NCBI GenBank assembly: GCA_001799575.1
Contig: MGTT01000011.1
Coordinates: forward strand, 124,001 to 188,000
DNA: 64,000 nucleotides
Reading direction: 5' to 3'
Source: Elusimicrobia bacterium GWA2_56_46
GTDB lineage: Bacteria > Elusimicrobiota > Elusimicrobia > Elusimicrobiales > UBA9959
The notes beneath the pieces were generated by a model. That model saw only the letters and a program-made list of their open reading frames with translations, did no database searches and was not told where the DNA came from. The position numbers and the translations under genes are program-made. The stretch's first letter is position 1, and every line of letters starts with the position of its first letter. Shown here piece by piece: positions 1 to 64,000 of this stretch.

Positions 1-450
1 GCCCTTTGGCGGATCCGCGAAAAAATAGCTGGAACCGGGGAAGATCAGCTTGGCCGGAAATACCAGGGTGACCAGCAGATCCTCGTTGGTATGCGTATAC
101 GGATCGGGAGAGGCCTTGGGCTGGGGGTCAATACCGGTCGGTTCGCACGACGCGGAGAGCTGGATCCGGCCGGGATTGAGGAACATCTTCCCTTTCACCG
201 CGTCCATCTTCATCTGCGCGTTTCCGCAGTTTGAAGCGTTGCTTAAACTGCCCCCCGGGGGCCCGGCCACCAGCGAACCGATCCGCGCCAGCTCATAGGC
301 GCAATGGTGCGCCAGAATGGTCTGATACGCCAGGCTGCCCAGTTCCATGATGAAGAACAGCAGCAGCATGAAGACCGGCAGAACCAGCAGAAGTTCGACG
401 GTCACCTGCCCTGCGCTTCTGGTTCCGCTTAATGACCGGTAAAAAGCCAC
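1..450 (-). CDS. TadE-like pilus assembly protein (partial, runs off window start)
   Basis: Minus frame from GTG at 450 reads VAFYRSLSGTRSAGQVTVELLLVLPVFMLLLFFIMELGSLAYQTILAHHCAYELARIGSLV, with a TadE-type N-terminal TM segment; GGGAG RBS upstream. Confidence 0.6.
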   Translation of the reverse strand, partial: MAFYRSLSGTRSAGQVTVELLLVLPVFMLLLFFIMELGSLAYQTILAHHCAYELARIGSLVAGPPGGSLSNASNCGNAQMKMDAVKGKMFLNPGRIQLSASCEPTGIDPQPKASPDPYTHTNEDLLVTLVFPAKLIFPGSSYFFADPPKG

Positions 451-528
451 TGGATCTCCCACGCACAAGCCGGTGAAGCAAAGACCCCGCTCTCTTACAT
501 CCCTGCTTCCTTGGATCGTTCAACAACT

Positions 529-723
529 TTACGGATTGTTACCGCCGCTGGAACCCAGGCTGCCGGCGGCTCCGTTTATCATACCCTGGATCTTCATGAA
601 AAGGCCGGGCATATAGTTCTTGAGCGCCATGCCGGCGATAAGGACCACGCCCACCACCACAGCCAGCATCAGCAGATATTCCACCGTGTTCTGGCCTTTC
701 CGGTTCTTAAACAGTCTGTTCAT
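529..723 (-). CDS. Flp/class III signal peptide pilin-like protein
   Basis: MNRLFKNRKGQNTVEYLLMLAVVVGVVLIAGMALKNYMPG: K-G-Q-x-T-x-E-Y prepilin leader motif plus hydrophobic helix. Confidence 0.7.
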   Translation of the reverse strand: MNRLFKNRKGQNTVEYLLMLAVVVGVVLIAGMALKNYMPGLFMKIQGMINGAAGSLGSSGGNNP

Positions 724-787
724 TTTGCTATTCCTCCAAGTGTGCTCTGAGTATAACTAATTATATCTAATTATGCGCCCGGCTAGT

Positions 788-1024
788 CTACCACGGATCC
801 TCTTTATACATCCTGAGTATTATGACGCCGCCGTTGGTGAACTGCTTTGACAGATACCACTGGAGCGACCTGTACATCATTACGAAAACCGTTAAAAGCG
901 ACACCGTCACCAGCAGGTACTCGATGGTGGTCTGGCCTTTCCTAAGGATGAGGGATGAAGGATGAGTGATGAAAGAAAAACGTTTCGGACTTTTAGCTTT
1001 TACGACCGGACTTGATATTCCCAT
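788..1024 (-). CDS. Pilin-like class III signal peptide protein with heptamer-array-encoded N-terminus
   Basis: RKGQTTIEYLLVTVSLLTVFVMM prepilin motif preceded by FITHPSSLIL encoded by the heptamer repeat; start codon uncertain. Confidence 0.55.
   Translation of the reverse strand: MGISSPVVKAKSPKRFSFITHPSSLILRKGQTTIEYLLVTVSLLTVFVMMYRSLQWYLSKQFTNGGVIILRMYKEDPW
944..976. repeat. Heptamer array family A (GGATGAR)n, about 4 units
   Basis: GGATGAG GGATGAA GGATGAG TGATGAA read directly. Confidence 0.9.
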
Positions 1025-1057
1025 TATTCTTCTCGTTCCTTAACAGCCCCCGGTCTT

Positions 1058-2086
1058 TTAAAATTGCACTTTCACCATGATCTGGCTTGATTTACCGAGG
1101 GCGCCGTAGGGAACCATAGTGTAGTCCAGCGACATCCCGTAACCCATGGCCTGCGCGGTATAGATCCCTATGCCGAACGACCAGCCGCTGGTCTTGCTCA
1201 GGCCCAGCGTATCCAGGGTCTTATCGTCGTAATTTTTGCCGTAGTCGTCCGCGCCCGTATACCCCGTGCGGACGCTCACGCGCCCCACCTGGATCACTTC
1301 CTCCGGGAGGTTGAACTCCACGCCGCCGCCGGGCTGGGTCCGCCGGTCGGAATAACTCTTGGACTCCAGAAGAGCCGTGATGAACGGATTGGGCGAATAA
1401 GCCAGGCCCAGCCGCTGGATCCTGACCACCTGGTCTTTCTTGCCGGAAAAGTTCGCGCCGGACCAGCCGAGAGAAAGTTTACGGCCCACTTTCAGAACGA
1501 CGCCGCCGTCGAAAACAAGATTATTGTACTTCTCGGTGTAATTATCCTCCATCACTTCCTTGGCGCTGACGCCCACAAGCAGGCGTTCAAGGAAAAAACT
1601 TTTGGCCAGCGTCAGCGTACCGTAGCTGTTGCGGACTTTTACGTCCTCCCCGTACTGCGGTATCCCGGCCTGATCCCTCACGTCAAAGCCCTTGATGCCG
1701 TAATAGGCGACGTTGACTCCGATGACCGACTGCCCCACGGGATGCACGTAAGCCATGTACTGTCCGGAATAATCCTGGAACCAGCTCAGATAGGAAAACC
1801 CCGCTTCGCGCAGCTGCGAGGAAGCGACGCCCGCGGGATTTATAGTCATGGCCTCGGTTCCCTCCACTATGGATACCCCGCAGTTTCCAAGCGCCTGCGC
1901 CCTGGGACTGCCGGTCGGGATCTTCATGAACACCGCTCCCGAAGTCCCCACTTGCGAGTCCGCGGCATGGGCGGAAAGGATGAAGGATGAGGGATGAAGG
2001 ATGAAACACAGAATGATAAGAAACCGGAACCCGGACATTTTCCCCATCCTCTTTTCCGCTTCTTTAGTCCCAAAAAAATTTCTCAT
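1058..2086 (-). CDS. PorV/PorQ-like outer-membrane beta-barrel protein
   Basis: FMKIPTGSPRAQALGNCGVSIVEGTEAMTINPAGVASSQLREAGFSYLSWFQDYSGQYMAYVHPV is typical of PorV/UPF0164; signal peptide from repeat cassette. Confidence 0.75.
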   Translation of the reverse strand: MRNFFGTKEAEKRMGKMSGFRFLIILCFILHPSSFILSAHAADSQVGTSGAVFMKIPTGSPRAQALGNCGVSIVEGTEAMTINPAGVASSQLREAGFSYLSWFQDYSGQYMAYVHPVGQSVIGVNVAYYGIKGFDVRDQAGIPQYGEDVKVRNSYGTLTLAKSFFLERLLVGVSAKEVMEDNYTEKYNNLVFDGGVVLKVGRKLSLGWSGANFSGKKDQVVRIQRLGLAYSPNPFITALLESKSYSDRRTQPGGGVEFNLPEEVIQVGRVSVRTGYTGADDYGKNYDDKTLDTLGLSKTSGWSFGIGIYTAQAMGYGMSLDYTMVPYGALGKSSQIMVKVQF

Positions 2087-2125
2087 AGCATCTCCCTAAC
2101 ATCCCTCATCCCTCATCCCTCATCC
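1978..2125. repeat. Repeat cassette copy 1: inverted heptamer arms (GGATGAR x4 / CATCCCT x3.7) flanking a ~94-bp core with RBS, start codon and signal peptide
   Basis: Arms at 1978-2005 and 2100-2125; core strongly similar to 8694-8789. Confidence 0.85.
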
Positions 2126-2128
2126 TTT

Positions 2129-5100
2129 TTACGGCACCAGTATCTTTTTGACCGTCTGGAACGCTCCTTTCGCACCGTCCCGGCCCTCCAGCCTGATAAC
2201 CGCGAAATATACTCCGGGAGCCACGAGCCTGCCGGAACTGTTGGTCCTGGGCCAATAATGCGTCAGATCGACCCCTCCGCCCAAAAGCCCCGAACTGTAC
2301 CTGTATATAAGATCTCCGGCCAGGTTATAGATCTTGATACTAGCTTCGGAATTGATGTATATGGGTATATGAAAATAACCGTTCGTCCCCGTATAGGGAT
2401 TGGGCGCGAACCAGATATCTTTCTCAAGCTGAGCGTCGTCCTTGCTGGGGCCGTTGGCCACCGGGATGTTGGCGACTATCTGATCGTCGGCCAGCCCGCT
2501 GCCGGGCGACACCGTGCCGTTCAGCATGCTTATGCTGTCCGCGCTGGTGGAACCGTAGACCTTGAAGACATAGTTCCCGTCCGGCACTTTCGACAGCGTC
2601 AGATCTGTGCCGTCCCAGGTTTCAAAGATCTGGGCCCGGGCAGGCCGCATACCCACGAACATCTTCACAAGCTGGGCGGGCTTACAGTCCGCGGCAAGAT
2701 TTACGCACGAACTCAGGGGCGTCCCGGGACGGTAGATCCTGGTCACCACCCTCATCGGCTCGGAAACCTGGTACGAGATGACGGCCGGGGATTCCATGGT
2801 CATCGGCGTGATAGCCATGTCATAGATCCGCAGCGGATTGACGGAGATAGGCTGCTGAACCGTCGCCGCGGAGATCAGATCGGTGCGGAGATCGCGGGCG
2901 ACTATTTTCACGTTGTAGTCTCCGGCCGGCACAAAATCGCCGTTGACGCAGACAGCCGGGTTCGGACTGTTGCATTTCCCGTCCCAGAATTCCTTATTGG
3001 GCAGGCCGCCGTCCCTGACCTCCCCGGAGATGATAGAAGCGACCACCTGCGGAGTGTTGAAGTTGTTCAGAACCTGCACCGTGACCGAAGACTGGCGGGT
3101 GACCATATAATCTATCTCGTAAGGCGGCAGCAGAACGGTGTCGGAAGAATTGAACATCGTGGGAATGCTCGGGATTACGTCAAAGGCCGTAAAAATGATC
3201 TGTCCCCTGGCCACGTCAAAGTAGCCGTAAACCTTGTCGGCGGCGTACATAACGGGCTGAACCGAGGTGACGGCGGTGGTAGTGTGAGCCACCAAAGTAA
3301 AGGGATACCTGCCGTCCGGCTTAAGAACGCCCTCCTCATCCCGTCCGTCCCAGGAGTCGGTGATCTTAAAGCGGCCGGGGCGCATCCCGGAAATGGTAAA
3401 AATCGGCTGTTTAACCGGAACCACGTTCGGCCAGTCGGACGGATTCACCGTGACGTCTGTCGGATAGATCTTCAGCTCGACATACATCGCCTGCGAAAGC
3501 TCGAAATCTATAGTTGCGACATCGGAAGCCCCGCCCAGCAGCGGCGTGGTTTTTACATCCACGATACGGAACATCTCAACGGGCGTGCGGGCCGTGGTGG
3601 TGGAGACCCTGGTGGAAACGCAGGAATACGGATCCTCGGTTATCAGTTCGGCCTGGTAAATTCCGCCGGCGACGTATTTTCCGCTATCATCTTTTCCGTC
3701 CCATAATTCCCGGTTTGAGAAATTGGCGAACCTGGTCTCCCGACTGATAAGATGCCTGACCGGAGTCGTGCTGCCTTCGGGCAGAATATTCATCGTGACC
3801 AGGGTGTCCCTGACGGGGGTGTAACGGAAATAGAACGGATCCAGCCCCGCAACCGAAGGAGAGGAGCCTATCACAGTAGAGGAAGGCGAGATAAGACTGA
3901 CCACCAGACCCCTGGCCACCGGCAGCGTGCCTACCGCCAGGCGCTGGTTCCTTATGACCCCGCCGGACGCCGCCGCGGAAGGGAGCTCGGCCCAGATAGC
4001 GTAGATATAGTCGCCGTCGCAGACAGGGTTGCCGAGATTGTCCCGGCCGTCCCAGATGGTGGAAGCCGTCTGCCGGCCCGCTTTCTGCTCGGTTATCAGC
4101 CTGAGCAGGGTTCCGGAATTAAGCGCCGGTGGATTTGTCACGCTGTTCAGGTCGGTGAAAGCCGTGCCGGGCGAATAAATGCCGACGTAAACGGTCGCGG
4201 CTTCGGTGAGCAGATAACTTATGACCGCCTGATCCGTGGAAGAGGCGCCCAGGGGTTTCACGGCGACATCGGTTATCTGAAGCGGATCATGCGAAATAGT
4301 GGTAGTATAAGGATAGGCGTTGTCTATTCCCGACCAGTTGTCCTGCGACTCGGCGGAGATCTCCGCCCTGTATACGCCGGGCGGGGCTATCCGTCCCAGA
4401 TTGTCCCGGCCGTCCCAGAAATCCCCGTTCGTGAGGGTGCCGTCCGGAACGCCTTCCCCCACCCTGGGCAGGCTTGAGACCAATACGCGGGTAAGCGGCA
4501 TGACGCCGCCTACGTCTATGGCCGAATATATCCTTATGGAGGTGGTGGCGTCCTTGCTCAACCGATAGAGGATATTGTACGGCTGGGCGGCCACGCCCGT
4601 TATTTTGCCCACCACGGTGGGACTGGAACGCACCGTGTGAATATTCATGACGTCTATCTGTATCGGGATCTGGCTCTCGCCCGGAAAAGCCGCGGTCTGC
4701 TCTATGGAGATATTACCGGCCTGCTGGCTGACCTCGTTGGTCTTGACCTTGGCCCGGAAGCCGTACTGGCCGTTGGTCTTTCCGAAGATGCCGCTCAGGT
4801 TGTAAGAACCGTCCCAGGCGGTGCAGTAATAATTCCCGGCGCCGCCGACGGTGGCGGCCACGTTATTATCGCTCTCGCACTGGCCGATGTTGAAAAGGGA
4901 AACCGTCCTGATAGGGGGAGTGCTGGCCGGATCCAGCGGATTGCCTCCGGCGGCGAACTTGAAGATCTCAAAACTCAGTTCGTTGATACCGAAGTGGCCG
5001 GAGGTGCTTACGCAGACTATCTGGGCGCATAAGGCCAGGCAGCCGCCGGGGTAGTTGCTAGACGGCTGTTCGAATTCTATGCGCGAAGAGTCCCTCCAGA

Positions 5101-5311
5101 CGTTGCCGCCGTCGGTAAGAAAAGAAACGTTCGGAGCGTTGTCGGGGACATCGTTGCAGTAACCGCTTGAGGGGGTCGCGCTGCCCTGGGGAACCACGGT
5201 GCTGAATTTGACGTTTATGTCGGCCACGAAAAGCTGCTGCGCGCTCAGTTGACGGGCCGGAACCGCTGCGAGAAGCAGGATGGCCAGCGGAAAAAGCAGT
5301 CTCTTAGTCAT
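2129..5311 (-). CDS. Large exported protein with repeated FlgD-Ig-like modules
   Basis: Signal peptide; six WDG(R/K/T)D..G...(P)DG.Y-type motifs; C-terminal FAPNPYTGTNGYFHIPIYINSEASIKIYNLAGDLI...APGVYFAVI. Confidence 0.8.
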   Translation of the reverse strand: MTKRLLFPLAILLLAAVPARQLSAQQLFVADINVKFSTVVPQGSATPSSGYCNDVPDNAPNVSFLTDGGNVWRDSSRIEFEQPSSNYPGGCLALCAQIVCVSTSGHFGINELSFEIFKFAAGGNPLDPASTPPIRTVSLFNIGQCESDNNVAATVGGAGNYYCTAWDGSYNLSGIFGKTNGQYGFRAKVKTNEVSQQAGNISIEQTAAFPGESQIPIQIDVMNIHTVRSSPTVVGKITGVAAQPYNILYRLSKDATTSIRIYSAIDVGGVMPLTRVLVSSLPRVGEGVPDGTLTNGDFWDGRDNLGRIAPPGVYRAEISAESQDNWSGIDNAYPYTTTISHDPLQITDVAVKPLGASSTDQAVISYLLTEAATVYVGIYSPGTAFTDLNSVTNPPALNSGTLLRLITEQKAGRQTASTIWDGRDNLGNPVCDGDYIYAIWAELPSAAASGGVIRNQRLAVGTLPVARGLVVSLISPSSTVIGSSPSVAGLDPFYFRYTPVRDTLVTMNILPEGSTTPVRHLISRETRFANFSNRELWDGKDDSGKYVAGGIYQAELITEDPYSCVSTRVSTTTARTPVEMFRIVDVKTTPLLGGASDVATIDFELSQAMYVELKIYPTDVTVNPSDWPNVVPVKQPIFTISGMRPGRFKITDSWDGRDEEGVLKPDGRYPFTLVAHTTTAVTSVQPVMYAADKVYGYFDVARGQIIFTAFDVIPSIPTMFNSSDTVLLPPYEIDYMVTRQSSVTVQVLNNFNTPQVVASIISGEVRDGGLPNKEFWDGKCNSPNPAVCVNGDFVPAGDYNVKIVARDLRTDLISAATVQQPISVNPLRIYDMAITPMTMESPAVISYQVSEPMRVVTRIYRPGTPLSSCVNLAADCKPAQLVKMFVGMRPARAQIFETWDGTDLTLSKVPDGNYVFKVYGSTSADSISMLNGTVSPGSGLADDQIVANIPVANGPSKDDAQLEKDIWFAPNPYTGTNGYFHIPIYINSEASIKIYNLAGDLIYRYSSGLLGGGVDLTHYWPRTNSSGRLVAPGVYFAVIRLEGRDGAKGAFQTVKKILVP

Positions 5312-5399
5312 AAAATCCTCGGGGTCCGGTATTTAAAACTTAAAATTTTCAATCAGTCCTCTCAATTCTGCCATTTTACCGACAGATAATCAATGCCGC

Positions 5400-7145
5400 T
5401 TAATACGTCTTAAACTTATACTTGCCGATCTCCAGCCCGCCCATCTTTCCGTTTTTCTCAAGCGTCCAGAAATAATCTTTCCCGGCCCAGAAAGCGATCG
5501 CCGGGGACTTTAACTTCTGCGAAGAAACGAGCCTGAAAGCGCCATTCTCCGGGACGTAGCGTCTGAGGCCGCCTTTGGCGTCCAGCGTCCAGAGTTGCGC
5601 GCCCACCCACTGCATGGCGGACAGACTTTTCAGGGACGGCAGCGTGTAGCTGGCGTCCACCCCGCCGGCCGGATCCAGGCCGTAGCGGTACAAAAGGCCG
5701 GTCGCCGCGTCAAAAGACCAGAGATTGAAACCGTCCCAGGCCGCGCCCTGAGGGGCCGGGCCGGAGGTTTTAACAGCCTCGATTATCTTCCCGGAGTTAA
5801 TGTCCTTCTTTATCAGTCTCAACTGAGCCAGATCCAGCGCCCAAGCGCCTCCGTCAAAGGCGCTGACGGCCGCCGGCCTGAACGGCCCCGCTCCCGTTCC
5901 GTTGAAAACGCGCAGAGTGGAAAGATCTTTCGGATCTTTAAGCACAAGCCCGGAGTCCCAGTCCGCCAGCCACAACCCGTCCCCGGACACGGCCAGACCG
6001 GAGGCGTTGGGCGTGTCAAGGCTCAGACGGCTTAAAAGCGAGAAGTGCACCTTGGTTCTGTAATCGTATACCCGCCAGGCCAGCAACCCCATCAGTGTCA
6101 GGCCGGCAAGCGCCATGGCCAGGAGCTTTGTAACGCTCCTGCGGAATGCGGGGCGCGGGATGCGGGGCGCGTCGGCGGCGGAGCCGGAAGAAACGAATAC
6201 AGCCGGCAGCTGCACGCCTTTAAGCGCGTAGAGTTTAAGGATCTGGGAAACTTTTTCCGACCACTCCGAAGATTCTTTCAGCGTATTGGCGAGCCCGGCG
6301 GCGTAATCGAGGCCTTTCGTTTCCTCTTCCTTGAGTTTCGCGGTCCATGCTTCGCGTTCGGAGCGCAGGCGGGACTCCCAGACCGCGAATTCCTGGCGGT
6401 GGGTTTCCCAGACCGAACGCTCGCGATCCCAGAGTTCGCGCCATTCCTTCCGCTCGGCGTCCCAGTTGGCCTTGGCTTCGGCCAGACTGGATTCCAGTTC
6501 AGCGGCTTTTTTTCCGGCTTCGTTTATCTTTTTTTCCGCGTCGGACCGCGCGCGCCTCTCGGCCAGCAGTTCGGAAAGCGTTCTTTCCACGGCCTCTTTG
6601 GCGTCGGCGAGCCGGCGCTCCGCTCCGTCGGCGGCGTCCCTGAGGTTGGACTGCTCCACGGCGGACTCGGTAAATTTTTTCTGCCAGGCGTCCCGCTCCT
6701 CCCTCAGGGTCTCAAGCCGCCCGTTCAGCACGGTAAGCTCCACCCTGGTCCGCTCCAGGAGCTCTTTAAGCAGCGTCATCTCGCGCGCGTGGTTCTTCTT
6801 CTGCGCGCCCAGTATTTTGCCGGACTCCTCCAGTTTCAGCACCGAGGTGAGTTCCTCGCTGATAACCTTTTCCCTGGCCTCGTGATAGTGCTGCTTCAGT
6901 TCCGCCAGGTGCGCACGCGTCTCGTCCAGCTGCGCCGACAGGTCGCGGATGCTGGCGTCCTTTGCCTCCAGCAGGCGCTTCCAGTCGCTCTCGGCCCTGG
7001 AAAAATTATTTTTGAGAAACTGCACGGTTTCCAGCTGCGCCTCGCTGAGACGCGAAGACTGGCCGGAAAGCTCCGGGACATAATCTTTCCCGGAGGCTTT
7101 CTTCCAGAGCTCGCCCAGCTGCCTGTCTATCTCTTCGTTGTCCAT
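5400..7145 (-). CDS. Coiled-coil protein with single TM and C-terminal propeller-like domain
   Basis: About 300 aa of charged heptad-like sequence, TM segment (SVTKLLAMALAGLTLMGLLAW), then repeated W-rich blades (GLWLADWDSGLVL, GAWALDLAQLRL, NLWSFDAATGLL, QLWTLDAKGGL). Confidence 0.6.
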   Translation of the reverse strand: MDNEEIDRQLGELWKKASGKDYVPELSGQSSRLSEAQLETVQFLKNNFSRAESDWKRLLEAKDASIRDLSAQLDETRAHLAELKQHYHEAREKVISEELTSVLKLEESGKILGAQKKNHAREMTLLKELLERTRVELTVLNGRLETLREERDAWQKKFTESAVEQSNLRDAADGAERRLADAKEAVERTLSELLAERRARSDAEKKINEAGKKAAELESSLAEAKANWDAERKEWRELWDRERSVWETHRQEFAVWESRLRSEREAWTAKLKEEETKGLDYAAGLANTLKESSEWSEKVSQILKLYALKGVQLPAVFVSSGSAADAPRIPRPAFRRSVTKLLAMALAGLTLMGLLAWRVYDYRTKVHFSLLSRLSLDTPNASGLAVSGDGLWLADWDSGLVLKDPKDLSTLRVFNGTGAGPFRPAAVSAFDGGAWALDLAQLRLIKKDINSGKIIEAVKTSGPAPQGAAWDGFNLWSFDAATGLLYRYGLDPAGGVDASYTLPSLKSLSAMQWVGAQLWTLDAKGGLRRYVPENGAFRLVSSQKLKSPAIAFWAGKDYFWTLEKNGKMGGLEIGKYKFKTY

Positions 7146-7270
7146 AAAATCAGGTTTCAGGGTCTAGAATTCAGGGCACCTTGTTATAAGTTTAACAGGC
7201 GGATGTTGCCCGGGAGTGAATTAAATGTTAAAAAAAGGTTACAGGCGGGCTCATGCTGGAACCGCATGAG

Positions 7271-7345
7271 CGGTATCCGGTAACCAGTGGCCGGTAACCA
7301 GTAACCGAATACCGGATACTGGTTACTGAATACCGGATACGGGTT
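7271..7345. repeat. Heptamer array family B (CCGGTAA/CCAGTAA/CCGGATA), about 10 units
   Basis: CCGGTAA CCAGTGG CCGGTAA CCAGTAA CCGAATA CCGGATA CTGGTTA CTGAATA CCGGATA. Confidence 0.85.
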
Positions 7346-8775
7346 TACTGCTGTTGCAGTAAACCCTGCAATTCCACCGTCGCCTGGCTGATATCTATGC
7401 CGGCGCCCTGGTAGCGTCCCACTATACGCTGGAGAACGCCTTTGAGCGATTCTTTCGGCGCGCCGCCACTCCTCATCTTGAGATAGGCCGCCCAATCGCC
7501 GCTGAAATCGAATCTGAGCTGGTTCAGCTTGTCGTTGTTGCGCTTCTCTTCCAGCGATCTAAGCTCCGCTTCCGCGCGGCGCTGGCGCTCGACTATGGCC
7601 TCCAGTTTTTCCCTGGCCTGCGTTACCTCCGCTTTCTGTTCGCGGGCGGCTTTCAGGCCGGCGTTAAGCAGTGCCGTCTCATTTTTAAGGTCGCTCAGCT
7701 CGTCCCGGAGAATGCTTTCGCGCCTGGCGGATTCGTCAAGGGCCTCCATCAGGTCTTTGCGGTATTTGATTTCCTGCCTTACCAGCTTTTCATATTCGGA
7801 TCCGGAATCTTTGTCTCCGAAGCGGATGCTGAGACTTAAAACATGGCCCGGCGTTATCGTCCCGGTGAGCGGGACAAGGAGGGAATAGGAGATTTCCGAG
7901 GCCGGCCGCCGGTAGCCCGCGCCCAGGCTCACAAAAGAGGCGTTCGGCGCGAGGGAGAGCCCCGCGCGCGAACTGAAAATACCGTAGCGGTAGGTGCGCC
8001 AGAGATATTCAAAACCGGAATTGACGCTGAAATTGCCCTTGTAGCCGCCGGCGCCGGAACGATTGGCGACGTCCAGCGTGAGCGTGTAATCTTCCGTCTT
8101 TTCGGCCACGCCCAGGCGGGCTGAGAACGGCGCCTTGTCCTTCAGTGCCCCCTCTCTGAAAGAGGGAGAATTGACATTCAGCAGGGACAGGCCGAAGTTG
8201 TGCTTTGTGTCCGCGCGCCAGAGAGCTCCCAGATCGAGACCCAGCGCCATTTTGGAATCGCCGCTCCGCACCGAAGAGAGCTGCATAAATTTCAGGCCGG
8301 CGCCCAGATCCAGCGCGCCGGCGCCGGCTTTCCGGAACTGCCAGGTCGCCCAGCCGAGACTGAACATTTTTTCCTTAAGATCCGCGCCCAACGCCCTGTA
8401 ACGGCCCAGGATCGACATCGTGCCGAGCTTTCCGTAGGCCATGCGCGGAATAGCCGCGCCGGCCGCATAGCTGTCAAAATCAAGCGGGCCCAGGCTTGAG
8501 CGGGTACCAGCCTCAAAATGCGCGCCGGTCTCCAGTTTTCTGGTCGAACCCGGAATGGCGGGGTTCAGAAGCGCGCCATTGGCATCGTCCAGCGCAGTGG
8601 CGGAATCCCCCATGCCGCGCAGGCGGGCGCTAAGGCCGGTATCCTCAAAAGCGGCATAAGCTGAAGGGATGAGGGATGAGGGATGAAAGATGAAACACAG
8701 AATGACAAGAAACCATAACCCGGACATTTTTTTTGGCCTCTTTTCCGTTTTTTTAATCCCAAAAAAAAATCTCAT
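7345..8775 (-). CDS. PorV-like outer-membrane protein with C-terminal coiled coil
   Basis: FEDTGLSARLRGMGDSATALDDANGALLNPAIPGSTRKLETGAHFEAG followed by a coiled-coil C-terminus; signal peptide near-identical to the 1058-2086 protein; start MRFFFG at 8775. Confidence 0.65.
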   Translation of the reverse strand: MRFFFGIKKTEKRPKKMSGLWFLVILCFIFHPSSLIPSAYAAFEDTGLSARLRGMGDSATALDDANGALLNPAIPGSTRKLETGAHFEAGTRSSLGPLDFDSYAAGAAIPRMAYGKLGTMSILGRYRALGADLKEKMFSLGWATWQFRKAGAGALDLGAGLKFMQLSSVRSGDSKMALGLDLGALWRADTKHNFGLSLLNVNSPSFREGALKDKAPFSARLGVAEKTEDYTLTLDVANRSGAGGYKGNFSVNSGFEYLWRTYRYGIFSSRAGLSLAPNASFVSLGAGYRRPASEISYSLLVPLTGTITPGHVLSLSIRFGDKDSGSEYEKLVRQEIKYRKDLMEALDESARRESILRDELSDLKNETALLNAGLKAAREQKAEVTQAREKLEAIVERQRRAEAELRSLEEKRNNDKLNQLRFDFSGDWAAYLKMRSGGAPKESLKGVLQRIVGRYQGAGIDISQATVELQGLLQQQ

Positions 8776-8901
8776 AAGCGTCTCCATATCATCCCTCATC
8801 CCTCATCCCTCATCCCTCATCCCTCATCCCTCATCCCTCATCCCTCATCCCTCATCCCTCATCCCTCATCCCTCATCCCTCATCCCTCATCCCTCATCCC
8901 T
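8666..8901. repeat. Repeat cassette copy 2, right arm expanded to 16 perfect CATCCCT units (8790-8901)
   Basis: Left arm GGGATGA x3 + AAGATGA at 8666-8693; right arm 112 nt = 16 x 7. Confidence 0.95.
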
Positions 8902-10382
8902 TGCGTTTTCTCCACGTCCCCGGCCAGGGCTATCTGGCCGCGGCCGTGGGATTTCACCCAGTAAAGGGCGTCGTCGGCTTTCGCGAGCAGGGCCTCCATG
9001 GAAGAAGCGTCCGCCGGGAATGTCGAGATACCCAGGCTCATTGACACCGTAAGTTCCCGCGTCTTGGAAAAAGGCACGGGGATCTTTATCTCGCGGACCT
9101 CCAGAGCGAGCCTGGCCGCCAGTTTCTGCGCTTCCTCCCCCGTGGCCTGGGGCAGGAGTATAATGATCTCGTCGCCGCCGTAGCGGCACGGGAAGTCTAT
9201 TTTGCGCAGATTGGAAAGGATCACCCGGCCGACCTCCCTGAGCACTTTGTCGCCTATCTGGTGGCCGTAAGTGTCGTTCACTTCCTTAAAATAGTCCACG
9301 TCCCCCCAGATGACGGCCAAAGGCTGCTTGAAACGTTCCGCGCGGTAAAATTCCTCCTGAAAACGCTGGTTGAAGTAACGCCGCAGCGGCAGTTTGGTCA
9401 GTTCGTCATAAAGCGAAAGCTCTTCGACCTTGTCGAAAAGCCTGACATTGTCCAGCGCCAGACCGATCTGCCCGGCGAAAGACTTGAGCATGGCAAGTTC
9501 CCCCGGCTCGATCTTCTGCTGGCTTAAAAGGTTGTCCACGATCAGCAGGCCGATGGTGGTTCCCTGCACCACCAGGGGCATATACAGCACGCAGTCCTTG
9601 TACCGTTCCATGAACACGCCCGAACTCCTGCCCAGCACGATATCCGCGAAGCGGTGGGCGCCGGCCTCAAGCGGGATCTCTTCGTACGCTATGCTCTTAA
9701 GCTGGCCGCGGATATCGGAACTCAGTTCGCCTTTTAATTTCTGCGCTTTCTCGTCTATCAGGTAAAGCCGCACGCGGTCAAAGCCGAAATAGGTCTGGAT
9801 GCCGGCCAGGATATGTTTAAAACTGTCGCGCACCCGGAGGGAATTGGCGAAGATCTCGGTAAGTTCGGTGATGACGGAAAGATTCCTGGAATATTTTTTA
9901 TTAAGACCCACGAATTCTGCTTTGTAATAGCTGCGCATGAACTCGCCGATATACTCGTGGGCAAAGGCGGCCTCGGCCGGAGAAAACCGCTTTTTTTTCG
10001 GGGAACGTTCCAGCCTGATCAGCCCCTGTATGGGAGCTTCGCCGGAGGCGGCCGCGGCATAGATCCCGACCCGGAACGGCGCCAGCAGAAAATGACCGGC
10101 CTTATTGCTGAAAACCGCCGGCTTCAGCGAGGCCAGCGTTTCGGATGCCGGAGAATCCGGGGACGGGCGCGCGCTTTCCTCGGCCTCGAAAGACAGGCCG
10201 TCCGCGCGGCGCATCATCAGACGCAGAAGCGCGTTCTTCTCGTCGTAATAATAAAACGAGACCCGCTCCGCCGCGGACAGTCTGGACGCGGCTTCGAGCA
10301 GCCCTTTCAGGAAAGCGTCCCGGCTCTCGAAAAAAGCGGGCGTTTCCCCGGCCAGGGAGTTTATTTTCTTTTTCTTTTTCAT
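8880..10382 (-). CDS. GAF-GGDEF diguanylate cyclase
   Basis: GAF-like region, then DELTKLPLRRYFNQRFQEEFYRAERF...GDVDYFKEVNDTYGHQIGDKVL...FPCRYGGDEIIILLPQ; stop codon lies in the heptamer array. Confidence 0.9.
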   Translation of the reverse strand: MKKKKKINSLAGETPAFFESRDAFLKGLLEAASRLSAAERVSFYYYDEKNALLRLMMRRADGLSFEAEESARPSPDSPASETLASLKPAVFSNKAGHFLLAPFRVGIYAAAASGEAPIQGLIRLERSPKKKRFSPAEAAFAHEYIGEFMRSYYKAEFVGLNKKYSRNLSVITELTEIFANSLRVRDSFKHILAGIQTYFGFDRVRLYLIDEKAQKLKGELSSDIRGQLKSIAYEEIPLEAGAHRFADIVLGRSSGVFMERYKDCVLYMPLVVQGTTIGLLIVDNLLSQQKIEPGELAMLKSFAGQIGLALDNVRLFDKVEELSLYDELTKLPLRRYFNQRFQEEFYRAERFKQPLAVIWGDVDYFKEVNDTYGHQIGDKVLREVGRVILSNLRKIDFPCRYGGDEIIILLPQATGEEAQKLAARLALEVREIKIPVPFSKTRELTVSMSLGISTFPADASSMEALLAKADDALYWVKSHGRGQIALAGDVEKTQGMRDEG

Positions 10383-10391
10383 ACGCTGCTG

Positions 10392-11570
10392 TCAGTACAG
10401 CGACAGCAGATAATCTATCTCTCCCTGGGCTATTATCAGTTCCCTTAAAAAATCCTCCCGCGTATAGGCCTGCCTGGAAATCCGCAGCGACGCGTGCCAG
10501 AGCGCCTTGTCCAGCAGCAGTTCCGCCGTGGGGTATACGGCGCTGTTGGGCGCCGGCGCCGGAGAGGAGAACACTTCCCTCCAGACCTCTTCGCCGCGGG
10601 AATTTTCCAGGATCTCTTCAAAAACCTGGGTCAGGCACGGAAAAGCCCCGAAAGCCGGGGCGAAAGAACGGCAGCTGTCCGCGGAAAGCGCCCATTTCAG
10701 GAACAACCCCGCCTCCTTCAGGCGGGGCGAGCCGGAGGCGGCCGCCAGACCGTAACTCAGGATCTGTTCTTTTTTCCTTGCGCCCGGCAGACGGACAGGC
10801 CTGAACGAACTTTTCCTGCCGGCGGGGAAAGCGGGCAGCCTGGTTCCGATCACCATGGCGGCCGAGTCCTCGTAGAAAGGCCCCCCCTCAAGGACAGTCT
10901 CTCCGAAAAGCGGCAGATAACCCCTGAGAGCCGGCTCCAGATAGTCTTCCAGGCCTTTCACGGCCTCGTCCCTGCTGAGCGTACAGCGGTTCCGGTCTTC
11001 GGAAAACAGGTCTCCCCCGCGGTTCCAGACGCAGGGCAGAGCGTAGGCGGCGCTCAGCCGGCCGGCGCCGCACAGGACAGGGTAAAAGCCGCGTTTTTTA
11101 TTTCCGGAAGCCAGCCTTTCGCAAACCGACAGGAATCCCCCCCAGTCGGAAAGATCGGCTTCGGGGCGCAGGGAATGTTTTTTGAACTCTTCCGGGTGAT
11201 AGAACAACACCGGAGCTTCCATCCACCAGGGCGCGGAAAAGGCGATATCGCTTTCTTCGGTTGAACAGCCTTTTTTCAGAAAGTCCGGGTACCTGACCGG
11301 GGTGAACGCCTCAAAAACCCTGTCGATTTCAGCCAGAAGGCCAAGTTTGGCCAAAACCGCCGTCCACGACTGCGGCAGTTCCATGATGTCCGCGGTTTCG
11401 CGGTTCCTGGAATCCCGGAGATGGGCAAAAATGTTCCGCCACATGGATCTGCGGGTCATGACCCGGAAATCCACCTTGATCTCGGGATAGTGCGCGGAAA
11501 AAGAGTTCAGCAGATTTTTGAAAGCCGCGAACTTACCCGTGTCGGAATCGGCCAGAAGCCATATCAGCAT
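10392..11570 (-). CDS. Extracellular solute-binding protein (ABC sugar-type)
   Basis: LADSDTGKFAAFKNLLNSFSAHYPEIKVDFRVMTRRSMWRNIFAHLRDSRNRETADIMELPQSWTAVLAKLGLLAEID. Confidence 0.6.
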   Translation of the reverse strand: MLIWLLADSDTGKFAAFKNLLNSFSAHYPEIKVDFRVMTRRSMWRNIFAHLRDSRNRETADIMELPQSWTAVLAKLGLLAEIDRVFEAFTPVRYPDFLKKGCSTEESDIAFSAPWWMEAPVLFYHPEEFKKHSLRPEADLSDWGGFLSVCERLASGNKKRGFYPVLCGAGRLSAAYALPCVWNRGGDLFSEDRNRCTLSRDEAVKGLEDYLEPALRGYLPLFGETVLEGGPFYEDSAAMVIGTRLPAFPAGRKSSFRPVRLPGARKKEQILSYGLAAASGSPRLKEAGLFLKWALSADSCRSFAPAFGAFPCLTQVFEEILENSRGEEVWREVFSSPAPAPNSAVYPTAELLLDKALWHASLRISRQAYTREDFLRELIIAQGEIDYLLSLY

Positions 11571-11575
11571 AAAAT

Positions 11576-12655
11576 TTAATCCCAGGACGCCACGGCCAGA
11601 TCCGGGGCTATATCCAGGGAACCACCCGAAACCCCGCGCTCAAGCCGGCGCGCGGCGCAAAGAGCCACCATGGCGGCATTGTCCGTGCAGTAGGCTTTTT
11701 CCGCGAACCCGATCTGATAGCCGGTTCCGGCCGCGAGTTCGGCGAACTTCCGCCTTAAACGGAGGTTGGCCGCCACGCCGCCGCCCACGATCACGCGCTT
11801 TATGCCGGAAGCCGCGCAGGCTTTGGCGGTTTTATGGACCAGCGTGTCGGCGACAGCCTCCTCAAAAGCCAGGCAGATCCCGGCCTGGCCGGCCGGGGAA
11901 AGCCGCCGGCGTTTTTCATAAAAATCGGAACCGAGCAGATCCCGGAGCCTGTAAGCCACGGCCGTCTTAAGGCCGCTGAACGAAAAATCAAAACTGCTTT
12001 CCATATAGGGCCGCGGGAACTCAAAGCCGCCGGCCCTTAACGGAGCGGCCCCCAGGGCCGCCTTTTCCACGGAAGGCCCGCCGGGATAATCCAGTCCCAG
12101 CAGTTTGGCCACCTTGTCGAAAGCCTCGCCGGCCGCATCATCGCGGGTCCGTCCCAGAACCTTGTAGCAGCCGTAGCCTTCCACTTTCCAAAGTTCGGTA
12201 TGGCCCCCTGAAACGATGAGAACGATGCACGGAAATTTTATCCGTCTGGATGCCAGCTTCCCCTCGTACTCGTAAGCCAGAAAATGGCCTTCAAGATGAT
12301 TTATGCCCAGAAGTTCCGCGCCGAGCAGCCTGGCCGCGGCCCCGGCCGCCACCCTCGACACCAGAAGGGCTCCGGGCAGCCCCGGTCCCCGGGAGAAAAC
12401 GACCGCGTCTATTTTCGGCCCGTTCAGCCAGCCGCCTCTGAAAAAAGGACGCCGGTAACCGGCTTTCGAAAGGGCGGCGCCAAGCACAGGGGAGATCTTC
12501 TCCAGATGCGCCCGGCTGGCAAGCTCCGGCACCACGCCGCTGTATTTTCTATGAAGACCTATCTGGGAGAAAACGATATTAGAGAGCAGCCGCCGGCCGT
12601 CAAGCACACAGACGGAGGTTTCGTCGCAGGTGGTCTCAAAAGCCAGGATTCTCAT
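11576..12655 (-). CDS. tsaD: tRNA N6-adenosine threonylcarbamoyltransferase
   Basis: MRILAFETTCDETSVCVLDG...INHLEGHFLAYEYEGKL...VSGGHTELW; start set inside the ORF because the upstream extension is repeat-derived. Confidence 0.95.
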   Translation of the reverse strand: MRILAFETTCDETSVCVLDGRRLLSNIVFSQIGLHRKYSGVVPELASRAHLEKISPVLGAALSKAGYRRPFFRGGWLNGPKIDAVVFSRGPGLPGALLVSRVAAGAAARLLGAELLGINHLEGHFLAYEYEGKLASRRIKFPCIVLIVSGGHTELWKVEGYGCYKVLGRTRDDAAGEAFDKVAKLLGLDYPGGPSVEKAALGAAPLRAGGFEFPRPYMESSFDFSFSGLKTAVAYRLRDLLGSDFYEKRRRLSPAGQAGICLAFEEAVADTLVHKTAKACAASGIKRVIVGGGVAANLRLRRKFAELAAGTGYQIGFAEKAYCTDNAAMVALCAARRLERGVSGGSLDIAPDLAVASWD

Positions 12656-12660
12656 AAAGC

Positions 12661-12745
12661 AGGGTCTAGGGGTCAGGGTAGAGGGTTTAGGTTCAGAAAT
12701 AAGGAATTTCCATATCACACCCCTACACCCTAAACCCTCTACCCT
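12661..12745. repeat. Heptamer family F (AGGGTTT-like) as inverted pair around a ~26-bp core
   Basis: AGGGTAGAGGGTTTAGG at 12675-12691; exact reverse complement CCTAAACCCTCTACCCT at 12729-12745. Confidence 0.9.
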
Positions 12746-14105
12746 ATTTTGCTGTTTTCAGATTCCCCAGAACCTCTCTGGCTTTCAGAAGTTCCACGGC
12801 GCGATCCAGCACATCATCGCGGATCTGGGCTTCTTTTTTCTTATCCTGCGCGGTGGGGCGGAATACTCCGTCGTTTTGCGGAACAGAAGTTTTCTCCCCA
12901 AGCCGTTTTTTCTCGGCCTCTTCCGCGGCTTTCGGTTCTTTGCCGGGATAATAGAATTCTTCAGCCTGCTGGAGAAGTTTTCTTTCTACTTCCAGCGGAA
13001 CTTTAATCTCTATGTCCGGGGTTATGCCGCCGGTGTTCTTTTTTTCGTCACGATGTATGGAACGGCCGGAGGGCGTATAATACCTGGCTATAGTGAGCCT
13101 TAACGCGGACTTGTCGGAAAGCGGTATCATGGACTGAACGCTGGCCTTGCCGAAAGTGCGCTCGCCTATGATAACGGCTCGTTTGTTGTCCTGCATGGCG
13201 CCGGCCACGATCTCGCTGGCGGAAGCCGAGACGCGGTTCACCAGGATGACCAGCGGCAGATCGGAATAGGGCGCCTGGGCGGCGGCCCTGAATTCCTGGT
13301 AATTTTCCGGCTTACGGCCCTTGGTGTAAACTATCATCCTGTTGTTATCCAGGAAAAGCTTTGAAATGTCCACCGAGGCCGACAGCAGACCGCCCGGGTC
13401 GTACCGCAGGTCTATGACCAGGCCTTCTATCCCCTGCTTTTGAAGGCCCTGGAGAGCCTTGGTGAAATCCTCCACCACATGGCCGGTGAATTCTATCGTT
13501 TTTATGTAGCCGATCCTGCCATCGATCACCCTGGACTTGACGTTCTCGGTCTTGATCAGTTCGCGGACCATGGTCACGTCCCTGTTTATCCAATCGGCGT
13601 TCTTGTCCTCCGTCTCCCGCGCGATAGTGATCTTGACCTGGGTTCCGGGCACGCCGCGCAGTTTTTTTATGGCTTCGTCTATGATCAGATCCTTGGTGCT
13701 CTCGCCCTCTATTTTCACGATCTTGTCGCCTGGATACAACTGGGCGCGGTACGCCGGCGTATTGGGGAGCGGCGTTACCACGGTCAGCCAGCCGTCGCGC
13801 ACATCCACCCGTATGCCTATGCCGCCGAATTCCCCCTCCGTATCGCTCTTGACCCTGGTGTAAACGTCGGGCTCCATGAACTGGGAAAAATCGTCCAGCT
13901 CGCGCACCATGCCGGCGGCGGCCCCGTAGATCAGTTTCTGGGAATCTATCTCGTCAACGTAATTTTCCTTGATCAGCTCCATCACGTCCACTATTACCTT
14001 GAGCTGCTGGTAGGTCTGATCTATGGCAAAATTGAGGTACGGGAAAGCCAGGCCGATAAAGGCGGAAACGAAGACGATCCCCGCCAGTTTCTTAATGCTT
14101 TTCAT
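12744..14105 (-). CDS. S41 family C-terminal processing peptidase
   Basis: FGGIGIRVDVRDGWLTVVTPLPNTPAYRAQLYPGDKIVKIEG (PDZ); LVNRVSASASEIVAGAMQDNKRAVIIGERTFGKASVQ catalytic motif; GGGAG RBS. Confidence 0.95.
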   Translation of the reverse strand: MKSIKKLAGIVFVSAFIGLAFPYLNFAIDQTYQQLKVIVDVMELIKENYVDEIDSQKLIYGAAAGMVRELDDFSQFMEPDVYTRVKSDTEGEFGGIGIRVDVRDGWLTVVTPLPNTPAYRAQLYPGDKIVKIEGESTKDLIIDEAIKKLRGVPGTQVKITIARETEDKNADWINRDVTMVRELIKTENVKSRVIDGRIGYIKTIEFTGHVVEDFTKALQGLQKQGIEGLVIDLRYDPGGLLSASVDISKLFLDNNRMIVYTKGRKPENYQEFRAAAQAPYSDLPLVILVNRVSASASEIVAGAMQDNKRAVIIGERTFGKASVQSMIPLSDKSALRLTIARYYTPSGRSIHRDEKKNTGGITPDIEIKVPLEVERKLLQQAEEFYYPGKEPKAAEEAEKKRLGEKTSVPQNDGVFRPTAQDKKKEAQIRDDVLDRAVELLKAREVLGNLKTAK

Positions 14106-14165
14106 TGAATTTTCTCCCTGTTGCACGAAAGTATAGATTATACATCTTTCAGGGCTTTTTTTCGC

Positions 14166-14200
14166 CCTTTAGCCTTTAGCCCTCGTCCTTTATCCTTATC
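14166..14200. repeat. Degenerate heptamer array (CCTTTAG/CCTTTAT), 5 units
   Basis: CCTTTAG CCTTTAG CCCTCGT CCTTTAT CCTTATC. Confidence 0.75.
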
Positions 14201-14224
14201 TGAAAAATTCGACTGAATTTTTCA
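14201..14224. terminator. Hairpin downstream of the M23 peptidase gene
   Basis: TGAAAAATTC-GACT-GAATTTTTCA. Confidence 0.4.
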
Positions 14225-14226
14225 GG

Positions 14227-15390
14227 TTAGTTCGTCAGCCAGATCAGCGGATCCACCGCCGCGTCACCCAGCCGAATCTCAAAATAAACCGCGCTATAAT
14301 CCTTCTCCGCCGGCCCGGAAACAGCCTGCGTGTCCTCCCCCGCGCGGCCAAGCGGGGAACTGGGCGTCACCTGATCGTTTTTAAAGACCGAAATAGACGC
14401 CAGCAGACCGTAAATGGTGAAAAAGCCACGCTCGTGATCCACTATGACCACGTTCCCGTAAGTCCTGAACGGACCGGCGTAAATAACTTTCCCGTTCATG
14501 ACCGGGAAAACGGGGGCCGCTTCCGCGGCGCGGATCCGCACGCCTTCCCGCACGATCCAGGTCTTCAAAAGCGGCACCTCCTCCCTGCCGTACCGGCTTA
14601 TGACCCTGCCCGCCGCCGGCCAGGGAAGCGAATGCCTGGGAATCGGCAGATCCCTGGATCTCCCGGCCGAAGGCTTATAAGGCGACTGTTTTTCAAGTTT
14701 CCTGACCAGTCTGGTCAGGCCGAGAGCGGCGTTCTGGAGGTTTTCCACTTCTTTTGAAAGCCGGAGCTGCTTTTCCCTGGTCCTTTCCAGTTCCGTCATC
14801 TTGCCCTTTACTATGTTCCTATGGGCCGACCGCTGCTTGTCCACCAGCCCTTTTTTCGCCTTAAGCTCAAGATTCTGCCTGGTCAGATCCTGAAGATCTC
14901 CCTTGACCCTGGCGGTCTCGCCTTTGATCCTTTTGATGAGGCTGTTCTTCTCCAGGATGGCGGATTTCAGCAGGAGATCGCGCGAAATATCGCTCAACCC
15001 GTGATAGGGATAATAGAAATGTTTATCCAGAGAATAGAGGACGACCTCCCCATACAGATCTCCCTGGAGATCCTTGTAGGCTTTGGCGAGGGAATCATAC
15101 TTTTCCCTGGAATCGGAGCTTCTGGCGCGGGTACCGGCAAGCTGCGCCTCCAGCGCTTTCTGGCGTCCCACATTAAGCTTATCCTCTTTTTTAAGAGTGT
15201 CTATTTCGGAATTTATGAGGTTTTCCTCTTCCCTGTATTTCTCCAGTTCTTTCTTCTTTTCATCCAGTTGCTGACGGATCTCGTCCAGACTTTTTTTCCT
15301 GGCCGCGATCTTGCCCTCGGCCGCGAGCCCGGCGGGGCCGGCCAGGAGCAGGAACGAGAAAAGGAGGGTTAATTGTGCGTGTTTTTCCAT
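14227..15390 (-). CDS. Murein hydrolase activator EnvC-like, M23 domain
   Basis: N-terminal coiled coil and C-terminal LytM-like GKVIYAGPFRTYGNVVIVDHERGFFTIYGLLASISV. Confidence 0.85.
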   Translation of the reverse strand: MEKHAQLTLLFSFLLLAGPAGLAAEGKIAARKKSLDEIRQQLDEKKKELEKYREEENLINSEIDTLKKEDKLNVGRQKALEAQLAGTRARSSDSREKYDSLAKAYKDLQGDLYGEVVLYSLDKHFYYPYHGLSDISRDLLLKSAILEKNSLIKRIKGETARVKGDLQDLTRQNLELKAKKGLVDKQRSAHRNIVKGKMTELERTREKQLRLSKEVENLQNAALGLTRLVRKLEKQSPYKPSAGRSRDLPIPRHSLPWPAAGRVISRYGREEVPLLKTWIVREGVRIRAAEAAPVFPVMNGKVIYAGPFRTYGNVVIVDHERGFFTIYGLLASISVFKNDQVTPSSPLGRAGEDTQAVSGPAEKDYSAVYFEIRLGDAAVDPLIWLTN

Positions 15391-16214
15391 TGGAAGATCA
15401 CCCAGGCGGACACGCCGCCCGCGGCGATGATCGCCGCCTGCCAGAAAGGCCCGGGCCAGAGCCAGAGGGGGCTCAGATATTTGACCGGGTAGACAAGCGC
15501 GTAGGAAACCGCCACGGCCAGGGAGGCGGCCAGGAGACCCGCGAAAAACCAGTTACGGTCGCGCCGCACGCTCTCAAGGAAGCCGCCCACCGTGTTACGA
15601 TAAAGCGCCGCCATCAGAGCCATAAACACCAGGGACACGAAAACCAGGGACAGCGAGACCAGAAGATAATGTTCGTAGAAAAGGGCGTGCAGAATGGCAT
15701 AGGCCCCGAGCGGCTTGTATTTTATGTCGGCTACGCCGTTGACTTTCCAGGCCTCCTCAACCCAGGAGTTAAGATCTCCCAGGGCGGCCTCGTCCAGCGA
15801 GACCTCAAAAGTATCAGGCAGAGGATTGGAGACCATGTTCATGACGGCGCCCACCAGATCGGGGTCTTCCTCGCGGAGCCTGCGGAGGCGTTCGGCCTTG
15901 CTTATAAAGGAAATCTCGGCGCTGCCCGGGATGGCCTTGAACCGCTCTTCCATGCCGGCGGAATCCTGTCTTACCTTATCGCTTTTGACCACCACTATGC
16001 GGAAATCTTCCTTAAGGATAAGGGAGATCTCCCGGACCTGCAGACGCATGAACAACAGCGCCTCCGCCATAAGGGCGCCGGCAAAGACGGTCAGAAAAAC
16101 CACCCGGTAGCCCTTGCGGCCCTTTTTATGCTCTTCCGTTCGCTGGTAGTGATGCTGCGGATGGTGATGATGTTCTTCCATAAATCGCTGAAATGGGTTT
16201 ACCCTGCCCGGCAT
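15369..16214 (-). CDS. ftsX: FtsX-like cell division permease
   Basis: EISFISKAERLRRLREEDPDL...NPLPDTFEVSL..., four TM segments; overlaps the envC-like gene; start could be 16181. Confidence 0.8.
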   Translation of the reverse strand: MPGRVNPFQRFMEEHHHHPQHHYQRTEEHKKGRKGYRVVFLTVFAGALMAEALLFMRLQVREISLILKEDFRIVVVKSDKVRQDSAGMEERFKAIPGSAEISFISKAERLRRLREEDPDLVGAVMNMVSNPLPDTFEVSLDEAALGDLNSWVEEAWKVNGVADIKYKPLGAYAILHALFYEHYLLVSLSLVFVSLVFMALMAALYRNTVGGFLESVRRDRNWFFAGLLAASLAVAVSYALVYPVKYLSPLWLWPGPFWQAAIIAAGGVSAWVIFQWKNTHN

Positions 16215-16283
16215 TTCAAAGCATCATTATATAATTTATTATGTGAAGATGGGCAAAAAAGGGGGGCACCCAAATCCTCCACT

Positions 16284-16782
16284 AACAACCCTGCGTCATT
16301 GATGAGAAGATTTCACCCATTGGGTGAAAGCGGAGAAATGGCGGCGGGCTGCCGGTTCGGGGGCCTGCCAGCCATGGGGCCCATCGGGCCTGCGGGGCCC
16401 GGCGACTTCGCGCCGGTTCCCCTCCGGCCCGATCCGACCCATGGCTGTCACCCCTCCAACTATACCCCGCCGCCATCCTCCTGATATAGCCTGAAAAACA
16501 CACCTCTGTTTTACCCGCGAGGCGTCCAAATAGATGACTATCAATGAAGAGATGATGATTCCAAGAGGCGCCGCGGAATTCGGGTACCGGATACCGGTGC
16601 CGGGTGGGTAATTCAAGTAGTAATTTGGGCGGGGTCAATATATTGTATTTTCAGATTTTGGAATGCCGAGTGACCATCAATTGCGTAAATTTTACTAAGG
16701 GGTGAGTCGCAGGCCCCCGTTTTACTACCCTGCGGTTCGTTAACCCAAAGCCGATAACAGGCCTGCCTCATTGATGAGAAGA
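16284..16782. other. Non-coding structured block bounded by 27-bp imperfect direct repeats
   Basis: AACAACCCTGCGTCATTGATGAGAAGA (16284-16310) vs AACAGGCCTGCCTCATTGATGAGAAGA (16756-16782); nested stems 16338-16476. Confidence 0.55.
16581..16608. repeat. Heptamer family B short array
   Basis: CGGGTAC CGGATAC CGGTGCC GGGTGGG. Confidence 0.6.
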
Positions 16783-16842
16783 ACATTGCGGACGCGGACG
16801 TGTCGGCGAAATTATCGCTTATCGGATTTGGGAGGCGGGAAT

Positions 16843-17835
16843 CTAAAGCGACTTATCCTTGAACTCTACGGCCGCCACGAAAGGCGAACGCGAAATCTCG
16901 CCCACCATATCTACCGGGAGACTGCCGGTGATCTCAAAAGCCGTGAACTTGGCGTCAACCGAATTATTGGGCAGCCGGAAGACGTTCTCGGAAGCGAAAC
17001 CGGCTTCGGAGCCCAGCCGGCGGACGTAATCGGCCACAAAAATGCCGGAACGGGCGCCGCCCGGGGCGCGCAAGGTGAAACGGATCCGCGTCCTGAACGG
17101 TATGCCTGAAGTTTTCTTCTCTATGGCCACGCGCCTCACCAGCGGATCCCTGCAGATGCCGTCAAGCCTTGAATAGGGCGCCCAGCCGAGCAGAAATGTC
17201 CTTTTACCTACGGCGGTAAAGTAGGTTTTCTCTCCGGCGAACCTGAAACCGGAACCGGAAAGGGATTTTATGACCGCGGAATGATCCCCCGTCTTGGGGA
17301 GCACCGTCAAAAAAACATAATCCCCCGCTTTAAAACCGGAAAGAGCGCTCCGGTCAAGCGGATTGACATAGGAGGAGATCGGCCCGACCTCGTTCGCGAA
17401 AGTGACCTTGTAATACCGGCCCGGCCCCGCGGCGCTTTGTGAACTTGTGTCCTGTGACTTGTGGCTTGTGACTTGTACTCTGCGACTTGTATCCTGTGTC
17501 TTGCGTCCCGTGTCTTCCAGTATGCGGACCGCCGGCAACCGGTCCGCCATCAGGGTAGTGAGCGACAGGGAGGTCAGGGCGTCGCGAAAACCGCCGTTAA
17601 GTCTGGCCGCGGTTCTGGGATTACGATAGCCGTAGGCCGTTTCCACGTAATCCTGGAAATCCGGGTCGGTGAAAGGGCTGGCATCGGGTGACGGAGGCAG
17701 CCCCGGAAAATCCGGGTGAACCGTAACCGGCCGCAAATCGGCGGCCCTTTCCGGAGCAGCCGCGGTAAGATTTACGGAACCGGAGGCGAGGATCGCCGCG
17801 GCAAGTAAAAAAATATATTTTGTCGTTTTTATCAT
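16843..17835 (-). CDS. Exported protein of unknown function with in-frame heptamer-array insertion
   Basis: Signal peptide MIKTTKYIFLLAAAILASGSVNLTAAA; low-complexity RKTQDTSRRVQVTSHKSQDTSSQS encoded by array family D. Confidence 0.6.
   Translation of the reverse strand: MIKTTKYIFLLAAAILASGSVNLTAAAPERAADLRPVTVHPDFPGLPPSPDASPFTDPDFQDYVETAYGYRNPRTAARLNGGFRDALTSLSLTTLMADRLPAVRILEDTGRKTQDTSRRVQVTSHKSQDTSSQSAAGPGRYYKVTFANEVGPISSYVNPLDRSALSGFKAGDYVFLTVLPKTGDHSAVIKSLSGSGFRFAGEKTYFTAVGKRTFLLGWAPYSRLDGICRDPLVRRVAIEKKTSGIPFRTRIRFTLRAPGGARSGIFVADYVRRLGSEAGFASENVFRLPNNSVDAKFTAFEITGSLPVDMVGEISRSPFVAAVEFKDKSL
17443..17519. repeat. Heptamer array family D (ACTTGTG/TCCTGTG), 11 units inside a CDS
   Basis: ACTTGTG TCCTGTG ACTTGTG GCTTGTG ACTTGTA CTCTGCG ACTTGTA TCCTGTG TCTTGCG TCCCGTG TCTTCCA. 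Confidence 0.9.
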
Positions 17836-18060
17836 CCTTTGAATCGCGCAACGCAAAATTGGGAAACGGGCGCAAAGCCTCCATCGCCGTTCCCCCTGGT
17901 TACCCCGGATTCACAGGCCCGGGGGTGGATGCTCCTTCGCCTCTTCAAAGGATTACAAGGTGTTTTTAATTGTAGCTTTGATCGCAGATCATCACAAGGC
18001 ACTTTAGGCCTACGGGAACAAAGTAAATAGACCTACGCCGGAATAGGCCGAAAGACCCAT

Positions 18061-18114
18061 CAGAGTCTTGACACCGGGGGCGGACTCTGATATAATTTAT
18101 TTACCGGTAAGTAA
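18061..18114 (+). promoter_or_regulatory. Sigma70 promoter with overlapping inverted repeat and TetR-type palindrome
   Basis: TTGACA (18068) - 17 bp - TATAAT (18091); CAGAGTC...GACTCTG; palindrome TTATTTACCGGTAAGTAA. Confidence 0.75.
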
Positions 18115-18138
18115 GTTTTTCAGGGGAACGGTTTCTCA

Positions 18139-18732
18139 ATGAAAGAAAAAACGCCTAAAGGCGACAAGACCCGGCGGCGCATTCTCGAAACGGCTTTGGC
18201 CCTGATGGCCGAAAAAGGCCCGGATGCCGTGTCCATGCGCGAGATCTCCGCGCGGCTCAGGATAACCAAGCCGGTTCTCTATTATTACTTCAAAAACAAG
18301 AACGAACTTATCCGGGCGTCGTTCGTGGAGGGCACCAAACATTTCCAGGAGCTTCGCTTTGAGATAAACAAACCCGGCCTCACGCTGGAACAAAAACTGA
18401 CGCGAATCTTCGCCAACCACCTGGATTTCATAAAACGCTACCCCGATATGCCCAAGTGCGCGCTGAAAATAATGGCCGCGCCGGAAACCGGGGCGCTCAG
18501 CGGCCTGGCCAGGGAACTCAAAGCCCGCAACCGCCGCGAACTGCGCCTGATGCTGGAAAAGGAAAATCTGCCGGGCCGGGGCGCCGAGAACATGATACAT
18601 ATGATAAGCGCCGTAATAAGCTATTTTATGATCGAGGCCAGGGAACACGGGGCCGCCTGCCTGGAGAAAACCCTGCCCGGGCGCCTGGCCCGCCTGATCT
18701 GCGCCGGCGCCCGGAGCGGCAAAACGACATGA
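18139..18732 (+). CDS. TetR/AcrR family transcriptional regulator
   Basis: RRRILETALALMAEKGPDAVSMREISARLRITKPVLYYYFKNKNELI. Confidence 0.95.
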   Translation: MKEKTPKGDKTRRRILETALALMAEKGPDAVSMREISARLRITKPVLYYYFKNKNELIRASFVEGTKHFQELRFEINKPGLTLEQKLTRIFANHLDFIKRYPDMPKCALKIMAAPETGALSGLARELKARNRRELRLMLEKENLPGRGAENMIHMISAVISYFMIEAREHGAACLEKTLPGRLARLICAGARSGKTT

Positions 18733-20117
18733 AAATGCGAACCGAAAAACAAAAAAGTCTGCCTGCCCTGCTGTGTTTTTGCGTTTTAGCGCCTTTATGC
18801 CTTGCTTCCGGGGCGCGGGCCGAGGTTCTTGAGCTCACCCTCTCCGGCGCCGTCGGGATCGCCCTGGAACACAACGCCGCCGTGATCAACGCCGGTGAAA
18901 ACCGCGGTATATATAAGGAAAGGGTCCGGGAATACTGGGGAACCGTTTTCCCGCAGTTAAGCGCCTCCGGCCTTTACACCAGGAACATAAAGAGCCCTTC
19001 TTTTTTTCTCGGCGGAAACAAAATAAAATCGGGGCTGAACAACGCTTATACCGCCTCGCTGGATCTCAACCAGGTGCTCTGGTCCGGGGGCAAAGTGCGC
19101 GCCGGCATCAGCATAGCCAACATCTACTCCGCCGCCAGCGACGAACAGCTCAAAACCGCCAGGAACGCCGTCGCCAAGTCCGTTAAACAGACCTATTACG
19201 CGGTTCTGCTTTCCAGCGCCCTCGCCGGGATCCAGCGCGAAGCGCTAGACCTCGCGGCCCAGCACCTGGCGACCATCGAGGCCCAGTACAAACAAGGCGT
19301 CGCCAGCGACCTGGCGGTGCTCAGGCAGAAAGTGGAAGTTTCCAACACCGAACCGGCGCTTACCCAGGCCCTGAACCTTTACGAAGAAGGCCTCATAGAG
19401 CTGAAGAATCTTCTGGGACTTGATCCGGAAACGGAGATACGGCTGACCCAGAGCCTTAAACCCGGCACCCCGCTCAGCCTGGGGCCGGAAACGGAGGCAC
19501 GCCTCACAGACTCGCTGCTGCGGCCCGGAGACGGAGCCGGCGGCATGGAAGAACTTTACAAGGCCGCCCTCCTGGGCCGGCCTGAGTACAAAAACACCCG
19601 GCTCCAGCGGGATCTCTTCCGCGAGAATATAACCGTGGAAAAAGCGGGCCACTACCCTTATTTAAGCGCGTTCGCCTCAAGACAGTTCCAGGGACAGGCC
19701 GACTCCGGCTTCCCCGGTTCCGAGGCGCAGAGTTGGAGCGCCACGGCCGGTTTGCGGCTGTCTCTCCCCCTTTTTTCCGGAGGTTCTACGGCCTCAAAAA
19801 TAAGACAGGCCCGCCTGCGGGCCGACATCGCCGAAACCGATCTCAGAGAACTGGAACGCAGGATAAAAATAGAAGTGAAAAAAGCCTGGCTCAGCCTGAA
19901 AGAAGCCTCGGAGAGGCTCGGCTCCCAGGGCACCGCCGTGGAAACCGCGCGCAAAGCCCTGGCGGCCACCGAGGTAAGGTTCAAGAACGGCCTCGCCAGC
20001 CAATTGGAGCTCAACGACGCTTCGCTCGCGCTGAACAGATCCCAGACCCTGTACATCCAGGCACTGCACGACACTTTCTCGGCCGATACGGAACTGAGGT
20101 GGACCATCGGGGAATGA
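18729..20117 (+). CDS. TolC family outer membrane efflux protein
   Basis: Signal peptide; TolC-type repeats (NAYTASLDLNQVLWSGGKVRAG; LRLSLPLFSGGSTASKIRQARL); ATGA overlap with the tetR gene. Confidence 0.9.
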   Translation: MKMRTEKQKSLPALLCFCVLAPLCLASGARAEVLELTLSGAVGIALEHNAAVINAGENRGIYKERVREYWGTVFPQLSASGLYTRNIKSPSFFLGGNKIKSGLNNAYTASLDLNQVLWSGGKVRAGISIANIYSAASDEQLKTARNAVAKSVKQTYYAVLLSSALAGIQREALDLAAQHLATIEAQYKQGVASDLAVLRQKVEVSNTEPALTQALNLYEEGLIELKNLLGLDPETEIRLTQSLKPGTPLSLGPETEARLTDSLLRPGDGAGGMEELYKAALLGRPEYKNTRLQRDLFRENITVEKAGHYPYLSAFASRQFQGQADSGFPGSEAQSWSATAGLRLSLPLFSGGSTASKIRQARLRADIAETDLRELERRIKIEVKKAWLSLKEASERLGSQGTAVETARKALAATEVRFKNGLASQLELNDASLALNRSQTLYIQALHDTFSADTELRWTIGE

Positions 20118-20125
20118 TAAAGAAA

Positions 20126-20153
20126 GGATGAGGGATGAAGGATGAGGGATGAA
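20126..20153. repeat. Heptamer array family A, 4 units
   Basis: GGATGAG GGATGAA GGATGAG GGATGAA. Confidence 0.9.
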
Positions 20154-20177
20154 AAAGAAAAGTTGAGTTATAAATTT

Positions 20178-21077
20178 ATGAGAACAATAAAGCTATCCGT
20201 TATTCGCTATTCGCTGTTCGCTGTCTGCTGTTCGCTTATGTTTACCGCGGGCTGTAGGAACAAAGACCTGGAAACTTTCAATAACCTGGAGAAGGATCGT
20301 TTTCTGGTCAGAACCGAACGAGCCCGGATAAAGAATATCGAGGACTACCTGATCCTGGTGGGGTCGGTAAAAGCCATGGATGAAGCCACGCTTTATCCCA
20401 GGGTTTCCGGAAAACTTTTAAGGAACCTGCTGACCGAGGGAGACCCGGTAAAAAAAGATCAGCCGGTGGCCCTGATCGAACGCGACGAGCCCGGCGTGGT
20501 CTATGAACCGGCCCCCGTTCCCTCCACGCTTACCGGCGTCATAGGCCGCGTTTACCAGGATTCCGGGGCCAACGTCACGCCGGCCACCCCGATAGCGCTG
20601 GTGGTCAGCCAGGGCACGGTGCGCGTGGTGGTGGACGTGCCGGAACGCTATATGGGCAGGGTTTTTCCCGGCCAGGAGGCCTATATCAAGGTGGACGCCT
20701 TCCCCGACACGCTCTTCCGCGGCAAGGTTTACCGCGTGAGCCCCGTGGTGGACACCAGGACGAGGAGCGCCGTGGTGGAACTGCTTGCCAGCAACTCCGA
20801 CGGCCGCCTGAAATCCGGCATGTTCTCCGAGATCCGCCTGGTGGTGGGCGCCAAAGCCGGCGCGGTGGCTGCGCCTTCCGCGGCGGTGCTCAATGAAAAC
20901 GGCAGGTCATACGTCTTTGTGCCGGTTAACGGAACCGCGGTGCGCCGCGATGTCAAAACCGGCATCGGAAACGACGATTTTATACAGATAGTCTCCGGCC
21001 TCAAAGCCGGGGACGAACTCATAACTTTCGGCCTGTACGGGCTGAAAGACGGAAGCAAGATAAAAGTGCAGGAATAA
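20178..21077 (+). CDS. RND efflux periplasmic adaptor lipoprotein (MFP)
   Basis: Lipobox LMFTAGC; YLILVGSVKAMDEATLYPRVSGKLLRNLLTEGDPVKKDQPVALIERDE. Confidence 0.9.
   Translation: MRTIKLSVIRYSLFAVCCSLMFTAGCRNKDLETFNNLEKDRFLVRTERARIKNIEDYLILVGSVKAMDEATLYPRVSGKLLRNLLTEGDPVKKDQPVALIERDEPGVVYEPAPVPSTLTGVIGRVYQDSGANVTPATPIALVVSQGTVRVVVDVPERYMGRVFPGQEAYIKVDAFPDTLFRGKVYRVSPVVDTRTRSAVVELLASNSDGRLKSGMFSEIRLVVGAKAGAVAAPSAAVLNENGRSYVFVPVNGTAVRRDVKTGIGNDDFIQIVSGLKAGDELITFGLYGLKDGSKIKVQE
20193..20234. repeat. Heptamer array family E (CTATTCG), 6 units inside the lipoprotein signal peptide
   Basis: CTATCCG TTATTCG CTATTCG CTGTTCG CTGTCTG CTGTTCG. Confidence 0.9.
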
Positions 21078-21081
21078 ACGG

Positions 21082-24000
21082 ATGAAGATCACCGAACTTG
21101 CGGTTAAACGCCCCATCCTCACCACTATGTCTATAACGGCCCTGGTGGTGCTGGGGACATTCTCCTATTTCCGCCTCGGCGTGGATCTGTTCCCCAACGT
21201 GGAGTTTCCTTTCGTGGTGGTGCAGACCACGCTGCGCGGGGCCGGCCCGGAGGAGATAGAATCCTCCATCACAAAACCGATAGAAGAATCCGTAAACACC
21301 ATTTCCGGCATAGAAGACCTGACCTCCACCAGCTACGAAGGCCTGTCAATAGTGCTGATAAAGTTCGTGCTGGAAAAGAACGGCGACGTGGCCGCCCAGG
21401 AAGTGCGCGATAAAATAAACGCGGTGCTGGCCCAGTTGCCGCAGGGCACCGACCAGCCGGTGGTCTCCAAGTTCGACATCGGCGCCATAGCCGTGGTGAA
21501 CATCGTGGTCTCCGGGGACCGCGACCTGGTGGAGCTGACCCGCTTCGCCAGAAAAAAGATAAAGGAGAATATCGAGACGGTCAGCGGCGTGGGCTCGGTG
21601 GATGTGATCGGCGGCCGGGAGCGAGAGATCCACATCGTGGTGAACCCGCTGAAGATGGCCTCGCTGAACCTTTCCACCAAACAGCTCAAGGATGCCATAA
21701 CCCAGCAGAACATAGAGATCCCCGGCGGCAAGGTGGAGACTCCGGACAGGGAATTCGTGCTGCGGACGCTGGGCCGCATCAAGGACGTTAAGGATTTTAA
21801 TTCGATAGTTATAGCCAACGTCAACGGCACTCCCATACGCGTCTCGGACGTGGCCCGCGTGGAGGACACCGGCGAGTATATGCGCACCGCCTCCTACCTG
21901 AACGGCAAACCCGCCGTCACCCTGGTGGTAAAAAAACAATCCGGCACCAACACCGTGGAAGTGGTGAAGAACATACGGGAAAGGATCCAGAATATACGCT
22001 CGATAATCCCTCCCGGCATAGAGACAAAGATCGTCGGCGACCAGTCGGAATTCATACAAAGTTCGGTGGACACGGTAAAGGAACACCTCATGCTCGGCGC
22101 CATTCTCGCCGGCCTGATGGTGCTGCTTTTTATAGGCGACTTCCGCTCCACTATAATTTCGGCCCTGGCCATACCGGCCTCGCTGATCGCCACGTTCATC
22201 TTCATGGACAACGCCGGCTTCACGCTCAACAATATGACGCTGCTGGGCCTGACCATAGCCGTCGGCCTGGTCATAGACGACGCCATCGTCATGCTGGAAA
22301 ATATCTACCGCCACATGGAAGAGCACAAGATCTCCCCTATGAAAGCGGCGCTGGAAGGCGCGGAGGAAATAGGCTTCGCGGTCATCGCGATGTCTCTGTC
22401 GCTCATGGTCATCTTCGTGCCGCTGGCGTACATGGGCGGCATAGTGGGGCGCTTTGTGAAGAGCTACGGCCTTACCATAGCCTTCGCCATCGCCATAAGC
22501 ACTTTTGTGGCGCTGACTCTGACGCCTATGCTCTGCTCGCTCTTCCTTAAGGTCAAGAACAGCGAAAAGAACAAACTGCAGAAGTTCACCGACCGCATAA
22601 ACGACTACCTGGCGGGGCGCTACATAATAATGCTCGAATGGGCGCTGGCCCGCCGTAAACTCATGGTCATCGGCTCCATAGGCATAATGCTGTCCATGAT
22701 CCCGCTGTTCATGTTCATCGGCAAGGACTTCATGCCGCAGGACGATACCGGGCAGTACCAGATAACGATAAAAGCGCCGGAAGGCACCAGCCTGGACGTA
22801 ATGAAACAATTGTTCGCGCAGGTGGAAACCGAGACAAAAACAATACCTTATGTGACCAACACCCTGTCGTCGATAGGCACCGGCACGGGCGCTCATTTTG
22901 GCTCCTCCGCCTCCAATGAAGGCTACGTGCTGGTGGAGCTGGTGGAACTGTCAAAGCGCCCGCCGCTCAACAAGATCATCGAAACCTCTCGCGCCATGAT
23001 GTCGAAGTACACGAGCCTGCGCATAGCCGTGGCGCCCATAGGCGGCTTCGGCGGCGGCGGTGAAAAAGAACTGGAGTATATCGTTTCCGGCCCGGAACTG
23101 GACAAGCTGCAGTCCTACGCGGCGGCCGTGACCGACCGCCTGAAAACCCTCAAAGGCGTGGTGGACGTTGACCTCAGCTTTTCCTACGCCAAGCCGGAAT
23201 ACAGGGTGGAGATAGACCGCGACCGGGCGCATGACCTGGGAGTAAAGATCGAGGACATAGCTTTCTCCCTGCGCACCCTCGTAGGCGGCGAGGAGGACAT
23301 AACCAAGTTTAAGGACGCCGACGACCTCTACCAGGTCCGCGTAAGGGCCGACAAAAATTTCCGGAACCGGAAAGAAGTAATAGAAGCCATGGTGGTGCCG
23401 GCCACCGGCGGCAGGATGGTGCGGCTGGACAGCGTGGCCAAAGTGGTGGAAGGGCTGGGCCCCACACAGATAGAGCGCTTTAACCGTCAGCGCAAGATAA
23501 CAGTGGAGGCCAACACCAACGGCATGCCGCTCGGCCAGTTGATAAAGGAAGCCGACGCGGCTTTCAAAAAGCTCAAAGCCCCCCCTGAATACACCGCCGG
23601 CGCCACCGGCCGCGCCAAAGAGCTCGGGCGTATGCTGATGGGATTCGTCCTGGCTTTCATGATGTCCTTCATCTTCATTTACATCGTGCTCGCGAGCCAG
23701 TTCGAAAGCTTCGTCTACCCGATCTCGATCATCATAGCCCTGCCGCTGACGCTGCCTTTCGCCGTGATCTCGCTGTTCCTAACCGGGCAGAGCATGACGC
23801 TGTTCAGCATTATGGGCATCTTCATGCTGTTCGGCATCGTCAAAAAGAACGCTATTCTGCAGGTGGATTACACCAATACCCTGCGGGCGAAAGGCATGCC
23901 GCGCCACCAGGCCTCCATAGAGGCCAACAAGACCCGGCTGCGCCCCATTCTTATGACCACGCTGACCCTGGTGGCGAGCATGATCCCGACGGCCCTGGGC

Positions 24001-24156
24001 ACGGGCGCGGGCTCAGGCTCCAGGCGCGCCATGGCCTGGGTCATCATCGGCGGGCAGTCGCTCTCGCTTCTGATCACCCTGCTGATGACCCCCGTCACCT
24101 ACACCCTCTTCGACGATCTCCAGGAATGGTTCAACAAAAAGAAACCGGCGGCATGA
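21082..24156 (+). CDS. RND family efflux transporter permease (AcrB/MexB-like)
   Basis: KRPILTTMSITALVVLGTFSYFRLGVDLFPNVEFPFVVVQTTLRGAGPEEIE; VGLVIDDAIVMLENI. Confidence 0.97.
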   Translation: MKITELAVKRPILTTMSITALVVLGTFSYFRLGVDLFPNVEFPFVVVQTTLRGAGPEEIESSITKPIEESVNTISGIEDLTSTSYEGLSIVLIKFVLEKNGDVAAQEVRDKINAVLAQLPQGTDQPVVSKFDIGAIAVVNIVVSGDRDLVELTRFARKKIKENIETVSGVGSVDVIGGREREIHIVVNPLKMASLNLSTKQLKDAITQQNIEIPGGKVETPDREFVLRTLGRIKDVKDFNSIVIANVNGTPIRVSDVARVEDTGEYMRTASYLNGKPAVTLVVKKQSGTNTVEVVKNIRERIQNIRSIIPPGIETKIVGDQSEFIQSSVDTVKEHLMLGAILAGLMVLLFIGDFRSTIISALAIPASLIATFIFMDNAGFTLNNMTLLGLTIAVGLVIDDAIVMLENIYRHMEEHKISPMKAALEGAEEIGFAVIAMSLSLMVIFVPLAYMGGIVGRFVKSYGLTIAFAIAISTFVALTLTPMLCSLFLKVKNSEKNKLQKFTDRINDYLAGRYIIMLEWALARRKLMVIGSIGIMLSMIPLFMFIGKDFMPQDDTGQYQITIKAPEGTSLDVMKQLFAQVETETKTIPYVTNTLSSIGTGTGAHFGSSASNEGYVLVELVELSKRPPLNKIIETSRAMMSKYTSLRIAVAPIGGFGGGGEKELEYIVSGPELDKLQSYAAAVTDRLKTLKGVVDVDLSFSYAKPEYRVEIDRDRAHDLGVKIEDIAFSLRTLVGGEEDITKFKDADDLYQVRVRADKNFRNRKEVIEAMVVPATGGRMVRLDSVAKVVEGLGPTQIERFNRQRKITVEANTNGMPLGQLIKEADAAFKKLKAPPEYTAGATGRAKELGRMLMGFVLAFMMSFIFIYIVLASQFESFVYPISIIIALPLTLPFAVISLFLTGQSMTLFSIMGIFMLFGIVKKNAILQVDYTNTLRAKGMPRHQASIEANKTRLRPILMTTLTLVASMIPTALGTGAGSGSRRAMAWVIIGGQSLSLLITLLMTPVTYTLFDDLQEWFNKKKPAA

Positions 24157-24208
24157 TATTGATTTGATCCAATCAGCCTCATGTCACCGGATGAGCCGAA
24201 ATCCACCG

Positions 24209-25513
24209 CTATGCGTATAGCAAACCCTCTTTGCGGAGCATCCTCTCTACTTCCGGCCTCACCGAGGGAGCGATAGCACCGGCGTAATATTCCTGAATTA
24301 TACGGGCCTGCTGTTCAACGCCGTACTCGCCGAATTCTTTTCCGGGCCAGATCTGGTAGCTGTAAGCGTTCCCCTCGGCAAGATGCTCCCTGACGGCCCC
24401 GGTGGCGTAGCCCCAGCCGTCTTTCTGGTACTGGTATACATGGCACATCTCGTGGATAAGGATATCCGGCGCCTTCGCAAAATTATGAACAGGATTTCCG
24501 TTTTCATCATTCGCTAAATAAATGGTGTTACCCCAGGTGACATTGAACCCCCCGGAGGTTAGAAGTTTCCCCCATAAGCCCATGTCTTTCCCCGTGATTA
24601 TCTCCACTTTGGAGTAATCTATCTTGTCGCCGTATATTTTACGCGCGGCGGCGACCATGTCGGGGGTAAGGCCGCGTCCATCCGCGCGTTTCGCGGCGGC
24701 AACAGCGGGCTTTTTATCCGGCCCGACTCTTTTATCCGCGCCGCCTGGCATACCTGGTAAACTTTCCGGGGCCGAATGTCTCACGGTACTGGCGGACGTG
24801 CTCCGCGGAGCGGCGACAAGGGGCCGGAACCCGCTTATGCCGGCATAGGACGCGCCATTTTGTCCGTCCGTGGAACCCGCCGCTTTACTACCGTCGTAAA
24901 ATCTGGAAAGATCCTTCTGCTCCGCGCGGCCCGGGGAGCTCGTGGCAATGTAGCGAAGTCCCGTAGCCGAACGCGCGGTCTCCATATAATCGCGGGGCGG
25001 CCCTTTTGGGAGGCTCTCCTCGTAAAGCCTGGCGTGCCTCAAGGCGCTTATCGCGCCGGGCTGAAGGTAGGGTTCCAGGGCGGCGCCCTCTTCGGCCGTC
25101 AGGCTCCGCGTCTGAGTTTTCTGCGCGGCGCCGCGCACGGCGTCCAGTTTTTGCCTGAACCACAACGCCCTGTCTTTTCCCTGCCAGATCTGGAACGCCC
25201 TTATATCCCCGGAGGCATCGCCCTGTCCGCACTCCTTAAGTTTGGCGAGATCCCATTTGTTGACCATCTCATAGTAACGGTACCCGACCTGGCGGGAACG
25301 CTCGTGAGCGGCCTCCCGGACCGAGGACAGCCTGTCCTCCTGCTCACCGCCCTCAAGTTCTCTCCAGGCTTTCTCCTCGCCCGGAAACATTTCCTCCAGA
25401 TATCTGAATTCAACCGCGTATCCGGGTTCCCCCCACGGGATCTTCCCCCCGGCGGAGTGCGCGCCGGAGGCGGCAAAAACCAATGAAAGCGTTAAGATCA
25501 ATTTTTTATTCAT
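24209..25513 (-). CDS. Exported putative zinc metalloprotein (HEMCH motif)
   Basis: Signal peptide; APDILIHEMCHVYQYQKDGWGYATGAVREHLAEGNAYSYQ. Confidence 0.55.
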   Translation of the reverse strand: MNKKLILTLSLVFAASGAHSAGGKIPWGEPGYAVEFRYLEEMFPGEEKAWRELEGGEQEDRLSSVREAAHERSRQVGYRYYEMVNKWDLAKLKECGQGDASGDIRAFQIWQGKDRALWFRQKLDAVRGAAQKTQTRSLTAEEGAALEPYLQPGAISALRHARLYEESLPKGPPRDYMETARSATGLRYIATSSPGRAEQKDLSRFYDGSKAAGSTDGQNGASYAGISGFRPLVAAPRSTSASTVRHSAPESLPGMPGGADKRVGPDKKPAVAAAKRADGRGLTPDMVAAARKIYGDKIDYSKVEIITGKDMGLWGKLLTSGGFNVTWGNTIYLANDENGNPVHNFAKAPDILIHEMCHVYQYQKDGWGYATGAVREHLAEGNAYSYQIWPGKEFGEYGVEQQARIIQEYYAGAIAPSVRPEVERMLRKEGLLYA

Positions 25514-25576
25514 AAATATACGCGGCCCCTGTCACGTTCATAGTATAAGGTACAGCCCTGCCGTTGTCAATGGCAG

Positions 25577-27034
25577 TCAGAGCTGTTTTTTCTGGCGGGC
25601 GATGTTGAAGAGGCGCAGATAGTCCGCGGAAGATTTGGTCCAGGAATAGTCGCCTTTCATAGCGTTGCGGACCATGGTGTTCCAGTTCTCTTTCCAGGCG
25701 AACAGTGAGACGGCATGGCCGAGTATGGCCCGGAGCTGGTCCGCGTCGGCGAGATCTATGGCGAAACCGTTGGAATCTTTGGGCTCGCTGGTATAGGTAA
25801 CGGTGTCTTTCAGGCCTCCAGTGCGCGTCACCACCGGCAGCGAGCCGTAGCGCATGGCTATCATCTGGGATAATCCGCACGGCTCGAAGCGGGACGGCAT
25901 GGGGAAAATGTCGGAAGCCGCGTAGATCTTGTGCGCGAACCCCTCGTCGAAACCGGCCTTGAAGAAAACCTGTTTGGGATGCGCTTTGGCCAGCTCCGCG
26001 AAAGCCGCGGTAAGGGCCGGGTCGCCCACGCCCAGCGCCACAAACTGCATCTTGTCCATGAACCCCGGGATCGTCTGAAAAAGTATATCCAGCCCTTTCT
26101 GATGATCCAGCCGGGAAACCACGCCGGCCAGGATCTTATCCTTTGACTCTTCCAGTCCGCATTCGTGCTGGAGCGCCTTCTTGCAGGCCGCTTTCCCGCG
26201 CGTGAAACTCTTTACGTCGTAGCCCCGTTCTATGAAAGTATCGGTGGACGGATCCCAGATCTCCTCGTCTATGCCGTTGAGAATGCCGAAGAGATCCGCG
26301 GTCCTGTGGCGGAGCACCCCCTCCAGGCCCTTGCCGAATTCCGGCCTGAACTGGATCTCGCTCGCGTAAGTGGGGCTGACCGTGGTAACGAGATCGGACA
26401 GCATGATGCCCGCTTTCATATAATTCAGCCCGCCGTAAAATTCCAGCTTGTCCGGGGTGAAGTCCGGCCACGAAAAACCGGCTTTCAGCAGGGTTTCCTT
26501 GGGGAACATCCCCTGGTAAGCGATATTATTGATGGTGAAGACGGTCGCTGTCTTGGAGAAGAATGAGTCTATGCGGTAAAGAGTTTTCAGATAGGCGCTG
26601 ACCAGGCCGGTCTGCCAGTCGTGGCAATGAATAACGTCCGGTTTGAAACCGATGAACTTCGCCCCCTCCAGCACGGCCCGGGAAAAGAAAATAAACCGTT
26701 CGTCGTTGTCCTCGTAATCGCCGAAATTGGCGCGGTAAATGCCGGGCCGGTCGAAATATTTGGAATTTTCTATAAAATAGACCGATACCCTGCCCCACTG
26801 CACGTGCGACATGGCGGCGGTTTCCACGCGGCCCCCTACCGGGATAAGAAAACTGCCGCCCACGGCCTTGAGCGAGAAAGCGCCGCCGCCGATGTTGCGA
26901 TAACGGGGCATGAGCAGGACGACCTCGGTGTCTTCCGCGCGGGAGAACACCTGCGCCAGGGCCCCGACCACGTCGCCAAGACCGCCGGTCTTGCAGAAAG
27001 GAAAAGCTTCGCTAGCGGCAACTAAAATCTTCAT
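25577..27034 (-). CDS. glgA: Glycogen synthase
   Basis: MKILVAASEAFPFCKTGGLGDVVGALAQVF; SRLDHQKGLDIL; PSRFEPCGLSQMIAMRYGSLPVVTRTGGLKDTV. Confidence 0.95.
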   Translation of the reverse strand: MKILVAASEAFPFCKTGGLGDVVGALAQVFSRAEDTEVVLLMPRYRNIGGGAFSLKAVGGSFLIPVGGRVETAAMSHVQWGRVSVYFIENSKYFDRPGIYRANFGDYEDNDERFIFFSRAVLEGAKFIGFKPDVIHCHDWQTGLVSAYLKTLYRIDSFFSKTATVFTINNIAYQGMFPKETLLKAGFSWPDFTPDKLEFYGGLNYMKAGIMLSDLVTTVSPTYASEIQFRPEFGKGLEGVLRHRTADLFGILNGIDEEIWDPSTDTFIERGYDVKSFTRGKAACKKALQHECGLEESKDKILAGVVSRLDHQKGLDILFQTIPGFMDKMQFVALGVGDPALTAAFAELAKAHPKQVFFKAGFDEGFAHKIYAASDIFPMPSRFEPCGLSQMIAMRYGSLPVVTRTGGLKDTVTYTSEPKDSNGFAIDLADADQLRAILGHAVSLFAWKENWNTMVRNAMKGDYSWTKSSADYLRLFNIARQKKQL

Positions 27035-27075
27035 AGGATCTCCTTACAAAACTACTTCGAATGAATTGATATTTT

Positions 27076-27159
27076 CAGTATCCGGTATCCAGTATTCGGT
27101 AACCGGCCACGACAATAGGTACTTCCTTATAGTACCGGCTACTGGTTACTGATTACCGG
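27076..27159. repeat. Heptamer family B inverted pair around a ~28-bp core
   Basis: CAGTATC CGGTATC CAGTATT CGGTAAC CGG ... CCGGCTACTGGTTACTGATTACCGG. Confidence 0.85.
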
Positions 27160-27183
27160 TGATTTTAAGGCGCCGGCTTAAAA

Positions 27184-28227
27184 TCACACTTTGTATTTCT
27201 TTCCTTTATTCATCATCTCCGCCGCGTCTTCAGGGGAGACGGTATTTATGTAAAAGCCGGTGCCCCATTCGAAACCGGCCGCCCGGCTCAGTTTCGGCAT
27301 GATCTCTATGTGCCAGTGATAATGCCCGGCGGCTCGATCCCGCAGCGGCATGGTATGCACTATAAGATTATAGGAAAGTTCCTCCACCGACGCGCGGAGC
27401 TTGCCCACCGTGTTCTTCACTATCCCGGCCAGATCCGCCGCCAGGCCGGGCGCCATCCGTTCGAAATGGCTCTGATGTTTTTTTGGAATTATCCAGGTCT
27501 CGAAAGTGAAGCGGCTGGCATAGGGCGTTACGGCCAGAAAATTGCCGGTCTCCCCCACCACGCGTTTTTTATATCGGGTTTCCTGCCGCAGGATATCGCA
27601 GAACACGCAGACGCCGCGGTCTTCGCGGTATTTTTTCGCGCCGGCTATCTCCTGCGCCACGCGTATCGGCGTCATCGGCATGGCGACAATCTGGGAGTGC
27701 GGGTGCGCCAGGCTCGCGCCGGCGTTGCGCCCGAAATTCTTGAAGATCATCACGTATTTTATCCGCGGATCTTTCTTCAGTTCGTTCACGCGCAGGATGA
27801 AAGTCCTGAAAATATCGGCTATCTCCGGAACGGACATATCTTCCAGCTGCCGGTTATGATCGGGGGTTTCTATCACCACCTCATGGATCCCGATCCCCTC
27901 CATGCGTTCATATATGCCGTCGGCCGCGCGCGCCGCGCTGCCCCCGGAAACCAGGGCGGGATATTTATTAAGGACCACGCGCAGCCGCCAGTCCTGTTTT
28001 TTGCCCGTCTGATCGCCCGCACAGGCATTGAGCCCCTGCCCCTTTGCGCCTTTTCCGTACAGGGTATAAACGGACGGCGGCGTTTCTTCCTCGTGGCCGG
28101 GGCAAAAAGGGCAATTGCGGGGGTTCTCCGGAGCGGACACGCCTCTAAATTCATTTGGGCGCAGCCGCCGCCCGGACGCTATTATGACCCAGCGGCCGAA
28201 AACGGGATCTTTTCTGATTTCAGGCAT
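27184..28227 (-). CDS. galT: Galactose-1-phosphate uridylyltransferase
   Basis: EIRKDPVFGRWVIIASGRRLRPNEF; NCPFCPGHEEETPP; GASLAHPHSQIVA; HYHWHIEIMPKLS. Confidence 0.93.
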   Translation of the reverse strand: MPEIRKDPVFGRWVIIASGRRLRPNEFRGVSAPENPRNCPFCPGHEEETPPSVYTLYGKGAKGQGLNACAGDQTGKKQDWRLRVVLNKYPALVSGGSAARAADGIYERMEGIGIHEVVIETPDHNRQLEDMSVPEIADIFRTFILRVNELKKDPRIKYVMIFKNFGRNAGASLAHPHSQIVAMPMTPIRVAQEIAGAKKYREDRGVCVFCDILRQETRYKKRVVGETGNFLAVTPYASRFTFETWIIPKKHQSHFERMAPGLAADLAGIVKNTVGKLRASVEELSYNLIVHTMPLRDRAAGHYHWHIEIMPKLSRAAGFEWGTGFYINTVSPEDAAEMMNKGKKYKV

Positions 28228-28233
28228 AACAAA

Positions 28234-28283
28234 GCAGTGGTCAGCGGGTAGTGGTCAGTGGTCGGAAAAGAACCACCGACCGC
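28234..28283. repeat. Heptamer family C (TGGTCAG) array with short inverted partner
   Basis: GCAGTGGTCAGCGGGTAGTGGTCAGTGGTCGG ... CCACCGACCGCG. Confidence 0.7.
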
Positions 28284-28292
28284 GTAAAAAAA

Positions 28293-28991
28293 CTACAGTG
28301 GTTTTTCGCCGGGTTCGTCGGCGACCGGCTCAGCCGGGATTTCATCGGCAGCCGGAGCGGACTGTTCCGACGGAGCGGAGGGCGTATGCTCTTCGCCCGG
28401 CGGCACGGCTTCCTCGAACAATGCGGGCTGGGCCGGCTCGGGCTGAGGGACGAGCGGCTGGGCCGGGCTGTCCACGGGAATATTCTCCAGTTTGGGCAGG
28501 TCGTCCAGGGAGTTGAGGCCGAACTGCCGCAGGAATTCTCCGGTCGTGCCGTAAAGTATCGGGCGTCCGACGGTTTCGCGGCGGCCGACCACGGTTATCA
28601 GCTTGCGCTCGCTTAAAGTGTCCAGCGGGCCTATAACTTCCACGCCGCGTATGCTCTCTACCTCGGCGCGCGTGATGGGCTGGCGGTAGGCGATGATGCA
28701 GAGCGTTTCTATGGCCGCCTGCGACAGGCGCACCGTCATTTTATTGTGATAAAGCTTCCTGACCCACAGGCTGTTCTCGGGCCGGGTGGCCATCTGCCAG
28801 CCTCCCGCGATCTGCATCAACTGCAGCGCGCTGCCACTCTGGTCGAGATGGTCTTTCAGCCCGGCAATGGCGCTTTTCACGCGCTCCAGATCCTTTATCT
28901 CGCAGAGCTGGGCTACGCGCTCGGGCGGCAGAGGATGGTCGGTTATAAAAAAAAGAGTTTCAAGCGCTTTTCTGAGTTCCAGATCTTCCAT
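28293..28991 (-). CDS. scpB: Segregation and condensation protein B
   Basis: LRKALETLFFITDHPLPPERVAQL; TVRLSQAAIETLCIIAYRQPITRAEVESIRGVEV. Confidence 0.93.
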   Translation of the reverse strand: MEDLELRKALETLFFITDHPLPPERVAQLCEIKDLERVKSAIAGLKDHLDQSGSALQLMQIAGGWQMATRPENSLWVRKLYHNKMTVRLSQAAIETLCIIAYRQPITRAEVESIRGVEVIGPLDTLSERKLITVVGRRETVGRPILYGTTGEFLRQFGLNSLDDLPKLENIPVDSPAQPLVPQPEPAQPALFEEAVPPGEEHTPSAPSEQSAPAADEIPAEPVADEPGEKPL

Positions 28992-29009
28992 AGTTTCCTC
29001 TGTTACTGC

Positions 29010-29058
29010 GGTGTCCGGTATTCAGTAACCGGTAACCGGTTACTATGCAGTACTGGTT
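29010..29058. repeat. Heptamer family B array
   Basis: TGTCCGG TATTCAG TAACCGG TAACCGG ... TACTGGTTAC. Confidence 0.7.
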
Positions 29059-29065
29059 ACGACTT

Positions 29066-29800
29066 TTACTCCGGTCGCCCCCCGATCGGCAGCTCACCCG
29101 GCTCGGGCGCGCGGTAGATGCGGACTTCGCTGTAAGCCTGATCCTGCGCCACCAGTATTTTCCGCTGCTTTATGAGCTCCAGCAGCGCCATGAAGCACAC
29201 GATGACGCCCAGCCGCCTGGTCTCGGACGCGAACACCTCGTCCAGGACGATCCACTCCCGGGCCTTGAGCATCTCCAGGATCTTATCCACCCTGGATTCT
29301 ATAGGGAACGTTTCGGCCTGCACTTCTTTGGAATCGTCCACCCGTTCGAACGCGCGCTTTACCGCTTCAAGCAGCGTAAAGAACTCAAGCTCCAGGAATT
29401 TTTCGTCGTTGGAAAAAACGGGGGAACCGCGGTAGAACACGTCTTTGAAGCCGGCGAAGCGCGTTTCCATTATTTTGGACGCCTGCTTGTAGCGCTGATA
29501 GTCCTCCAGCATGGTGACAAGTTTGCCGCGGGGATCCGGCCCCTCTCCGTCCACGCCAGGTTCCGCTTTGGAGGGCAGAAGCATCTTGGCCTTTATCTGC
29601 ATCAGGGTGGAGGCCATGACCAGAAACTCGCCCGCCACTTCCAGGTTCAGGCTCTTCATCACGTCAAGATAGCCCAGATATTCCTGCGTGATCTGCGCTA
29701 TCGGAATATCATAGATATCCAGATTATTCTTCCGGATAAGGTACATCAGCAGATCCATGGGACCTTCAAACACGTCCAGATGCACGTCTAAAGCGTTCAT
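29066..29800 (-). CDS. scpA: Segregation and condensation protein A
   Basis: DVHLDVFEGPMDLLMYLIRKNNLDIYDIPIAQITQEYLGYLDVMKSLNLEVAGEFLVMASTLMQIKAKMLLP. Confidence 0.95.
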   Translation of the reverse strand: MNALDVHLDVFEGPMDLLMYLIRKNNLDIYDIPIAQITQEYLGYLDVMKSLNLEVAGEFLVMASTLMQIKAKMLLPSKAEPGVDGEGPDPRGKLVTMLEDYQRYKQASKIMETRFAGFKDVFYRGSPVFSNDEKFLELEFFTLLEAVKRAFERVDDSKEVQAETFPIESRVDKILEMLKAREWIVLDEVFASETRRLGVIVCFMALLELIKQRKILVAQDQAYSEVRIYRAPEPGELPIGGRPE

Positions 29801-30891
29801 TTCATCCCCACAGTCTTATTAACTTCCTTGATGACGGCCGCCGCCATAACCCTGGCCCTGGCGCTCCCGGCCTCCAGGATCCTGTCCACGCCGCCCGGGT
29901 CGCTCTCGTAAACCTTGCGCCGGACGCGGAACTCTTCCACGGCTTTATTCATCAGCTCAAAAAGCTGCTTCTTGCAGGCGCCGCAGCCGATAGCGCCGGC
30001 TTTACACTCCTCTTCCCTTTTGGCCCAGGCCGGGTTATAAAGTTTGTGGAAAGCGAAAACCACGCAGCCCTCCGGGTGGCCCTTATCATCCACTTTGAGC
30101 TTCGCTGGATCGGTGTACATCTTTTTAATCTTGGCGTCCAGGCTCTTCGGCTCTTCGGCCAGTTCTATGCTGTTGCCGTAGGATTTGGACATCTTGCGCC
30201 CGTCAATGCCGGGCACGGACGGAGCGTCGGTCAGAAGCGCTCCCGGTTCCCTGAAGAGCGGCGAGCCGCACACGTGATTAAAGCGGCGCGCTATCTCGCG
30301 CGTAAGTTCCAGATGCGGCAGCTGGTCTTTGCCTATTGGCACATAGTCCGCCCTGTAAAGCAGGATATCAGCGGCCTGGAGTACCGGGTAACCCAGGAAA
30401 CCGTAGGTGGAAATCTCCGAATGCGTGGCCAGTTCCCCGTCCTCTCCGGCGTGGGCCTCCAGCAGTTTTTTGCTGGCGCCCTCAGCGGCCTTAACTTTAT
30501 CTTCCTGGCCCTTGTACTTCTGTTTGTGAAGTTCGAGCAACTGCTCCTTGAAAGTGGGATTGCGCAAAAGCCAGCTTACCGGCGTTATCATGCCCAGCAG
30601 CAGGTAAAGTTCGGCGTGCTCCTTGATATCGGACTGCCGGAAAATGACGCATTTGGCCGGGTCGAGGCCGGCAGCCAGCCAGTCCTGCACCATCAGCCGG
30701 GTATTTTCCGGGATGCTGTCCGCCTTGTCGTGGCCGGTGGTGAGGGCGTGCCAGTCGGCGACAAAGAAATAGCACCGGTATCTGTCCTGCAAATCCACCC
30801 AGTTCTTTAAAGCTCCCCAGTAATTGCCCAGGTGCAGGCGGCCCGTAGGGCGCATACCGGAAACCACAGTTTTGTTGTCGGCGTCGGACAT
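29797..30891 (-). CDS. trpS: Tryptophan--tRNA ligase
   Basis: VVSGMRPTGRLHLGNYWGALKNWVDLQ; GRKMSKSYGNSIEL. Confidence 0.97.
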   Translation of the reverse strand: MSDADNKTVVSGMRPTGRLHLGNYWGALKNWVDLQDRYRCYFFVADWHALTTGHDKADSIPENTRLMVQDWLAAGLDPAKCVIFRQSDIKEHAELYLLLGMITPVSWLLRNPTFKEQLLELHKQKYKGQEDKVKAAEGASKKLLEAHAGEDGELATHSEISTYGFLGYPVLQAADILLYRADYVPIGKDQLPHLELTREIARRFNHVCGSPLFREPGALLTDAPSVPGIDGRKMSKSYGNSIELAEEPKSLDAKIKKMYTDPAKLKVDDKGHPEGCVVFAFHKLYNPAWAKREEECKAGAIGCGACKKQLFELMNKAVEEFRVRRKVYESDPGGVDRILEAGSARARVMAAAVIKEVNKTVGMK

Positions 30892-30895
30892 AAAT

Positions 30896-31534
30896 TCAGA
30901 TATAAATGGAAAGCCCCAGCTTCGAAAGAAGCGCCAGGATCAGGAGCATAGGCGGCAATATTATGAATTTTATCACGCCCGTGAGCATAAGCCCCAATAT
31001 TATATACATACCGTACGGAAGGTGCTTTTCATATATTTCCAGCCATTTATCCGGCAGGAAACCAAGGGCCACCTGGCTGCCGTCCAGCGGATAGATCGGA
31101 ACGAGGTTGAACATGGCCAGGGCCAGATTGATGATCACCGCGAAACTGAGCGCCTTTAAAAGCGTCAGGGTCAGGTCCCAGCCCAGAAAACCCATGGCGG
31201 CGATCTTATAAGCGAAAAGGGCCAGGACAGCCAGGGCGAGGTTGGAAGCCGGGCCGCTCATGGCTACTATAGCCATATCACGGCGCGGGCGGGGCATACG
31301 CAAAGGGTTGACCGGCACCGGCTTGGCCCAGCCGATGACCGGGAAATGGGACATCACGCAGACGATCGGGATGAGAATGGAACCGACGGGATCTATGTGC
31401 GGCAAAGGGTTAAAAGTGAGGCGGCCGGAGAGATAGGCGGTGTCGTCCCCTTTCCGGTAAGCGGCGGCGCCATGGGCGAACTCATGGCAGATGATGGAAA
31501 ACAGAAGCACCGGAAATTGTATAAGCCATTCCAT
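30896..31534 (-). CDS. Site-2 protease family (M50) membrane protein
   Basis: LLFSIICHEFAHGAAAYRKGDDTA; NLVPIYPLDGSQV. Confidence 0.93.
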   Translation of the reverse strand: MEWLIQFPVLLFSIICHEFAHGAAAYRKGDDTAYLSGRLTFNPLPHIDPVGSILIPIVCVMSHFPVIGWAKPVPVNPLRMPRPRRDMAIVAMSGPASNLALAVLALFAYKIAAMGFLGWDLTLTLLKALSFAVIINLALAMFNLVPIYPLDGSQVALGFLPDKWLEIYEKHLPYGMYIILGLMLTGVIKFIILPPMLLILALLSKLGLSIYI

Positions 31535-31604
31535 AGTAGGTTAATTATATTATTATATCCACGGGTAAAGGAAGACACAGGCGTCCGCTCTTTTTCGCCG
31601 ATTG

Positions 31605-31632
31605 TTGCGAAAAAACGGTTTTTTTGTATAAT
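31605..31632 (+). promoter_or_regulatory. Putative sigma70 promoter
   Basis: TTGCGA-16 bp-TATAAT upstream of 31672. Confidence 0.55.
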
Positions 31633-31671
31633 TTTACTTGTCACCGGGACGGGGGGTTCTAAGGAATATTT

Positions 31672-32970
31672 ATGACCACTGTTGAGAAGCTTATCGCCGA
31701 AAGAAAGGCGAAAGTGGGGATCATCGGCCTGGGCTACGTCGGGCTGCCGCTGGCCGTGGAATTCGCGCGCGGCGGCTTTGAGACCACCGGCTTCGAAGTG
31801 GACGCCGGGAAAGTCAAAGACATCGCCCACGGCGCCTCTTATATTCCGGACGTGCCCTCGGCCGAAGTGCGGGAATTTTCAAGATCCGGAAAACTGAAAG
31901 CTACCACGGATTTTTCCCGGCTTAAAAAACAGGACGCCGTCATAATCTGCGTACCCACGCCGTTAAGGAAGAGCAGGGATCCGGATGTTTCCTATATCGT
32001 GAACGCCGCCGGGAAAGTGGCGAAGACGCTGCGGAAAGGCCAGCTCATCATACTTGAAAGCACCACCTACCCCGGCACCACCCGCGAGCTGGTAAAACCG
32101 ATGCTGGAAGCTTCAGGCATGAAAGCCGGCAGGGATTTCCACCTGGCATTCTCGCCCGAGCGCGTAGACCCCGGCAATCCCAGGTACAATGTAAAGAATA
32201 CTCCTAAAGTGGTCGGGGGCGTCACTCCCGCCTGCACGAAACTGGCCGCGTCCCTCTATGGGCGGGTCATAGACAAAGTGCTGGAAGTTTCCAACACCGA
32301 GACCGCCGAACTCGTGAAACTCCTTGAGAACACTTTCCGGGCCGTCAATATAGCCATGGTCAACGAAATGTCGCTGATGTGCCGCAAGCTCGGCCTGAAC
32401 ATCTGGGAGGTCATAGCGGCGGCCGCTTCCAAGCCTTTCGGTTTCATGCCTTTCTACCCCGGCCCCGGCATAGGCGGGCACTGCATCCCCCTGGATCCCC
32501 ATTATCTGGCCTGGAAGATGAAAACGCTCAATTTTGAGCCGCGCTTCATAGAACTGGCCGGCGCCATCAACTCCAGCATGCCGGACCACACCGTCTCCAT
32601 GATAGCGGAGCTCCTGAATACGCGGGGGCTCGCCATGAAAAAGGCTAAACTGCTCATGATAGGCATGACCTATAAGCCGGATATTTCAGATCCGCGGGAG
32701 TCGCCGGCCAAGGACGTTTTTGTCCTGTTAAAGAAAACCGGCGCCGAAGTTTCGTTTTACGATCCTTATGTGCCGGCGATAGAAATAGAAGGCCGATGCC
32801 ACAGGAGCGCCGCCGGCGCGCTGAAGAACCTTAAAAAATACGACTGCGTCATCATAATCACGCCGCATTCCTGCATCGACTACAAGGCGCTCATAAAGAA
32901 TTCCAGGCTCGTCTTTGACGCGCGCAACGCCACGAAAGGGGACAAGAGCGGCAAGATCCACAGACTATGA
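31672..32970 (+). CDS. Nucleotide sugar dehydrogenase (UDP-Glc/UDP-ManNAc DH family)
   Basis: VGIIGLGYVGLPLAVEFARGGFETTGFEVD; YPGPGIGGHCIPLDPHYL. Confidence 0.95.
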   Translation: MTTVEKLIAERKAKVGIIGLGYVGLPLAVEFARGGFETTGFEVDAGKVKDIAHGASYIPDVPSAEVREFSRSGKLKATTDFSRLKKQDAVIICVPTPLRKSRDPDVSYIVNAAGKVAKTLRKGQLIILESTTYPGTTRELVKPMLEASGMKAGRDFHLAFSPERVDPGNPRYNVKNTPKVVGGVTPACTKLAASLYGRVIDKVLEVSNTETAELVKLLENTFRAVNIAMVNEMSLMCRKLGLNIWEVIAAAASKPFGFMPFYPGPGIGGHCIPLDPHYLAWKMKTLNFEPRFIELAGAINSSMPDHTVSMIAELLNTRGLAMKKAKLLMIGMTYKPDISDPRESPAKDVFVLLKKTGAEVSFYDPYVPAIEIEGRCHRSAAGALKNLKKYDCVIIITPHSCIDYKALIKNSRLVFDARNATKGDKSGKIHRL

Positions 32971-34835
32971 CGGACGAGAAAGAAGTGAAAACCGCGTGGC
33001 TTAACTTCCTCCGGGCCTTTACCCGGGCGCTGGTGCAGCTCAACCTCTACAAACCCGACCACCCGCAGGTAGTCCAGGTCCTTGAGGAAACCATCTCTCT
33101 GCTGACCGGCATCATCCAGTCCTCTCCCGGAGGCGAGTTCACGCTTACGCTGGACAACGATAAACTTATAGTGAACGGCTTCCCGCTTTTAACCGCCGAT
33201 AAACTTCCGAATTCTCTCAGGAATATGTTCACCCGCTTCCAGGTGCAGACCGTCTCTTTCCTTAGCGGCGTATCGAGGGATGATCTCCGCGTACTGTGCC
33301 AGATGCAGGCCCTCAAGGGCGGCAGCCGCGAGTACCTGAAACAGAACGGCGTGGACAAGATCCGCCTGAGCCAGGCCGTCTACACAAAAGTGCCCAAAGC
33401 GGCCGGGGAGGCTCCGGCCGGCGCAGGCGCGAATGTTTCAGCCGCGGACGGTTCCGCCGGAACCGGCGGCGGTGGTACGGGGGGCGGACAGTTCCCCGGC
33501 CCGGACGCCGCCGAGCCGATGGAAGAAAAACTGGCCCCCCAGGATCTGGAAACCGCCATGGGCACCATCGTCGCCAAGGTCACCCCCGACGCCGCGGAAC
33601 AGAAACGCATAACGGAGATCGTGATGCGGAAGTTCCGCGCCGAAATGGAAGTCCAGATCTCCAAAGCCCTCACGGTAGTCCGCCAGGAAAAGAAAAAAGT
33701 GGAGAACGACATCGCGCGAACCGAGGCCGTGGTTTCCAACCTCGCCGAAGGCGTGGTGGTGGTGGACAAAGACGGCAAGATCCTGATGATGAACCCCCAG
33801 GCCGAAGCCATCTCCGGCAGGGGCCTGACCGAACTTTCAGGCCAGAAGATCTTCGATGTAGCGCATCTTGAGAACCAGGTGCTGTCGCTCGCCAAAGAGA
33901 TAAGAAGCGACGGAACCGCGGACATAACCAGAGACCTGGTACAGAAAGGCAGGGACGACCTCAACGCCGCCATAAAAAAATCCACCGCCATCATCCAGAA
34001 CGAGGAGGGCAAGATCGTGGGTTCGGTGTCCGTGCCCACCGACAAGACTAAATTCCGGGAAATGGAACAGCTCCAGCAGGACTTCATAGCGAACATGACC
34101 CATGAACTCCGCTCTCCCCTCACCTCCATAAAAGCGGCGCTCGAACTGCTGGCGCGGGACGCCAGAGCCGGCGGCGACGGCAGAAACATACTCAACACCG
34201 CCATACGGAATTCGGAGCGCCTGAATTCCATCATCACCGACATCCTGGATTTCTCCAAACTCCAGTCGGGCAAAATGGTTTTTCACCCGGAAAACGTACC
34301 GGCCGGGGACATAGCGAAAGAAGCCGCCGAGGCGATGAAAGCCTGGGCCGGCTCCAAAGGCCTCGCCCTCACCGTAACGACCGGGCCGGAAGTCCCCCGC
34401 GTTTACGCCGACAAGCGGCGCACCGTGCAGATCCTGATCAATCTCATTTCCAACGCCATTAAATTCACCCCACAGGGCGGCTCCATAGAGGTCGGCGCGG
34501 ACAGCGGCCGCGATACGCTCGCCAGTTTCGTCATTTTTTCGGTAAAAGACACCGGCGCCGGCATAAACAAAGCCGACCAGGAGAAGATCTTTGAAAAATT
34601 TGTGCAGGTGGCCGCCGGGGAAAAAGTGAGCGGAACTGGCCTGGGGCTGGCCATCACCAAAGCCATGACCGTAATGCAGGGCGGCAGGATAATGGTAGAA
34701 AGCGAGCCCGGCCGCGGCTCCACCTTCCGCGTAACCATCCCCGCCTACCGCGGCCAGCTGGACACGCCGGTCTTCGAACAGCTGCCTGAGGCCGGACCGG
34801 CCAGGGCCTGGTGGCGCAAACTGCTGGGAATATGA
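32967..34835 (+). CDS. PAS-domain sensor histidine kinase
   Basis: PAS region; FIANMTHELRSPLTSIKAALELL; VSGTGLGLAITKAMTVMQGG. Confidence 0.93.
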   Translation: MTDEKEVKTAWLNFLRAFTRALVQLNLYKPDHPQVVQVLEETISLLTGIIQSSPGGEFTLTLDNDKLIVNGFPLLTADKLPNSLRNMFTRFQVQTVSFLSGVSRDDLRVLCQMQALKGGSREYLKQNGVDKIRLSQAVYTKVPKAAGEAPAGAGANVSAADGSAGTGGGGTGGGQFPGPDAAEPMEEKLAPQDLETAMGTIVAKVTPDAAEQKRITEIVMRKFRAEMEVQISKALTVVRQEKKKVENDIARTEAVVSNLAEGVVVVDKDGKILMMNPQAEAISGRGLTELSGQKIFDVAHLENQVLSLAKEIRSDGTADITRDLVQKGRDDLNAAIKKSTAIIQNEEGKIVGSVSVPTDKTKFREMEQLQQDFIANMTHELRSPLTSIKAALELLARDARAGGDGRNILNTAIRNSERLNSIITDILDFSKLQSGKMVFHPENVPAGDIAKEAAEAMKAWAGSKGLALTVTTGPEVPRVYADKRRTVQILINLISNAIKFTPQGGSIEVGADSGRDTLASFVIFSVKDTGAGINKADQEKIFEKFVQVAAGEKVSGTGLGLAITKAMTVMQGGRIMVESEPGRGSTFRVTIPAYRGQLDTPVFEQLPEAGPARAWWRKLLGI

Positions 34836-34872
34836 AGGGTAATGGGTCAGGCGCGGCGGTTAACGACGTTTT

Positions 34873-35559
34873 TCAGGCCACCTCGATCTCTATCCTGCCG
34901 GAGGCTTGACCGCCTTTAAGACTTTGCAGAAACCCCCTCACGACATTGGCCAGGGCCTTGCCCACGAACGAATTCACCGCCACGCGCCTGCCGGCGATCC
35001 TGACCCGCGCCGGAGCAAGCGCGCAATCGCAGTCCCGCCGCGTTCTTTTTCCTTTTACTATCTCTTTTGCCAGCCCGAAGCAGGTTTTAAAACCGCATTT
35101 TCCGCAATTTATCCCGGGCAGTTTGAACGCTTTCCGCCGGACAGCCGCCGCCAGTTTCTTCACGTCGCCGGCCGTAAGCCTCCCGGTCTTCACAAAACCT
35201 ATCTCAAGCCCGGTAGTAAGCCGTTTTTTTTCTTTAAGATCTTTATAGCAGACGATCCTCGGCAGGGTCTTCTCCCGCTTGAAACCCTCCACCAGCACAA
35301 GCTCGGCGCTCATCCCGGAAATGACATCGTCCAGATCCTCCGCCCCACTGCGCAGCGAACCGGTTTCTTTGTCCGAAACCACTGTCAATTCCCGGCAGCA
35401 GGCATACAGCGCCCTGTCTTTGTCGATAACATCAAGGGAACCATGAGCGTGTTTAACGATACCGACCCTGTAACCTTCCCCGCTTAAAGCGCCTGCCAGG
35501 GCCTTTACCAGGTGCGTTTTGCCGCTGTTTTTAAATCCGATGATTCCCACCGCTTTCAT
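34873..35559 (-). CDS. MobB-like P-loop protein fused to Cys-rich (Fe-S-like) C-terminal domain
   Basis: VGIIGFKNSGKTHLVKALAGALSGEGYRVGIVKHAHGSLDVIDKD; INCGKCGFKTCFGLAKEIVKGKRTRRDCDC. Confidence 0.85.
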   Translation of the reverse strand: MKAVGIIGFKNSGKTHLVKALAGALSGEGYRVGIVKHAHGSLDVIDKDRALYACCRELTVVSDKETGSLRSGAEDLDDVISGMSAELVLVEGFKREKTLPRIVCYKDLKEKKRLTTGLEIGFVKTGRLTAGDVKKLAAAVRRKAFKLPGINCGKCGFKTCFGLAKEIVKGKRTRRDCDCALAPARVRIAGRRVAVNSFVGKALANVVRGFLQSLKGGQASGRIEIEVA

Positions 35560-35629
35560 AACGGGCCTCCGGTAATATCTTCCACGGTAACGCTATTATA
35601 ATATAAAATTGTGATATATTGAGGAGCCG

Positions 35630-36763
35630 ATGAAAATAGAAATAGCGTCCGTCAAAACCAAAAAAGACCTGGATATTTTTTTAAAACTGCCCTGGGCGGT
35701 GTACAAGGATCTCCCGAACTGGGTGCCACCGCTCTTAAGCGAAGCTGCCGAGATCCTTGACACCGCAAAGAACCCTTTCTGGGAACACGCGCGCAGGGAA
35801 TTATTCCTTGCCCGCGAGGACGGCAGGCCCGTGGGCAGAATAGCCGCCATAGTGGACGACAGCCATAATGTTTTCCACGGCGATAAAACCGGATTTTTCG
35901 GTTTTTTTGAGTGCGGGAACAACCCCGAAGCGGCCGGCGCCTTGTTCGGGGAAGCTAAAAAAAGCCTGATAGCCTCCGGTATGTCGGTTATGCGCGGGCC
36001 GGTAAATCCCAGCATGAACGACGAATGCGGGTTCCTGCTGGAAGGGTTTGACAGGCCGCCAGCGGCCATGATGCCGTACACCCCGCCTTACTATCTGGAA
36101 CTGGCCGAAACCTGCGGCTTTAAAAAAGCCAAGGATCTGTACGCTTTCATAAAACCGCTCAAGGACGGAGTTCCGGAACGGATGGAAAAGATAATTGAAA
36201 GGATAAAAAAGAATACGGCCGTCAAGATCCGCCCGCTTGACATGAAGAACTTCGCAAGGGATATCGGCTATCTTAAGGACATTTATAACGCGGCGTGGGA
36301 AAAGAACTGGGGATTCATGCCTATGACTTCCCGGGAGATGGATCTGGCCGCGGTGAAATTAAAACAGTTCGTAAGGCCGGAACTGGTGCTTTTCGCGGAA
36401 ATAAACGATAAACCGGTGGGCGTCTCGGTCACCGTTCCCGACATCAACCAGGTGCTGGCCAGGCTGAACGGCAGGCTTGGGCCTATCGGGATCCTGAAGT
36501 TCCTGTACTACCGTAACAGGATAGACGGCATACGCGCGCTTATCGGCGGGGTCAGGAAAGAGTACCGCAACACGGGGATAATCTCGGTTCTTTACCACGA
36601 AACCGAGAAAGCCGCCGTCCGCCTCGGCTACAAATGGTGCGAACTGGGCTGGAACCTGGAAGACAACGACCTGATCAACAAATTCGACGAAGCCATCGGC
36701 GGCAAGCTGTACAAAAAATACCGCATCTACGAGGCGCCCATATCTCAACGGATAGAGTCCTAG
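35630..36763 (+). CDS. GNAT-like N-acetyltransferase-type protein
   Basis: KKDLDIFLKLPWAVYKDLPNWVPPLLSEAAEILDTAKNPFWEHARRELFLAREDGRPVGRIAAIVD; stop codon lies in the duplicated tRNA 5' half. Confidence 0.65.
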   Translation: MKIEIASVKTKKDLDIFLKLPWAVYKDLPNWVPPLLSEAAEILDTAKNPFWEHARRELFLAREDGRPVGRIAAIVDDSHNVFHGDKTGFFGFFECGNNPEAAGALFGEAKKSLIASGMSVMRGPVNPSMNDECGFLLEGFDRPPAAMMPYTPPYYLELAETCGFKKAKDLYAFIKPLKDGVPERMEKIIERIKKNTAVKIRPLDMKNFARDIGYLKDIYNAAWEKNWGFMPMTSREMDLAAVKLKQFVRPELVLFAEINDKPVGVSVTVPDINQVLARLNGRLGPIGILKFLYYRNRIDGIRALIGGVRKEYRNTGIISVLYHETEKAAVRLGYKWCELGWNLEDNDLINKFDEAIGGKLYKKYRIYEAPISQRIES

Positions 36764-36922
36764 CCTGCGAAACCATCCGTTCCCCAATGAAAATTAGGCG
36801 GTCCCAATAGAAAACCCTGATGATGCATGATGGGATATGACCGTTTTGGACACCCGATGGACACCTATATGGACACCAAATCAGTGAGTGTTAGACCTTC
36901 CTAAAAAGTGGCGAGGAACCGC

Positions 36923-38284
36923 TCACTTCGGCGCCTCCCAATGCCCCGCTTTTGTAGGACCCACATGTTTGATGCGCCCGGATAACTTCAACCTATTCAA
37001 ATGATACTTAACACCATCCTCGCTAAGGCCGATCTTCGCGGCTAATTCTCTCCGGGTAATCGCAGGGTGTGCCTTCAATAAGGCGAAAATCTTTTCTTGG
37101 GTAGTTTCTTGGGTAGTTTCTTGGGTAGTTTCTCCTACCTTTTTCTTCCCGGCACGTTTAAGCGAATATTCCGGATTCCTGTAAAAAACGGCGTGGAAGA
37201 AGGTATCGGAGGTAAATTCCGGCTCTTTCAGCCCTGCTTCGCGCATAAGGTCTTTCATGCGCTTGATGCCGGTGCCCATGCGCTCGACTTTGCCCATACG
37301 GTGGAAGAGATCCGCGATCACCGGATTGCGTCTTACGGATTCTTTGCCGAAATTGCGCGTTGTCACTCCCGGGAGCAGGCCGCCGGGGTTCGAGATATCC
37401 ACCCTGTCGTCAAAAATATTCACATAAATGCTTGTGCCGCGCATACTGTAATCGCGGTGGACGAGGGCGTTAATGAGGGCCTCCCGTAGAGCGTCAAGCG
37501 GTATTTCATATATTTCACGGCGGTCAATGTATATCTCACTTCTGACATTAAGCTGCTTTTTAAGAAAATCCATGGCCGCGTTGAACTGGGACAACAGGTC
37601 TGTTCGGGCATCCTTGCGGTCGTAAATATGCACCTTTTCCACGCCTTTGAACGCCGCCATTATAGTTTCGCTATGCGGGATAAACCTGTTTATATCCTCG
37701 GCGAACATAAGAGCGCCGGCGTTATTGATTGAGTTGCCCTCGCAAATGCCCAGGCTTGAAAGAAAGGACGGCAAATTCGCGCCGGTTACTTTGAGCGAGG
37801 CTCCCGCTTCTTTCAGGAAAGCCCGAACTTTGCCAAGCTGGACATCCTCAAATGAGAACCCCTTGCAGGGCAGACTTTCAAAAGACATGTCGGCGGCGGC
37901 CCTGAATATAAGGCGGACTTCTTTTTGCGTCATCTTCTGGGTCATGCCGTCCAGCCTGCGGAAATAGCCGGAAGAGCAGCTGTATGGTTTTTCAAGGCCT
38001 TCAGATACCTCTATCGCCACTACATCGCCTGTCTGCGATATTTTTGCAATTGAAATATGCGGATCGCAGTTGCGGGCGAGAGACGAGATTTCGGCTTTCA
38101 TCTGATTGGTCAACTTTTCGCCTATCACTTTGCCGTCATCGCTTACCCCAAGCAGAATATAGCCGCCGCGTGAATTTGCCATGGCGACGATATCGCGGTC
38201 GATTTTGGAAGTATACTTCTCCTTGAATTCCACCGTAAGTCCCTCACCTTCCGCTATTATAAGTTTTAGATCTTCGCTATTCAT
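36923..38284 (-). CDS. AlbA-domain ATP-binding / winged-HTH transcriptional regulator
   Basis: GEGLTVEFKEKYTSKIDRDIVAMANSRGGYILLGVSDDGKVIG; EALINALVHRDYSMRGTSIYVNIFDDRVDISNPGGL; C-terminal HTH. Confidence 0.93.
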   Translation of the reverse strand: MNSEDLKLIIAEGEGLTVEFKEKYTSKIDRDIVAMANSRGGYILLGVSDDGKVIGEKLTNQMKAEISSLARNCDPHISIAKISQTGDVVAIEVSEGLEKPYSCSSGYFRRLDGMTQKMTQKEVRLIFRAAADMSFESLPCKGFSFEDVQLGKVRAFLKEAGASLKVTGANLPSFLSSLGICEGNSINNAGALMFAEDINRFIPHSETIMAAFKGVEKVHIYDRKDARTDLLSQFNAAMDFLKKQLNVRSEIYIDRREIYEIPLDALREALINALVHRDYSMRGTSIYVNIFDDRVDISNPGGLLPGVTTRNFGKESVRRNPVIADLFHRMGKVERMGTGIKRMKDLMREAGLKEPEFTSDTFFHAVFYRNPEYSLKRAGKKKVGETTQETTQETTQEKIFALLKAHPAITRRELAAKIGLSEDGVKYHLNRLKLSGRIKHVGPTKAGHWEAPK

Positions 38285-38481
38285 ATATTACCATCCCAAA
38301 CAACCCTCATAAATTATTTTAGCAATAATAGTTTGGCAGACCAACCCGCCAGCCCACATTATGTCGTCGGGTTAGAAAAGCCCTTTTCTAAAAGTAATGA
38401 AGATTTTCTCGACTATATGGACACCAAGCCGAAAAAACGTTTCTTGTGAAGCGCAGAAAACCTTTGTAAAATAAGCATAAG

Positions 38482-38866
38482 GTGCCCATATCTCAACGGA
38501 TAGGGTCGACTTGACCGCAGTTTTGCGTAACTCATGGAGACAATTTAGCGAAAGCTCTTTACACAAGCGTTAGTCGAAGCACATTGTAGTAGTTTGCGCC
38601 CATATCTCAACGGATAGCGTGGACTACACCGTAGTTAAGTTTTGCTACGGACACTGTATCCGTGGACTTAGCGGCAGTCTTGCGCTGCCCATGGACACAA
38701 TTACGCGTAACTGCGTATCAAGGACGGAAGCTGAACACAAAGATAGTATTGCGCGCCCATATCTCAACGGATAGGGTCGACTTGACCGCAGTTCTGCGTT
38801 ACTCATGGAGACAATTTAGTGAAAGCTCTTTACATAAGCGTTAGCCAAAGCACATTGTAGTAGTTT
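38482..38866 (+). repeat. Three tandem modules each starting with the first ~22 nt of the tRNA-Arg gene (114, 157, 114 bp)
   Basis: G(C/T)GCCCATATCTCAACGGATAG at 38482, 38596, 38753; modules 1 and 3 nearly identical over 114 bp. Confidence 0.9.
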
Positions 38867-38941
38867 GCGCCCATATCTCAACGGATAGAGTCCTAGCCTG
38901 CGAAGCTAGTTATCCTGGTTCGATTCCAGGTGGGCGCACCA
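38867..38941 (+). tRNA. tRNA-Arg(GCG), CCA encoded
   Basis: Acceptor GCGCCCA/TGGGCGC; anticodon arm CTAGC-CTGCGAA-GCTAG; T arm CCTGG-TTCGATT-CCAGG; ACCA end. Confidence 0.88.
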
Positions 38942-38974
38942 AAATTTACAAAAAACAACTCCGCGTATATCCTT

Positions 38975-39166
38975 ATGTCCGACCACAAAGAAGAAAATAA
39001 AAAAGAAAAATCCACCGGGCGTTATGTCTACGACAAAAAGCTGGGGAAAGTGGTGAAAGTCTCCGACGAGGTGCCGGGCCTTAAGAAGAACGGCTCCTCC
39101 GAGGGCGGAACCTGCCCCATGAATCCGGGCGGCCACACCTGCAACGGCTGCTGCGGCCACGGCTGA
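38975..39166 (+). CDS. Small Cys-rich C-terminus hypothetical protein
   Basis: MSDHKEENKKEKSTGRYVYDKKLGKVVKVSDEVPGLKKNGSSEGGTCPMNPGGHTCNGCCGHG. Confidence 0.6.
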   Translation: MSDHKEENKKEKSTGRYVYDKKLGKVVKVSDEVPGLKKNGSSEGGTCPMNPGGHTCNGCCGHG

Positions 39167-39239
39167 CAATCGCAAATTCACCTGGATACCGGGCGGGCCT
39201 GATCAAACCCGCCTGTTCTGCTTTCTCAAAGGGGGAATA

Positions 39240-40745
39240 ATGGAAAACAAATTCGCCGAACTTAATGAAAAATACGGGGAAGTCGCCGCGCTCGGCTCAG
39301 CCGGCGCGGTGCTGGCCTGGGATCAGCGCGTGACCATGCCTCCGGGCGGAGCCTCCGCCAGGGGCAAAGCGCTGGCGGCCATAGAAGAAACCGTCCACCG
39401 CAAATTCACTTCCCCCGAAACGGGAGCGCTGATAACCTCCCTTTACGACTGGGCGCAGGCCAAAGGCTATGACAGCTTCGAAGCCTCCTGCCTGCGCGCC
39501 ATTAAGCGGGACTACGACCAGGCGGTCAGGATCCCCGCCGCCCTCGTCGCCGAATTGTCGCTGGCGGTCTCGGCGTCTTTCGAGGCCTGGACCAGGGCCA
39601 GGCAGGCCTCGGACTTTTCTATCTTCTCCCCACACCTTGAGAAAATGGTGGAGCTTAACCTTCGAAAAGCCGAAGCCCTCGGCTTTGAACGATCCCCGTA
39701 CGACGCCCTGCTCGATATTTACGAGCCTGGGATGACCAGAGTGCGCCTCGACCCGCTTTTCAGCGAACTTTTAAGCGGCCTTAAACCTGTCACGAGGGCC
39801 ATCGGGGAACGGGCCTGCAAAGTTTCAAATTCACGCTTCAAAGGCGACTTCGAAGAGTCGGCGCAGCTTAGACTGGCCGATGAACTGGTCAAGGCCCTGG
39901 GCTTTGATTTTAAGCGCGGGCGCCAGGATCTTTCAGCCCACCCTTTTACCACCGGCTTCTCGGTAAACGACGTGCGTATCACCACGCGCACCCACCGCGA
40001 CTGGCTGCCGGCCTGCGTTTACGCTTCCATCCATGAATGCGGGCACGCCCTTTACGAGCAGGGCGCGCCTGAAGAATTCGATTTCACGCCGCTGGCCGGC
40101 GCCCCCTCGCTGGGCCTGCACGAATCACAGTCGCGTTTCTGGGAGAACATCATAGGCCGCGGCCGTCCGTTCGCGGCGTGGGCGCTGCCGCTCTACCGCA
40201 AACATTTCCCCGGCAAATTCGACAGCCTCTCCGCGGACGACCTCTACCGCGCGGCCAACTGCTCGGAGGCCTCTCTGATACGGGTGGAGGCGGACGAAGT
40301 CACCTACAACCTCCATATCATGCTGCGCTACGGGATGGAAACCCTGCTGCTTGACCGGAAATTAAAGATCAAGGACGCGCCGGAACTCTGGAACGAGAAA
40401 ATGAAAGAGTATCTGGGCGTAACCCCTTCAAAAGATTCCGAAGGCATACTGCAGGATGTGCACTGGTCGCAGGGTATGTTCGGTTATTTCCCCACGTACA
40501 CTCTGGGCAACCTGATCTCGGCCCAGCTTTTCAACAGCATGAAAAAAGACCTGGGCAGCATAGATACCCTGGTTGAAAAAGGCGATTTCACGCCAATACT
40601 GGGCTGGTTAAGAAAAAAGATCCATTCCCAGGGCCGCAAATACAAGCCCGAAGAACTCCTGGAAAAAGCCACGGGAGAACGACTGAGCGTACGGCCTTTT
40701 GTGGAATACATAAAGGCCAAGTACGCCGAACTTTACGGGTTTTAA
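39240..40745 (+). CDS. M32 family carboxypeptidase
   Basis: [15 protein letters not shown] (HExxH-type HECGH), [18 protein letters not shown]32-length protein. Confidence 0.95.
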
Positions 40746-40773
40746 TCGGAAAAGTTAGGCCGGATTTTCAGGG

Positions 40774-41259
40774 TTAATGCCGTCCGCCTTTGAGCATTTC
40801 CAAAGAGTGCGGGATCAGATCCAGGATCGCCCCCAGCGATTCTTTCACCGCTTTGGGGCTGCCCGGTAAATTGATTATTATCGTATCCTTGCGTATGCCG
40901 CAGATCCCGCGGGAGAGCGCCGCTTTTTTTGTTTTTTTCAGCCCCTCGGTGCGCATGAGTTCCGGCAGGCCGGGAATGACTTTCTCTATCACGGCCCCGG
41001 TGGCTTCCGGCGTGACGTCTCGACCGCTGAAACCGGTGCCGCCGGTGGTTATCACCACGCTCACCTTAAGCACATCGCAATAATGCAGCAGTTTGTCTTT
41101 TATAGCCGGGATCTCGTCCGGCACTATATCGTAAGCGGCGGTGCGGCCTCCTATGGTTTTCACCATCTCCGAGATCAATTTCCCGCTCTCGTCGGTGGTT
41201 TCTCCCCGCGCACACCGGTCGCTTGAGGTGAGAACCGCAATACTTATACTGCCGCTCAT
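40774..41259 (-). CDS. MogA/MoaB molybdopterin adenylyltransferase-like
   Basis: SIAVLTSSDRCARGETTDESGKLI; VVITTGGTGFSGRDVTPEAT. Confidence 0.93.
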   Translation of the reverse strand: MSGSISIAVLTSSDRCARGETTDESGKLISEMVKTIGGRTAAYDIVPDEIPAIKDKLLHYCDVLKVSVVITTGGTGFSGRDVTPEATGAVIEKVIPGLPELMRTEGLKKTKKAALSRGICGIRKDTIIINLPGSPKAVKESLGAILDLIPHSLEMLKGGRH

Positions 41260-41277
41260 TGATTGATTCCGACCCGC

Positions 41278-41305
41278 ATCCTTCATGCTTTATCCCTCAT
41301 CCTTT
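41278..41305. repeat. Degenerate family A heptamer array
   Basis: CATCCTT CATGCTT TATCCCT CATCCTT. Confidence 0.75.
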
Positions 41306-41763
41306 CCGTCCGCTACGCGGACGGGGTCTCCCACGGCGATTTCTCCGCCCTCCAGCACTTCGGCGAAAATCCCTTCGCGCGGCATGATGCAATCGCCCAC
41401 CTGGTGGTAGATGGCGCAATGCTTGTGGCATTCCTTGCCTATTTTTGAAATCTGGAGCACGGCCGTCCTGCCTGCGCGGAGCCTGTCTCCGAGTTTAAGA
41501 GCGGCGAGGTCTATGCCCTCGGTGGTGATGTTCTCGGCGTATATGCCGGGGCGTATTTCCACCGCCGCGTTCCTGGTCCTGGCGGTTTCTATCTGGCCGC
41601 GGACGCTTTCCATTGGAAGCAGGCTCACCTGGCGAAGTGCGGTCCCGGCGTGAGCGTCGTCTTTGATGCCATAATTTTTCACCAGCACGGCGGTCCGCAC
41701 TTGTGTTTTAGGCACGCCTTTAAGCTTGCTGTAATTTATCGAAAAAATTTTACCCATAATCAT
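41290..41763 (-). CDS. MOSC domain protein
   Basis: GVPKTQVRTAVLVKNYGIKDDAHAGTALRQVSLLPMES; EIRPGIYAENITTEGIDLAALKLGDRLRAG. Confidence 0.88.
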   Translation of the reverse strand: MIMGKIFSINYSKLKGVPKTQVRTAVLVKNYGIKDDAHAGTALRQVSLLPMESVRGQIETARTRNAAVEIRPGIYAENITTEGIDLAALKLGDRLRAGRTAVLQISKIGKECHKHCAIYHQVGDCIMPREGIFAEVLEGGEIAVGDPVRVADGKDEG

Positions 41764-42203
41764 TACTTTTTACGCTTTACGGCCCTGTACACGCCGCTCT
41801 TTCCGCCGGACTTTTCGAGCAGGAAAACTTCGCTTATTTCCAGATCCTGGGCGAACATTTTACACATATCGTAAATTGTGAGGGCGGCGGCGCTGGCGGC
41901 CACCAGGGCTTCCATCTCCACGCCGGTCTTGCCTGTGCAGCGGGCTTCGGTTTTCACCAAAACACCCGTTTTGTCCATGTCAAAGCCCACGCCTACGAAA
42001 TTCAGCGGGAGATTATGGCAAAGCGGAAGCAGGCCGGCCGTATTCTTGGCTGCCAGTATGCCGGCGAAGCGCGCGGCCTCAAGGACGTTTCCCTTGGGTG
42101 TTTTCCCGGCTTTTATAAGCCGCACTATTTCGGCGTTCAGCTTAATATAAGCCTGCGCCTTAGCTATCCGTCTGGTATCTTTTTTCGCTCCCACATCGAT
42201 CAT
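41763..42203 (-). CDS. moaC: Cyclic pyranopterin monophosphate synthase
   Basis: MIDVGAKKDTRRIAKAQAYIKL; AKNTAGLLPLCHNLPL; KTGVEMEALVAASAAALTIYDMCK. Confidence 0.95.
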   Translation of the reverse strand: MIDVGAKKDTRRIAKAQAYIKLNAEIVRLIKAGKTPKGNVLEAARFAGILAAKNTAGLLPLCHNLPLNFVGVGFDMDKTGVLVKTEARCTGKTGVEMEALVAASAAALTIYDMCKMFAQDLEISEVFLLEKSGGKSGVYRAVKRKK

Positions 42204-42224
42204 AATTAAATCCCCCCCCCGCCC

Positions 42225-42259
42225 TTCATCCTTTGGCCTTTATCCCTAATCCTACCCCC
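42225..42259. repeat. Degenerate heptamer array between moaC and moaA
   Basis: TTCATCC TTTGGCC TTTATCC CTAATCC TACCCCC. Confidence 0.7.
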
Positions 42260-43208
42260 CGATACTGCTCATTTCTATATGGCCGGCGGATGCCGAATCT
42301 TTCCTGTACTCAGATTTTACTAAAAAAATATTTTTGATATCCCGCGCCAGCTCGGCGCAGCCGGCGCCGCTCCTGAGACGTCCGCGCAGATTATGGACTG
42401 GAGGCGAGAACAGGCACGGATAAACATTTCCGGAGCAATCCATGCGCACGCGGTTGCAGGAGCCGCAGAAATAGCCGCTGCGGCCGCTTATAAAACCCAT
42501 CCCCCCTTTGGCGCCTTTCACACTATAACCGCGCGCCGGCCCACCGCCTTTAACCGTCCCCGCCGGCAGCAGCCTCCCGTAAATCCGCTCTATGCGTCTT
42601 TTCACCTCGGCCGTGGGCAGCAGGGCTCCCGTCAGCTTGACGGAACGCGTATTGACCGGGAAAAATTCTATAAACCGCACCGTGAGCGGATACTCCACCG
42701 ATAATCCGGCGAACTCGGCTATCTCACCGTCGTTGATGCCATTCATTATAACCACGTTCAGCTTTACCCGCCTGAAACCCGCCCGCAGGGATTTCTGTAC
42801 GCCGCTCCAGACCTCATTAAAGCGATCGGCGCCGGTTATCCTTTTAAAAGTTTGACGCTTCAGCGTATCCAGGCTTATGTTAACGCAATCCACGCCCGCT
42901 TTGCGCAGATCCCCGGCCAGGGCCGCCAGGCAAACGCCGTTGGTGGTGAGCGCCAGCTCTTTCAGGCCGGGTATGGCCTTTATCATACCGGCCAGTTCGA
43001 CCACGTTTTTCTTTATCAGCGGCTCGCCGCCGGTGAAGCGTATCTTTTTGACCCCGGCTTTCACGAAAGCCCCGGCCGCGCGGGCAATTTCCTCATGAGT
43101 GAGAAGTTCTTCGCGCGCGAGGTACCGGCCCTTTTCCAGGGGCGTGCAGTAGATGCAGTTCAAATTGCATCTGTCGGTAAGGGAGAGCCTTAAATAATCT
43201 ATCGCCAT
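42252..43208 (-). CDS. moaA: GTP 3',8-cyclase
   Basis: DYLRLSLTDRCNLNCIYCTPLE radical SAM motif; C-terminal CGSCNRVRMDCSGNVYPCLF. Confidence 0.95.
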   Translation of the reverse strand: MAIDYLRLSLTDRCNLNCIYCTPLEKGRYLAREELLTHEEIARAAGAFVKAGVKKIRFTGGEPLIKKNVVELAGMIKAIPGLKELALTTNGVCLAALAGDLRKAGVDCVNISLDTLKRQTFKRITGADRFNEVWSGVQKSLRAGFRRVKLNVVIMNGINDGEIAEFAGLSVEYPLTVRFIEFFPVNTRSVKLTGALLPTAEVKRRIERIYGRLLPAGTVKGGGPARGYSVKGAKGGMGFISGRSGYFCGSCNRVRMDCSGNVYPCLFSPPVHNLRGRLRSGAGCAELARDIKNIFLVKSEYRKDSASAGHIEMSSIGG

Positions 43209-44383
43209 GAGATAAATTTCGCTTTTCCTTTCCTTTCTATGGAACCGCCTTCTTTGACCATGGTGAAGCCGTCGGCCCCGGCCAGGGCCAGGATATCGGC
43301 CGAACCGTTGTTTGAAACCCCGGCCAGCGAATATTCCGTCTTTGCTCCGACCGAGGAAAGCACCAGGGCGCGGCGCGGCGTTTTGGGCGCGAACCGTCCG
43401 GCGCAGACGCCGGTTTTAAATTCAGGCGCGTAATCCGGCCGGCGGCCCAGTTTGCGTATGGCCGGACGCACATAGGCGAGGTACGCCATGAAATTAGCCA
43501 CCGGGTTGCCGGGTATGCCGAAAACCAGAGTCCGGCCTTTCCTGCCGAAAAACATCGGTTTGCCGGGGCGCACCCGCACCTTGTGGAAAACAGCCTTCAC
43601 GCCCAGACTTTTCAAAACCTCCGGCACCAGGTCGTAATCGCCCATGGAGACGCCGCCGGAGATAAGCAGGATATCGGCCCTGAGCGCCTTAGCCAGGGCG
43701 GATTTCATTTTCCCGGGATCGTCCCGCACGATAACCGGCGCGGCGATTATACCGTCGGCCTTCAGCATGGCTGAAAGCATCGGCCCATTGCTGTTATAAA
43801 TTCTGTTTTTGCCGAGCTTCTCTCCCGGCGGCACGATCTCCCCGCCGGTGTTGACCAGGGAAACTTCCGGCAGCGCGCCGGTCTTAACGTGGCTGCGACC
43901 CGCGGCGGCCAGGGCCGCTATATGGGAGACGGAGATCACGGTTCCGCGCGCCAGGATCTTCCGCCCTTTCCTGATATCCTCGCCGCGGAACGCTATATTT
44001 GCGCCTTTCTTTATACCCTCTTCAAATCTCACCAGGCCGTCCCGCTCACTGGTATATTCCACCATCACCACGGCGTCCGCGCCCGCCGGAACCGGCGCGC
44101 CGGTCATTATCTTAACGCATTCGCCTAAGCGCAATGCGCCCTTAAAAGCGCAGCCCGCCTGTATAAGACCTGCGCGGCGCAGCTCCCGGCTTTTGGCAAG
44201 ATCGGCGGCGCGTACGGCGTAACCGTCCACGGCCGACTTATTGAAAGGCGGCATCTCTACGCCGGAGCGGACGTCCTCCAGCAGCGCCCGCCCCACCGAA
44301 TCTTCCACGCGGGTTTTGACCGGCGGCAGCGGCAGCGAATTTTCAAGCACCAGTTTAATAGCTTTCTCAAAACTTATCATCAT
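43199..44383 (-). CDS. moeA: Molybdopterin molybdenumtransferase
   Basis: MPPFNKSAVDGYAVRAADL; LLISGGVSMGDYDLVPEVL; FGIPGNPVANFMAYLAYVRP. Confidence 0.95.
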   Translation of the reverse strand: MMISFEKAIKLVLENSLPLPPVKTRVEDSVGRALLEDVRSGVEMPPFNKSAVDGYAVRAADLAKSRELRRAGLIQAGCAFKGALRLGECVKIMTGAPVPAGADAVVMVEYTSERDGLVRFEEGIKKGANIAFRGEDIRKGRKILARGTVISVSHIAALAAAGRSHVKTGALPEVSLVNTGGEIVPPGEKLGKNRIYNSNGPMLSAMLKADGIIAAPVIVRDDPGKMKSALAKALRADILLISGGVSMGDYDLVPEVLKSLGVKAVFHKVRVRPGKPMFFGRKGRTLVFGIPGNPVANFMAYLAYVRPAIRKLGRRPDYAPEFKTGVCAGRFAPKTPRRALVLSSVGAKTEYSLAGVSNNGSADILALAGADGFTMVKEGGSIERKGKAKFISWR

Positions 44384-44420
44384 AATTCCTCACTAAAACC
44401 CGTCATCCCGCTTTTCGCTC

Positions 44421-44497
44421 GTCATTCCCGCGTGCTTTTAGCGGGAATCCATAAATCTTTATTCAATGGATCCCGGCCAACAGATCGCCGGGATGAC
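44421..44497. repeat. MITE/REP-like palindromic intergenic repeat (GTCATTCCCG...GCGGGAATCCAT...ATGGATCCCGG...CCGGGATGAC)
   Basis: Nested inverted arms, non-coding, between moeA and the ABC gene. Confidence 0.75.
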
Positions 44498-44541
44498 AGG
44501 TTTATGGAATGCATACTTTCTTCCTTAAGCCTTGTCCCTGT

Positions 44542-45603
44542 CTACCCCCTCTTGATCAGGTGGGCGGCGGTGGCTTTGAACGAGGCATAAACCTCTCCAC
44601 CCGCTTTCAGCTCCAGACCCTCCACCAGTTGCTTGGTAACGGCGGCCTGCAGCGCGAAACCGCAGTCCAGCTCCACCTTGTATTCCAGCCCCCACGGCGC
44701 CGCCGAAACCACCGTTGACTTAAAATTATTGCGCCGTCCGCCGGCGTCCGCGCTAAGGGAAACGGACACTCCCTCCGGCCGCAAGCAGACAAAAACGCTG
44801 TCGCCGGCCTCGCAGTCCGATACCACCATCAGCGTACGACCGCACGCCTCCACCGCGCACAGGTTCTCCTTTTTAGAGACTATCTTTCCCGGCAGTATGG
44901 TCGCCACTCCCACGAAATCGGCCACTTCCGCCGAGACCGGCCGGGAGAAAATCTCCTGCGGCGCTCCCTGCTGTAAAATCTTACCGTTCACTATCACGGC
45001 CAGTCTGTCGCAAAGCGTCAGCGCCCCGCTTTGATCCTGCGTCACCAGCACCACGGCGGCGTTGGAAGCCTTTACCACCTTGCGCAGATCCGCGATTATA
45101 GAATCTTTCACGCGCTCGTCCAGGCTGGCGAACGGCTCGTCCAGCAGTACCAGCCCGGGGCGTATCACGAAAGCCCGCGCCAGAGCCGCGCGGTGGCTTT
45201 CCCCCTGCGAGAGAGTTTTGGCGCTGCGTCCTTTCAGATGCGAAATCTTAAATAGCTCCAGCGCTTCTTCCACGGCCGCCGGATCTTTGCGCCCTCTCAG
45301 TTTCAGCGGCAGGGCCACATTGCGGTAAACCGTGTCGTTAAGCAGGTACGGCTGAGAGAAAACCACGGACATGGCGCGGCGCAGGAACATCTTATTGGCG
45401 GCCGCCAGGGCGTCTTTTCCCATTATCTCAAGCGAGCCGGAAGACGGCCTCCTCAACAGCGCCAGGGTGTTCAGGAGCGTGGTCTTGCCTGCGCCGTTCG
45501 GCCCTATGATCGCGAACACTTCACCCGCGCGGACATTGAGCGAGGCCACCTCCAGGTTAAACCCGGTGTCAAAACCCAGGCGCAGGTTGGAAAGTTTGAT
45601 CAT
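44542..45603 (-). CDS. Tungstate/molybdate-type ABC transporter ATP-binding protein
   Basis: IIGPNGAGKTTLLNTLALL; TLSQGESHRAALARAFVIRPGLVLLDEPFASLD; TOBE-like C-terminus. Confidence 0.85.
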   Translation of the reverse strand: MIKLSNLRLGFDTGFNLEVASLNVRAGEVFAIIGPNGAGKTTLLNTLALLRRPSSGSLEIMGKDALAAANKMFLRRAMSVVFSQPYLLNDTVYRNVALPLKLRGRKDPAAVEEALELFKISHLKGRSAKTLSQGESHRAALARAFVIRPGLVLLDEPFASLDERVKDSIIADLRKVVKASNAAVVLVTQDQSGALTLCDRLAVIVNGKILQQGAPQEIFSRPVSAEVADFVGVATILPGKIVSKKENLCAVEACGRTLMVVSDCEAGDSVFVCLRPEGVSVSLSADAGGRRNNFKSTVVSAAPWGLEYKVELDCGFALQAAVTKQLVEGLELKAGGEVYASFKATAAHLIKRG

Positions 45604-46301
45604 CGCGGCAGCGCCCTATCCTGCTGTATCAGCGTCAGGGCCAGGTTGACGGCGAAACTTAAAGCCAGCAGGATCAGACCCAGGGCGATGGCGGAATCGA
45701 AATTCCCCATCTGGGTTTCCATCACGGTGGCGGTGGTAAGCACACGGGTCTGGTGGCGGATATTGCCGCCCACTATCATCACCGCGCCCACCTCGGCCAC
45801 AAGGCGGCCGAAGCCGGCGATAACGGCGGCCAGCACGCTAAGGCGTATTTCTTTCAGGCAGACCTTTATGGCCTGCCAGTCGCCGGCGCCGAGCGTAAGC
45901 ATCTGCTGGTAGAATTTAGGATCCACGCTCTGCATGGCGGAGACGGACAGCGCCATGATTATGGGCGTGGCGATAATGATCTGCGCTATAATCATGCCGG
46001 CCGGAGTGTACAGCCAGTTAAGGAAACCAAACGGGCCGCTGCGCGCGAGGAAAAGCATTACCACCAGGCCCGCCACCACCGGGGGCAGCCCCATGCCGGT
46101 ATTTATCAGCGCTATCAGGAACTTTTTGAGCGGGAATTTTTTTACCGCTATCCAGCTGCCGAGCGGCACGCCGACCAGCACGGCGGCCGCCGTGGCCAGC
46201 ACCGAGACCATCAGCGACAGCCTGGCGATGGCGAAGATCTCGGCGTTGCCGGAGAAGATCAAGTGCAGGGCTTTCTGAAAGCCCTCCGCAATGAAACCCA
46301 T
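45600..46301 (-). CDS. tupB: ABC transporter permease, TupB-like
   Basis: TM-rich; VSVLATAAAVLVGVPLGSWIAVKKF; LVAEVGAVMIVGGNIRHQTRVLTTATVMETQMGNFDSAIALGLIL. Confidence 0.85.
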   Translation of the reverse strand: MGFIAEGFQKALHLIFSGNAEIFAIARLSLMVSVLATAAAVLVGVPLGSWIAVKKFPLKKFLIALINTGMGLPPVVAGLVVMLFLARSGPFGFLNWLYTPAGMIIAQIIIATPIIMALSVSAMQSVDPKFYQQMLTLGAGDWQAIKVCLKEIRLSVLAAVIAGFGRLVAEVGAVMIVGGNIRHQTRVLTTATVMETQMGNFDSAIALGLILLALSFAVNLALTLIQQDRALPR

Positions 46302-46334
46302 AGAGAATCCTACGCGCCGGATTTATCCCGCTGA

Positions 46335-46366
46335 ACCGGTTCCCGGCTGCCGGTTACCGATTACTT
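46335..46366. repeat. Heptamer family B short degenerate array
   Basis: ACCGGTTCCCGGCTGCCGGTTACCGATTACT. Confidence 0.5.
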
Positions 46367-47188
46367 TGACTGGTAATCGTAAAAAAACAACTGTTGTCCG
46401 TATTTCTCCCGGCCGTAATTCTCGATAATCTCCCTGGCCGGTTTTGACAGCATAAAATCAAAGAACGCCCTGGCGCCCCCGGCGTTGACCTTGGGGAATT
46501 TGGCCGTGTTTACCAGTATAAGGCTGTAACGGTTTATAAGAGCGTCGTCGCCTTCGCTGACTATCACAAGGCCTATATTATTTTTCATCGAAAGATAAGT
46601 TGAGCGATCCGAGAGCACATAGGCGTCTTTCTCGTTGGCGATGGAGAGGGTGCCGGACATCCCCTGTCCGGCCTCCAGGTATGCTTCTTTGGCGGGTTTG
46701 ACTTTGGCGGCGGCCCAGATCTTCAGCTCTTTCTTGTGGGTGCCGGACTTGTCGGCCCGGGAAACGAACAGCGCTTTCGCGGCCGCTATTTTTTTGAAAG
46801 CGTCGGCGGCTTTTTTCTCGCTTTTGATCCCGGCGGGGTCCGCGTCCGGACCGAGTATCACAAAGTCGTTATGCAGGAAAGTGGTGCGGCCGGTACCGTA
46901 ACCCTCGGCCACGAATTGCTTTTCGTCGTCGGGGCTGTGCACCCACAGGATGTCGGCCTCTCCGGTTTTGCCCAGTTGCATGGCCTGGCCGGATCCCACG
47001 GCTATGGACTGCAGCGTGTATTTTCCGTCTTTCCGGAAAACATCCGTCAGCACGTCCAAAAGACCCGTATCCTGCACGCTGGTAGTGGTGGCCAGGCGCA
47101 CGATCTCGCGCGGAGCGGAATTGTTCCGGCAGCCGAAAATAAAAAAAGCGGCGGCAGCGGCGCCAAGAATAAACTTCGTATGCTTCAT
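46361..47188 (-). CDS. tupA: Tungstate ABC transporter substrate-binding protein
   Basis: VRLATTTSVQDTGLLDVLTDVFRKDGKYTLQSIAVGSGQAMQLGKTGEADILWVHSP. Confidence 0.9.
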   Translation of the reverse strand: MKHTKFILGAAAAAFFIFGCRNNSAPREIVRLATTTSVQDTGLLDVLTDVFRKDGKYTLQSIAVGSGQAMQLGKTGEADILWVHSPDDEKQFVAEGYGTGRTTFLHNDFVILGPDADPAGIKSEKKAADAFKKIAAAKALFVSRADKSGTHKKELKIWAAAKVKPAKEAYLEAGQGMSGTLSIANEKDAYVLSDRSTYLSMKNNIGLVIVSEGDDALINRYSLILVNTAKFPKVNAGGARAFFDFMLSKPAREIIENYGREKYGQQLFFYDYQSK

Positions 47189-47233
47189 AAGGTTAACCTC
47201 CGTTTAATAGTTATCTGCTGCCCCAAAAAGATG

Positions 47234-48136
47234 CTAAACCCGGTCCAGCTGGGTGGCTTTCAGGTTCTTCAGATATTCTATAAGGCTCCTGTGCCGCGCG
47301 AGCCCGGCTTTTCCGGTTTTCTGACAGATGTAAAAGTTGTCCTCCACCAGTTTCAGGCGCGGAAACACGTCCACAAGGGTTCCGGCCCTTAATTCTTTCA
47401 GCACGCAGTACCTGGGCACGAAGCCCGCGCCCAGCCCCTCTATAGCGGCGTTTATTATGCCGCGTATATGGTTTATCTCTGTGATGTTCCTGAATTCCGG
47501 TCTCTCGGCCCGCGCCACGGCGTTACGGAAATTATCCCACCATTGGCCGTCTTTGTCCAGCGACAGCGTATTACAGCGGGAAAGATCCGCCGGAACCTTG
47601 ATGCGGTTTCTCTTCACGTACTCCTGCGACGCTATCACCGCGTACTCCTCGCGGAAAAGCGGTATTTTCTCAAGACCTTCCGCTTTATGATCCCTGCAAT
47701 CGATAATGATATCCACTTCGTCGTTCAAAAGCGGTTTAAGCAGTTCGTGGCGGAACTGGAAGTCTATATGTATACCCGGATTCTTTTTAATAAAGCCTTT
47801 CAGATATTTTACCAGGAGCGTGGTGCCGAACTCCACCGTGGCGCCGAGCTTTATAATGCCGGCGTTCCTGTTCTTGGCGGCGGCCATCAGCTCTTCCGCT
47901 TTCTCCAGTTCATAAAAAACGGTTTCGCAGGTTTTGTAAAGGATCCTGCCGGTTTCGGTGAGAACCGGCTTATTCCCGGTCTTCCTGAAAAGATCGTCCT
48001 TCACGCTTTTGGAAAGTTTCGCCACGGAGTGGCTGACCGCGGACTGCGTAACATACAGTTTTTTGGACGCCTCGGTGTAATTGAGCGTCTGCGCCACGGT
48101 GAAAAATGTTTTAAGCTGGTAAAGGTCAAGCGCCAT
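47234..48136 (-). CDS. LysR family transcriptional regulator
   Basis: MALDLYQLKTFFTVAQTLNYTEASKKLYVTQSAVSHSVAKLSKSV. Confidence 0.95.
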   Translation of the reverse strand: MALDLYQLKTFFTVAQTLNYTEASKKLYVTQSAVSHSVAKLSKSVKDDLFRKTGNKPVLTETGRILYKTCETVFYELEKAEELMAAAKNRNAGIIKLGATVEFGTTLLVKYLKGFIKKNPGIHIDFQFRHELLKPLLNDEVDIIIDCRDHKAEGLEKIPLFREEYAVIASQEYVKRNRIKVPADLSRCNTLSLDKDGQWWDNFRNAVARAERPEFRNITEINHIRGIINAAIEGLGAGFVPRYCVLKELRAGTLVDVFPRLKLVEDNFYICQKTGKAGLARHRSLIEYLKNLKATQLDRV

Positions 48137-48231
48137 ACGTATTTTATTCATACCCGGCATGAATACTATGAATTATACTAATTATGCCGCAATTGTTAAC
48201 ATTTACTGAAATAAATTACACGGAGGAGAGA

Positions 48232-49860
48232 ATGAACACCATTTTCCAGGTTCCCAAACCCGTCAACGAGCCCCTGCTGGACTACGCGCCCGGCAGCCCC
48301 GGACGCAAAGAACTCAAATCCAGACTCGCCGAACTGAGGAGCCGGGTGATAGAGATCCCGCTGATTATAGACGGAAAAGAAGTGCGCACCGGCAGGATCA
48401 CCGACATCGTAATTCCGCACGAAAAGAGGAAAGTGATAGGCCGCTTCCACAGGGCCGGCCCCGCGGAAGTGCGGCTGGCCTTAGAAGCCGCCTCCAGAGC
48501 GAAGCAAACCTGGGGCAAAATGCCCTGGCACGCCCGCGTCTCCGTGTTCCTGAAAGCCGGGGAACTGCTGGCCGGGCCCTGGCGCCAGACACTGAACGCG
48601 GCCACTATGCTGGGCCAGTCCAAGAACGCCTATCAGGCCGAAATCGACGCGGCCTGCGAACTGGTGGATTTCTACCGCTTCAACGCTTATTTCGCCGAAC
48701 GGATCTACGCGCAGCAGCCCCTCTCCCCGCTTGGTTCCTGGAACTACATGGACTACAGGCCGCTGGAGGGATTCGTGTTCGCCGTATCGCCGTTCAATTT
48801 CACTTCCATAGCGGGAAACCTGACCGCCGCCCCGGCAATTATGGGCAATACGGTAGTATGGAAACCGGCCTCCGCCGCCGTTTACTCGGGGTATTTCCTT
48901 ATGAAACTGTGGCAGGCGGCCGGCCTGCCCGACGGCGTCATCAATATGCTGCCCGGCTCCGGAGGCGAGGTGGGCAGCCCCATAATAGACAGCCCGGACT
49001 TCATGGGCCTGCACTTCACCGGCTCCACCACAGTATTCAACGGCATGTGGAAAACAATAACCGGCAACCTGGACAAATACCGCGGCTACCCGCGTATCGT
49101 GGGCGAGACCGGCGGCAAGGACTTCATCTTCGCCCACGAATCCTGCGACACCGAAGCGCTTAAAACCGCCATAGTACGCGGCGCCTATGAATACCAGGGC
49201 CAGAAATGCTCGGCGGCCAGCCGCTCTTATATCCCGCGCTCCGTCTGGGAGAAAATAAAAGACGATCTTGTGGCGCAGATAAAAGGCCTGAAAATGGGCC
49301 CGGCCGAGGATTTCACGAACTTCATGAGCGCGGTCATAGATAAGGCGGCTTTCGACAATATAAAGGGCTATATAGACTTTGCCAAGGCCTCACCGGACGC
49401 GAAGATCCTTGCCGGCGGCGGCTGCGATGACTCCGAGGGCTGGTTCATAGAGCCAGCGCTTATCGAAACCTCGGATCCGCGATTCAAGACCATGCGGGAG
49501 GAGATCTTCGGGCCGGTGATGACGGTGTATGTATATGAGGACGGAAAGTTCGAGGAGACGCTGCGCCTGTGCGACGCCGCTTCCCCCTACGCCCTGACGG
49601 GAGCCGTCTTCGCGCAGGATCGCGCGGCGGCGCTGAAGGCGGCGGACGCGCTGGAACACGCGGCCGGCAACTTCTACATCAACGACAAGCCTACCGGAGC
49701 CGTGGTGGGCCAGCAGCCTTTCGGCGGCGCCCGGGCCTCCGGGACCAACGACAAGGCGGGTTCGCTTCTGAATATGATGCGCTGGACCTCGCCGCGCACC
49801 GTGAAAGAAAACTTTGTTCCACCCACGGACTATAAATATCCGTTCATGGCGGAAAAATAA
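48232..49860 (+). CDS. L-glutamate gamma-semialdehyde dehydrogenase-type aldehyde dehydrogenase
   Basis: VNEPLLDYAPGSPGRKELKSRLAEL; VGETGGKDFIFAHESCD; YQGQKCSAASRSYIP; GGAGGAGAG RBS. Confidence 0.93.
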   Translation: MNTIFQVPKPVNEPLLDYAPGSPGRKELKSRLAELRSRVIEIPLIIDGKEVRTGRITDIVIPHEKRKVIGRFHRAGPAEVRLALEAASRAKQTWGKMPWHARVSVFLKAGELLAGPWRQTLNAATMLGQSKNAYQAEIDAACELVDFYRFNAYFAERIYAQQPLSPLGSWNYMDYRPLEGFVFAVSPFNFTSIAGNLTAAPAIMGNTVVWKPASAAVYSGYFLMKLWQAAGLPDGVINMLPGSGGEVGSPIIDSPDFMGLHFTGSTTVFNGMWKTITGNLDKYRGYPRIVGETGGKDFIFAHESCDTEALKTAIVRGAYEYQGQKCSAASRSYIPRSVWEKIKDDLVAQIKGLKMGPAEDFTNFMSAVIDKAAFDNIKGYIDFAKASPDAKILAGGGCDDSEGWFIEPALIETSDPRFKTMREEIFGPVMTVYVYEDGKFEETLRLCDAASPYALTGAVFAQDRAAALKAADALEHAAGNFYINDKPTGAVVGQQPFGGARASGTNDKAGSLLNMMRWTSPRTVKENFVPPTDYKYPFMAEK

Positions 49861-49892
49861 AACACTCGCTCTCCGAAATAACGGGAGAACGC

Positions 49893-50336
49893 TTAGCGTT
49901 TGCCGGTGCTGCCGTAGCCGCCTTCGCCTCTTGTGGTCGCAGCAAGCTCTACTGCTTCCGTAAAGGCCGCATATTCGACTTTGTTGAACACCATCTGGGC
50001 TATTTTTTCGCCTTTTTTGATCTCGTAGGAGTTATCGGGGTCGTGATTAATAACGATGACCCCCACCTCGCCCCGGTAGGGCGCGTCCACGGTGCCGGGC
50101 GTGTTCAGCACCGTTATGCCGTGCTTTAGCGCCAGCCCGGACTTGGGCCTCACCTGCCCCTCATACCCGCGCGGGATAGCCATCTTAAGACCGGTGGGGA
50201 CAAGCACGCGCTCTCCGGGCTTTAAATTAAAATTCCCGCCCGCGTAAAGATCCACGCCGGCGTCTCCCTCGTGCGCGTAAGAAGGCATTTTTGCGTCGTC
50301 GTTAAGTTTTTGAATCGTTACTTCAAGCTTATTCAT
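49893..50336 (-). CDS. dut: dUTP diphosphatase
   Basis: PSYAHEGDAGVDLYA; RPKSGLALKHGITVLNTPGTVDAPYRGEVGVI; TTRGEGGYGSTGKR. Confidence 0.97.
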   Translation of the reverse strand: MNKLEVTIQKLNDDAKMPSYAHEGDAGVDLYAGGNFNLKPGERVLVPTGLKMAIPRGYEGQVRPKSGLALKHGITVLNTPGTVDAPYRGEVGVIVINHDPDNSYEIKKGEKIAQMVFNKVEYAAFTEAVELAATTRGEGGYGSTGKR

Positions 50337-50350
50337 TAATTTTTATCCTC

Positions 50351-50379
50351 CACGCTGTCCACTGATCACTGACCACTGC
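50351..50379. repeat. Heptamer family C array (CACTGACC)
   Basis: GTCCACTGATCACTGACCACTGC. Confidence 0.7.
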
Positions 50380-50384
50380 TTTAT

Positions 50385-51110
50385 CTATCCGCGTATCTCG
50401 CACTTGGGCAGATAACCCGTAACTTCCTTCTTCATCTCTTCCAGCAGCCGCGGCGGTGTTTCCGGAAAGCTCTCCAGCCGGGGATCCAGAAGACCGTCTT
50501 TCCTGGGCACAAATTTCTGTATGTAATATTTATGCTGGACGCCGCCTGTGACTTCCGCTATCATTTTGGCGGTCTCGGCCATTTCGGACGCGGTGAAGAA
50601 ACTGATCTCTTCTCCGCCCCTCACCACCGGCGCCGCCGTGGTGCGGAATTCATAATCCGGGAACCTGGCCGCTATGCGCATACCGTCGAACATCGCGGCC
50701 TCGGCGCCCGGCCTGCCTGACACTTTAGCCCACAAACTGCGCGGCCCTTTCACGTCCATCGCCGTATAATCCACCAGTTTTTCCGCCAGCAGGCGGCTTA
50801 AAACTTCGGGCGAACCGCCGTTAGTGTCCAGTTTCACCGCCAGATCCGCGGCTTTAAGCCGGGTCAGAAACGGAATCAGGCCGGGCTGAAGCGTGGGCTC
50901 GCCGCCGCAAACGACAACCCCGTTGACCCACCGGCGCGCGCCGGCCAGGTATTCAAGGAACTCGTCCCCGCTTATCAGGGCGGCCTCGTCAAGTATGGGC
51001 TTGGCGTGGCAGGCCGGACACAGGTAATCGCAGCCGGGGACAAAAGCCACGGCCGCTATCTTACCGGGGTAATCTATCAGATTAAAGCCCAGCGCCGCGC
51101 GTATCTTCAT
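50385..51110 (-). CDS. nrdG: Anaerobic ribonucleotide reductase activating protein (radical SAM)
   Basis: GFNLIDYPGKIAAVAFVPGCDYLCPACHAKPIL; VVCGGEPTLQPGL. Confidence 0.9.
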   Translation of the reverse strand: MKIRAALGFNLIDYPGKIAAVAFVPGCDYLCPACHAKPILDEAALISGDEFLEYLAGARRWVNGVVVCGGEPTLQPGLIPFLTRLKAADLAVKLDTNGGSPEVLSRLLAEKLVDYTAMDVKGPRSLWAKVSGRPGAEAAMFDGMRIAARFPDYEFRTTAAPVVRGGEEISFFTASEMAETAKMIAEVTGGVQHKYYIQKFVPRKDGLLDPRLESFPETPPRLLEEMKKEVTGYLPKCEIRG

Positions 51111-54100
51111 TTCGGGGTCTTTACGGTGTAGGCATCCTCCACCATCTTGAAGTATTCTACTTCTTTGCGGTGGAGCGGCTTACCGCGCCTGAATTCCAGT
51201 TCGTAGCGGCTCATCGTGCCGTTATTCTTTACCAGCACCGTGGGAATAGGATCCAGCGGCACGTTCCACTTCGCGGCCGCCATGCGGCTGTCCTGATTGG
51301 ACAGGTCGTGGAACTCGACCGGGATCTCCACTCCCTGGGACTTGAGGGCTTTCGTCAGGCTGGCCTTGGCCTCTTCGCACATACTGCAGCCTTCCTTGCC
51401 GAAGACCATCACTTTCTTGGAGGGATCTTTTTCGTAGAGCCAGGCGACGCTGGGAGCGAAGCTGGCGTACTGACCGGCCACGGCCTCGCGGGCGCGGCTT
51501 ATGCCGAGCTGGGAATCGTTCCAACCGCTGAGATTGCTGAAGTAGCCCACGATCTTGGTGCGTTTGGTAACGTCCTCGCTGCCGCACTTGCCGCACTTGT
51601 CCTTGAAGCCGAAGTAATTGGTGTGGCAGTTATTACAGTGGGTGAACTCCGGCGACACGGTGATCTGCGAAGCCCGCGTATTCCGATAGGTTCTTTCCAC
51701 CAGGGCGGCTATGGAAGCGGGCGGGATCTGGGATTCGCCGCAGTAGACGTGAATGATGGAACCGGACTCGATCATATCGTGGAACTTGGACTGGAGCTCT
51801 ATCCTGTCTATTATGGAGACGTCGGCGCCGGGGTTCAGGTGCACGGAGTTTGTGTAGTAAGGGGCTTTCTTTATGTCTCCCTTAATCACTTTCCTGGATT
51901 CCGGATATCTGTTCAGGTCGCCCTTGGCCAGCTTCTGCGTGGCCGACTCTGCGGGAGTTTCCTCCAGCGTTATCTTAAGGGCGTGCCTGGCGCGCAGTTT
52001 GCCGATATTCTGATACATATGGTCTATGATCTTCAGGCCGGTTTCGTAAGCTTCTTTGGTTTCGTGGAGTTCTTTGCCGGTCAGGTACTGAACCGCTTCG
52101 TTAAGGCCGATAAGGCCCATTATATAAGTGGCTTTGTTGAGATCCACATAGGGCGTGCCGTCGTCCGAGGGGAGGCCCAGCGAGCGCAGCGGACTGCCGT
52201 CCGTGTCGAGCAGCGTCTGCGTATAGGCTTTCTTCTGAAGATGGGCCTTAACGGCCAGCTCCATGGCCTTGTCTATCTGCTTCAGCGTTCCGGGCAGGGT
52301 CTTGCCCCTGAAAGAGGCCTGAGGCAGGTTTATGGTCACGTTCTGGAAGCCGGTGAAGCGTATGCGCTCCGGATGTTTGAGCAGGAACGGGTCGGTGACT
52401 TTTTCTTTCAGCCGGCAGCACTGGGCGAGCGTGGCCCCGGCCCCGTCGCGGTCGAACATGAAGTAGGTGGAACCGTTCTTGGCGGCCAGGCGGCAGCCGT
52501 ATTCGTAAACTTCCCTTTCGTCTGGATTTTCGAGGGCTTCTTTGCCGACATGCAGGTCGCATTTGGGGAAAGCGAACTGTATGCCGTACTTGTCGCCGTC
52601 CTCCCAGACCTTCATCAGTTCTATGGCGAATTCCTGCGCGGTCCTGACCAGGCGCGGATCTCCGTAGGTGATGAATCGGCGCCCGTCGGACGGATGAACG
52701 ACGTCGCCGTTGCGTGAATCTCCCTCCGCGCCCTTGAAGCGCGGCGCTTCGTCCGCCATTTCCACGCGGCCTTCTTTATCCTCGATCATATACTTTCCGC
52801 CGGGCCCCATGGCCGGCACGTTGTGCATATACTGCGGGACGCCGGTATGGATGTTGAAGTCTATGAACAGGGTCTGGCCGCCGCGCGAGAAAGCGTTCTG
52901 GCTGGCCGAAAAGATCAGGTTCTGCGCTATCTGGCGCATCTCTTTCCTGGAAAGTTTGTTCAGTTCGCGGGTCTCGCCGGTCTTTCTGAAATAAGGCACG
53001 CCGGTACCGTCGGTAAACGAAACGGTTCCCGCCTCCACCATGGCCTCCAGGGCGTCTTTCTTTATCTTGACGGTCTTGCCTTCCAGCTCGCCTTCCACCA
53101 GTATCTCGGGGCAATTGAGCATGGGCGCGTAAAGGATGTTAAGGAAACCGAATCCCAGGGCGCCCGCGTAACGGGACTGCATGGAGGCCAGAAAGGTCTG
53201 GATATGCCCGTTCAGAACCATGGCGGATCTGGCGGGCCGGGATTTATTCTGCAGATTGGACACGATCCTGTCCAGGCCGTATTTCTTTATATATTCCACG
53301 GAGTGGCTGGAGCAGTACACCCGCTGGGGGTAACCCAGGTCATGGATATGGATGGCGCCGTTATTATGCGCCTCGGCTATTTCCTCGGAAAAGACCTTGC
53401 GCAGGTTATACTGCTTCAGGACGTATTCCGCTATGCCCAGATTGACCGCCTCGGGATTGTTGGAGGTGATATTGGAGTTTTCCTTGCTGCTGCCTACCAC
53501 CAGGGACTCGATGGTGGACAGCGGCATGGCCAGGGCGGAATTCTTCAGCGGTATACCCATCATGGACAAATGGGCCTCGGAAATGCGGCGCAGGAACTGG
53601 GTGTCGAAATTTTTGGTGCCGTACTTGTCGGACAGTTCGTAGGCGTCGTTCTCGGTTTCCTTGGCTATCATCTCGGCCAGATCCCGGGAGAGCTGGTACT
53701 CTTTTTCCAGGGCGTCGGCCAGTTTTTTACGGTCGAACGGCTCTATGGTTTCGTTAGTGATGGACTGCACCAGCAGCATCTGGTCGGTGATATCGGCGCG
53801 GGCGCTCCTCTTTTTCACGGTGAGGCCGCTCTTGCGTACGCGGGAACGGTCCAGGGCGTAGGATTCGAACTTGTCGGCGGTGCGGTCGAAACCTTTTTCG
53901 CGCAGCACCTCCACGCAGACGGCGTTGCTGTCGTCCACCGTGGGGATCTTTGAGCGCATGGTAAAATTGGCGCAAATGCGCCTGGCCACTTCATGGGCCA
54001 CTTCGATGGCTTTCTCTTCGTCGCGGCCGCCCAGCATATAGGCCGCCTTGTAGATGGCGGTCTTTATCTTTTCGACATTGAAAGGCGCCACTTTGCCGTC

Positions 54101-54136
54101 ACGCTTCTTTATCACTTTCGGAAAAAACTCGTTCAT
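51107..54136 (-). CDS. nrdD: Anaerobic (class III) ribonucleoside-triphosphate reductase with C-terminal glutaredoxin-like domain
   Basis: N-terminal ATP-cone; HIHDLGYPQRVYCSSHS; CNNCHTNYFGFKDKCGKCGSED; TKIVGYFSNLSGWND; KKVMVFGKEGCSMCEEAKASL. Confidence 0.93.
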   Translation of the reverse strand: MNEFFPKVIKKRDGKVAPFNVEKIKTAIYKAAYMLGGRDEEKAIEVAHEVARRICANFTMRSKIPTVDDSNAVCVEVLREKGFDRTADKFESYALDRSRVRKSGLTVKKRSARADITDQMLLVQSITNETIEPFDRKKLADALEKEYQLSRDLAEMIAKETENDAYELSDKYGTKNFDTQFLRRISEAHLSMMGIPLKNSALAMPLSTIESLVVGSSKENSNITSNNPEAVNLGIAEYVLKQYNLRKVFSEEIAEAHNNGAIHIHDLGYPQRVYCSSHSVEYIKKYGLDRIVSNLQNKSRPARSAMVLNGHIQTFLASMQSRYAGALGFGFLNILYAPMLNCPEILVEGELEGKTVKIKKDALEAMVEAGTVSFTDGTGVPYFRKTGETRELNKLSRKEMRQIAQNLIFSASQNAFSRGGQTLFIDFNIHTGVPQYMHNVPAMGPGGKYMIEDKEGRVEMADEAPRFKGAEGDSRNGDVVHPSDGRRFITYGDPRLVRTAQEFAIELMKVWEDGDKYGIQFAFPKCDLHVGKEALENPDEREVYEYGCRLAAKNGSTYFMFDRDGAGATLAQCCRLKEKVTDPFLLKHPERIRFTGFQNVTINLPQASFRGKTLPGTLKQIDKAMELAVKAHLQKKAYTQTLLDTDGSPLRSLGLPSDDGTPYVDLNKATYIMGLIGLNEAVQYLTGKELHETKEAYETGLKIIDHMYQNIGKLRARHALKITLEETPAESATQKLAKGDLNRYPESRKVIKGDIKKAPYYTNSVHLNPGADVSIIDRIELQSKFHDMIESGSIIHVYCGESQIPPASIAALVERTYRNTRASQITVSPEFTHCNNCHTNYFGFKDKCGKCGSEDVTKRTKIVGYFSNLSGWNDSQLGISRAREAVAGQYASFAPSVAWLYEKDPSKKVMVFGKEGCSMCEEAKASLTKALKSQGVEIPVEFHDLSNQDSRMAAAKWNVPLDPIPTVLVKNNGTMSRYELEFRRGKPLHRKEVEYFKMVEDAYTVKTPK

Positions 54137-54148
54137 TATTAAACCCCT

Positions 54149-54598
54149 CTATTTTTTAATTGATCTGATCTCTTTTTCAAAGTCGGTGACATCCTCAAAG
54201 TCCTTGTATATGGATGCGAACCGTATGTACGCGACCTTGTCGAGCTTTTTAAGTCTTGCGGCCACCAGCTCCCCGATCCTCAGGCTTGAGATCTCGCTTG
54301 TGTCCTCGTTCCTCAAAGAGCTTTCTATTTCCCTCACAACCTCCTCTATCTCTCCTACCCCGACTTCCCGCTTCTGGCAGGCTTTGATGATGCCGCCCAT
54401 CAGTTTTTCCTTGGAAAAACTCTCGCGCCGGCCGTCTTTCTTCATGACGACCAGCGGGTGCGTCTCGATGCGCTCGTAAGTGGTGAACCTTTTGGAGCAC
54501 TTCTCGCATTCGCGCCGGCGCCTTATTTCAAAGGCTTCGGCGGAGTCGCGGCTGTCGGTGACTTTGGTGTCCTCCGCGCCGCAAAAATGGCATTTCAT
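54149..54598 (-). CDS. nrdR: Transcriptional repressor NrdR
   Basis: MKCHFCGAEDTKVTDSRDSAEAFEIRRRRECEKCSKRFTTYERIE. Confidence 0.97.
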   Translation of the reverse strand: MKCHFCGAEDTKVTDSRDSAEAFEIRRRRECEKCSKRFTTYERIETHPLVVMKKDGRRESFSKEKLMGGIIKACQKREVGVGEIEEVVREIESSLRNEDTSEISSLRIGELVAARLKKLDKVAYIRFASIYKDFEDVTDFEKEIRSIKK

Positions 54599-54774
54599 CC
54601 GTTTCCTCCAGAAACCGCATAGATACCGTCGGGAGGGCCGCTTCCCTCCGACGAAAAAACCACCATATCTTGTGTTTTCACCCTTTCACCCTACCATTAC
54701 TGGTAGTCCGGATATTCTAACACTAATTTAAAAACAAGCGCAAATCTTCATTGATGAACGCTGTTCAGACAGGC

Positions 54775-54838
54775 GGGGACGTCCTTGGTTAATTAGTTTT
54801 TTCCGTACGAAAAAAACTAATTAACCAAGGGCGTCCCC
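54775..54838. repeat. 64-bp near-perfect palindrome (REP/REPIN-like or bidirectional terminator)
   Basis: GGGGACGTCCTTGGTTAATTAGTTTTTTCCGTACGAAAAAAACTAATTAACCAAGGGCGTCCCC. Confidence 0.85.
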
Positions 54839-56953
54839 TCATGAGAGGTCTATCAGGTTCCACTTTTGGGCGTAGAGTTTCAGGAGGTTGTGACGCAGGC
54901 CGGCGTTTTCTTTTTTGGAGAGATACGGATCTTCCGCCAGCAGGGCATCCCTGTCCTCCATAACTTCCTTCAGCACTTCCTTGTCCCTCGCTATATCGGC
55001 GATCCTGAACTCCATGTCTCCGTGCTGCCTTACCCCCAGAACCTCCCCCACGCCCCTGATATAGCTGTCTTTTTTGCTTATCTCAAATCCGGAATTGGTG
55101 GAACACATCGCCTCGATCCGCTCCGCCCCCGCCGCCGAGGCCGAATGCGCGACCAGCAGGCACCGGGACTCCCACCGCCCGCGTCCCACCCGTCCTCTCA
55201 ACTGATGCAGACTCGCCAGACCGAACTGTTCCGCGTTATTTATGACCATTACGGTAGCGTTTGGAACGTCTATTCCCACTTCGATCACGGTGGTCGCCAC
55301 CAGCACGTCTATATCCCCGGCGGCGAACCTGTTCATCACCCGCTCTTTCTCCCGGCCCGGCATCCCCCCGTGCAGCATTTCCACCCTGCTGCCCCTGAAC
55401 GCTTCTTTCAGCCGCTCGAATTCCGCTTTCACTGATTTCAGGGTCTTTGCCTCTGATTCTTCTATCAAGGGATAAACTATATAAGCCTGCCGGCGCCTGG
55501 CAACCTCGGATCTGACGATCTTAAAAGCGGCTTCCTCGTCCACACTTTCCGTTTTCACCGGCCTGCGGCCCGGCGGCATATCGGTAAGCTCCGACAGGTC
55601 CAGATCGCCGTAAAGGGCCAGAAAAAGCGTGCGCGGGATGGGCGTGGCCGTCATGACCAGCATATCGGCCTTATCGCCCTTGCGCCGGAGGGCCGCGCGC
55701 TGCCTTACGCCGAAGCGGTGCTGCTCGTCTATCACTATCAGTCTCAGATCCCTGAACTTTACTTTTTCCTCCAGCACCGCGTGAGTGCCGATAACGATAT
55801 CTATCTCTCCTTTCTCAAGCCGGTCGAGGATGTCTTTTTTTTCTTTCGCTTTCACTCCGGACGTAAGCAGGGCGAAGCGGACATCGAGATCTTTCAGGTA
55901 TTTTTTAAAAGTCATGAAATGCTGTTCGGCTAGGATCTCGGTCGGAGCCAGAAAGGCGCCCTGGGCGCCGTTCTCCGCCGCCAGGAGCAGCGCGCTTATA
56001 GCCACCGCGGTTTTGCCCGAACCCACGTCACCCTCCAAAAGGCGGGCCATGGGGGCCGGGGCCGCCATATCGGAAAAGATCTCGTTTATGGCTCTTTTCT
56101 GGGAAGCGGTGAATTCAAAACCGAGTTTTTCCCTGAAAGGAGTTAAAAGACGTTTCCTGATCTCGTAGGTAAAGCCTTTGGCCGTGGCGCGGGTCTGCCG
56201 GCGCTTGACGGCCCAGGCCAGCGCCATGAGGAAAAGCTCCTCGTAGATAAACCGCCGGCGGGCTTCTTTAAGCTCGAAATAATTTTCCGGAAAATGGACG
56301 GCTTTCAGCGCCATGTCGCGCGCTATCAATGTCCTCCGGCCCAGTAGCCGCCCCGGCAGGAATTCCCCTTTCCCCGGCGCGTATTCCAGCACCGCTCTGT
56401 ACATCGCCGAACGCATGAATTTGGCGGTTATCCCCCCGGTCAGCGGGTAGACGGGAATAATGCGGTTGATATGAACGCGCTGGGCCAGCGGATCGTCCGC
56501 GCGGTAATACTCCTCCACCCGCAGGCGGGTCTTGAAAAGCGGATCCTCCGGAACGGCCGTCAGCCAGATCTTTTCTCCCGGTTTTATATCTTTGCGCAGC
56601 GGGGCGAAGACGTCGAAACGACGGCTATGGCTTTTGAACCAGCTGGCCTCGGCCTCGTAGCCCCCGGCGTCCATAACGGTCTTGAAGATCCGCAGCGAGC
56701 CGGAAGTATAAAGATCCCGCACCGACAGGATCTTGCCGAAGATGACGCAAACGCGCTCCACATAATCCAGATTCTCTTTCTGCGCGTTCAACCCCCGCCC
56801 TTTTTCCACAGCGGCCAAAGGGCGGGACAAGCGGCGGTCTTCCCACTTTTTCGGGAAATAAAAAAGCAGGTCGTCCACGGTCTCGATTCCGAGCTTTTTA
56901 AACAGCTCCGCGCGCGCGGGCCCTACCCCTTTCAGATACTGGATATCCGTCAT
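54839..56953 (-). CDS. recG: ATP-dependent DNA helicase RecG
   Basis: LKGVGPARAELFKKLGIETVDDLLFYFPKKWEDR; RLLEGDVGSGKTAVAISALLLA; VIDEQHRFGVRQR. Confidence 0.97.
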   Translation of the reverse strand: MTDIQYLKGVGPARAELFKKLGIETVDDLLFYFPKKWEDRRLSRPLAAVEKGRGLNAQKENLDYVERVCVIFGKILSVRDLYTSGSLRIFKTVMDAGGYEAEASWFKSHSRRFDVFAPLRKDIKPGEKIWLTAVPEDPLFKTRLRVEEYYRADDPLAQRVHINRIIPVYPLTGGITAKFMRSAMYRAVLEYAPGKGEFLPGRLLGRRTLIARDMALKAVHFPENYFELKEARRRFIYEELFLMALAWAVKRRQTRATAKGFTYEIRKRLLTPFREKLGFEFTASQKRAINEIFSDMAAPAPMARLLEGDVGSGKTAVAISALLLAAENGAQGAFLAPTEILAEQHFMTFKKYLKDLDVRFALLTSGVKAKEKKDILDRLEKGEIDIVIGTHAVLEEKVKFRDLRLIVIDEQHRFGVRQRAALRRKGDKADMLVMTATPIPRTLFLALYGDLDLSELTDMPPGRRPVKTESVDEEAAFKIVRSEVARRRQAYIVYPLIEESEAKTLKSVKAEFERLKEAFRGSRVEMLHGGMPGREKERVMNRFAAGDIDVLVATTVIEVGIDVPNATVMVINNAEQFGLASLHQLRGRVGRGRWESRCLLVAHSASAAGAERIEAMCSTNSGFEISKKDSYIRGVGEVLGVRQHGDMEFRIADIARDKEVLKEVMEDRDALLAEDPYLSKKENAGLRHNLLKLYAQKWNLIDLS

Positions 56954-57061
56954 CCTCCATATTCTAAGAAATTTAACGGGAACATTGCCGCCCTAAGAAT
57001 TATCCAACGCAAGATGAGCCTGAAAACAGGGGAACATTAAGACTTCCGTGTAATTTTCCTG

Positions 57062-57547
57062 GTGCAGGGTTCGCGGGGCCTGGCAGGGGCCCGGAACGCG
57101 GAACCGGCGTCGCGCACACCGTGCGCGCGCCTCCGTTCCTCGGCCTCCGCGCTTCGTATGCTCGGCCTCCGGACGGTTCCGCTTATCCGGCTCCCCTGCC
57201 ACCCGCTCCATCTATATCGCCAGGGGTTTATCCTTCCAAATTACCCTTCACATACGCTCTACGGCTTCAGGCGCGATAGAACGCCATGTCTTTGCTCAGC
57301 TCTTAACCGCTTTTATTACCTGCCTGTAATTCTCAGCGTTATGATAAGGTTCTTCGGGGCTCGTAAATTTTCCAATAAAGGATGCGGCAGGCGAATCAAT
57401 GGAGCGGGTGACGGGGGATTGGGTGGAAAAAACCCTCCGGAGGCCGAGCATACGAAGCGCGGAGGCCGAGGACGGGAGTAGCGGCCACGGTGTGGCCGAC
57501 TACGGTTTTTGGAACCCAACCCCCGGCAGGCCCCGCGAACTTGCAGG
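57062..57547. other. Inverted pair of structured elements (L 57062-57212 on minus, R 57400-57547 on plus) with covarying stems
   Basis: 37-nt exact inverted repeat (57137-57173 / 57436-57472); hairpin GTAG-CGGCCAC-GGT-GTGGCCG-A-CTAC in R vs GGCG-CGCGCAC-GGT-GTGCGCG-A-CGCC in L. Confidence 0.85.
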
Positions 57548-57633
57548 CCTGCCGTTACCTCATACTATCAGAAAAGGTTAAATACTTGAGATTGATTTGA
57601 GCGGGTCTTGAACGGTTCTTGAGCGCCATCCGC

Positions 57634-57846
57634 TATAATTTATAGGAAGAAGTTTTGATCTTTTAAAATTTAACCAGCGCTGCACGGTGCGCCCCCTAAC
57701 CCAACCCCCCAAAGCAAAAAGTCTTCAACGACTGTATGCTTAGCATCTGCAGCGCTGGCCTTTTTAAGTCCCGCCGGCAGCACCGAGTCAGGCCCCATAT
57801 CAGACATCCTGTCAGACTCAATAAAAACCGGCGGGACGATTTTTTG
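57634..57846 (+). ncRNA. Putative small RNA or tandem terminator region
   Basis: TATAAT at 57634-57639; 11-bp stem CCAGCGCTGCA/TGCAGCGCTGG then T tract; stem GTCCCGCCGG/CCGGCGGGAC enclosing GAGTC/GACTC then T6. Confidence 0.4.
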
Positions 57847-58073
57847 CTCATATCACGCTGATAAAAATACACGCCATAAGTTTTGAACGCGCCTCTGACG
57901 CATGTTTTCCCCTCGCTTTTGCAGATCGCCCTACCCCCTGGGGCGGGGACAAAAGGGCATGATTTCCAGGCCATTTGACTTTTCCTTTCTGGGCCTTAAT
58001 GCCCTTTTAAAACCCCTCCCCGCAGCATAGAATATATCCGGGAAGTGAGGCGAAAACAAAGGAGGACATCATT

Positions 58074-58709
58074 ATGAACGGGTGCATTTTCCGGATAGCG
58101 GTTGCGGCGGCGCTTGGAATAGGCGGTTCGAATATCTGCCGGGCGGATAGTTTCGCAAAGGATATGGCGAACATCAATGGATCCATCTCGGAAGCTCGTG
58201 TGGCCGTTCCCGTGCCCGCGAGGCCCGTCAGCCGCGCCTATGAACAAGATTGGGTAATAGCGGAGACATCGATCAAGGAACTTCATAAAGCCGCCACAGT
58301 TGGTTATAGCGAAGCAACCATAGCGCGTCTTCTGGACATTGCTAAAAGAAATCCGAAAAACGAGGCGCTGCAAAAGCTCATCGTTAAGGGCCTCGTGGAC
58401 GAACTCGCCAAAACCTCGAAACCCGGATACAGCCTCCATGTTGTAAGCAATATTATGGCCATGGCGTCCCAGGCGTCCGATTCTGTCAAACGACTGGCCG
58501 TCACCGGCGTAATGGAAGACGTCAGACTCGCTGTTACTGTCCCTTACTCCGAGGGCTGCATTGCTGAAGTGACAAGTCTGGCGCGCAAATCCTCACCTGA
58601 TATAAAGAGCCTGGCCATAGGCTTAATGCTTAAAGAGCTGCGGAACAACAATCGCGCGGGGTATTCAGAACTCCTCCAGGCTCAAATAGACGCAGTGAAT
58701 CGTTCATAA
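58074..58709 (+). CDS. Exported protein with alpha-helical ~44-aa repeats (GYS motif)
   Basis: AAAGGAGG RBS; signal-like N-terminus; repeats VGYSEATIARLLDIAKRNP / PGYSLHVVSNIMAMASQAS / VPYSEGCIAEVTSLARKSS / AGYSELLQAQID. Confidence 0.65.
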   Translation: MNGCIFRIAVAAALGIGGSNICRADSFAKDMANINGSISEARVAVPVPARPVSRAYEQDWVIAETSIKELHKAATVGYSEATIARLLDIAKRNPKNEALQKLIVKGLVDELAKTSKPGYSLHVVSNIMAMASQASDSVKRLAVTGVMEDVRLAVTVPYSEGCIAEVTSLARKSSPDIKSLAIGLMLKELRNNNRAGYSELLQAQIDAVNRS

Positions 58710-58723
58710 GTTTCCCGACGCGT

Positions 58724-58753
58724 AAAAAAGCCCGTCTTCCGGCGGGCTTTTTT
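58724..58753 (+). terminator. Rho-independent terminator
   Basis: AAAAAAGCCCGTCTTCCGGCGGGCTTTTTT. Confidence 0.9.
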
Positions 58754-58787
58754 GCGCCTCCCACCTCACGATGTTATATAATGGCTT

Positions 58788-59480
58788 ATGCCGAAAAAGA
58801 TACTCCTTGTGGATGACGACAGGGAGATGCTGGACGTCCTGGGCCGGTACCTGGGGAATCACGGCTTTTCCGTCCTGACCGCCCGCAACGGAGCGGAAGG
58901 GCTGGCAGTGCTCTCCGACGCCAGGCCGGAACTCATAATAACCGACGCCGAAATGCCCGGGATGGACGGCTTCGCTTTCTGCAAAAAACTTAAGACGAGC
59001 CGCTCGCTGGCGCCCATCCCGGTGATAATAATGTCGGGGAAAAAAATAACCGAAAGAGACATGGTTTCCGGCTACGGCGAGGGCGCGGAAGATTACATTA
59101 TCAAACCTTTTTCCTACCCGGTTTTGCTGGCCAAGGTCAACGCGATTCTCCGCCGCGCCCGGCCGCGGCCGGTTCCGGGAAATACGGTCATCAAAAAACA
59201 CGGCTTTGAACTGGATCCGGGCGGCCGCGCGCTCAGGGTCTCCGGGAAGACGCTTAAAGTCACTTCAAAGGAACTTGATCTTTTTTCCCTTTTAGTCTCC
59301 AGTCCCGGCCGGGTTCTCAGCCTGAACCATCTGCTGGAAACGGTCTGGGGCTATGATCCCGCCAGATACAACAATCCCCACACCGTGGAAGTGCATATCT
59401 CCAATCTCAGAAAAAAGCTGGGCCCCCGGCTTGCCGCCCGCATCAAAGCCGTTCCGGGGCACGGTTATAAATTTGAATAA
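58788..59480 (+). CDS. OmpR/PhoB-type response regulator
   Basis: KKILLVDDDREMLDVLGRYLGNHGFSVLTARNG REC domain; C-terminal winged helix NPHTVEVHISNLRKKLGPRLAARIKAVPGHGYKFE. Confidence 0.95.
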   Translation: MPKKILLVDDDREMLDVLGRYLGNHGFSVLTARNGAEGLAVLSDARPELIITDAEMPGMDGFAFCKKLKTSRSLAPIPVIIMSGKKITERDMVSGYGEGAEDYIIKPFSYPVLLAKVNAILRRARPRPVPGNTVIKKHGFELDPGGRALRVSGKTLKVTSKELDLFSLLVSSPGRVLSLNHLLETVWGYDPARYNNPHTVEVHISNLRKKLGPRLAARIKAVPGHGYKFE

Positions 59481-59566
59481 AGCTCAAGCAGGCTCATCCC
59501 ATAAAGCCCGCCGACCGGGCCAAAGCTCATGATATTTTTATATAATAATTCCGGGTTGGGCACGAC

Positions 59567-61144
59567 ATGAAAACCAGGCTAAAACAAAACGGACGGAGTC
59601 CGCTCAAAGCCGCGCGCGCCTCCGGCGCCCGCGCCGGACAGGCTTCGCGCCGCAAAAAACTGGAAAGGGCCGTGGACTCGATAGAGGGCGCCTACCTGGC
59701 CTCCGCCAGATTTTCAGTAAAAGAACTCTCTTTCAAAGTACTCCGGGCCGCAAAGGACTTCACCGGCAGCGCCTACGGTTTTGCGGCCTACATCGACAGG
59801 CAGACCGGCTGGATGATAGCCCCCACTTTAAGCGGGGGTGTCTGGAAAAGGCGCACGCCCGCCGATAAGCCGCTGGTCTTCAGGGAATTCACCGGGTTAT
59901 GGGGCTGGGTGCTGAAAAACAAGAAACCGCTGCTCACCAATACCGCCGCTTCCGACCCCCGTTCGGCCGGAACCCCGGCGGGGCATATGAAAATCTCGAA
60001 ATTTCTGGCCGCCCCGGCTGTCTTCAACCGGAATCTGGCCGGCATCCTGGCGGTAGCTAATTCCGGGCGCGACTACGATCCGGAGGATCTCGCCGCGATC
60101 AAAAGGCTGGCCCGCGTATACGCCATCATTCTACAGCGCAAGCTGGCCGAAGAACGTCTCAGGGAAAGCGAGGAGAAACACAAGGCTATAATAAACGCCT
60201 CGCAGGACATAACCTATACAATAAACCTGGACGGCCGCCTGACTTATATCAGCCGGCAGGTCTGCGCCTACGGCTACTCCCCCCGCGGCATCATCGGCCG
60301 GCATGTCCTGGAATTCGCCCACCCTGACGACAGATACCTCCTCGCCCAGGCGTTATCCAGAGCGGTGAAAACCGGCTCCACCCCGCCTATTCTCCACTAC
60401 AGGCTGAAGAAAAAAGACGGCTCGTATTTTCACGCCGAACAGAAAAGCGGCGTTATGACCAAGGATGGAAAACCTTTCATGTTTTCGGGGGTCATCCGCG
60501 ACGTTACCGAACGCGACCAGCTCCGGAACAAGGTGGTGGAGGACAGGGAAACCCTGCGCATGATCTTCGATACCGCCACCGACGCCATCTTCATCAAGGA
60601 TCAGGAAGGGCGCTATCTTAAAACCAACAAAGCCTGCGCCGCCATGTTCGGCCTCTCCCCCCAGCAATTGGCGGGAAAGACGGATTTTGATGTTTTTCCC
60701 AAAAAAACGGCGGAAACCGCCAGGGAAGAAGACAGGGAAACGATGAGTACGGGAAAATCAATGTTCACCAACAAGGAAATAGAGCTGGCCGGCCAGCGCC
60801 GTGTCCTGTACGAGGCCAAGACGCCGCTCAAGGACGCCAACGGGGCGGTGACCGGCGTTCTGGGCATCGCCAGGGATATAACGGAGCTGAAAAAACTGGA
60901 GGCCGAACTGGTGAGGACCAAGGCCGTGGAAGCCGTAAACAGGGTGGCCCGCCCGGCGGCTCACGATTTCAATAATATCCTGGCCGCTATAAACGGTTAT
61001 GCCGTGCTTATCATGGAAACACTGAAAACCGGGAACCCGGTAAAACCGGAGATAGCTCAGATCATGAACGCCGTAAAGCGCGCCGCGGCCATCACCGAAC
61101 GGCTCCAGACCTATGCCGCGGGCGCGGAAAAAGAAAAAATTTAA
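59567..61144 (+). CDS. GAF-PAS-PAS protein ending in a DHp-like helix, no ATPase domain
   Basis: GAF, two PAS regions, then ARPAAHDFNNILAAINGYAVLIMETL...AITERLQTYAAGAEKEKI* with no HATPase_c. Confidence 0.8.
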   Translation: MKTRLKQNGRSPLKAARASGARAGQASRRKKLERAVDSIEGAYLASARFSVKELSFKVLRAAKDFTGSAYGFAAYIDRQTGWMIAPTLSGGVWKRRTPADKPLVFREFTGLWGWVLKNKKPLLTNTAASDPRSAGTPAGHMKISKFLAAPAVFNRNLAGILAVANSGRDYDPEDLAAIKRLARVYAIILQRKLAEERLRESEEKHKAIINASQDITYTINLDGRLTYISRQVCAYGYSPRGIIGRHVLEFAHPDDRYLLAQALSRAVKTGSTPPILHYRLKKKDGSYFHAEQKSGVMTKDGKPFMFSGVIRDVTERDQLRNKVVEDRETLRMIFDTATDAIFIKDQEGRYLKTNKACAAMFGLSPQQLAGKTDFDVFPKKTAETAREEDRETMSTGKSMFTNKEIELAGQRRVLYEAKTPLKDANGAVTGVLGIARDITELKKLEAELVRTKAVEAVNRVARPAAHDFNNILAAINGYAVLIMETLKTGNPVKPEIAQIMNAVKRAAAITERLQTYAAGAEKEKI

Positions 61145-61944
61145 CCGGTTTTTTTTCGGACTAAAAGACGGGCTCTTATAAGCGTATTCAGGGCGGCCAG
61201 ATTGACGGGCTTGGCGATATAGTCGAAAGCGCCGTCTTTCAGACACTCGCGGGCTACTTCCTCGTCGGCGTTGCCGGTTATCATAAGAACGTCGACTTCC
61301 GGCCGCTTTTCACGGAGTTCCTTGAGCACCTCCACTCCGTTCATTACCGGCATATAAATATCCAGCAGAACGATATCCGGCTTCTCCTTTTCCACAAAAT
61401 CCAGGGCCGCCTTTCCGTCGGCGGCGGAAAAAGCGGAGTATCCCTCCGCGATAAGAAAACGGGAAAGCACCGCCCGGATACTGTCATCATCGTCGACTAT
61501 CAGGATCCTGCCGCCCCCGGCCGCGGAAAGCGGGAGGTTCCCTCCGGGAAAGCCGCTTTCCTCCGGGGCGGCCGGCGCTTTGGGGAGCGCGCCCAGCAGC
61601 CTTTCTATTTCGGCGAGAACATTGGAAAGGCCGTCCGCTTTTGAGAGAAACGAGGCCGCGCCGGATTTGAGATATTTGCCGGCGTCCTCCGGATTGTCGT
61701 AGCCGGTCAGAATGATAACCCTGGCAGCCGGATCGGCCGCCATGATCCCGGCCAGGACTTCGGAGCCGCTTAAAGAAGGCAGATCCCTGTCCAGGATCAC
61801 AAGGTCGGGGTGATAGTTTTTAAAAACAAGCAGGCCGTTAGTCCCATCTACGACCGCCGCGGCCTCGTGGCCGGCCCGGGTCAGAAAAACCGTAAGCGCG
61901 TCGCGCACTATACCGTCGTCGTCTATGATAAGTATTTTTGCCAT
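61141..61944 (-). CDS. Tandem receiver-domain response regulator
   Basis: Two REC domains: AKILIIDDDGIVRDAL...VILDRDLP and GRILIVDDDDSIRAVL...VLLDIYMP. Confidence 0.92.
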   Translation of the reverse strand: MAKILIIDDDGIVRDALTVFLTRAGHEAAAVVDGTNGLLVFKNYHPDLVILDRDLPSLSGSEVLAGIMAADPAARVIILTGYDNPEDAGKYLKSGAASFLSKADGLSNVLAEIERLLGALPKAPAAPEESGFPGGNLPLSAAGGGRILIVDDDDSIRAVLSRFLIAEGYSAFSAADGKAALDFVEKEKPDIVLLDIYMPVMNGVEVLKELREKRPEVDVLMITGNADEEVARECLKDGAFDYIAKPVNLAALNTLIRARLLVRKKTG

Positions 61945-62006
61945 AACCCGCGCCCCGGAGCCTCTGTTTAAGGATATTATATATTAATTCCACGGCCCGC
62001 TGTGGT

Positions 62007-63620
62007 TTGATCGGTGTCATTGCAGCCGGCGTTCAAGTTATCTACAATGAGGACATGAATCTTTCTTCTCTCCAGTTTTCAGCCGTTATCTCGGCCTCTG
62101 TCGCCGCCGCCGCGCTGACAGCTTATTTTTCATTCAGAAAAGGTTCCGCCAGGGCACTCAAAAGCCTGGATCGGGTTTTTGACGCGATACCCGACCTGAT
62201 GCTGGTGATAGACAACAACTACAATATCGTGAAAGTGAACCGCGCGACGCTTCAGGCACTGGGGCTGCCGAGGGAGGAAGTGGCGGGCCGCAAGTGTTAC
62301 GCCGTCCTGCACAAAACGGAGGCGCCTCGCGCGAACTGTCCCTGCGCCATGGCCAGGCAGGACGGACGGCCCCGCGCGACTGAAATAGTGGACGATGTCC
62401 TGGGTATGCTGGTGGAAGCCGCCTGCTTCCCCATCCTGGACGGACGGGGCGCGCCTGCCGGCGCGCTTCATATGATAAAGGATCTTTCCGGCCGGAAAGA
62501 TCCCGAAGGCCGCCTGTCCCAGGCCGGCAAGATGGAAGCCCTGGGCCGGCTGGCAGGCGGACTGGCCCACGAGTTCAATAATATCCTGAGCATAATAAGT
62601 TCCGCGTTCTATATGCTGAGAGGCCGCCTCGACGGCAGCGAAGCGGCTAACGAAGACGTGGCGGCCATTCAGAAAGCGGTGGTCTCCGCCTCCGAACTGA
62701 CCCGCCATCTCCTGGCGCTCAGCCAAAGACAGGTCATGGACATGAAGCCGGCGGATCTCAACGCCATAATAAAAGAGTCCGCCCAGATGACGCGCAAGCT
62801 CCTGGGCGAGGAAACGAGAATAGAAACCGTCCTTAAAAACGATCTCCCGCGCGTAAACCTGGATCCGGCGCAGTTCAATAAACTCCTGATGAATATCATC
62901 GCCCGCGCGGAGCCTCCCAGCGGCGCGAAAAGATCGATAGAACTTAAGACGGAAAACCTGGTTTTGAACAACGTCTCCGCGCGCGCTCCCGGGGAGGCCG
63001 CGGCGGGAAATTTCGTCAGGATAATTCTCAGGGATACCGCTTACAGGATAAAACGCGAATTCATAAACCGCCTTTTCGAGCCCTATTTCGAGCCCAGGAG
63101 CATGAATCTGGCTATCGCCTACAACATCGCCCGCCAGCATAAAGGCTGGATAGACGCCGCAGGAGACGACGACGGCGTGACTTTTGAGATCTATCTGCCG
63201 GCCGCGCATGAAGCCGGAGCGGAAACGGCCGCGCAGACTCCGGCGCCGGACACCGGCTCCCGAAAGGCGCTGTGCATTCTCCTGGCCGAGGATGACGAGG
63301 ATCTGCGCATTCTGACGGCCAGGGCGCTGCGCAAGAACGGCCACGAGGTGTTCGAAGCCGGCTGCGCGGAAAAAGCCCTTGAGATCTTCGCTTCGCGGAG
63401 CGGGGCTTTCGACACGCTTATCTCGGACGTTGTGATGCCGGATAAAAGCGGCGTAAGCCTGGCCGACGAGATCCGGGAAATCAAGCCCCAGATAGACATC
63501 GTTCTCATGAGCGGCTACATCGACGACAAGGTGGACATAGATAAAATAGAGAAAAAAGGCTACAAATTCATTTACAAACCTTTTGACGTGGACGCGCTGC
63601 TGACCATGCTGCGCCTGTGA
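62007..63620 (+). CDS. PAS-histidine kinase-receiver protein with apparently degenerate ATPase domain (start may be internal, e.g. 62055)
   Basis: GGLAHEFNNILSIISSAFYML; ILRDTAYRIKREFINRLFEPYF...SMNLAIAYNIARQHKG; C-terminal REC CILLAEDDEDLRIL. Confidence 0.85.
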   Translation: MIGVIAAGVQVIYNEDMNLSSLQFSAVISASVAAAALTAYFSFRKGSARALKSLDRVFDAIPDLMLVIDNNYNIVKVNRATLQALGLPREEVAGRKCYAVLHKTEAPRANCPCAMARQDGRPRATEIVDDVLGMLVEAACFPILDGRGAPAGALHMIKDLSGRKDPEGRLSQAGKMEALGRLAGGLAHEFNNILSIISSAFYMLRGRLDGSEAANEDVAAIQKAVVSASELTRHLLALSQRQVMDMKPADLNAIIKESAQMTRKLLGEETRIETVLKNDLPRVNLDPAQFNKLLMNIIARAEPPSGAKRSIELKTENLVLNNVSARAPGEAAAGNFVRIILRDTAYRIKREFINRLFEPYFEPRSMNLAIAYNIARQHKGWIDAAGDDDGVTFEIYLPAAHEAGAETAAQTPAPDTGSRKALCILLAEDDEDLRILTARALRKNGHEVFEAGCAEKALEIFASRSGAFDTLISDVVMPDKSGVSLADEIREIKPQIDIVLMSGYIDDKVDIDKIEKKGYKFIYKPFDVDALLTMLRL

Positions 63621-63630
63621 CGCACATCCG

Positions 63631-64000
63631 ATGAAAGAAGAAAAAGAACTGGAAGAGGCCGCTCGCGCGCTGACTGAAAGCGAGGAACGATACCGGGACC
63701 TTTTTGAAAGGACTTCGGATCTCATCTTCACCGTTTCCCCGGAAGGCCGCGTGCTCTACGCCAATCTGGCCGTACGCCACACGCTGGGCTACGGACAGGA
63801 AGAACTTTTGGCAACGCCTTTTTTCGATCTGCTCTCCCTGTCCTGCAGGGAAGCCGCGATGGAATATTTCCGCCGCACCGCCGCCGGGGGAAAAAGCGGG
63901 GAGCAGGAACTCGTCTTCCGGACCAGGGGCGGCGGGGAAGTGATCACAGAAGGCTGCTGCCATCTTAAAGAAAAGGAGGGCAAGCCCCTCTATCTGCAGG
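63631..64000 (+). CDS. PAS-domain signalling protein (partial, runs off window end)
   Basis: MKEEKELEEAARALTESEERYRDLFERTSDLIFTVSPEGRVLYANLAVRHTLGYGQEEL. Confidence 0.8.
   Translation, partial: MKEEKELEEAARALTESEERYRDLFERTSDLIFTVSPEGRVLYANLAVRHTLGYGQEELLATPFFDLLSLSCREAAMEYFRRTAAGGKSGEQELVFRTRGGGEVITEGCCHLKEKEGKPLYLQ

What the first reader, a model, noticed from the sequence alone, without database searches (positions are those of the whole stretch)
944..50379. Multi-family 7-bp-periodic repeat system dispersed over the window
At least six heptamer 'words' recur as short arrays, all with period exactly 7: A GGATGAR/CATCCCT (944, 1978, 2100, 8666, 8790, 20126, 41278); B CCGGTAA/CAGTATC (7271, 16581, 27076, 29010, 46335); C TGGTCAG (28234, 50351); D ACTTGTG (17443); E CTATTCG (20193); F AGGGTTT (12661, 12729); plus CCTTTAG/TTTATCC variants (14166, 42225). 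Sequences differ but the period is conserved. Most lie at gene boundaries, several within coding sequence. Degenerate arrays (D, B) keep period despite substitutions, which simple slippage of one ancestral unit does not easily explain. Heptanucleotide tandem repeats (STRRs) are known from heterocystous cyanobacteria. A speculative mechanism is templated addition at breaks, such as a polymerase or RT copying a short template with microhomology; this is inference only.
Basis: partly seen in the sequence, partly recalled or inferred. Interest (0 to 1): 0.85.

Follow-up and report, generated by a model that had tools for sequence, protein, structure and literature searches.

The report
Heptamer arrays bracket selfish IVS-type genes
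The scattered seven-base repeats are real, and they are the same paired, mirror-image repeats that bracket a widespread selfish gene (the 23S rRNA intervening-sequence protein) from Elusimicrobiota to cyanobacteria, which would give long-unexplained bacterial heptamer repeats a likely origin.

Summary
In 726 kb of this Elusimicrobiota genome, period 7 gives 83 arrays; periods 4, 5, 8, 10, 11 and 13 give 1-7 each, and shuffled sequence 2. Neighbouring arrays mostly form convergent inverted pairs of one word. At the same syntenic site, related species carry a different word, and where a pair exists both arms carry it.

The key result is an association. Genes of the four-helix-bundle 23S rRNA intervening-sequence protein (IVP/S23, PF05635) are bracketed by inverted short-word arrays, mainly heptamers. 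This holds in Elusimicrobiota, Gammaproteobacteria, Verrucomicrobia, CPR, and on plasmids of Nostoc and Calothrix: 71/94 loci have a heptamer array in a flank versus 11/49 controls (P=1e-9). Two of these loci lie inside 23S rRNA. The only IVP gene in this genome sits between two GGATGAG arrays.

My reading: the window's arrays are arms of IVS-like stem-loop elements that lost, or never had, the gene. How they disperse, and why the unit is 7, is not shown. No RT was found here. I found no earlier report of this link in the open-access library.

The parts
943..973 (.). A array (GGATGAG/GGATGAA) at a gene boundary; in G005 and G016 the same site has a convergent pair of AAAGGCT/AAAGGAT arrays
1974..2008 (.). 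A array, inner arm of a convergent pair; read on the minus strand it encodes the signal-peptide core of a PorV-family protein (window 1058-2086 minus)
2096..2130 (.). A array, outer arm of the same pair, upstream of the ribosome-binding site; the two arms can form a 29-bp RNA stem around the start codon
7270..7350 (.). B words (GTAACCG, GTATCCG, GTATTCA) as one self-palindromic hairpin in a gene gap; GTAGTAG words at this site in G016
8662..8697 (.). A array, inner arm in signal-peptide codons of a second PorV-like gene (7345-8799 minus)
8786..8904 (.). A array, outer arm, 16 perfect units; AGGGTAG in both arms at this site in G005
12656..12752 (.). F hairpin between ctp and tsaD: AGGGTNN arm, core around AAGGAAATTCC, inverted arm; a dispersed element in G005 and G016; other words or nothing in relatives
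14150..14232 (.). AAAGGCT/AAAGGAT array next to a CTGAAAAATTCGACTGAATTTTTCAG palindrome; dispersed copies in G005 and G016
17437..17516 (.). D array (TTGTGAC and variants) inside a coding sequence (16843-17856 minus); GGATGAG or GGCTGAG at this site in G016 and G005, none in G001 and G002
20123..20154 (.). [quoted passage not shown]
20192..20236 (+). E array (GCTATTC/GCTGTTC) encoding the lipoprotein signal-peptide core; same word in G016, ordinary signal peptide in G002 and G003
27074..27160 (.). B convergent pair in a gene gap; AAGGATT words in G016, degenerate AAATCGT words in G001, none in G005
28234..28283 (.). C words (CAGTGGT) with a short inverted end, hairpin
29010..29062 (.). B self-palindromic array; AGGGTAG (G005) and GTATACA (G016) around a TAAGGAGTTCCTT core at the same site
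41266..41305 (.). degenerate A-type units (ATCCTTC, ATCCCTC), below threshold
42220..42255 (.). degenerate A-type units (TCATCCTTTGGCCTTTATCC), below threshold
46335..46375 (.). B words, short
50355..50380 (.). C array (CTGACCA) between two genes

Best explanation
The arrays are arms of small stem-loop elements of the intervening-sequence (IVS) type. A complete element is: tandem-word arm, gene for the four-helix-bundle IVP/S23 protein, inverted copy of the same arm. Most copies in this genome are gene-less hairpins or single arms. SHOWN: (1) IVP genes in many phyla are bracketed by matching inverted arms, including copies inside 23S rRNA; (2) each copy's two arms match each other far better than other copies' arms; (3) at one site, arms are present where the IVP gene is inserted and absent where it is not; (4) the word at a site differs between species while the period usually stays 7 and paired arms stay matched. 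INFERRED: an element is tolerated because its arms pair in RNA and can be cut by RNase III, as known for 23S IVSs, so that selection sees pairing and not sequence; the word drifts by point mutation and slippage of whole units; the two arms are kept alike by exchange in any register, because they share words but hardly share unit order. In signal peptides an arm survives because one strand of the array encodes a hydrophobic stretch. NOT SHOWN: the route of dispersal, and why 7 is the preferred unit.
For: IVP loci: heptamer array in a flank 71/94 vs 11/49 control genes, P=1e-9; matched inverted heptamer arrays in both flanks 39/94 vs 2/49, P=4e-7 (plasmid loci were scored on 200-bp, the rest on 350-bp flanks). 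Own arms vs arms of other copies: median 23 vs 10, 24 of 26 above the 95th percentile. The only IVP gene of this genome lies between convergent GGATGAG arrays. Two IVP copies in 23S rRNA have heptamer arms, and the Coxiella 23S IVS has GACAGAT x3 (PMC4990558). Site empty in G006, G017, G022 (57-82 bp, no array) and filled in G005 and G021 with homologous IVP genes but different arms. Same-site word changes. Inverted vs direct same-word neighbour pairs 42 vs 5 in three genomes, about 13 expected of each. Array density higher in IVP-positive relatives, 22 in 220 kb vs 2 in 180 kb, P=0.008.
Against: Only one IVP gene remains in this genome, and 52 of 83 arrays have no neighbour within 500 bp. Two IVP-rich genomes (G065, G069) show no array in the 20 kb sampled. 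Unit order is only marginally mirrored (18.8 vs 17.9), so arms are not exact complements. No dispersal enzyme is identified; IVP has no known catalytic activity. The empty-site evidence is from one site. tsaD controls also score 8/24 because array-rich genomes are included.
Confidence: 0.62

Rival explanations
1. Heptamer arrays are ordinary simple sequence repeats made by polymerase slippage with a bias for 7-nt units; IVP genes merely settle into or next to pre-existing arrays.
For: Heptamers are the commonest long SSR class in many bacteria and a 7-nt polymerase contact was proposed (PMC4679880, PMC4692102). Arrays are far more numerous than IVP genes. In-array variant runs fit mutation plus slippage.
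Against: Slippage does not predict convergent inverted pairs of one word, nor joint change of both arms. The one empty site examined has no array. The 23S rRNA copies carry arms that uninserted rRNA lacks (established rRNA sequence).
Confidence: 0.22
2. The hairpins are REP/REPIN-like sequences moved by RAYT (Y1) transposases.
For: Palindromic, intergenic, family-specific; Y1 genes in 18 of 21 genomes, absent from G037 and G046; no array was found in 40 kb of G046.
Against: Y1 genes are flanked by their own repeats and rarely by heptamers (3/25 either flank, 0/25 matched). REPs have fixed sequence, these arms do not.
Confidence: 0.05
3. Reverse-transcriptase or telomerase-like templated addition of a heptamer word.
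For: Dominant words differ between species and recur at many sites, as a changing template would give. IVP is related to Avd, the RT partner of diversity-generating retroelements (sub-threshold bAvd hit).
Against: No RVT_1 domain in this 98.8% complete genome, and none in 10 of 21 genomes searched. Many words coexist in one genome.
Confidence: 0.05

Closest known systems
Intervening sequences (IVS) of 23S rRNA with the S23/IVP reading frame (Coxiella, Leptospira, Salmonella)
   Same: IVP family protein between inverted arms; copies L310 and L378 lie in 23S rRNA and have heptamer arms; the Coxiella IVS has tandem heptamers GACAGAT (PMC4990558).
   Different: Here the elements lie between protein genes or at signal peptides, most lack the gene, and there are many words per genome. 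RNase III excision was not tested here.
STRR heptanucleotide repeats of heterocystous cyanobacteria (Calothrix; also within RNase P RNA, Vioque 1997)
   Same: Several heptamer words per genome, dispersed; IVP genes on Nostoc, Calothrix and Euhalothece plasmids carry such arrays.
   Different: No IVP link described in what I could read; the RNase P case is known to me from its title in reference lists.
GGGAATC / GGGGATT arrays of Xanthomonas and Nostoc (Rehm 2015, PMC4692102)
   Same: Heptamers, mostly intergenic, 70-75 convergent pairs per Xanthomonas genome, mostly kept at the same place between species.
   Different: One word class per genome and interpreted as G-quadruplexes; here many words, with replacement at the same site. 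X. campestris has an IVP protein of solved structure (2gsc); its flanks were not tested.
TAACTGA repeats of Beggiatoaceae (MacGregor 2015, PMC4679880)
   Same: Short heptamer arrays, many directly upstream of start codons, found across phyla, origin unexplained.
   Different: A single word, almost all direct, one inverted case; no IVP link reported there.
REP / REPIN elements with RAYT transposases
   Same: Short palindromic intergenic repeats, species-specific.
   Different: Tested here: RAYT flanks carry other repeats.

Membership tests
Dispersed heptanucleotide repeats (STRR / long SSR) | Tandem units of 7 nt, far above chance, at many sites | tested here: met
Dispersed heptanucleotide repeats (STRR / long SSR) | More than one word family per genome | tested here: met
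   36 canonical words in 83 arrays
23S rRNA IVS element | Inverted arms that can form a stem | tested here: met
   for the window pairs; solitary arrays do not meet it
23S rRNA IVS element | IVP/S23 reading frame between the arms | tested here: not met
   Not met inside the window. Met once elsewhere in this genome (C11:220530-220832) and in many relatives. So the window pairs are filed as IVS-like, not as IVSs.
23S rRNA IVS element | Location in a 23S rRNA helix | tested here: not met
   Window copies lie between or at the 5' ends of protein genes; L310 and L378 elsewhere do lie in 23S rRNA.
23S rRNA IVS element | Excision from RNA by RNase III | not testable with these tools
   needs RNA data
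REP/REPIN with RAYT | Y1 transposase gene flanked by the same repeat | tested here: not met
RT-templated repeat addition (DGR, retron, telomerase-like) | A reverse transcriptase in the genome | tested here: not met
   0 RVT_1 hits in G000; only PF00078 was searched
MITE | Fixed terminal inverted repeats and target-site duplication | tested here: inconclusive
   Arms are variable words, not fixed ends; target-site duplications were not systematically tested

The most novel reading that the evidence does not exclude
A class of selfish stem-loop elements is widespread in bacteria whose ends are not fixed sequences but matched pairs of rapidly changing tandem-word arrays. IVP/S23 genes (mainly period 7) and GxxExxY nuclease genes (spacings of about 8-11) are the coding versions, and gene-less derivatives account for most heptamer repeats in Elusimicrobiota, cyanobacteria and others.
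Probability: 0.4. Interest if true: 0.9.

Novelty: new variant of a known kind. Interest (0 to 1): 0.78.

Why it matters
Heptamer repeats have been known in cyanobacteria since about 1990 and as a dominant class of long simple repeats in bacteria, without an accepted origin. 23S rRNA IVSs have been known for decades, without a known way of spreading. Linking the two gives the repeats a gene and the IVSs a genome-wide form, and makes the question testable in cultured cyanobacteria. It would also describe an unusual element whose two ends stay matched while their sequence is free to change, and which can supply signal-peptide codons when it lands at a gene start.

Tried and rejected
RT-templated addition: no RVT_1 in the genome. 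Y1/RAYT: present, but with other terminal repeats. GxxExxY (PDDEXK_3) as the partner gene: absent from this genome, yet in relatives it has its own inverted word arms of other spacing, so it is kept as a noticed parallel. Exact compensatory stems: unit order is only marginally mirrored, so strict pair-by-pair compensation was dropped in favour of word-level sharing. An apparent inversion of IVP genes between species (L/R swaps) was an artefact: loci from the genome search are in contig orientation, which I had overlooked; my position formula also assumed match orientation, which misplaces a few minus-strand loci near contig ends and should only weaken the association. An early idea of a universal word grammar (NTNWYCN) across phyla was not tested statistically.
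Full report
Check of the observation. A lag-7 scan finds 18 arrays in the window at 11/14 identity, against 1.56 in shuffled sequence and 1-4 for periods 4, 5, 8, 10, 11 and 13. In 726 kb of the same genome there are 83 period-7 arrays, against 5, 6, 5, 1, 7 and 3 for those periods. The genome is an Elusimicrobiota MAG of 2.66 Mb (phylum inferred from its named close relatives). The named families are parts of continua of words linked by in-phase single substitutions.

Anatomy. Arrays are often paired and convergent. In three genomes (G000, the window's own; G005 and G016 from the same family), 42 neighbouring pairs within 500 bp are inverted copies of one word and 5 are direct, with about 13 of each expected when words and strands are shuffled. 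In the window, pairs 1974/2096 and 8662/8786 enclose the start codon of two PorV-family genes, and the inner arm encodes the signal-peptide core, for example ILHPSSFIL. Others are compact hairpins in gene gaps (7271, 12661, 27074, 28234, 29010). The array at 20192 encodes a lipoprotein signal peptide.

Orthologous sites. The same sites in relatives carry other words. The ctp-tsaD gap has AGGGTNN here, GCCATAA in G001, AGGGTAG in G005, GTAGTAG in G016 and no array in G002 and G003. The first PorV site has GGATGAG here, AAAGGCT/AAAGGAT in G005 and GGGGCGA with inverted AGCCCCT in G016, in both arms each time. The gap at 29010 has GTAACCG here, AGGGTAG in G005 and GTATACA in G016, the last two around the same core TAAGGAGTTCCTT. 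So site and architecture persist or recur while the word changes, and paired arms change together. The same words also occur at many sites of one genome, and one hairpin (window 12653-12747) has dozens of dispersed relatives in G005 and G016.

Search for a partner gene. No RVT_1 reverse transcriptase was found in this genome. Y1/RAYT genes exist, but their ends carry other repeats. GxxExxY nucleases are absent here. The 23S rRNA intervening-sequence protein family (PF05635) gave the answer. The single copy in this genome (C11:220530-220832) sits between convergent GGATGAG arrays and is fused in frame to a 1180-aa secreted protein, whose signal peptide is encoded by the downstream array. Most of 30 IVP loci from the same bacterial family are bracketed by inverted word arrays, and many of the words are those of the free arrays.

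Statistics. With 350-bp flanks, a heptamer array lies in at least one flank of 21/30 family, 16/24 phylum and 18/22 other-phylum IVP loci, against 8/24 tsaD and 3/25 Y1/RT loci. On plasmids of Nostoc, Calothrix, Anabaena, Pseudanabaena, Stanieria, Riemerella, Azospirillum and others it is 16/18, scored on 200-bp flanks. Together this is 71/94 against 11/49 (P=1e-9), and 39/94 against 2/49 for matched inverted arrays in both flanks (P=4e-7). The loci are not fully independent, since some are orthologous. The two arms of one IVP gene match each other (median 23) far better than arms of other copies (median 10); 24 of 26 exceed the 95th percentile. Two IVP loci lie inside 23S rRNA genes, with heptamer arms, and the published Coxiella 23S IVS carries tandem GACAGAT units (PMC4990558).

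Empty site. One intergenic site is filled in G005 and G021 (about 520 and 564 bp between flanking conserved sequences) and empty in G006, G017 and G022 (57-82 bp, no array). The two filled sites hold similar IVP genes with different arms, an 8-mer in one and a 10-mer in the other. Arms therefore accompany the element rather than precede it at this site, and either both arms were rewritten in place or the site was filled twice.

Mechanism, with steps marked. Shown: the association, the arm matching, one empty site, the word turnover. Inferred: pairing of the arms in RNA, with RNase III cleavage as known for 23S IVSs, makes insertions tolerable, so selection holds pairing and not sequence; units change by mutation and slippage; the arms exchange units in any register. 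The last point fits the finding that arms share words but hardly share unit order (18.8 against 17.9 after shuffling). Unknown: how copies spread, and why 7 is preferred, given that 8 and 10 also occur.

Limits. Only one IVP gene remains here, and 52 of 83 arrays have no close partner. Array density is higher in IVP-positive relatives (22 in 220 kb versus 2 in 180 kb, P=0.008), but some IVP-rich genomes show none in the 20 kb sampled. The literature search covered open-access papers only, so an earlier report of the link in a subscription journal cannot be excluded.

Comparison with known systems. As a repeat class this is a member of the dispersed heptamer repeats known from cyanobacteria, Xanthomonas and Beggiatoaceae. 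It works like an IVS where arms are paired, but the window copies lack the IVP gene and lie outside rRNA, so they are filed as IVS-like, not as IVSs.

Verdict. The repeat system is real and belongs to a known kind. The new part is its strong, cross-phylum link to IVS-type IVP/S23 genes, which I judge the most likely origin of the arrays.

Noticed in passing
L229-L262 (GxxExxY / PDDEXK_3 genes in Elusimicrobiota): Nearly every intact GxxExxY nuclease gene is bracketed by short inverted word repeats with spacings of about 8-11 rather than 7 (CACAGAG, GATTACACAGAT, ACACGGAACTG, CACGAATAA and so on), different words in different copies. It looks like a second gene using the same element design.
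   Followed up: partly
L010:9332-12874 minus (own genome C11): An IVP/S23 domain is fused in frame to the N-terminus of a secreted PQQ-like repeat protein; the array at the junction encodes the signal-peptide core SSLIPHPSSLLSA.
   Followed up: partly
L369, L370, L381, L374 (cyanobacterial plasmids): IVP genes with heptamer arms sit between operon genes: cas6 and cas4 (two species), cas10 and cmr3, nrdB and nrdA.
   Followed up: no
G016 loci, e.g. L053:4660-4786, L209:2442-2520, L215:7624-7780: One relative also has many period-8 arrays (GCTAGGCA, AAACCCTT, CACAAAGG), 39 in 232 kb, in the same inverted arrangement; other genomes have few.
   Followed up: no
window 17891-17963 (minus): A 2dG-II purine riboswitch aptamer upstream of the gene at 16843-17856; the best-conserved intergenic stretch in the relatives.
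   Followed up: no
window 16274-16497: A stretch of about 100-200 bp with many dispersed copies (82-91% identity) in same-genus genome G001 but not obviously elsewhere; it has no heptamers.
   Followed up: no
L201:129-446 (own genome C21): What looks like an acyl-carrier-protein domain is bracketed by CATCCTT and AAGGATG arrays in divergent order, as if arrays sit in linkers between domains.
   Followed up: no
L089, L096, L099, L105, L108 (Y1/RAYT genes): RAYT-like Y1 transposase genes carry their own terminal palindromes such as GGTGCCAGGCACC and GGTAGCGTCTACC, shared between species of the family.
   Followed up: no
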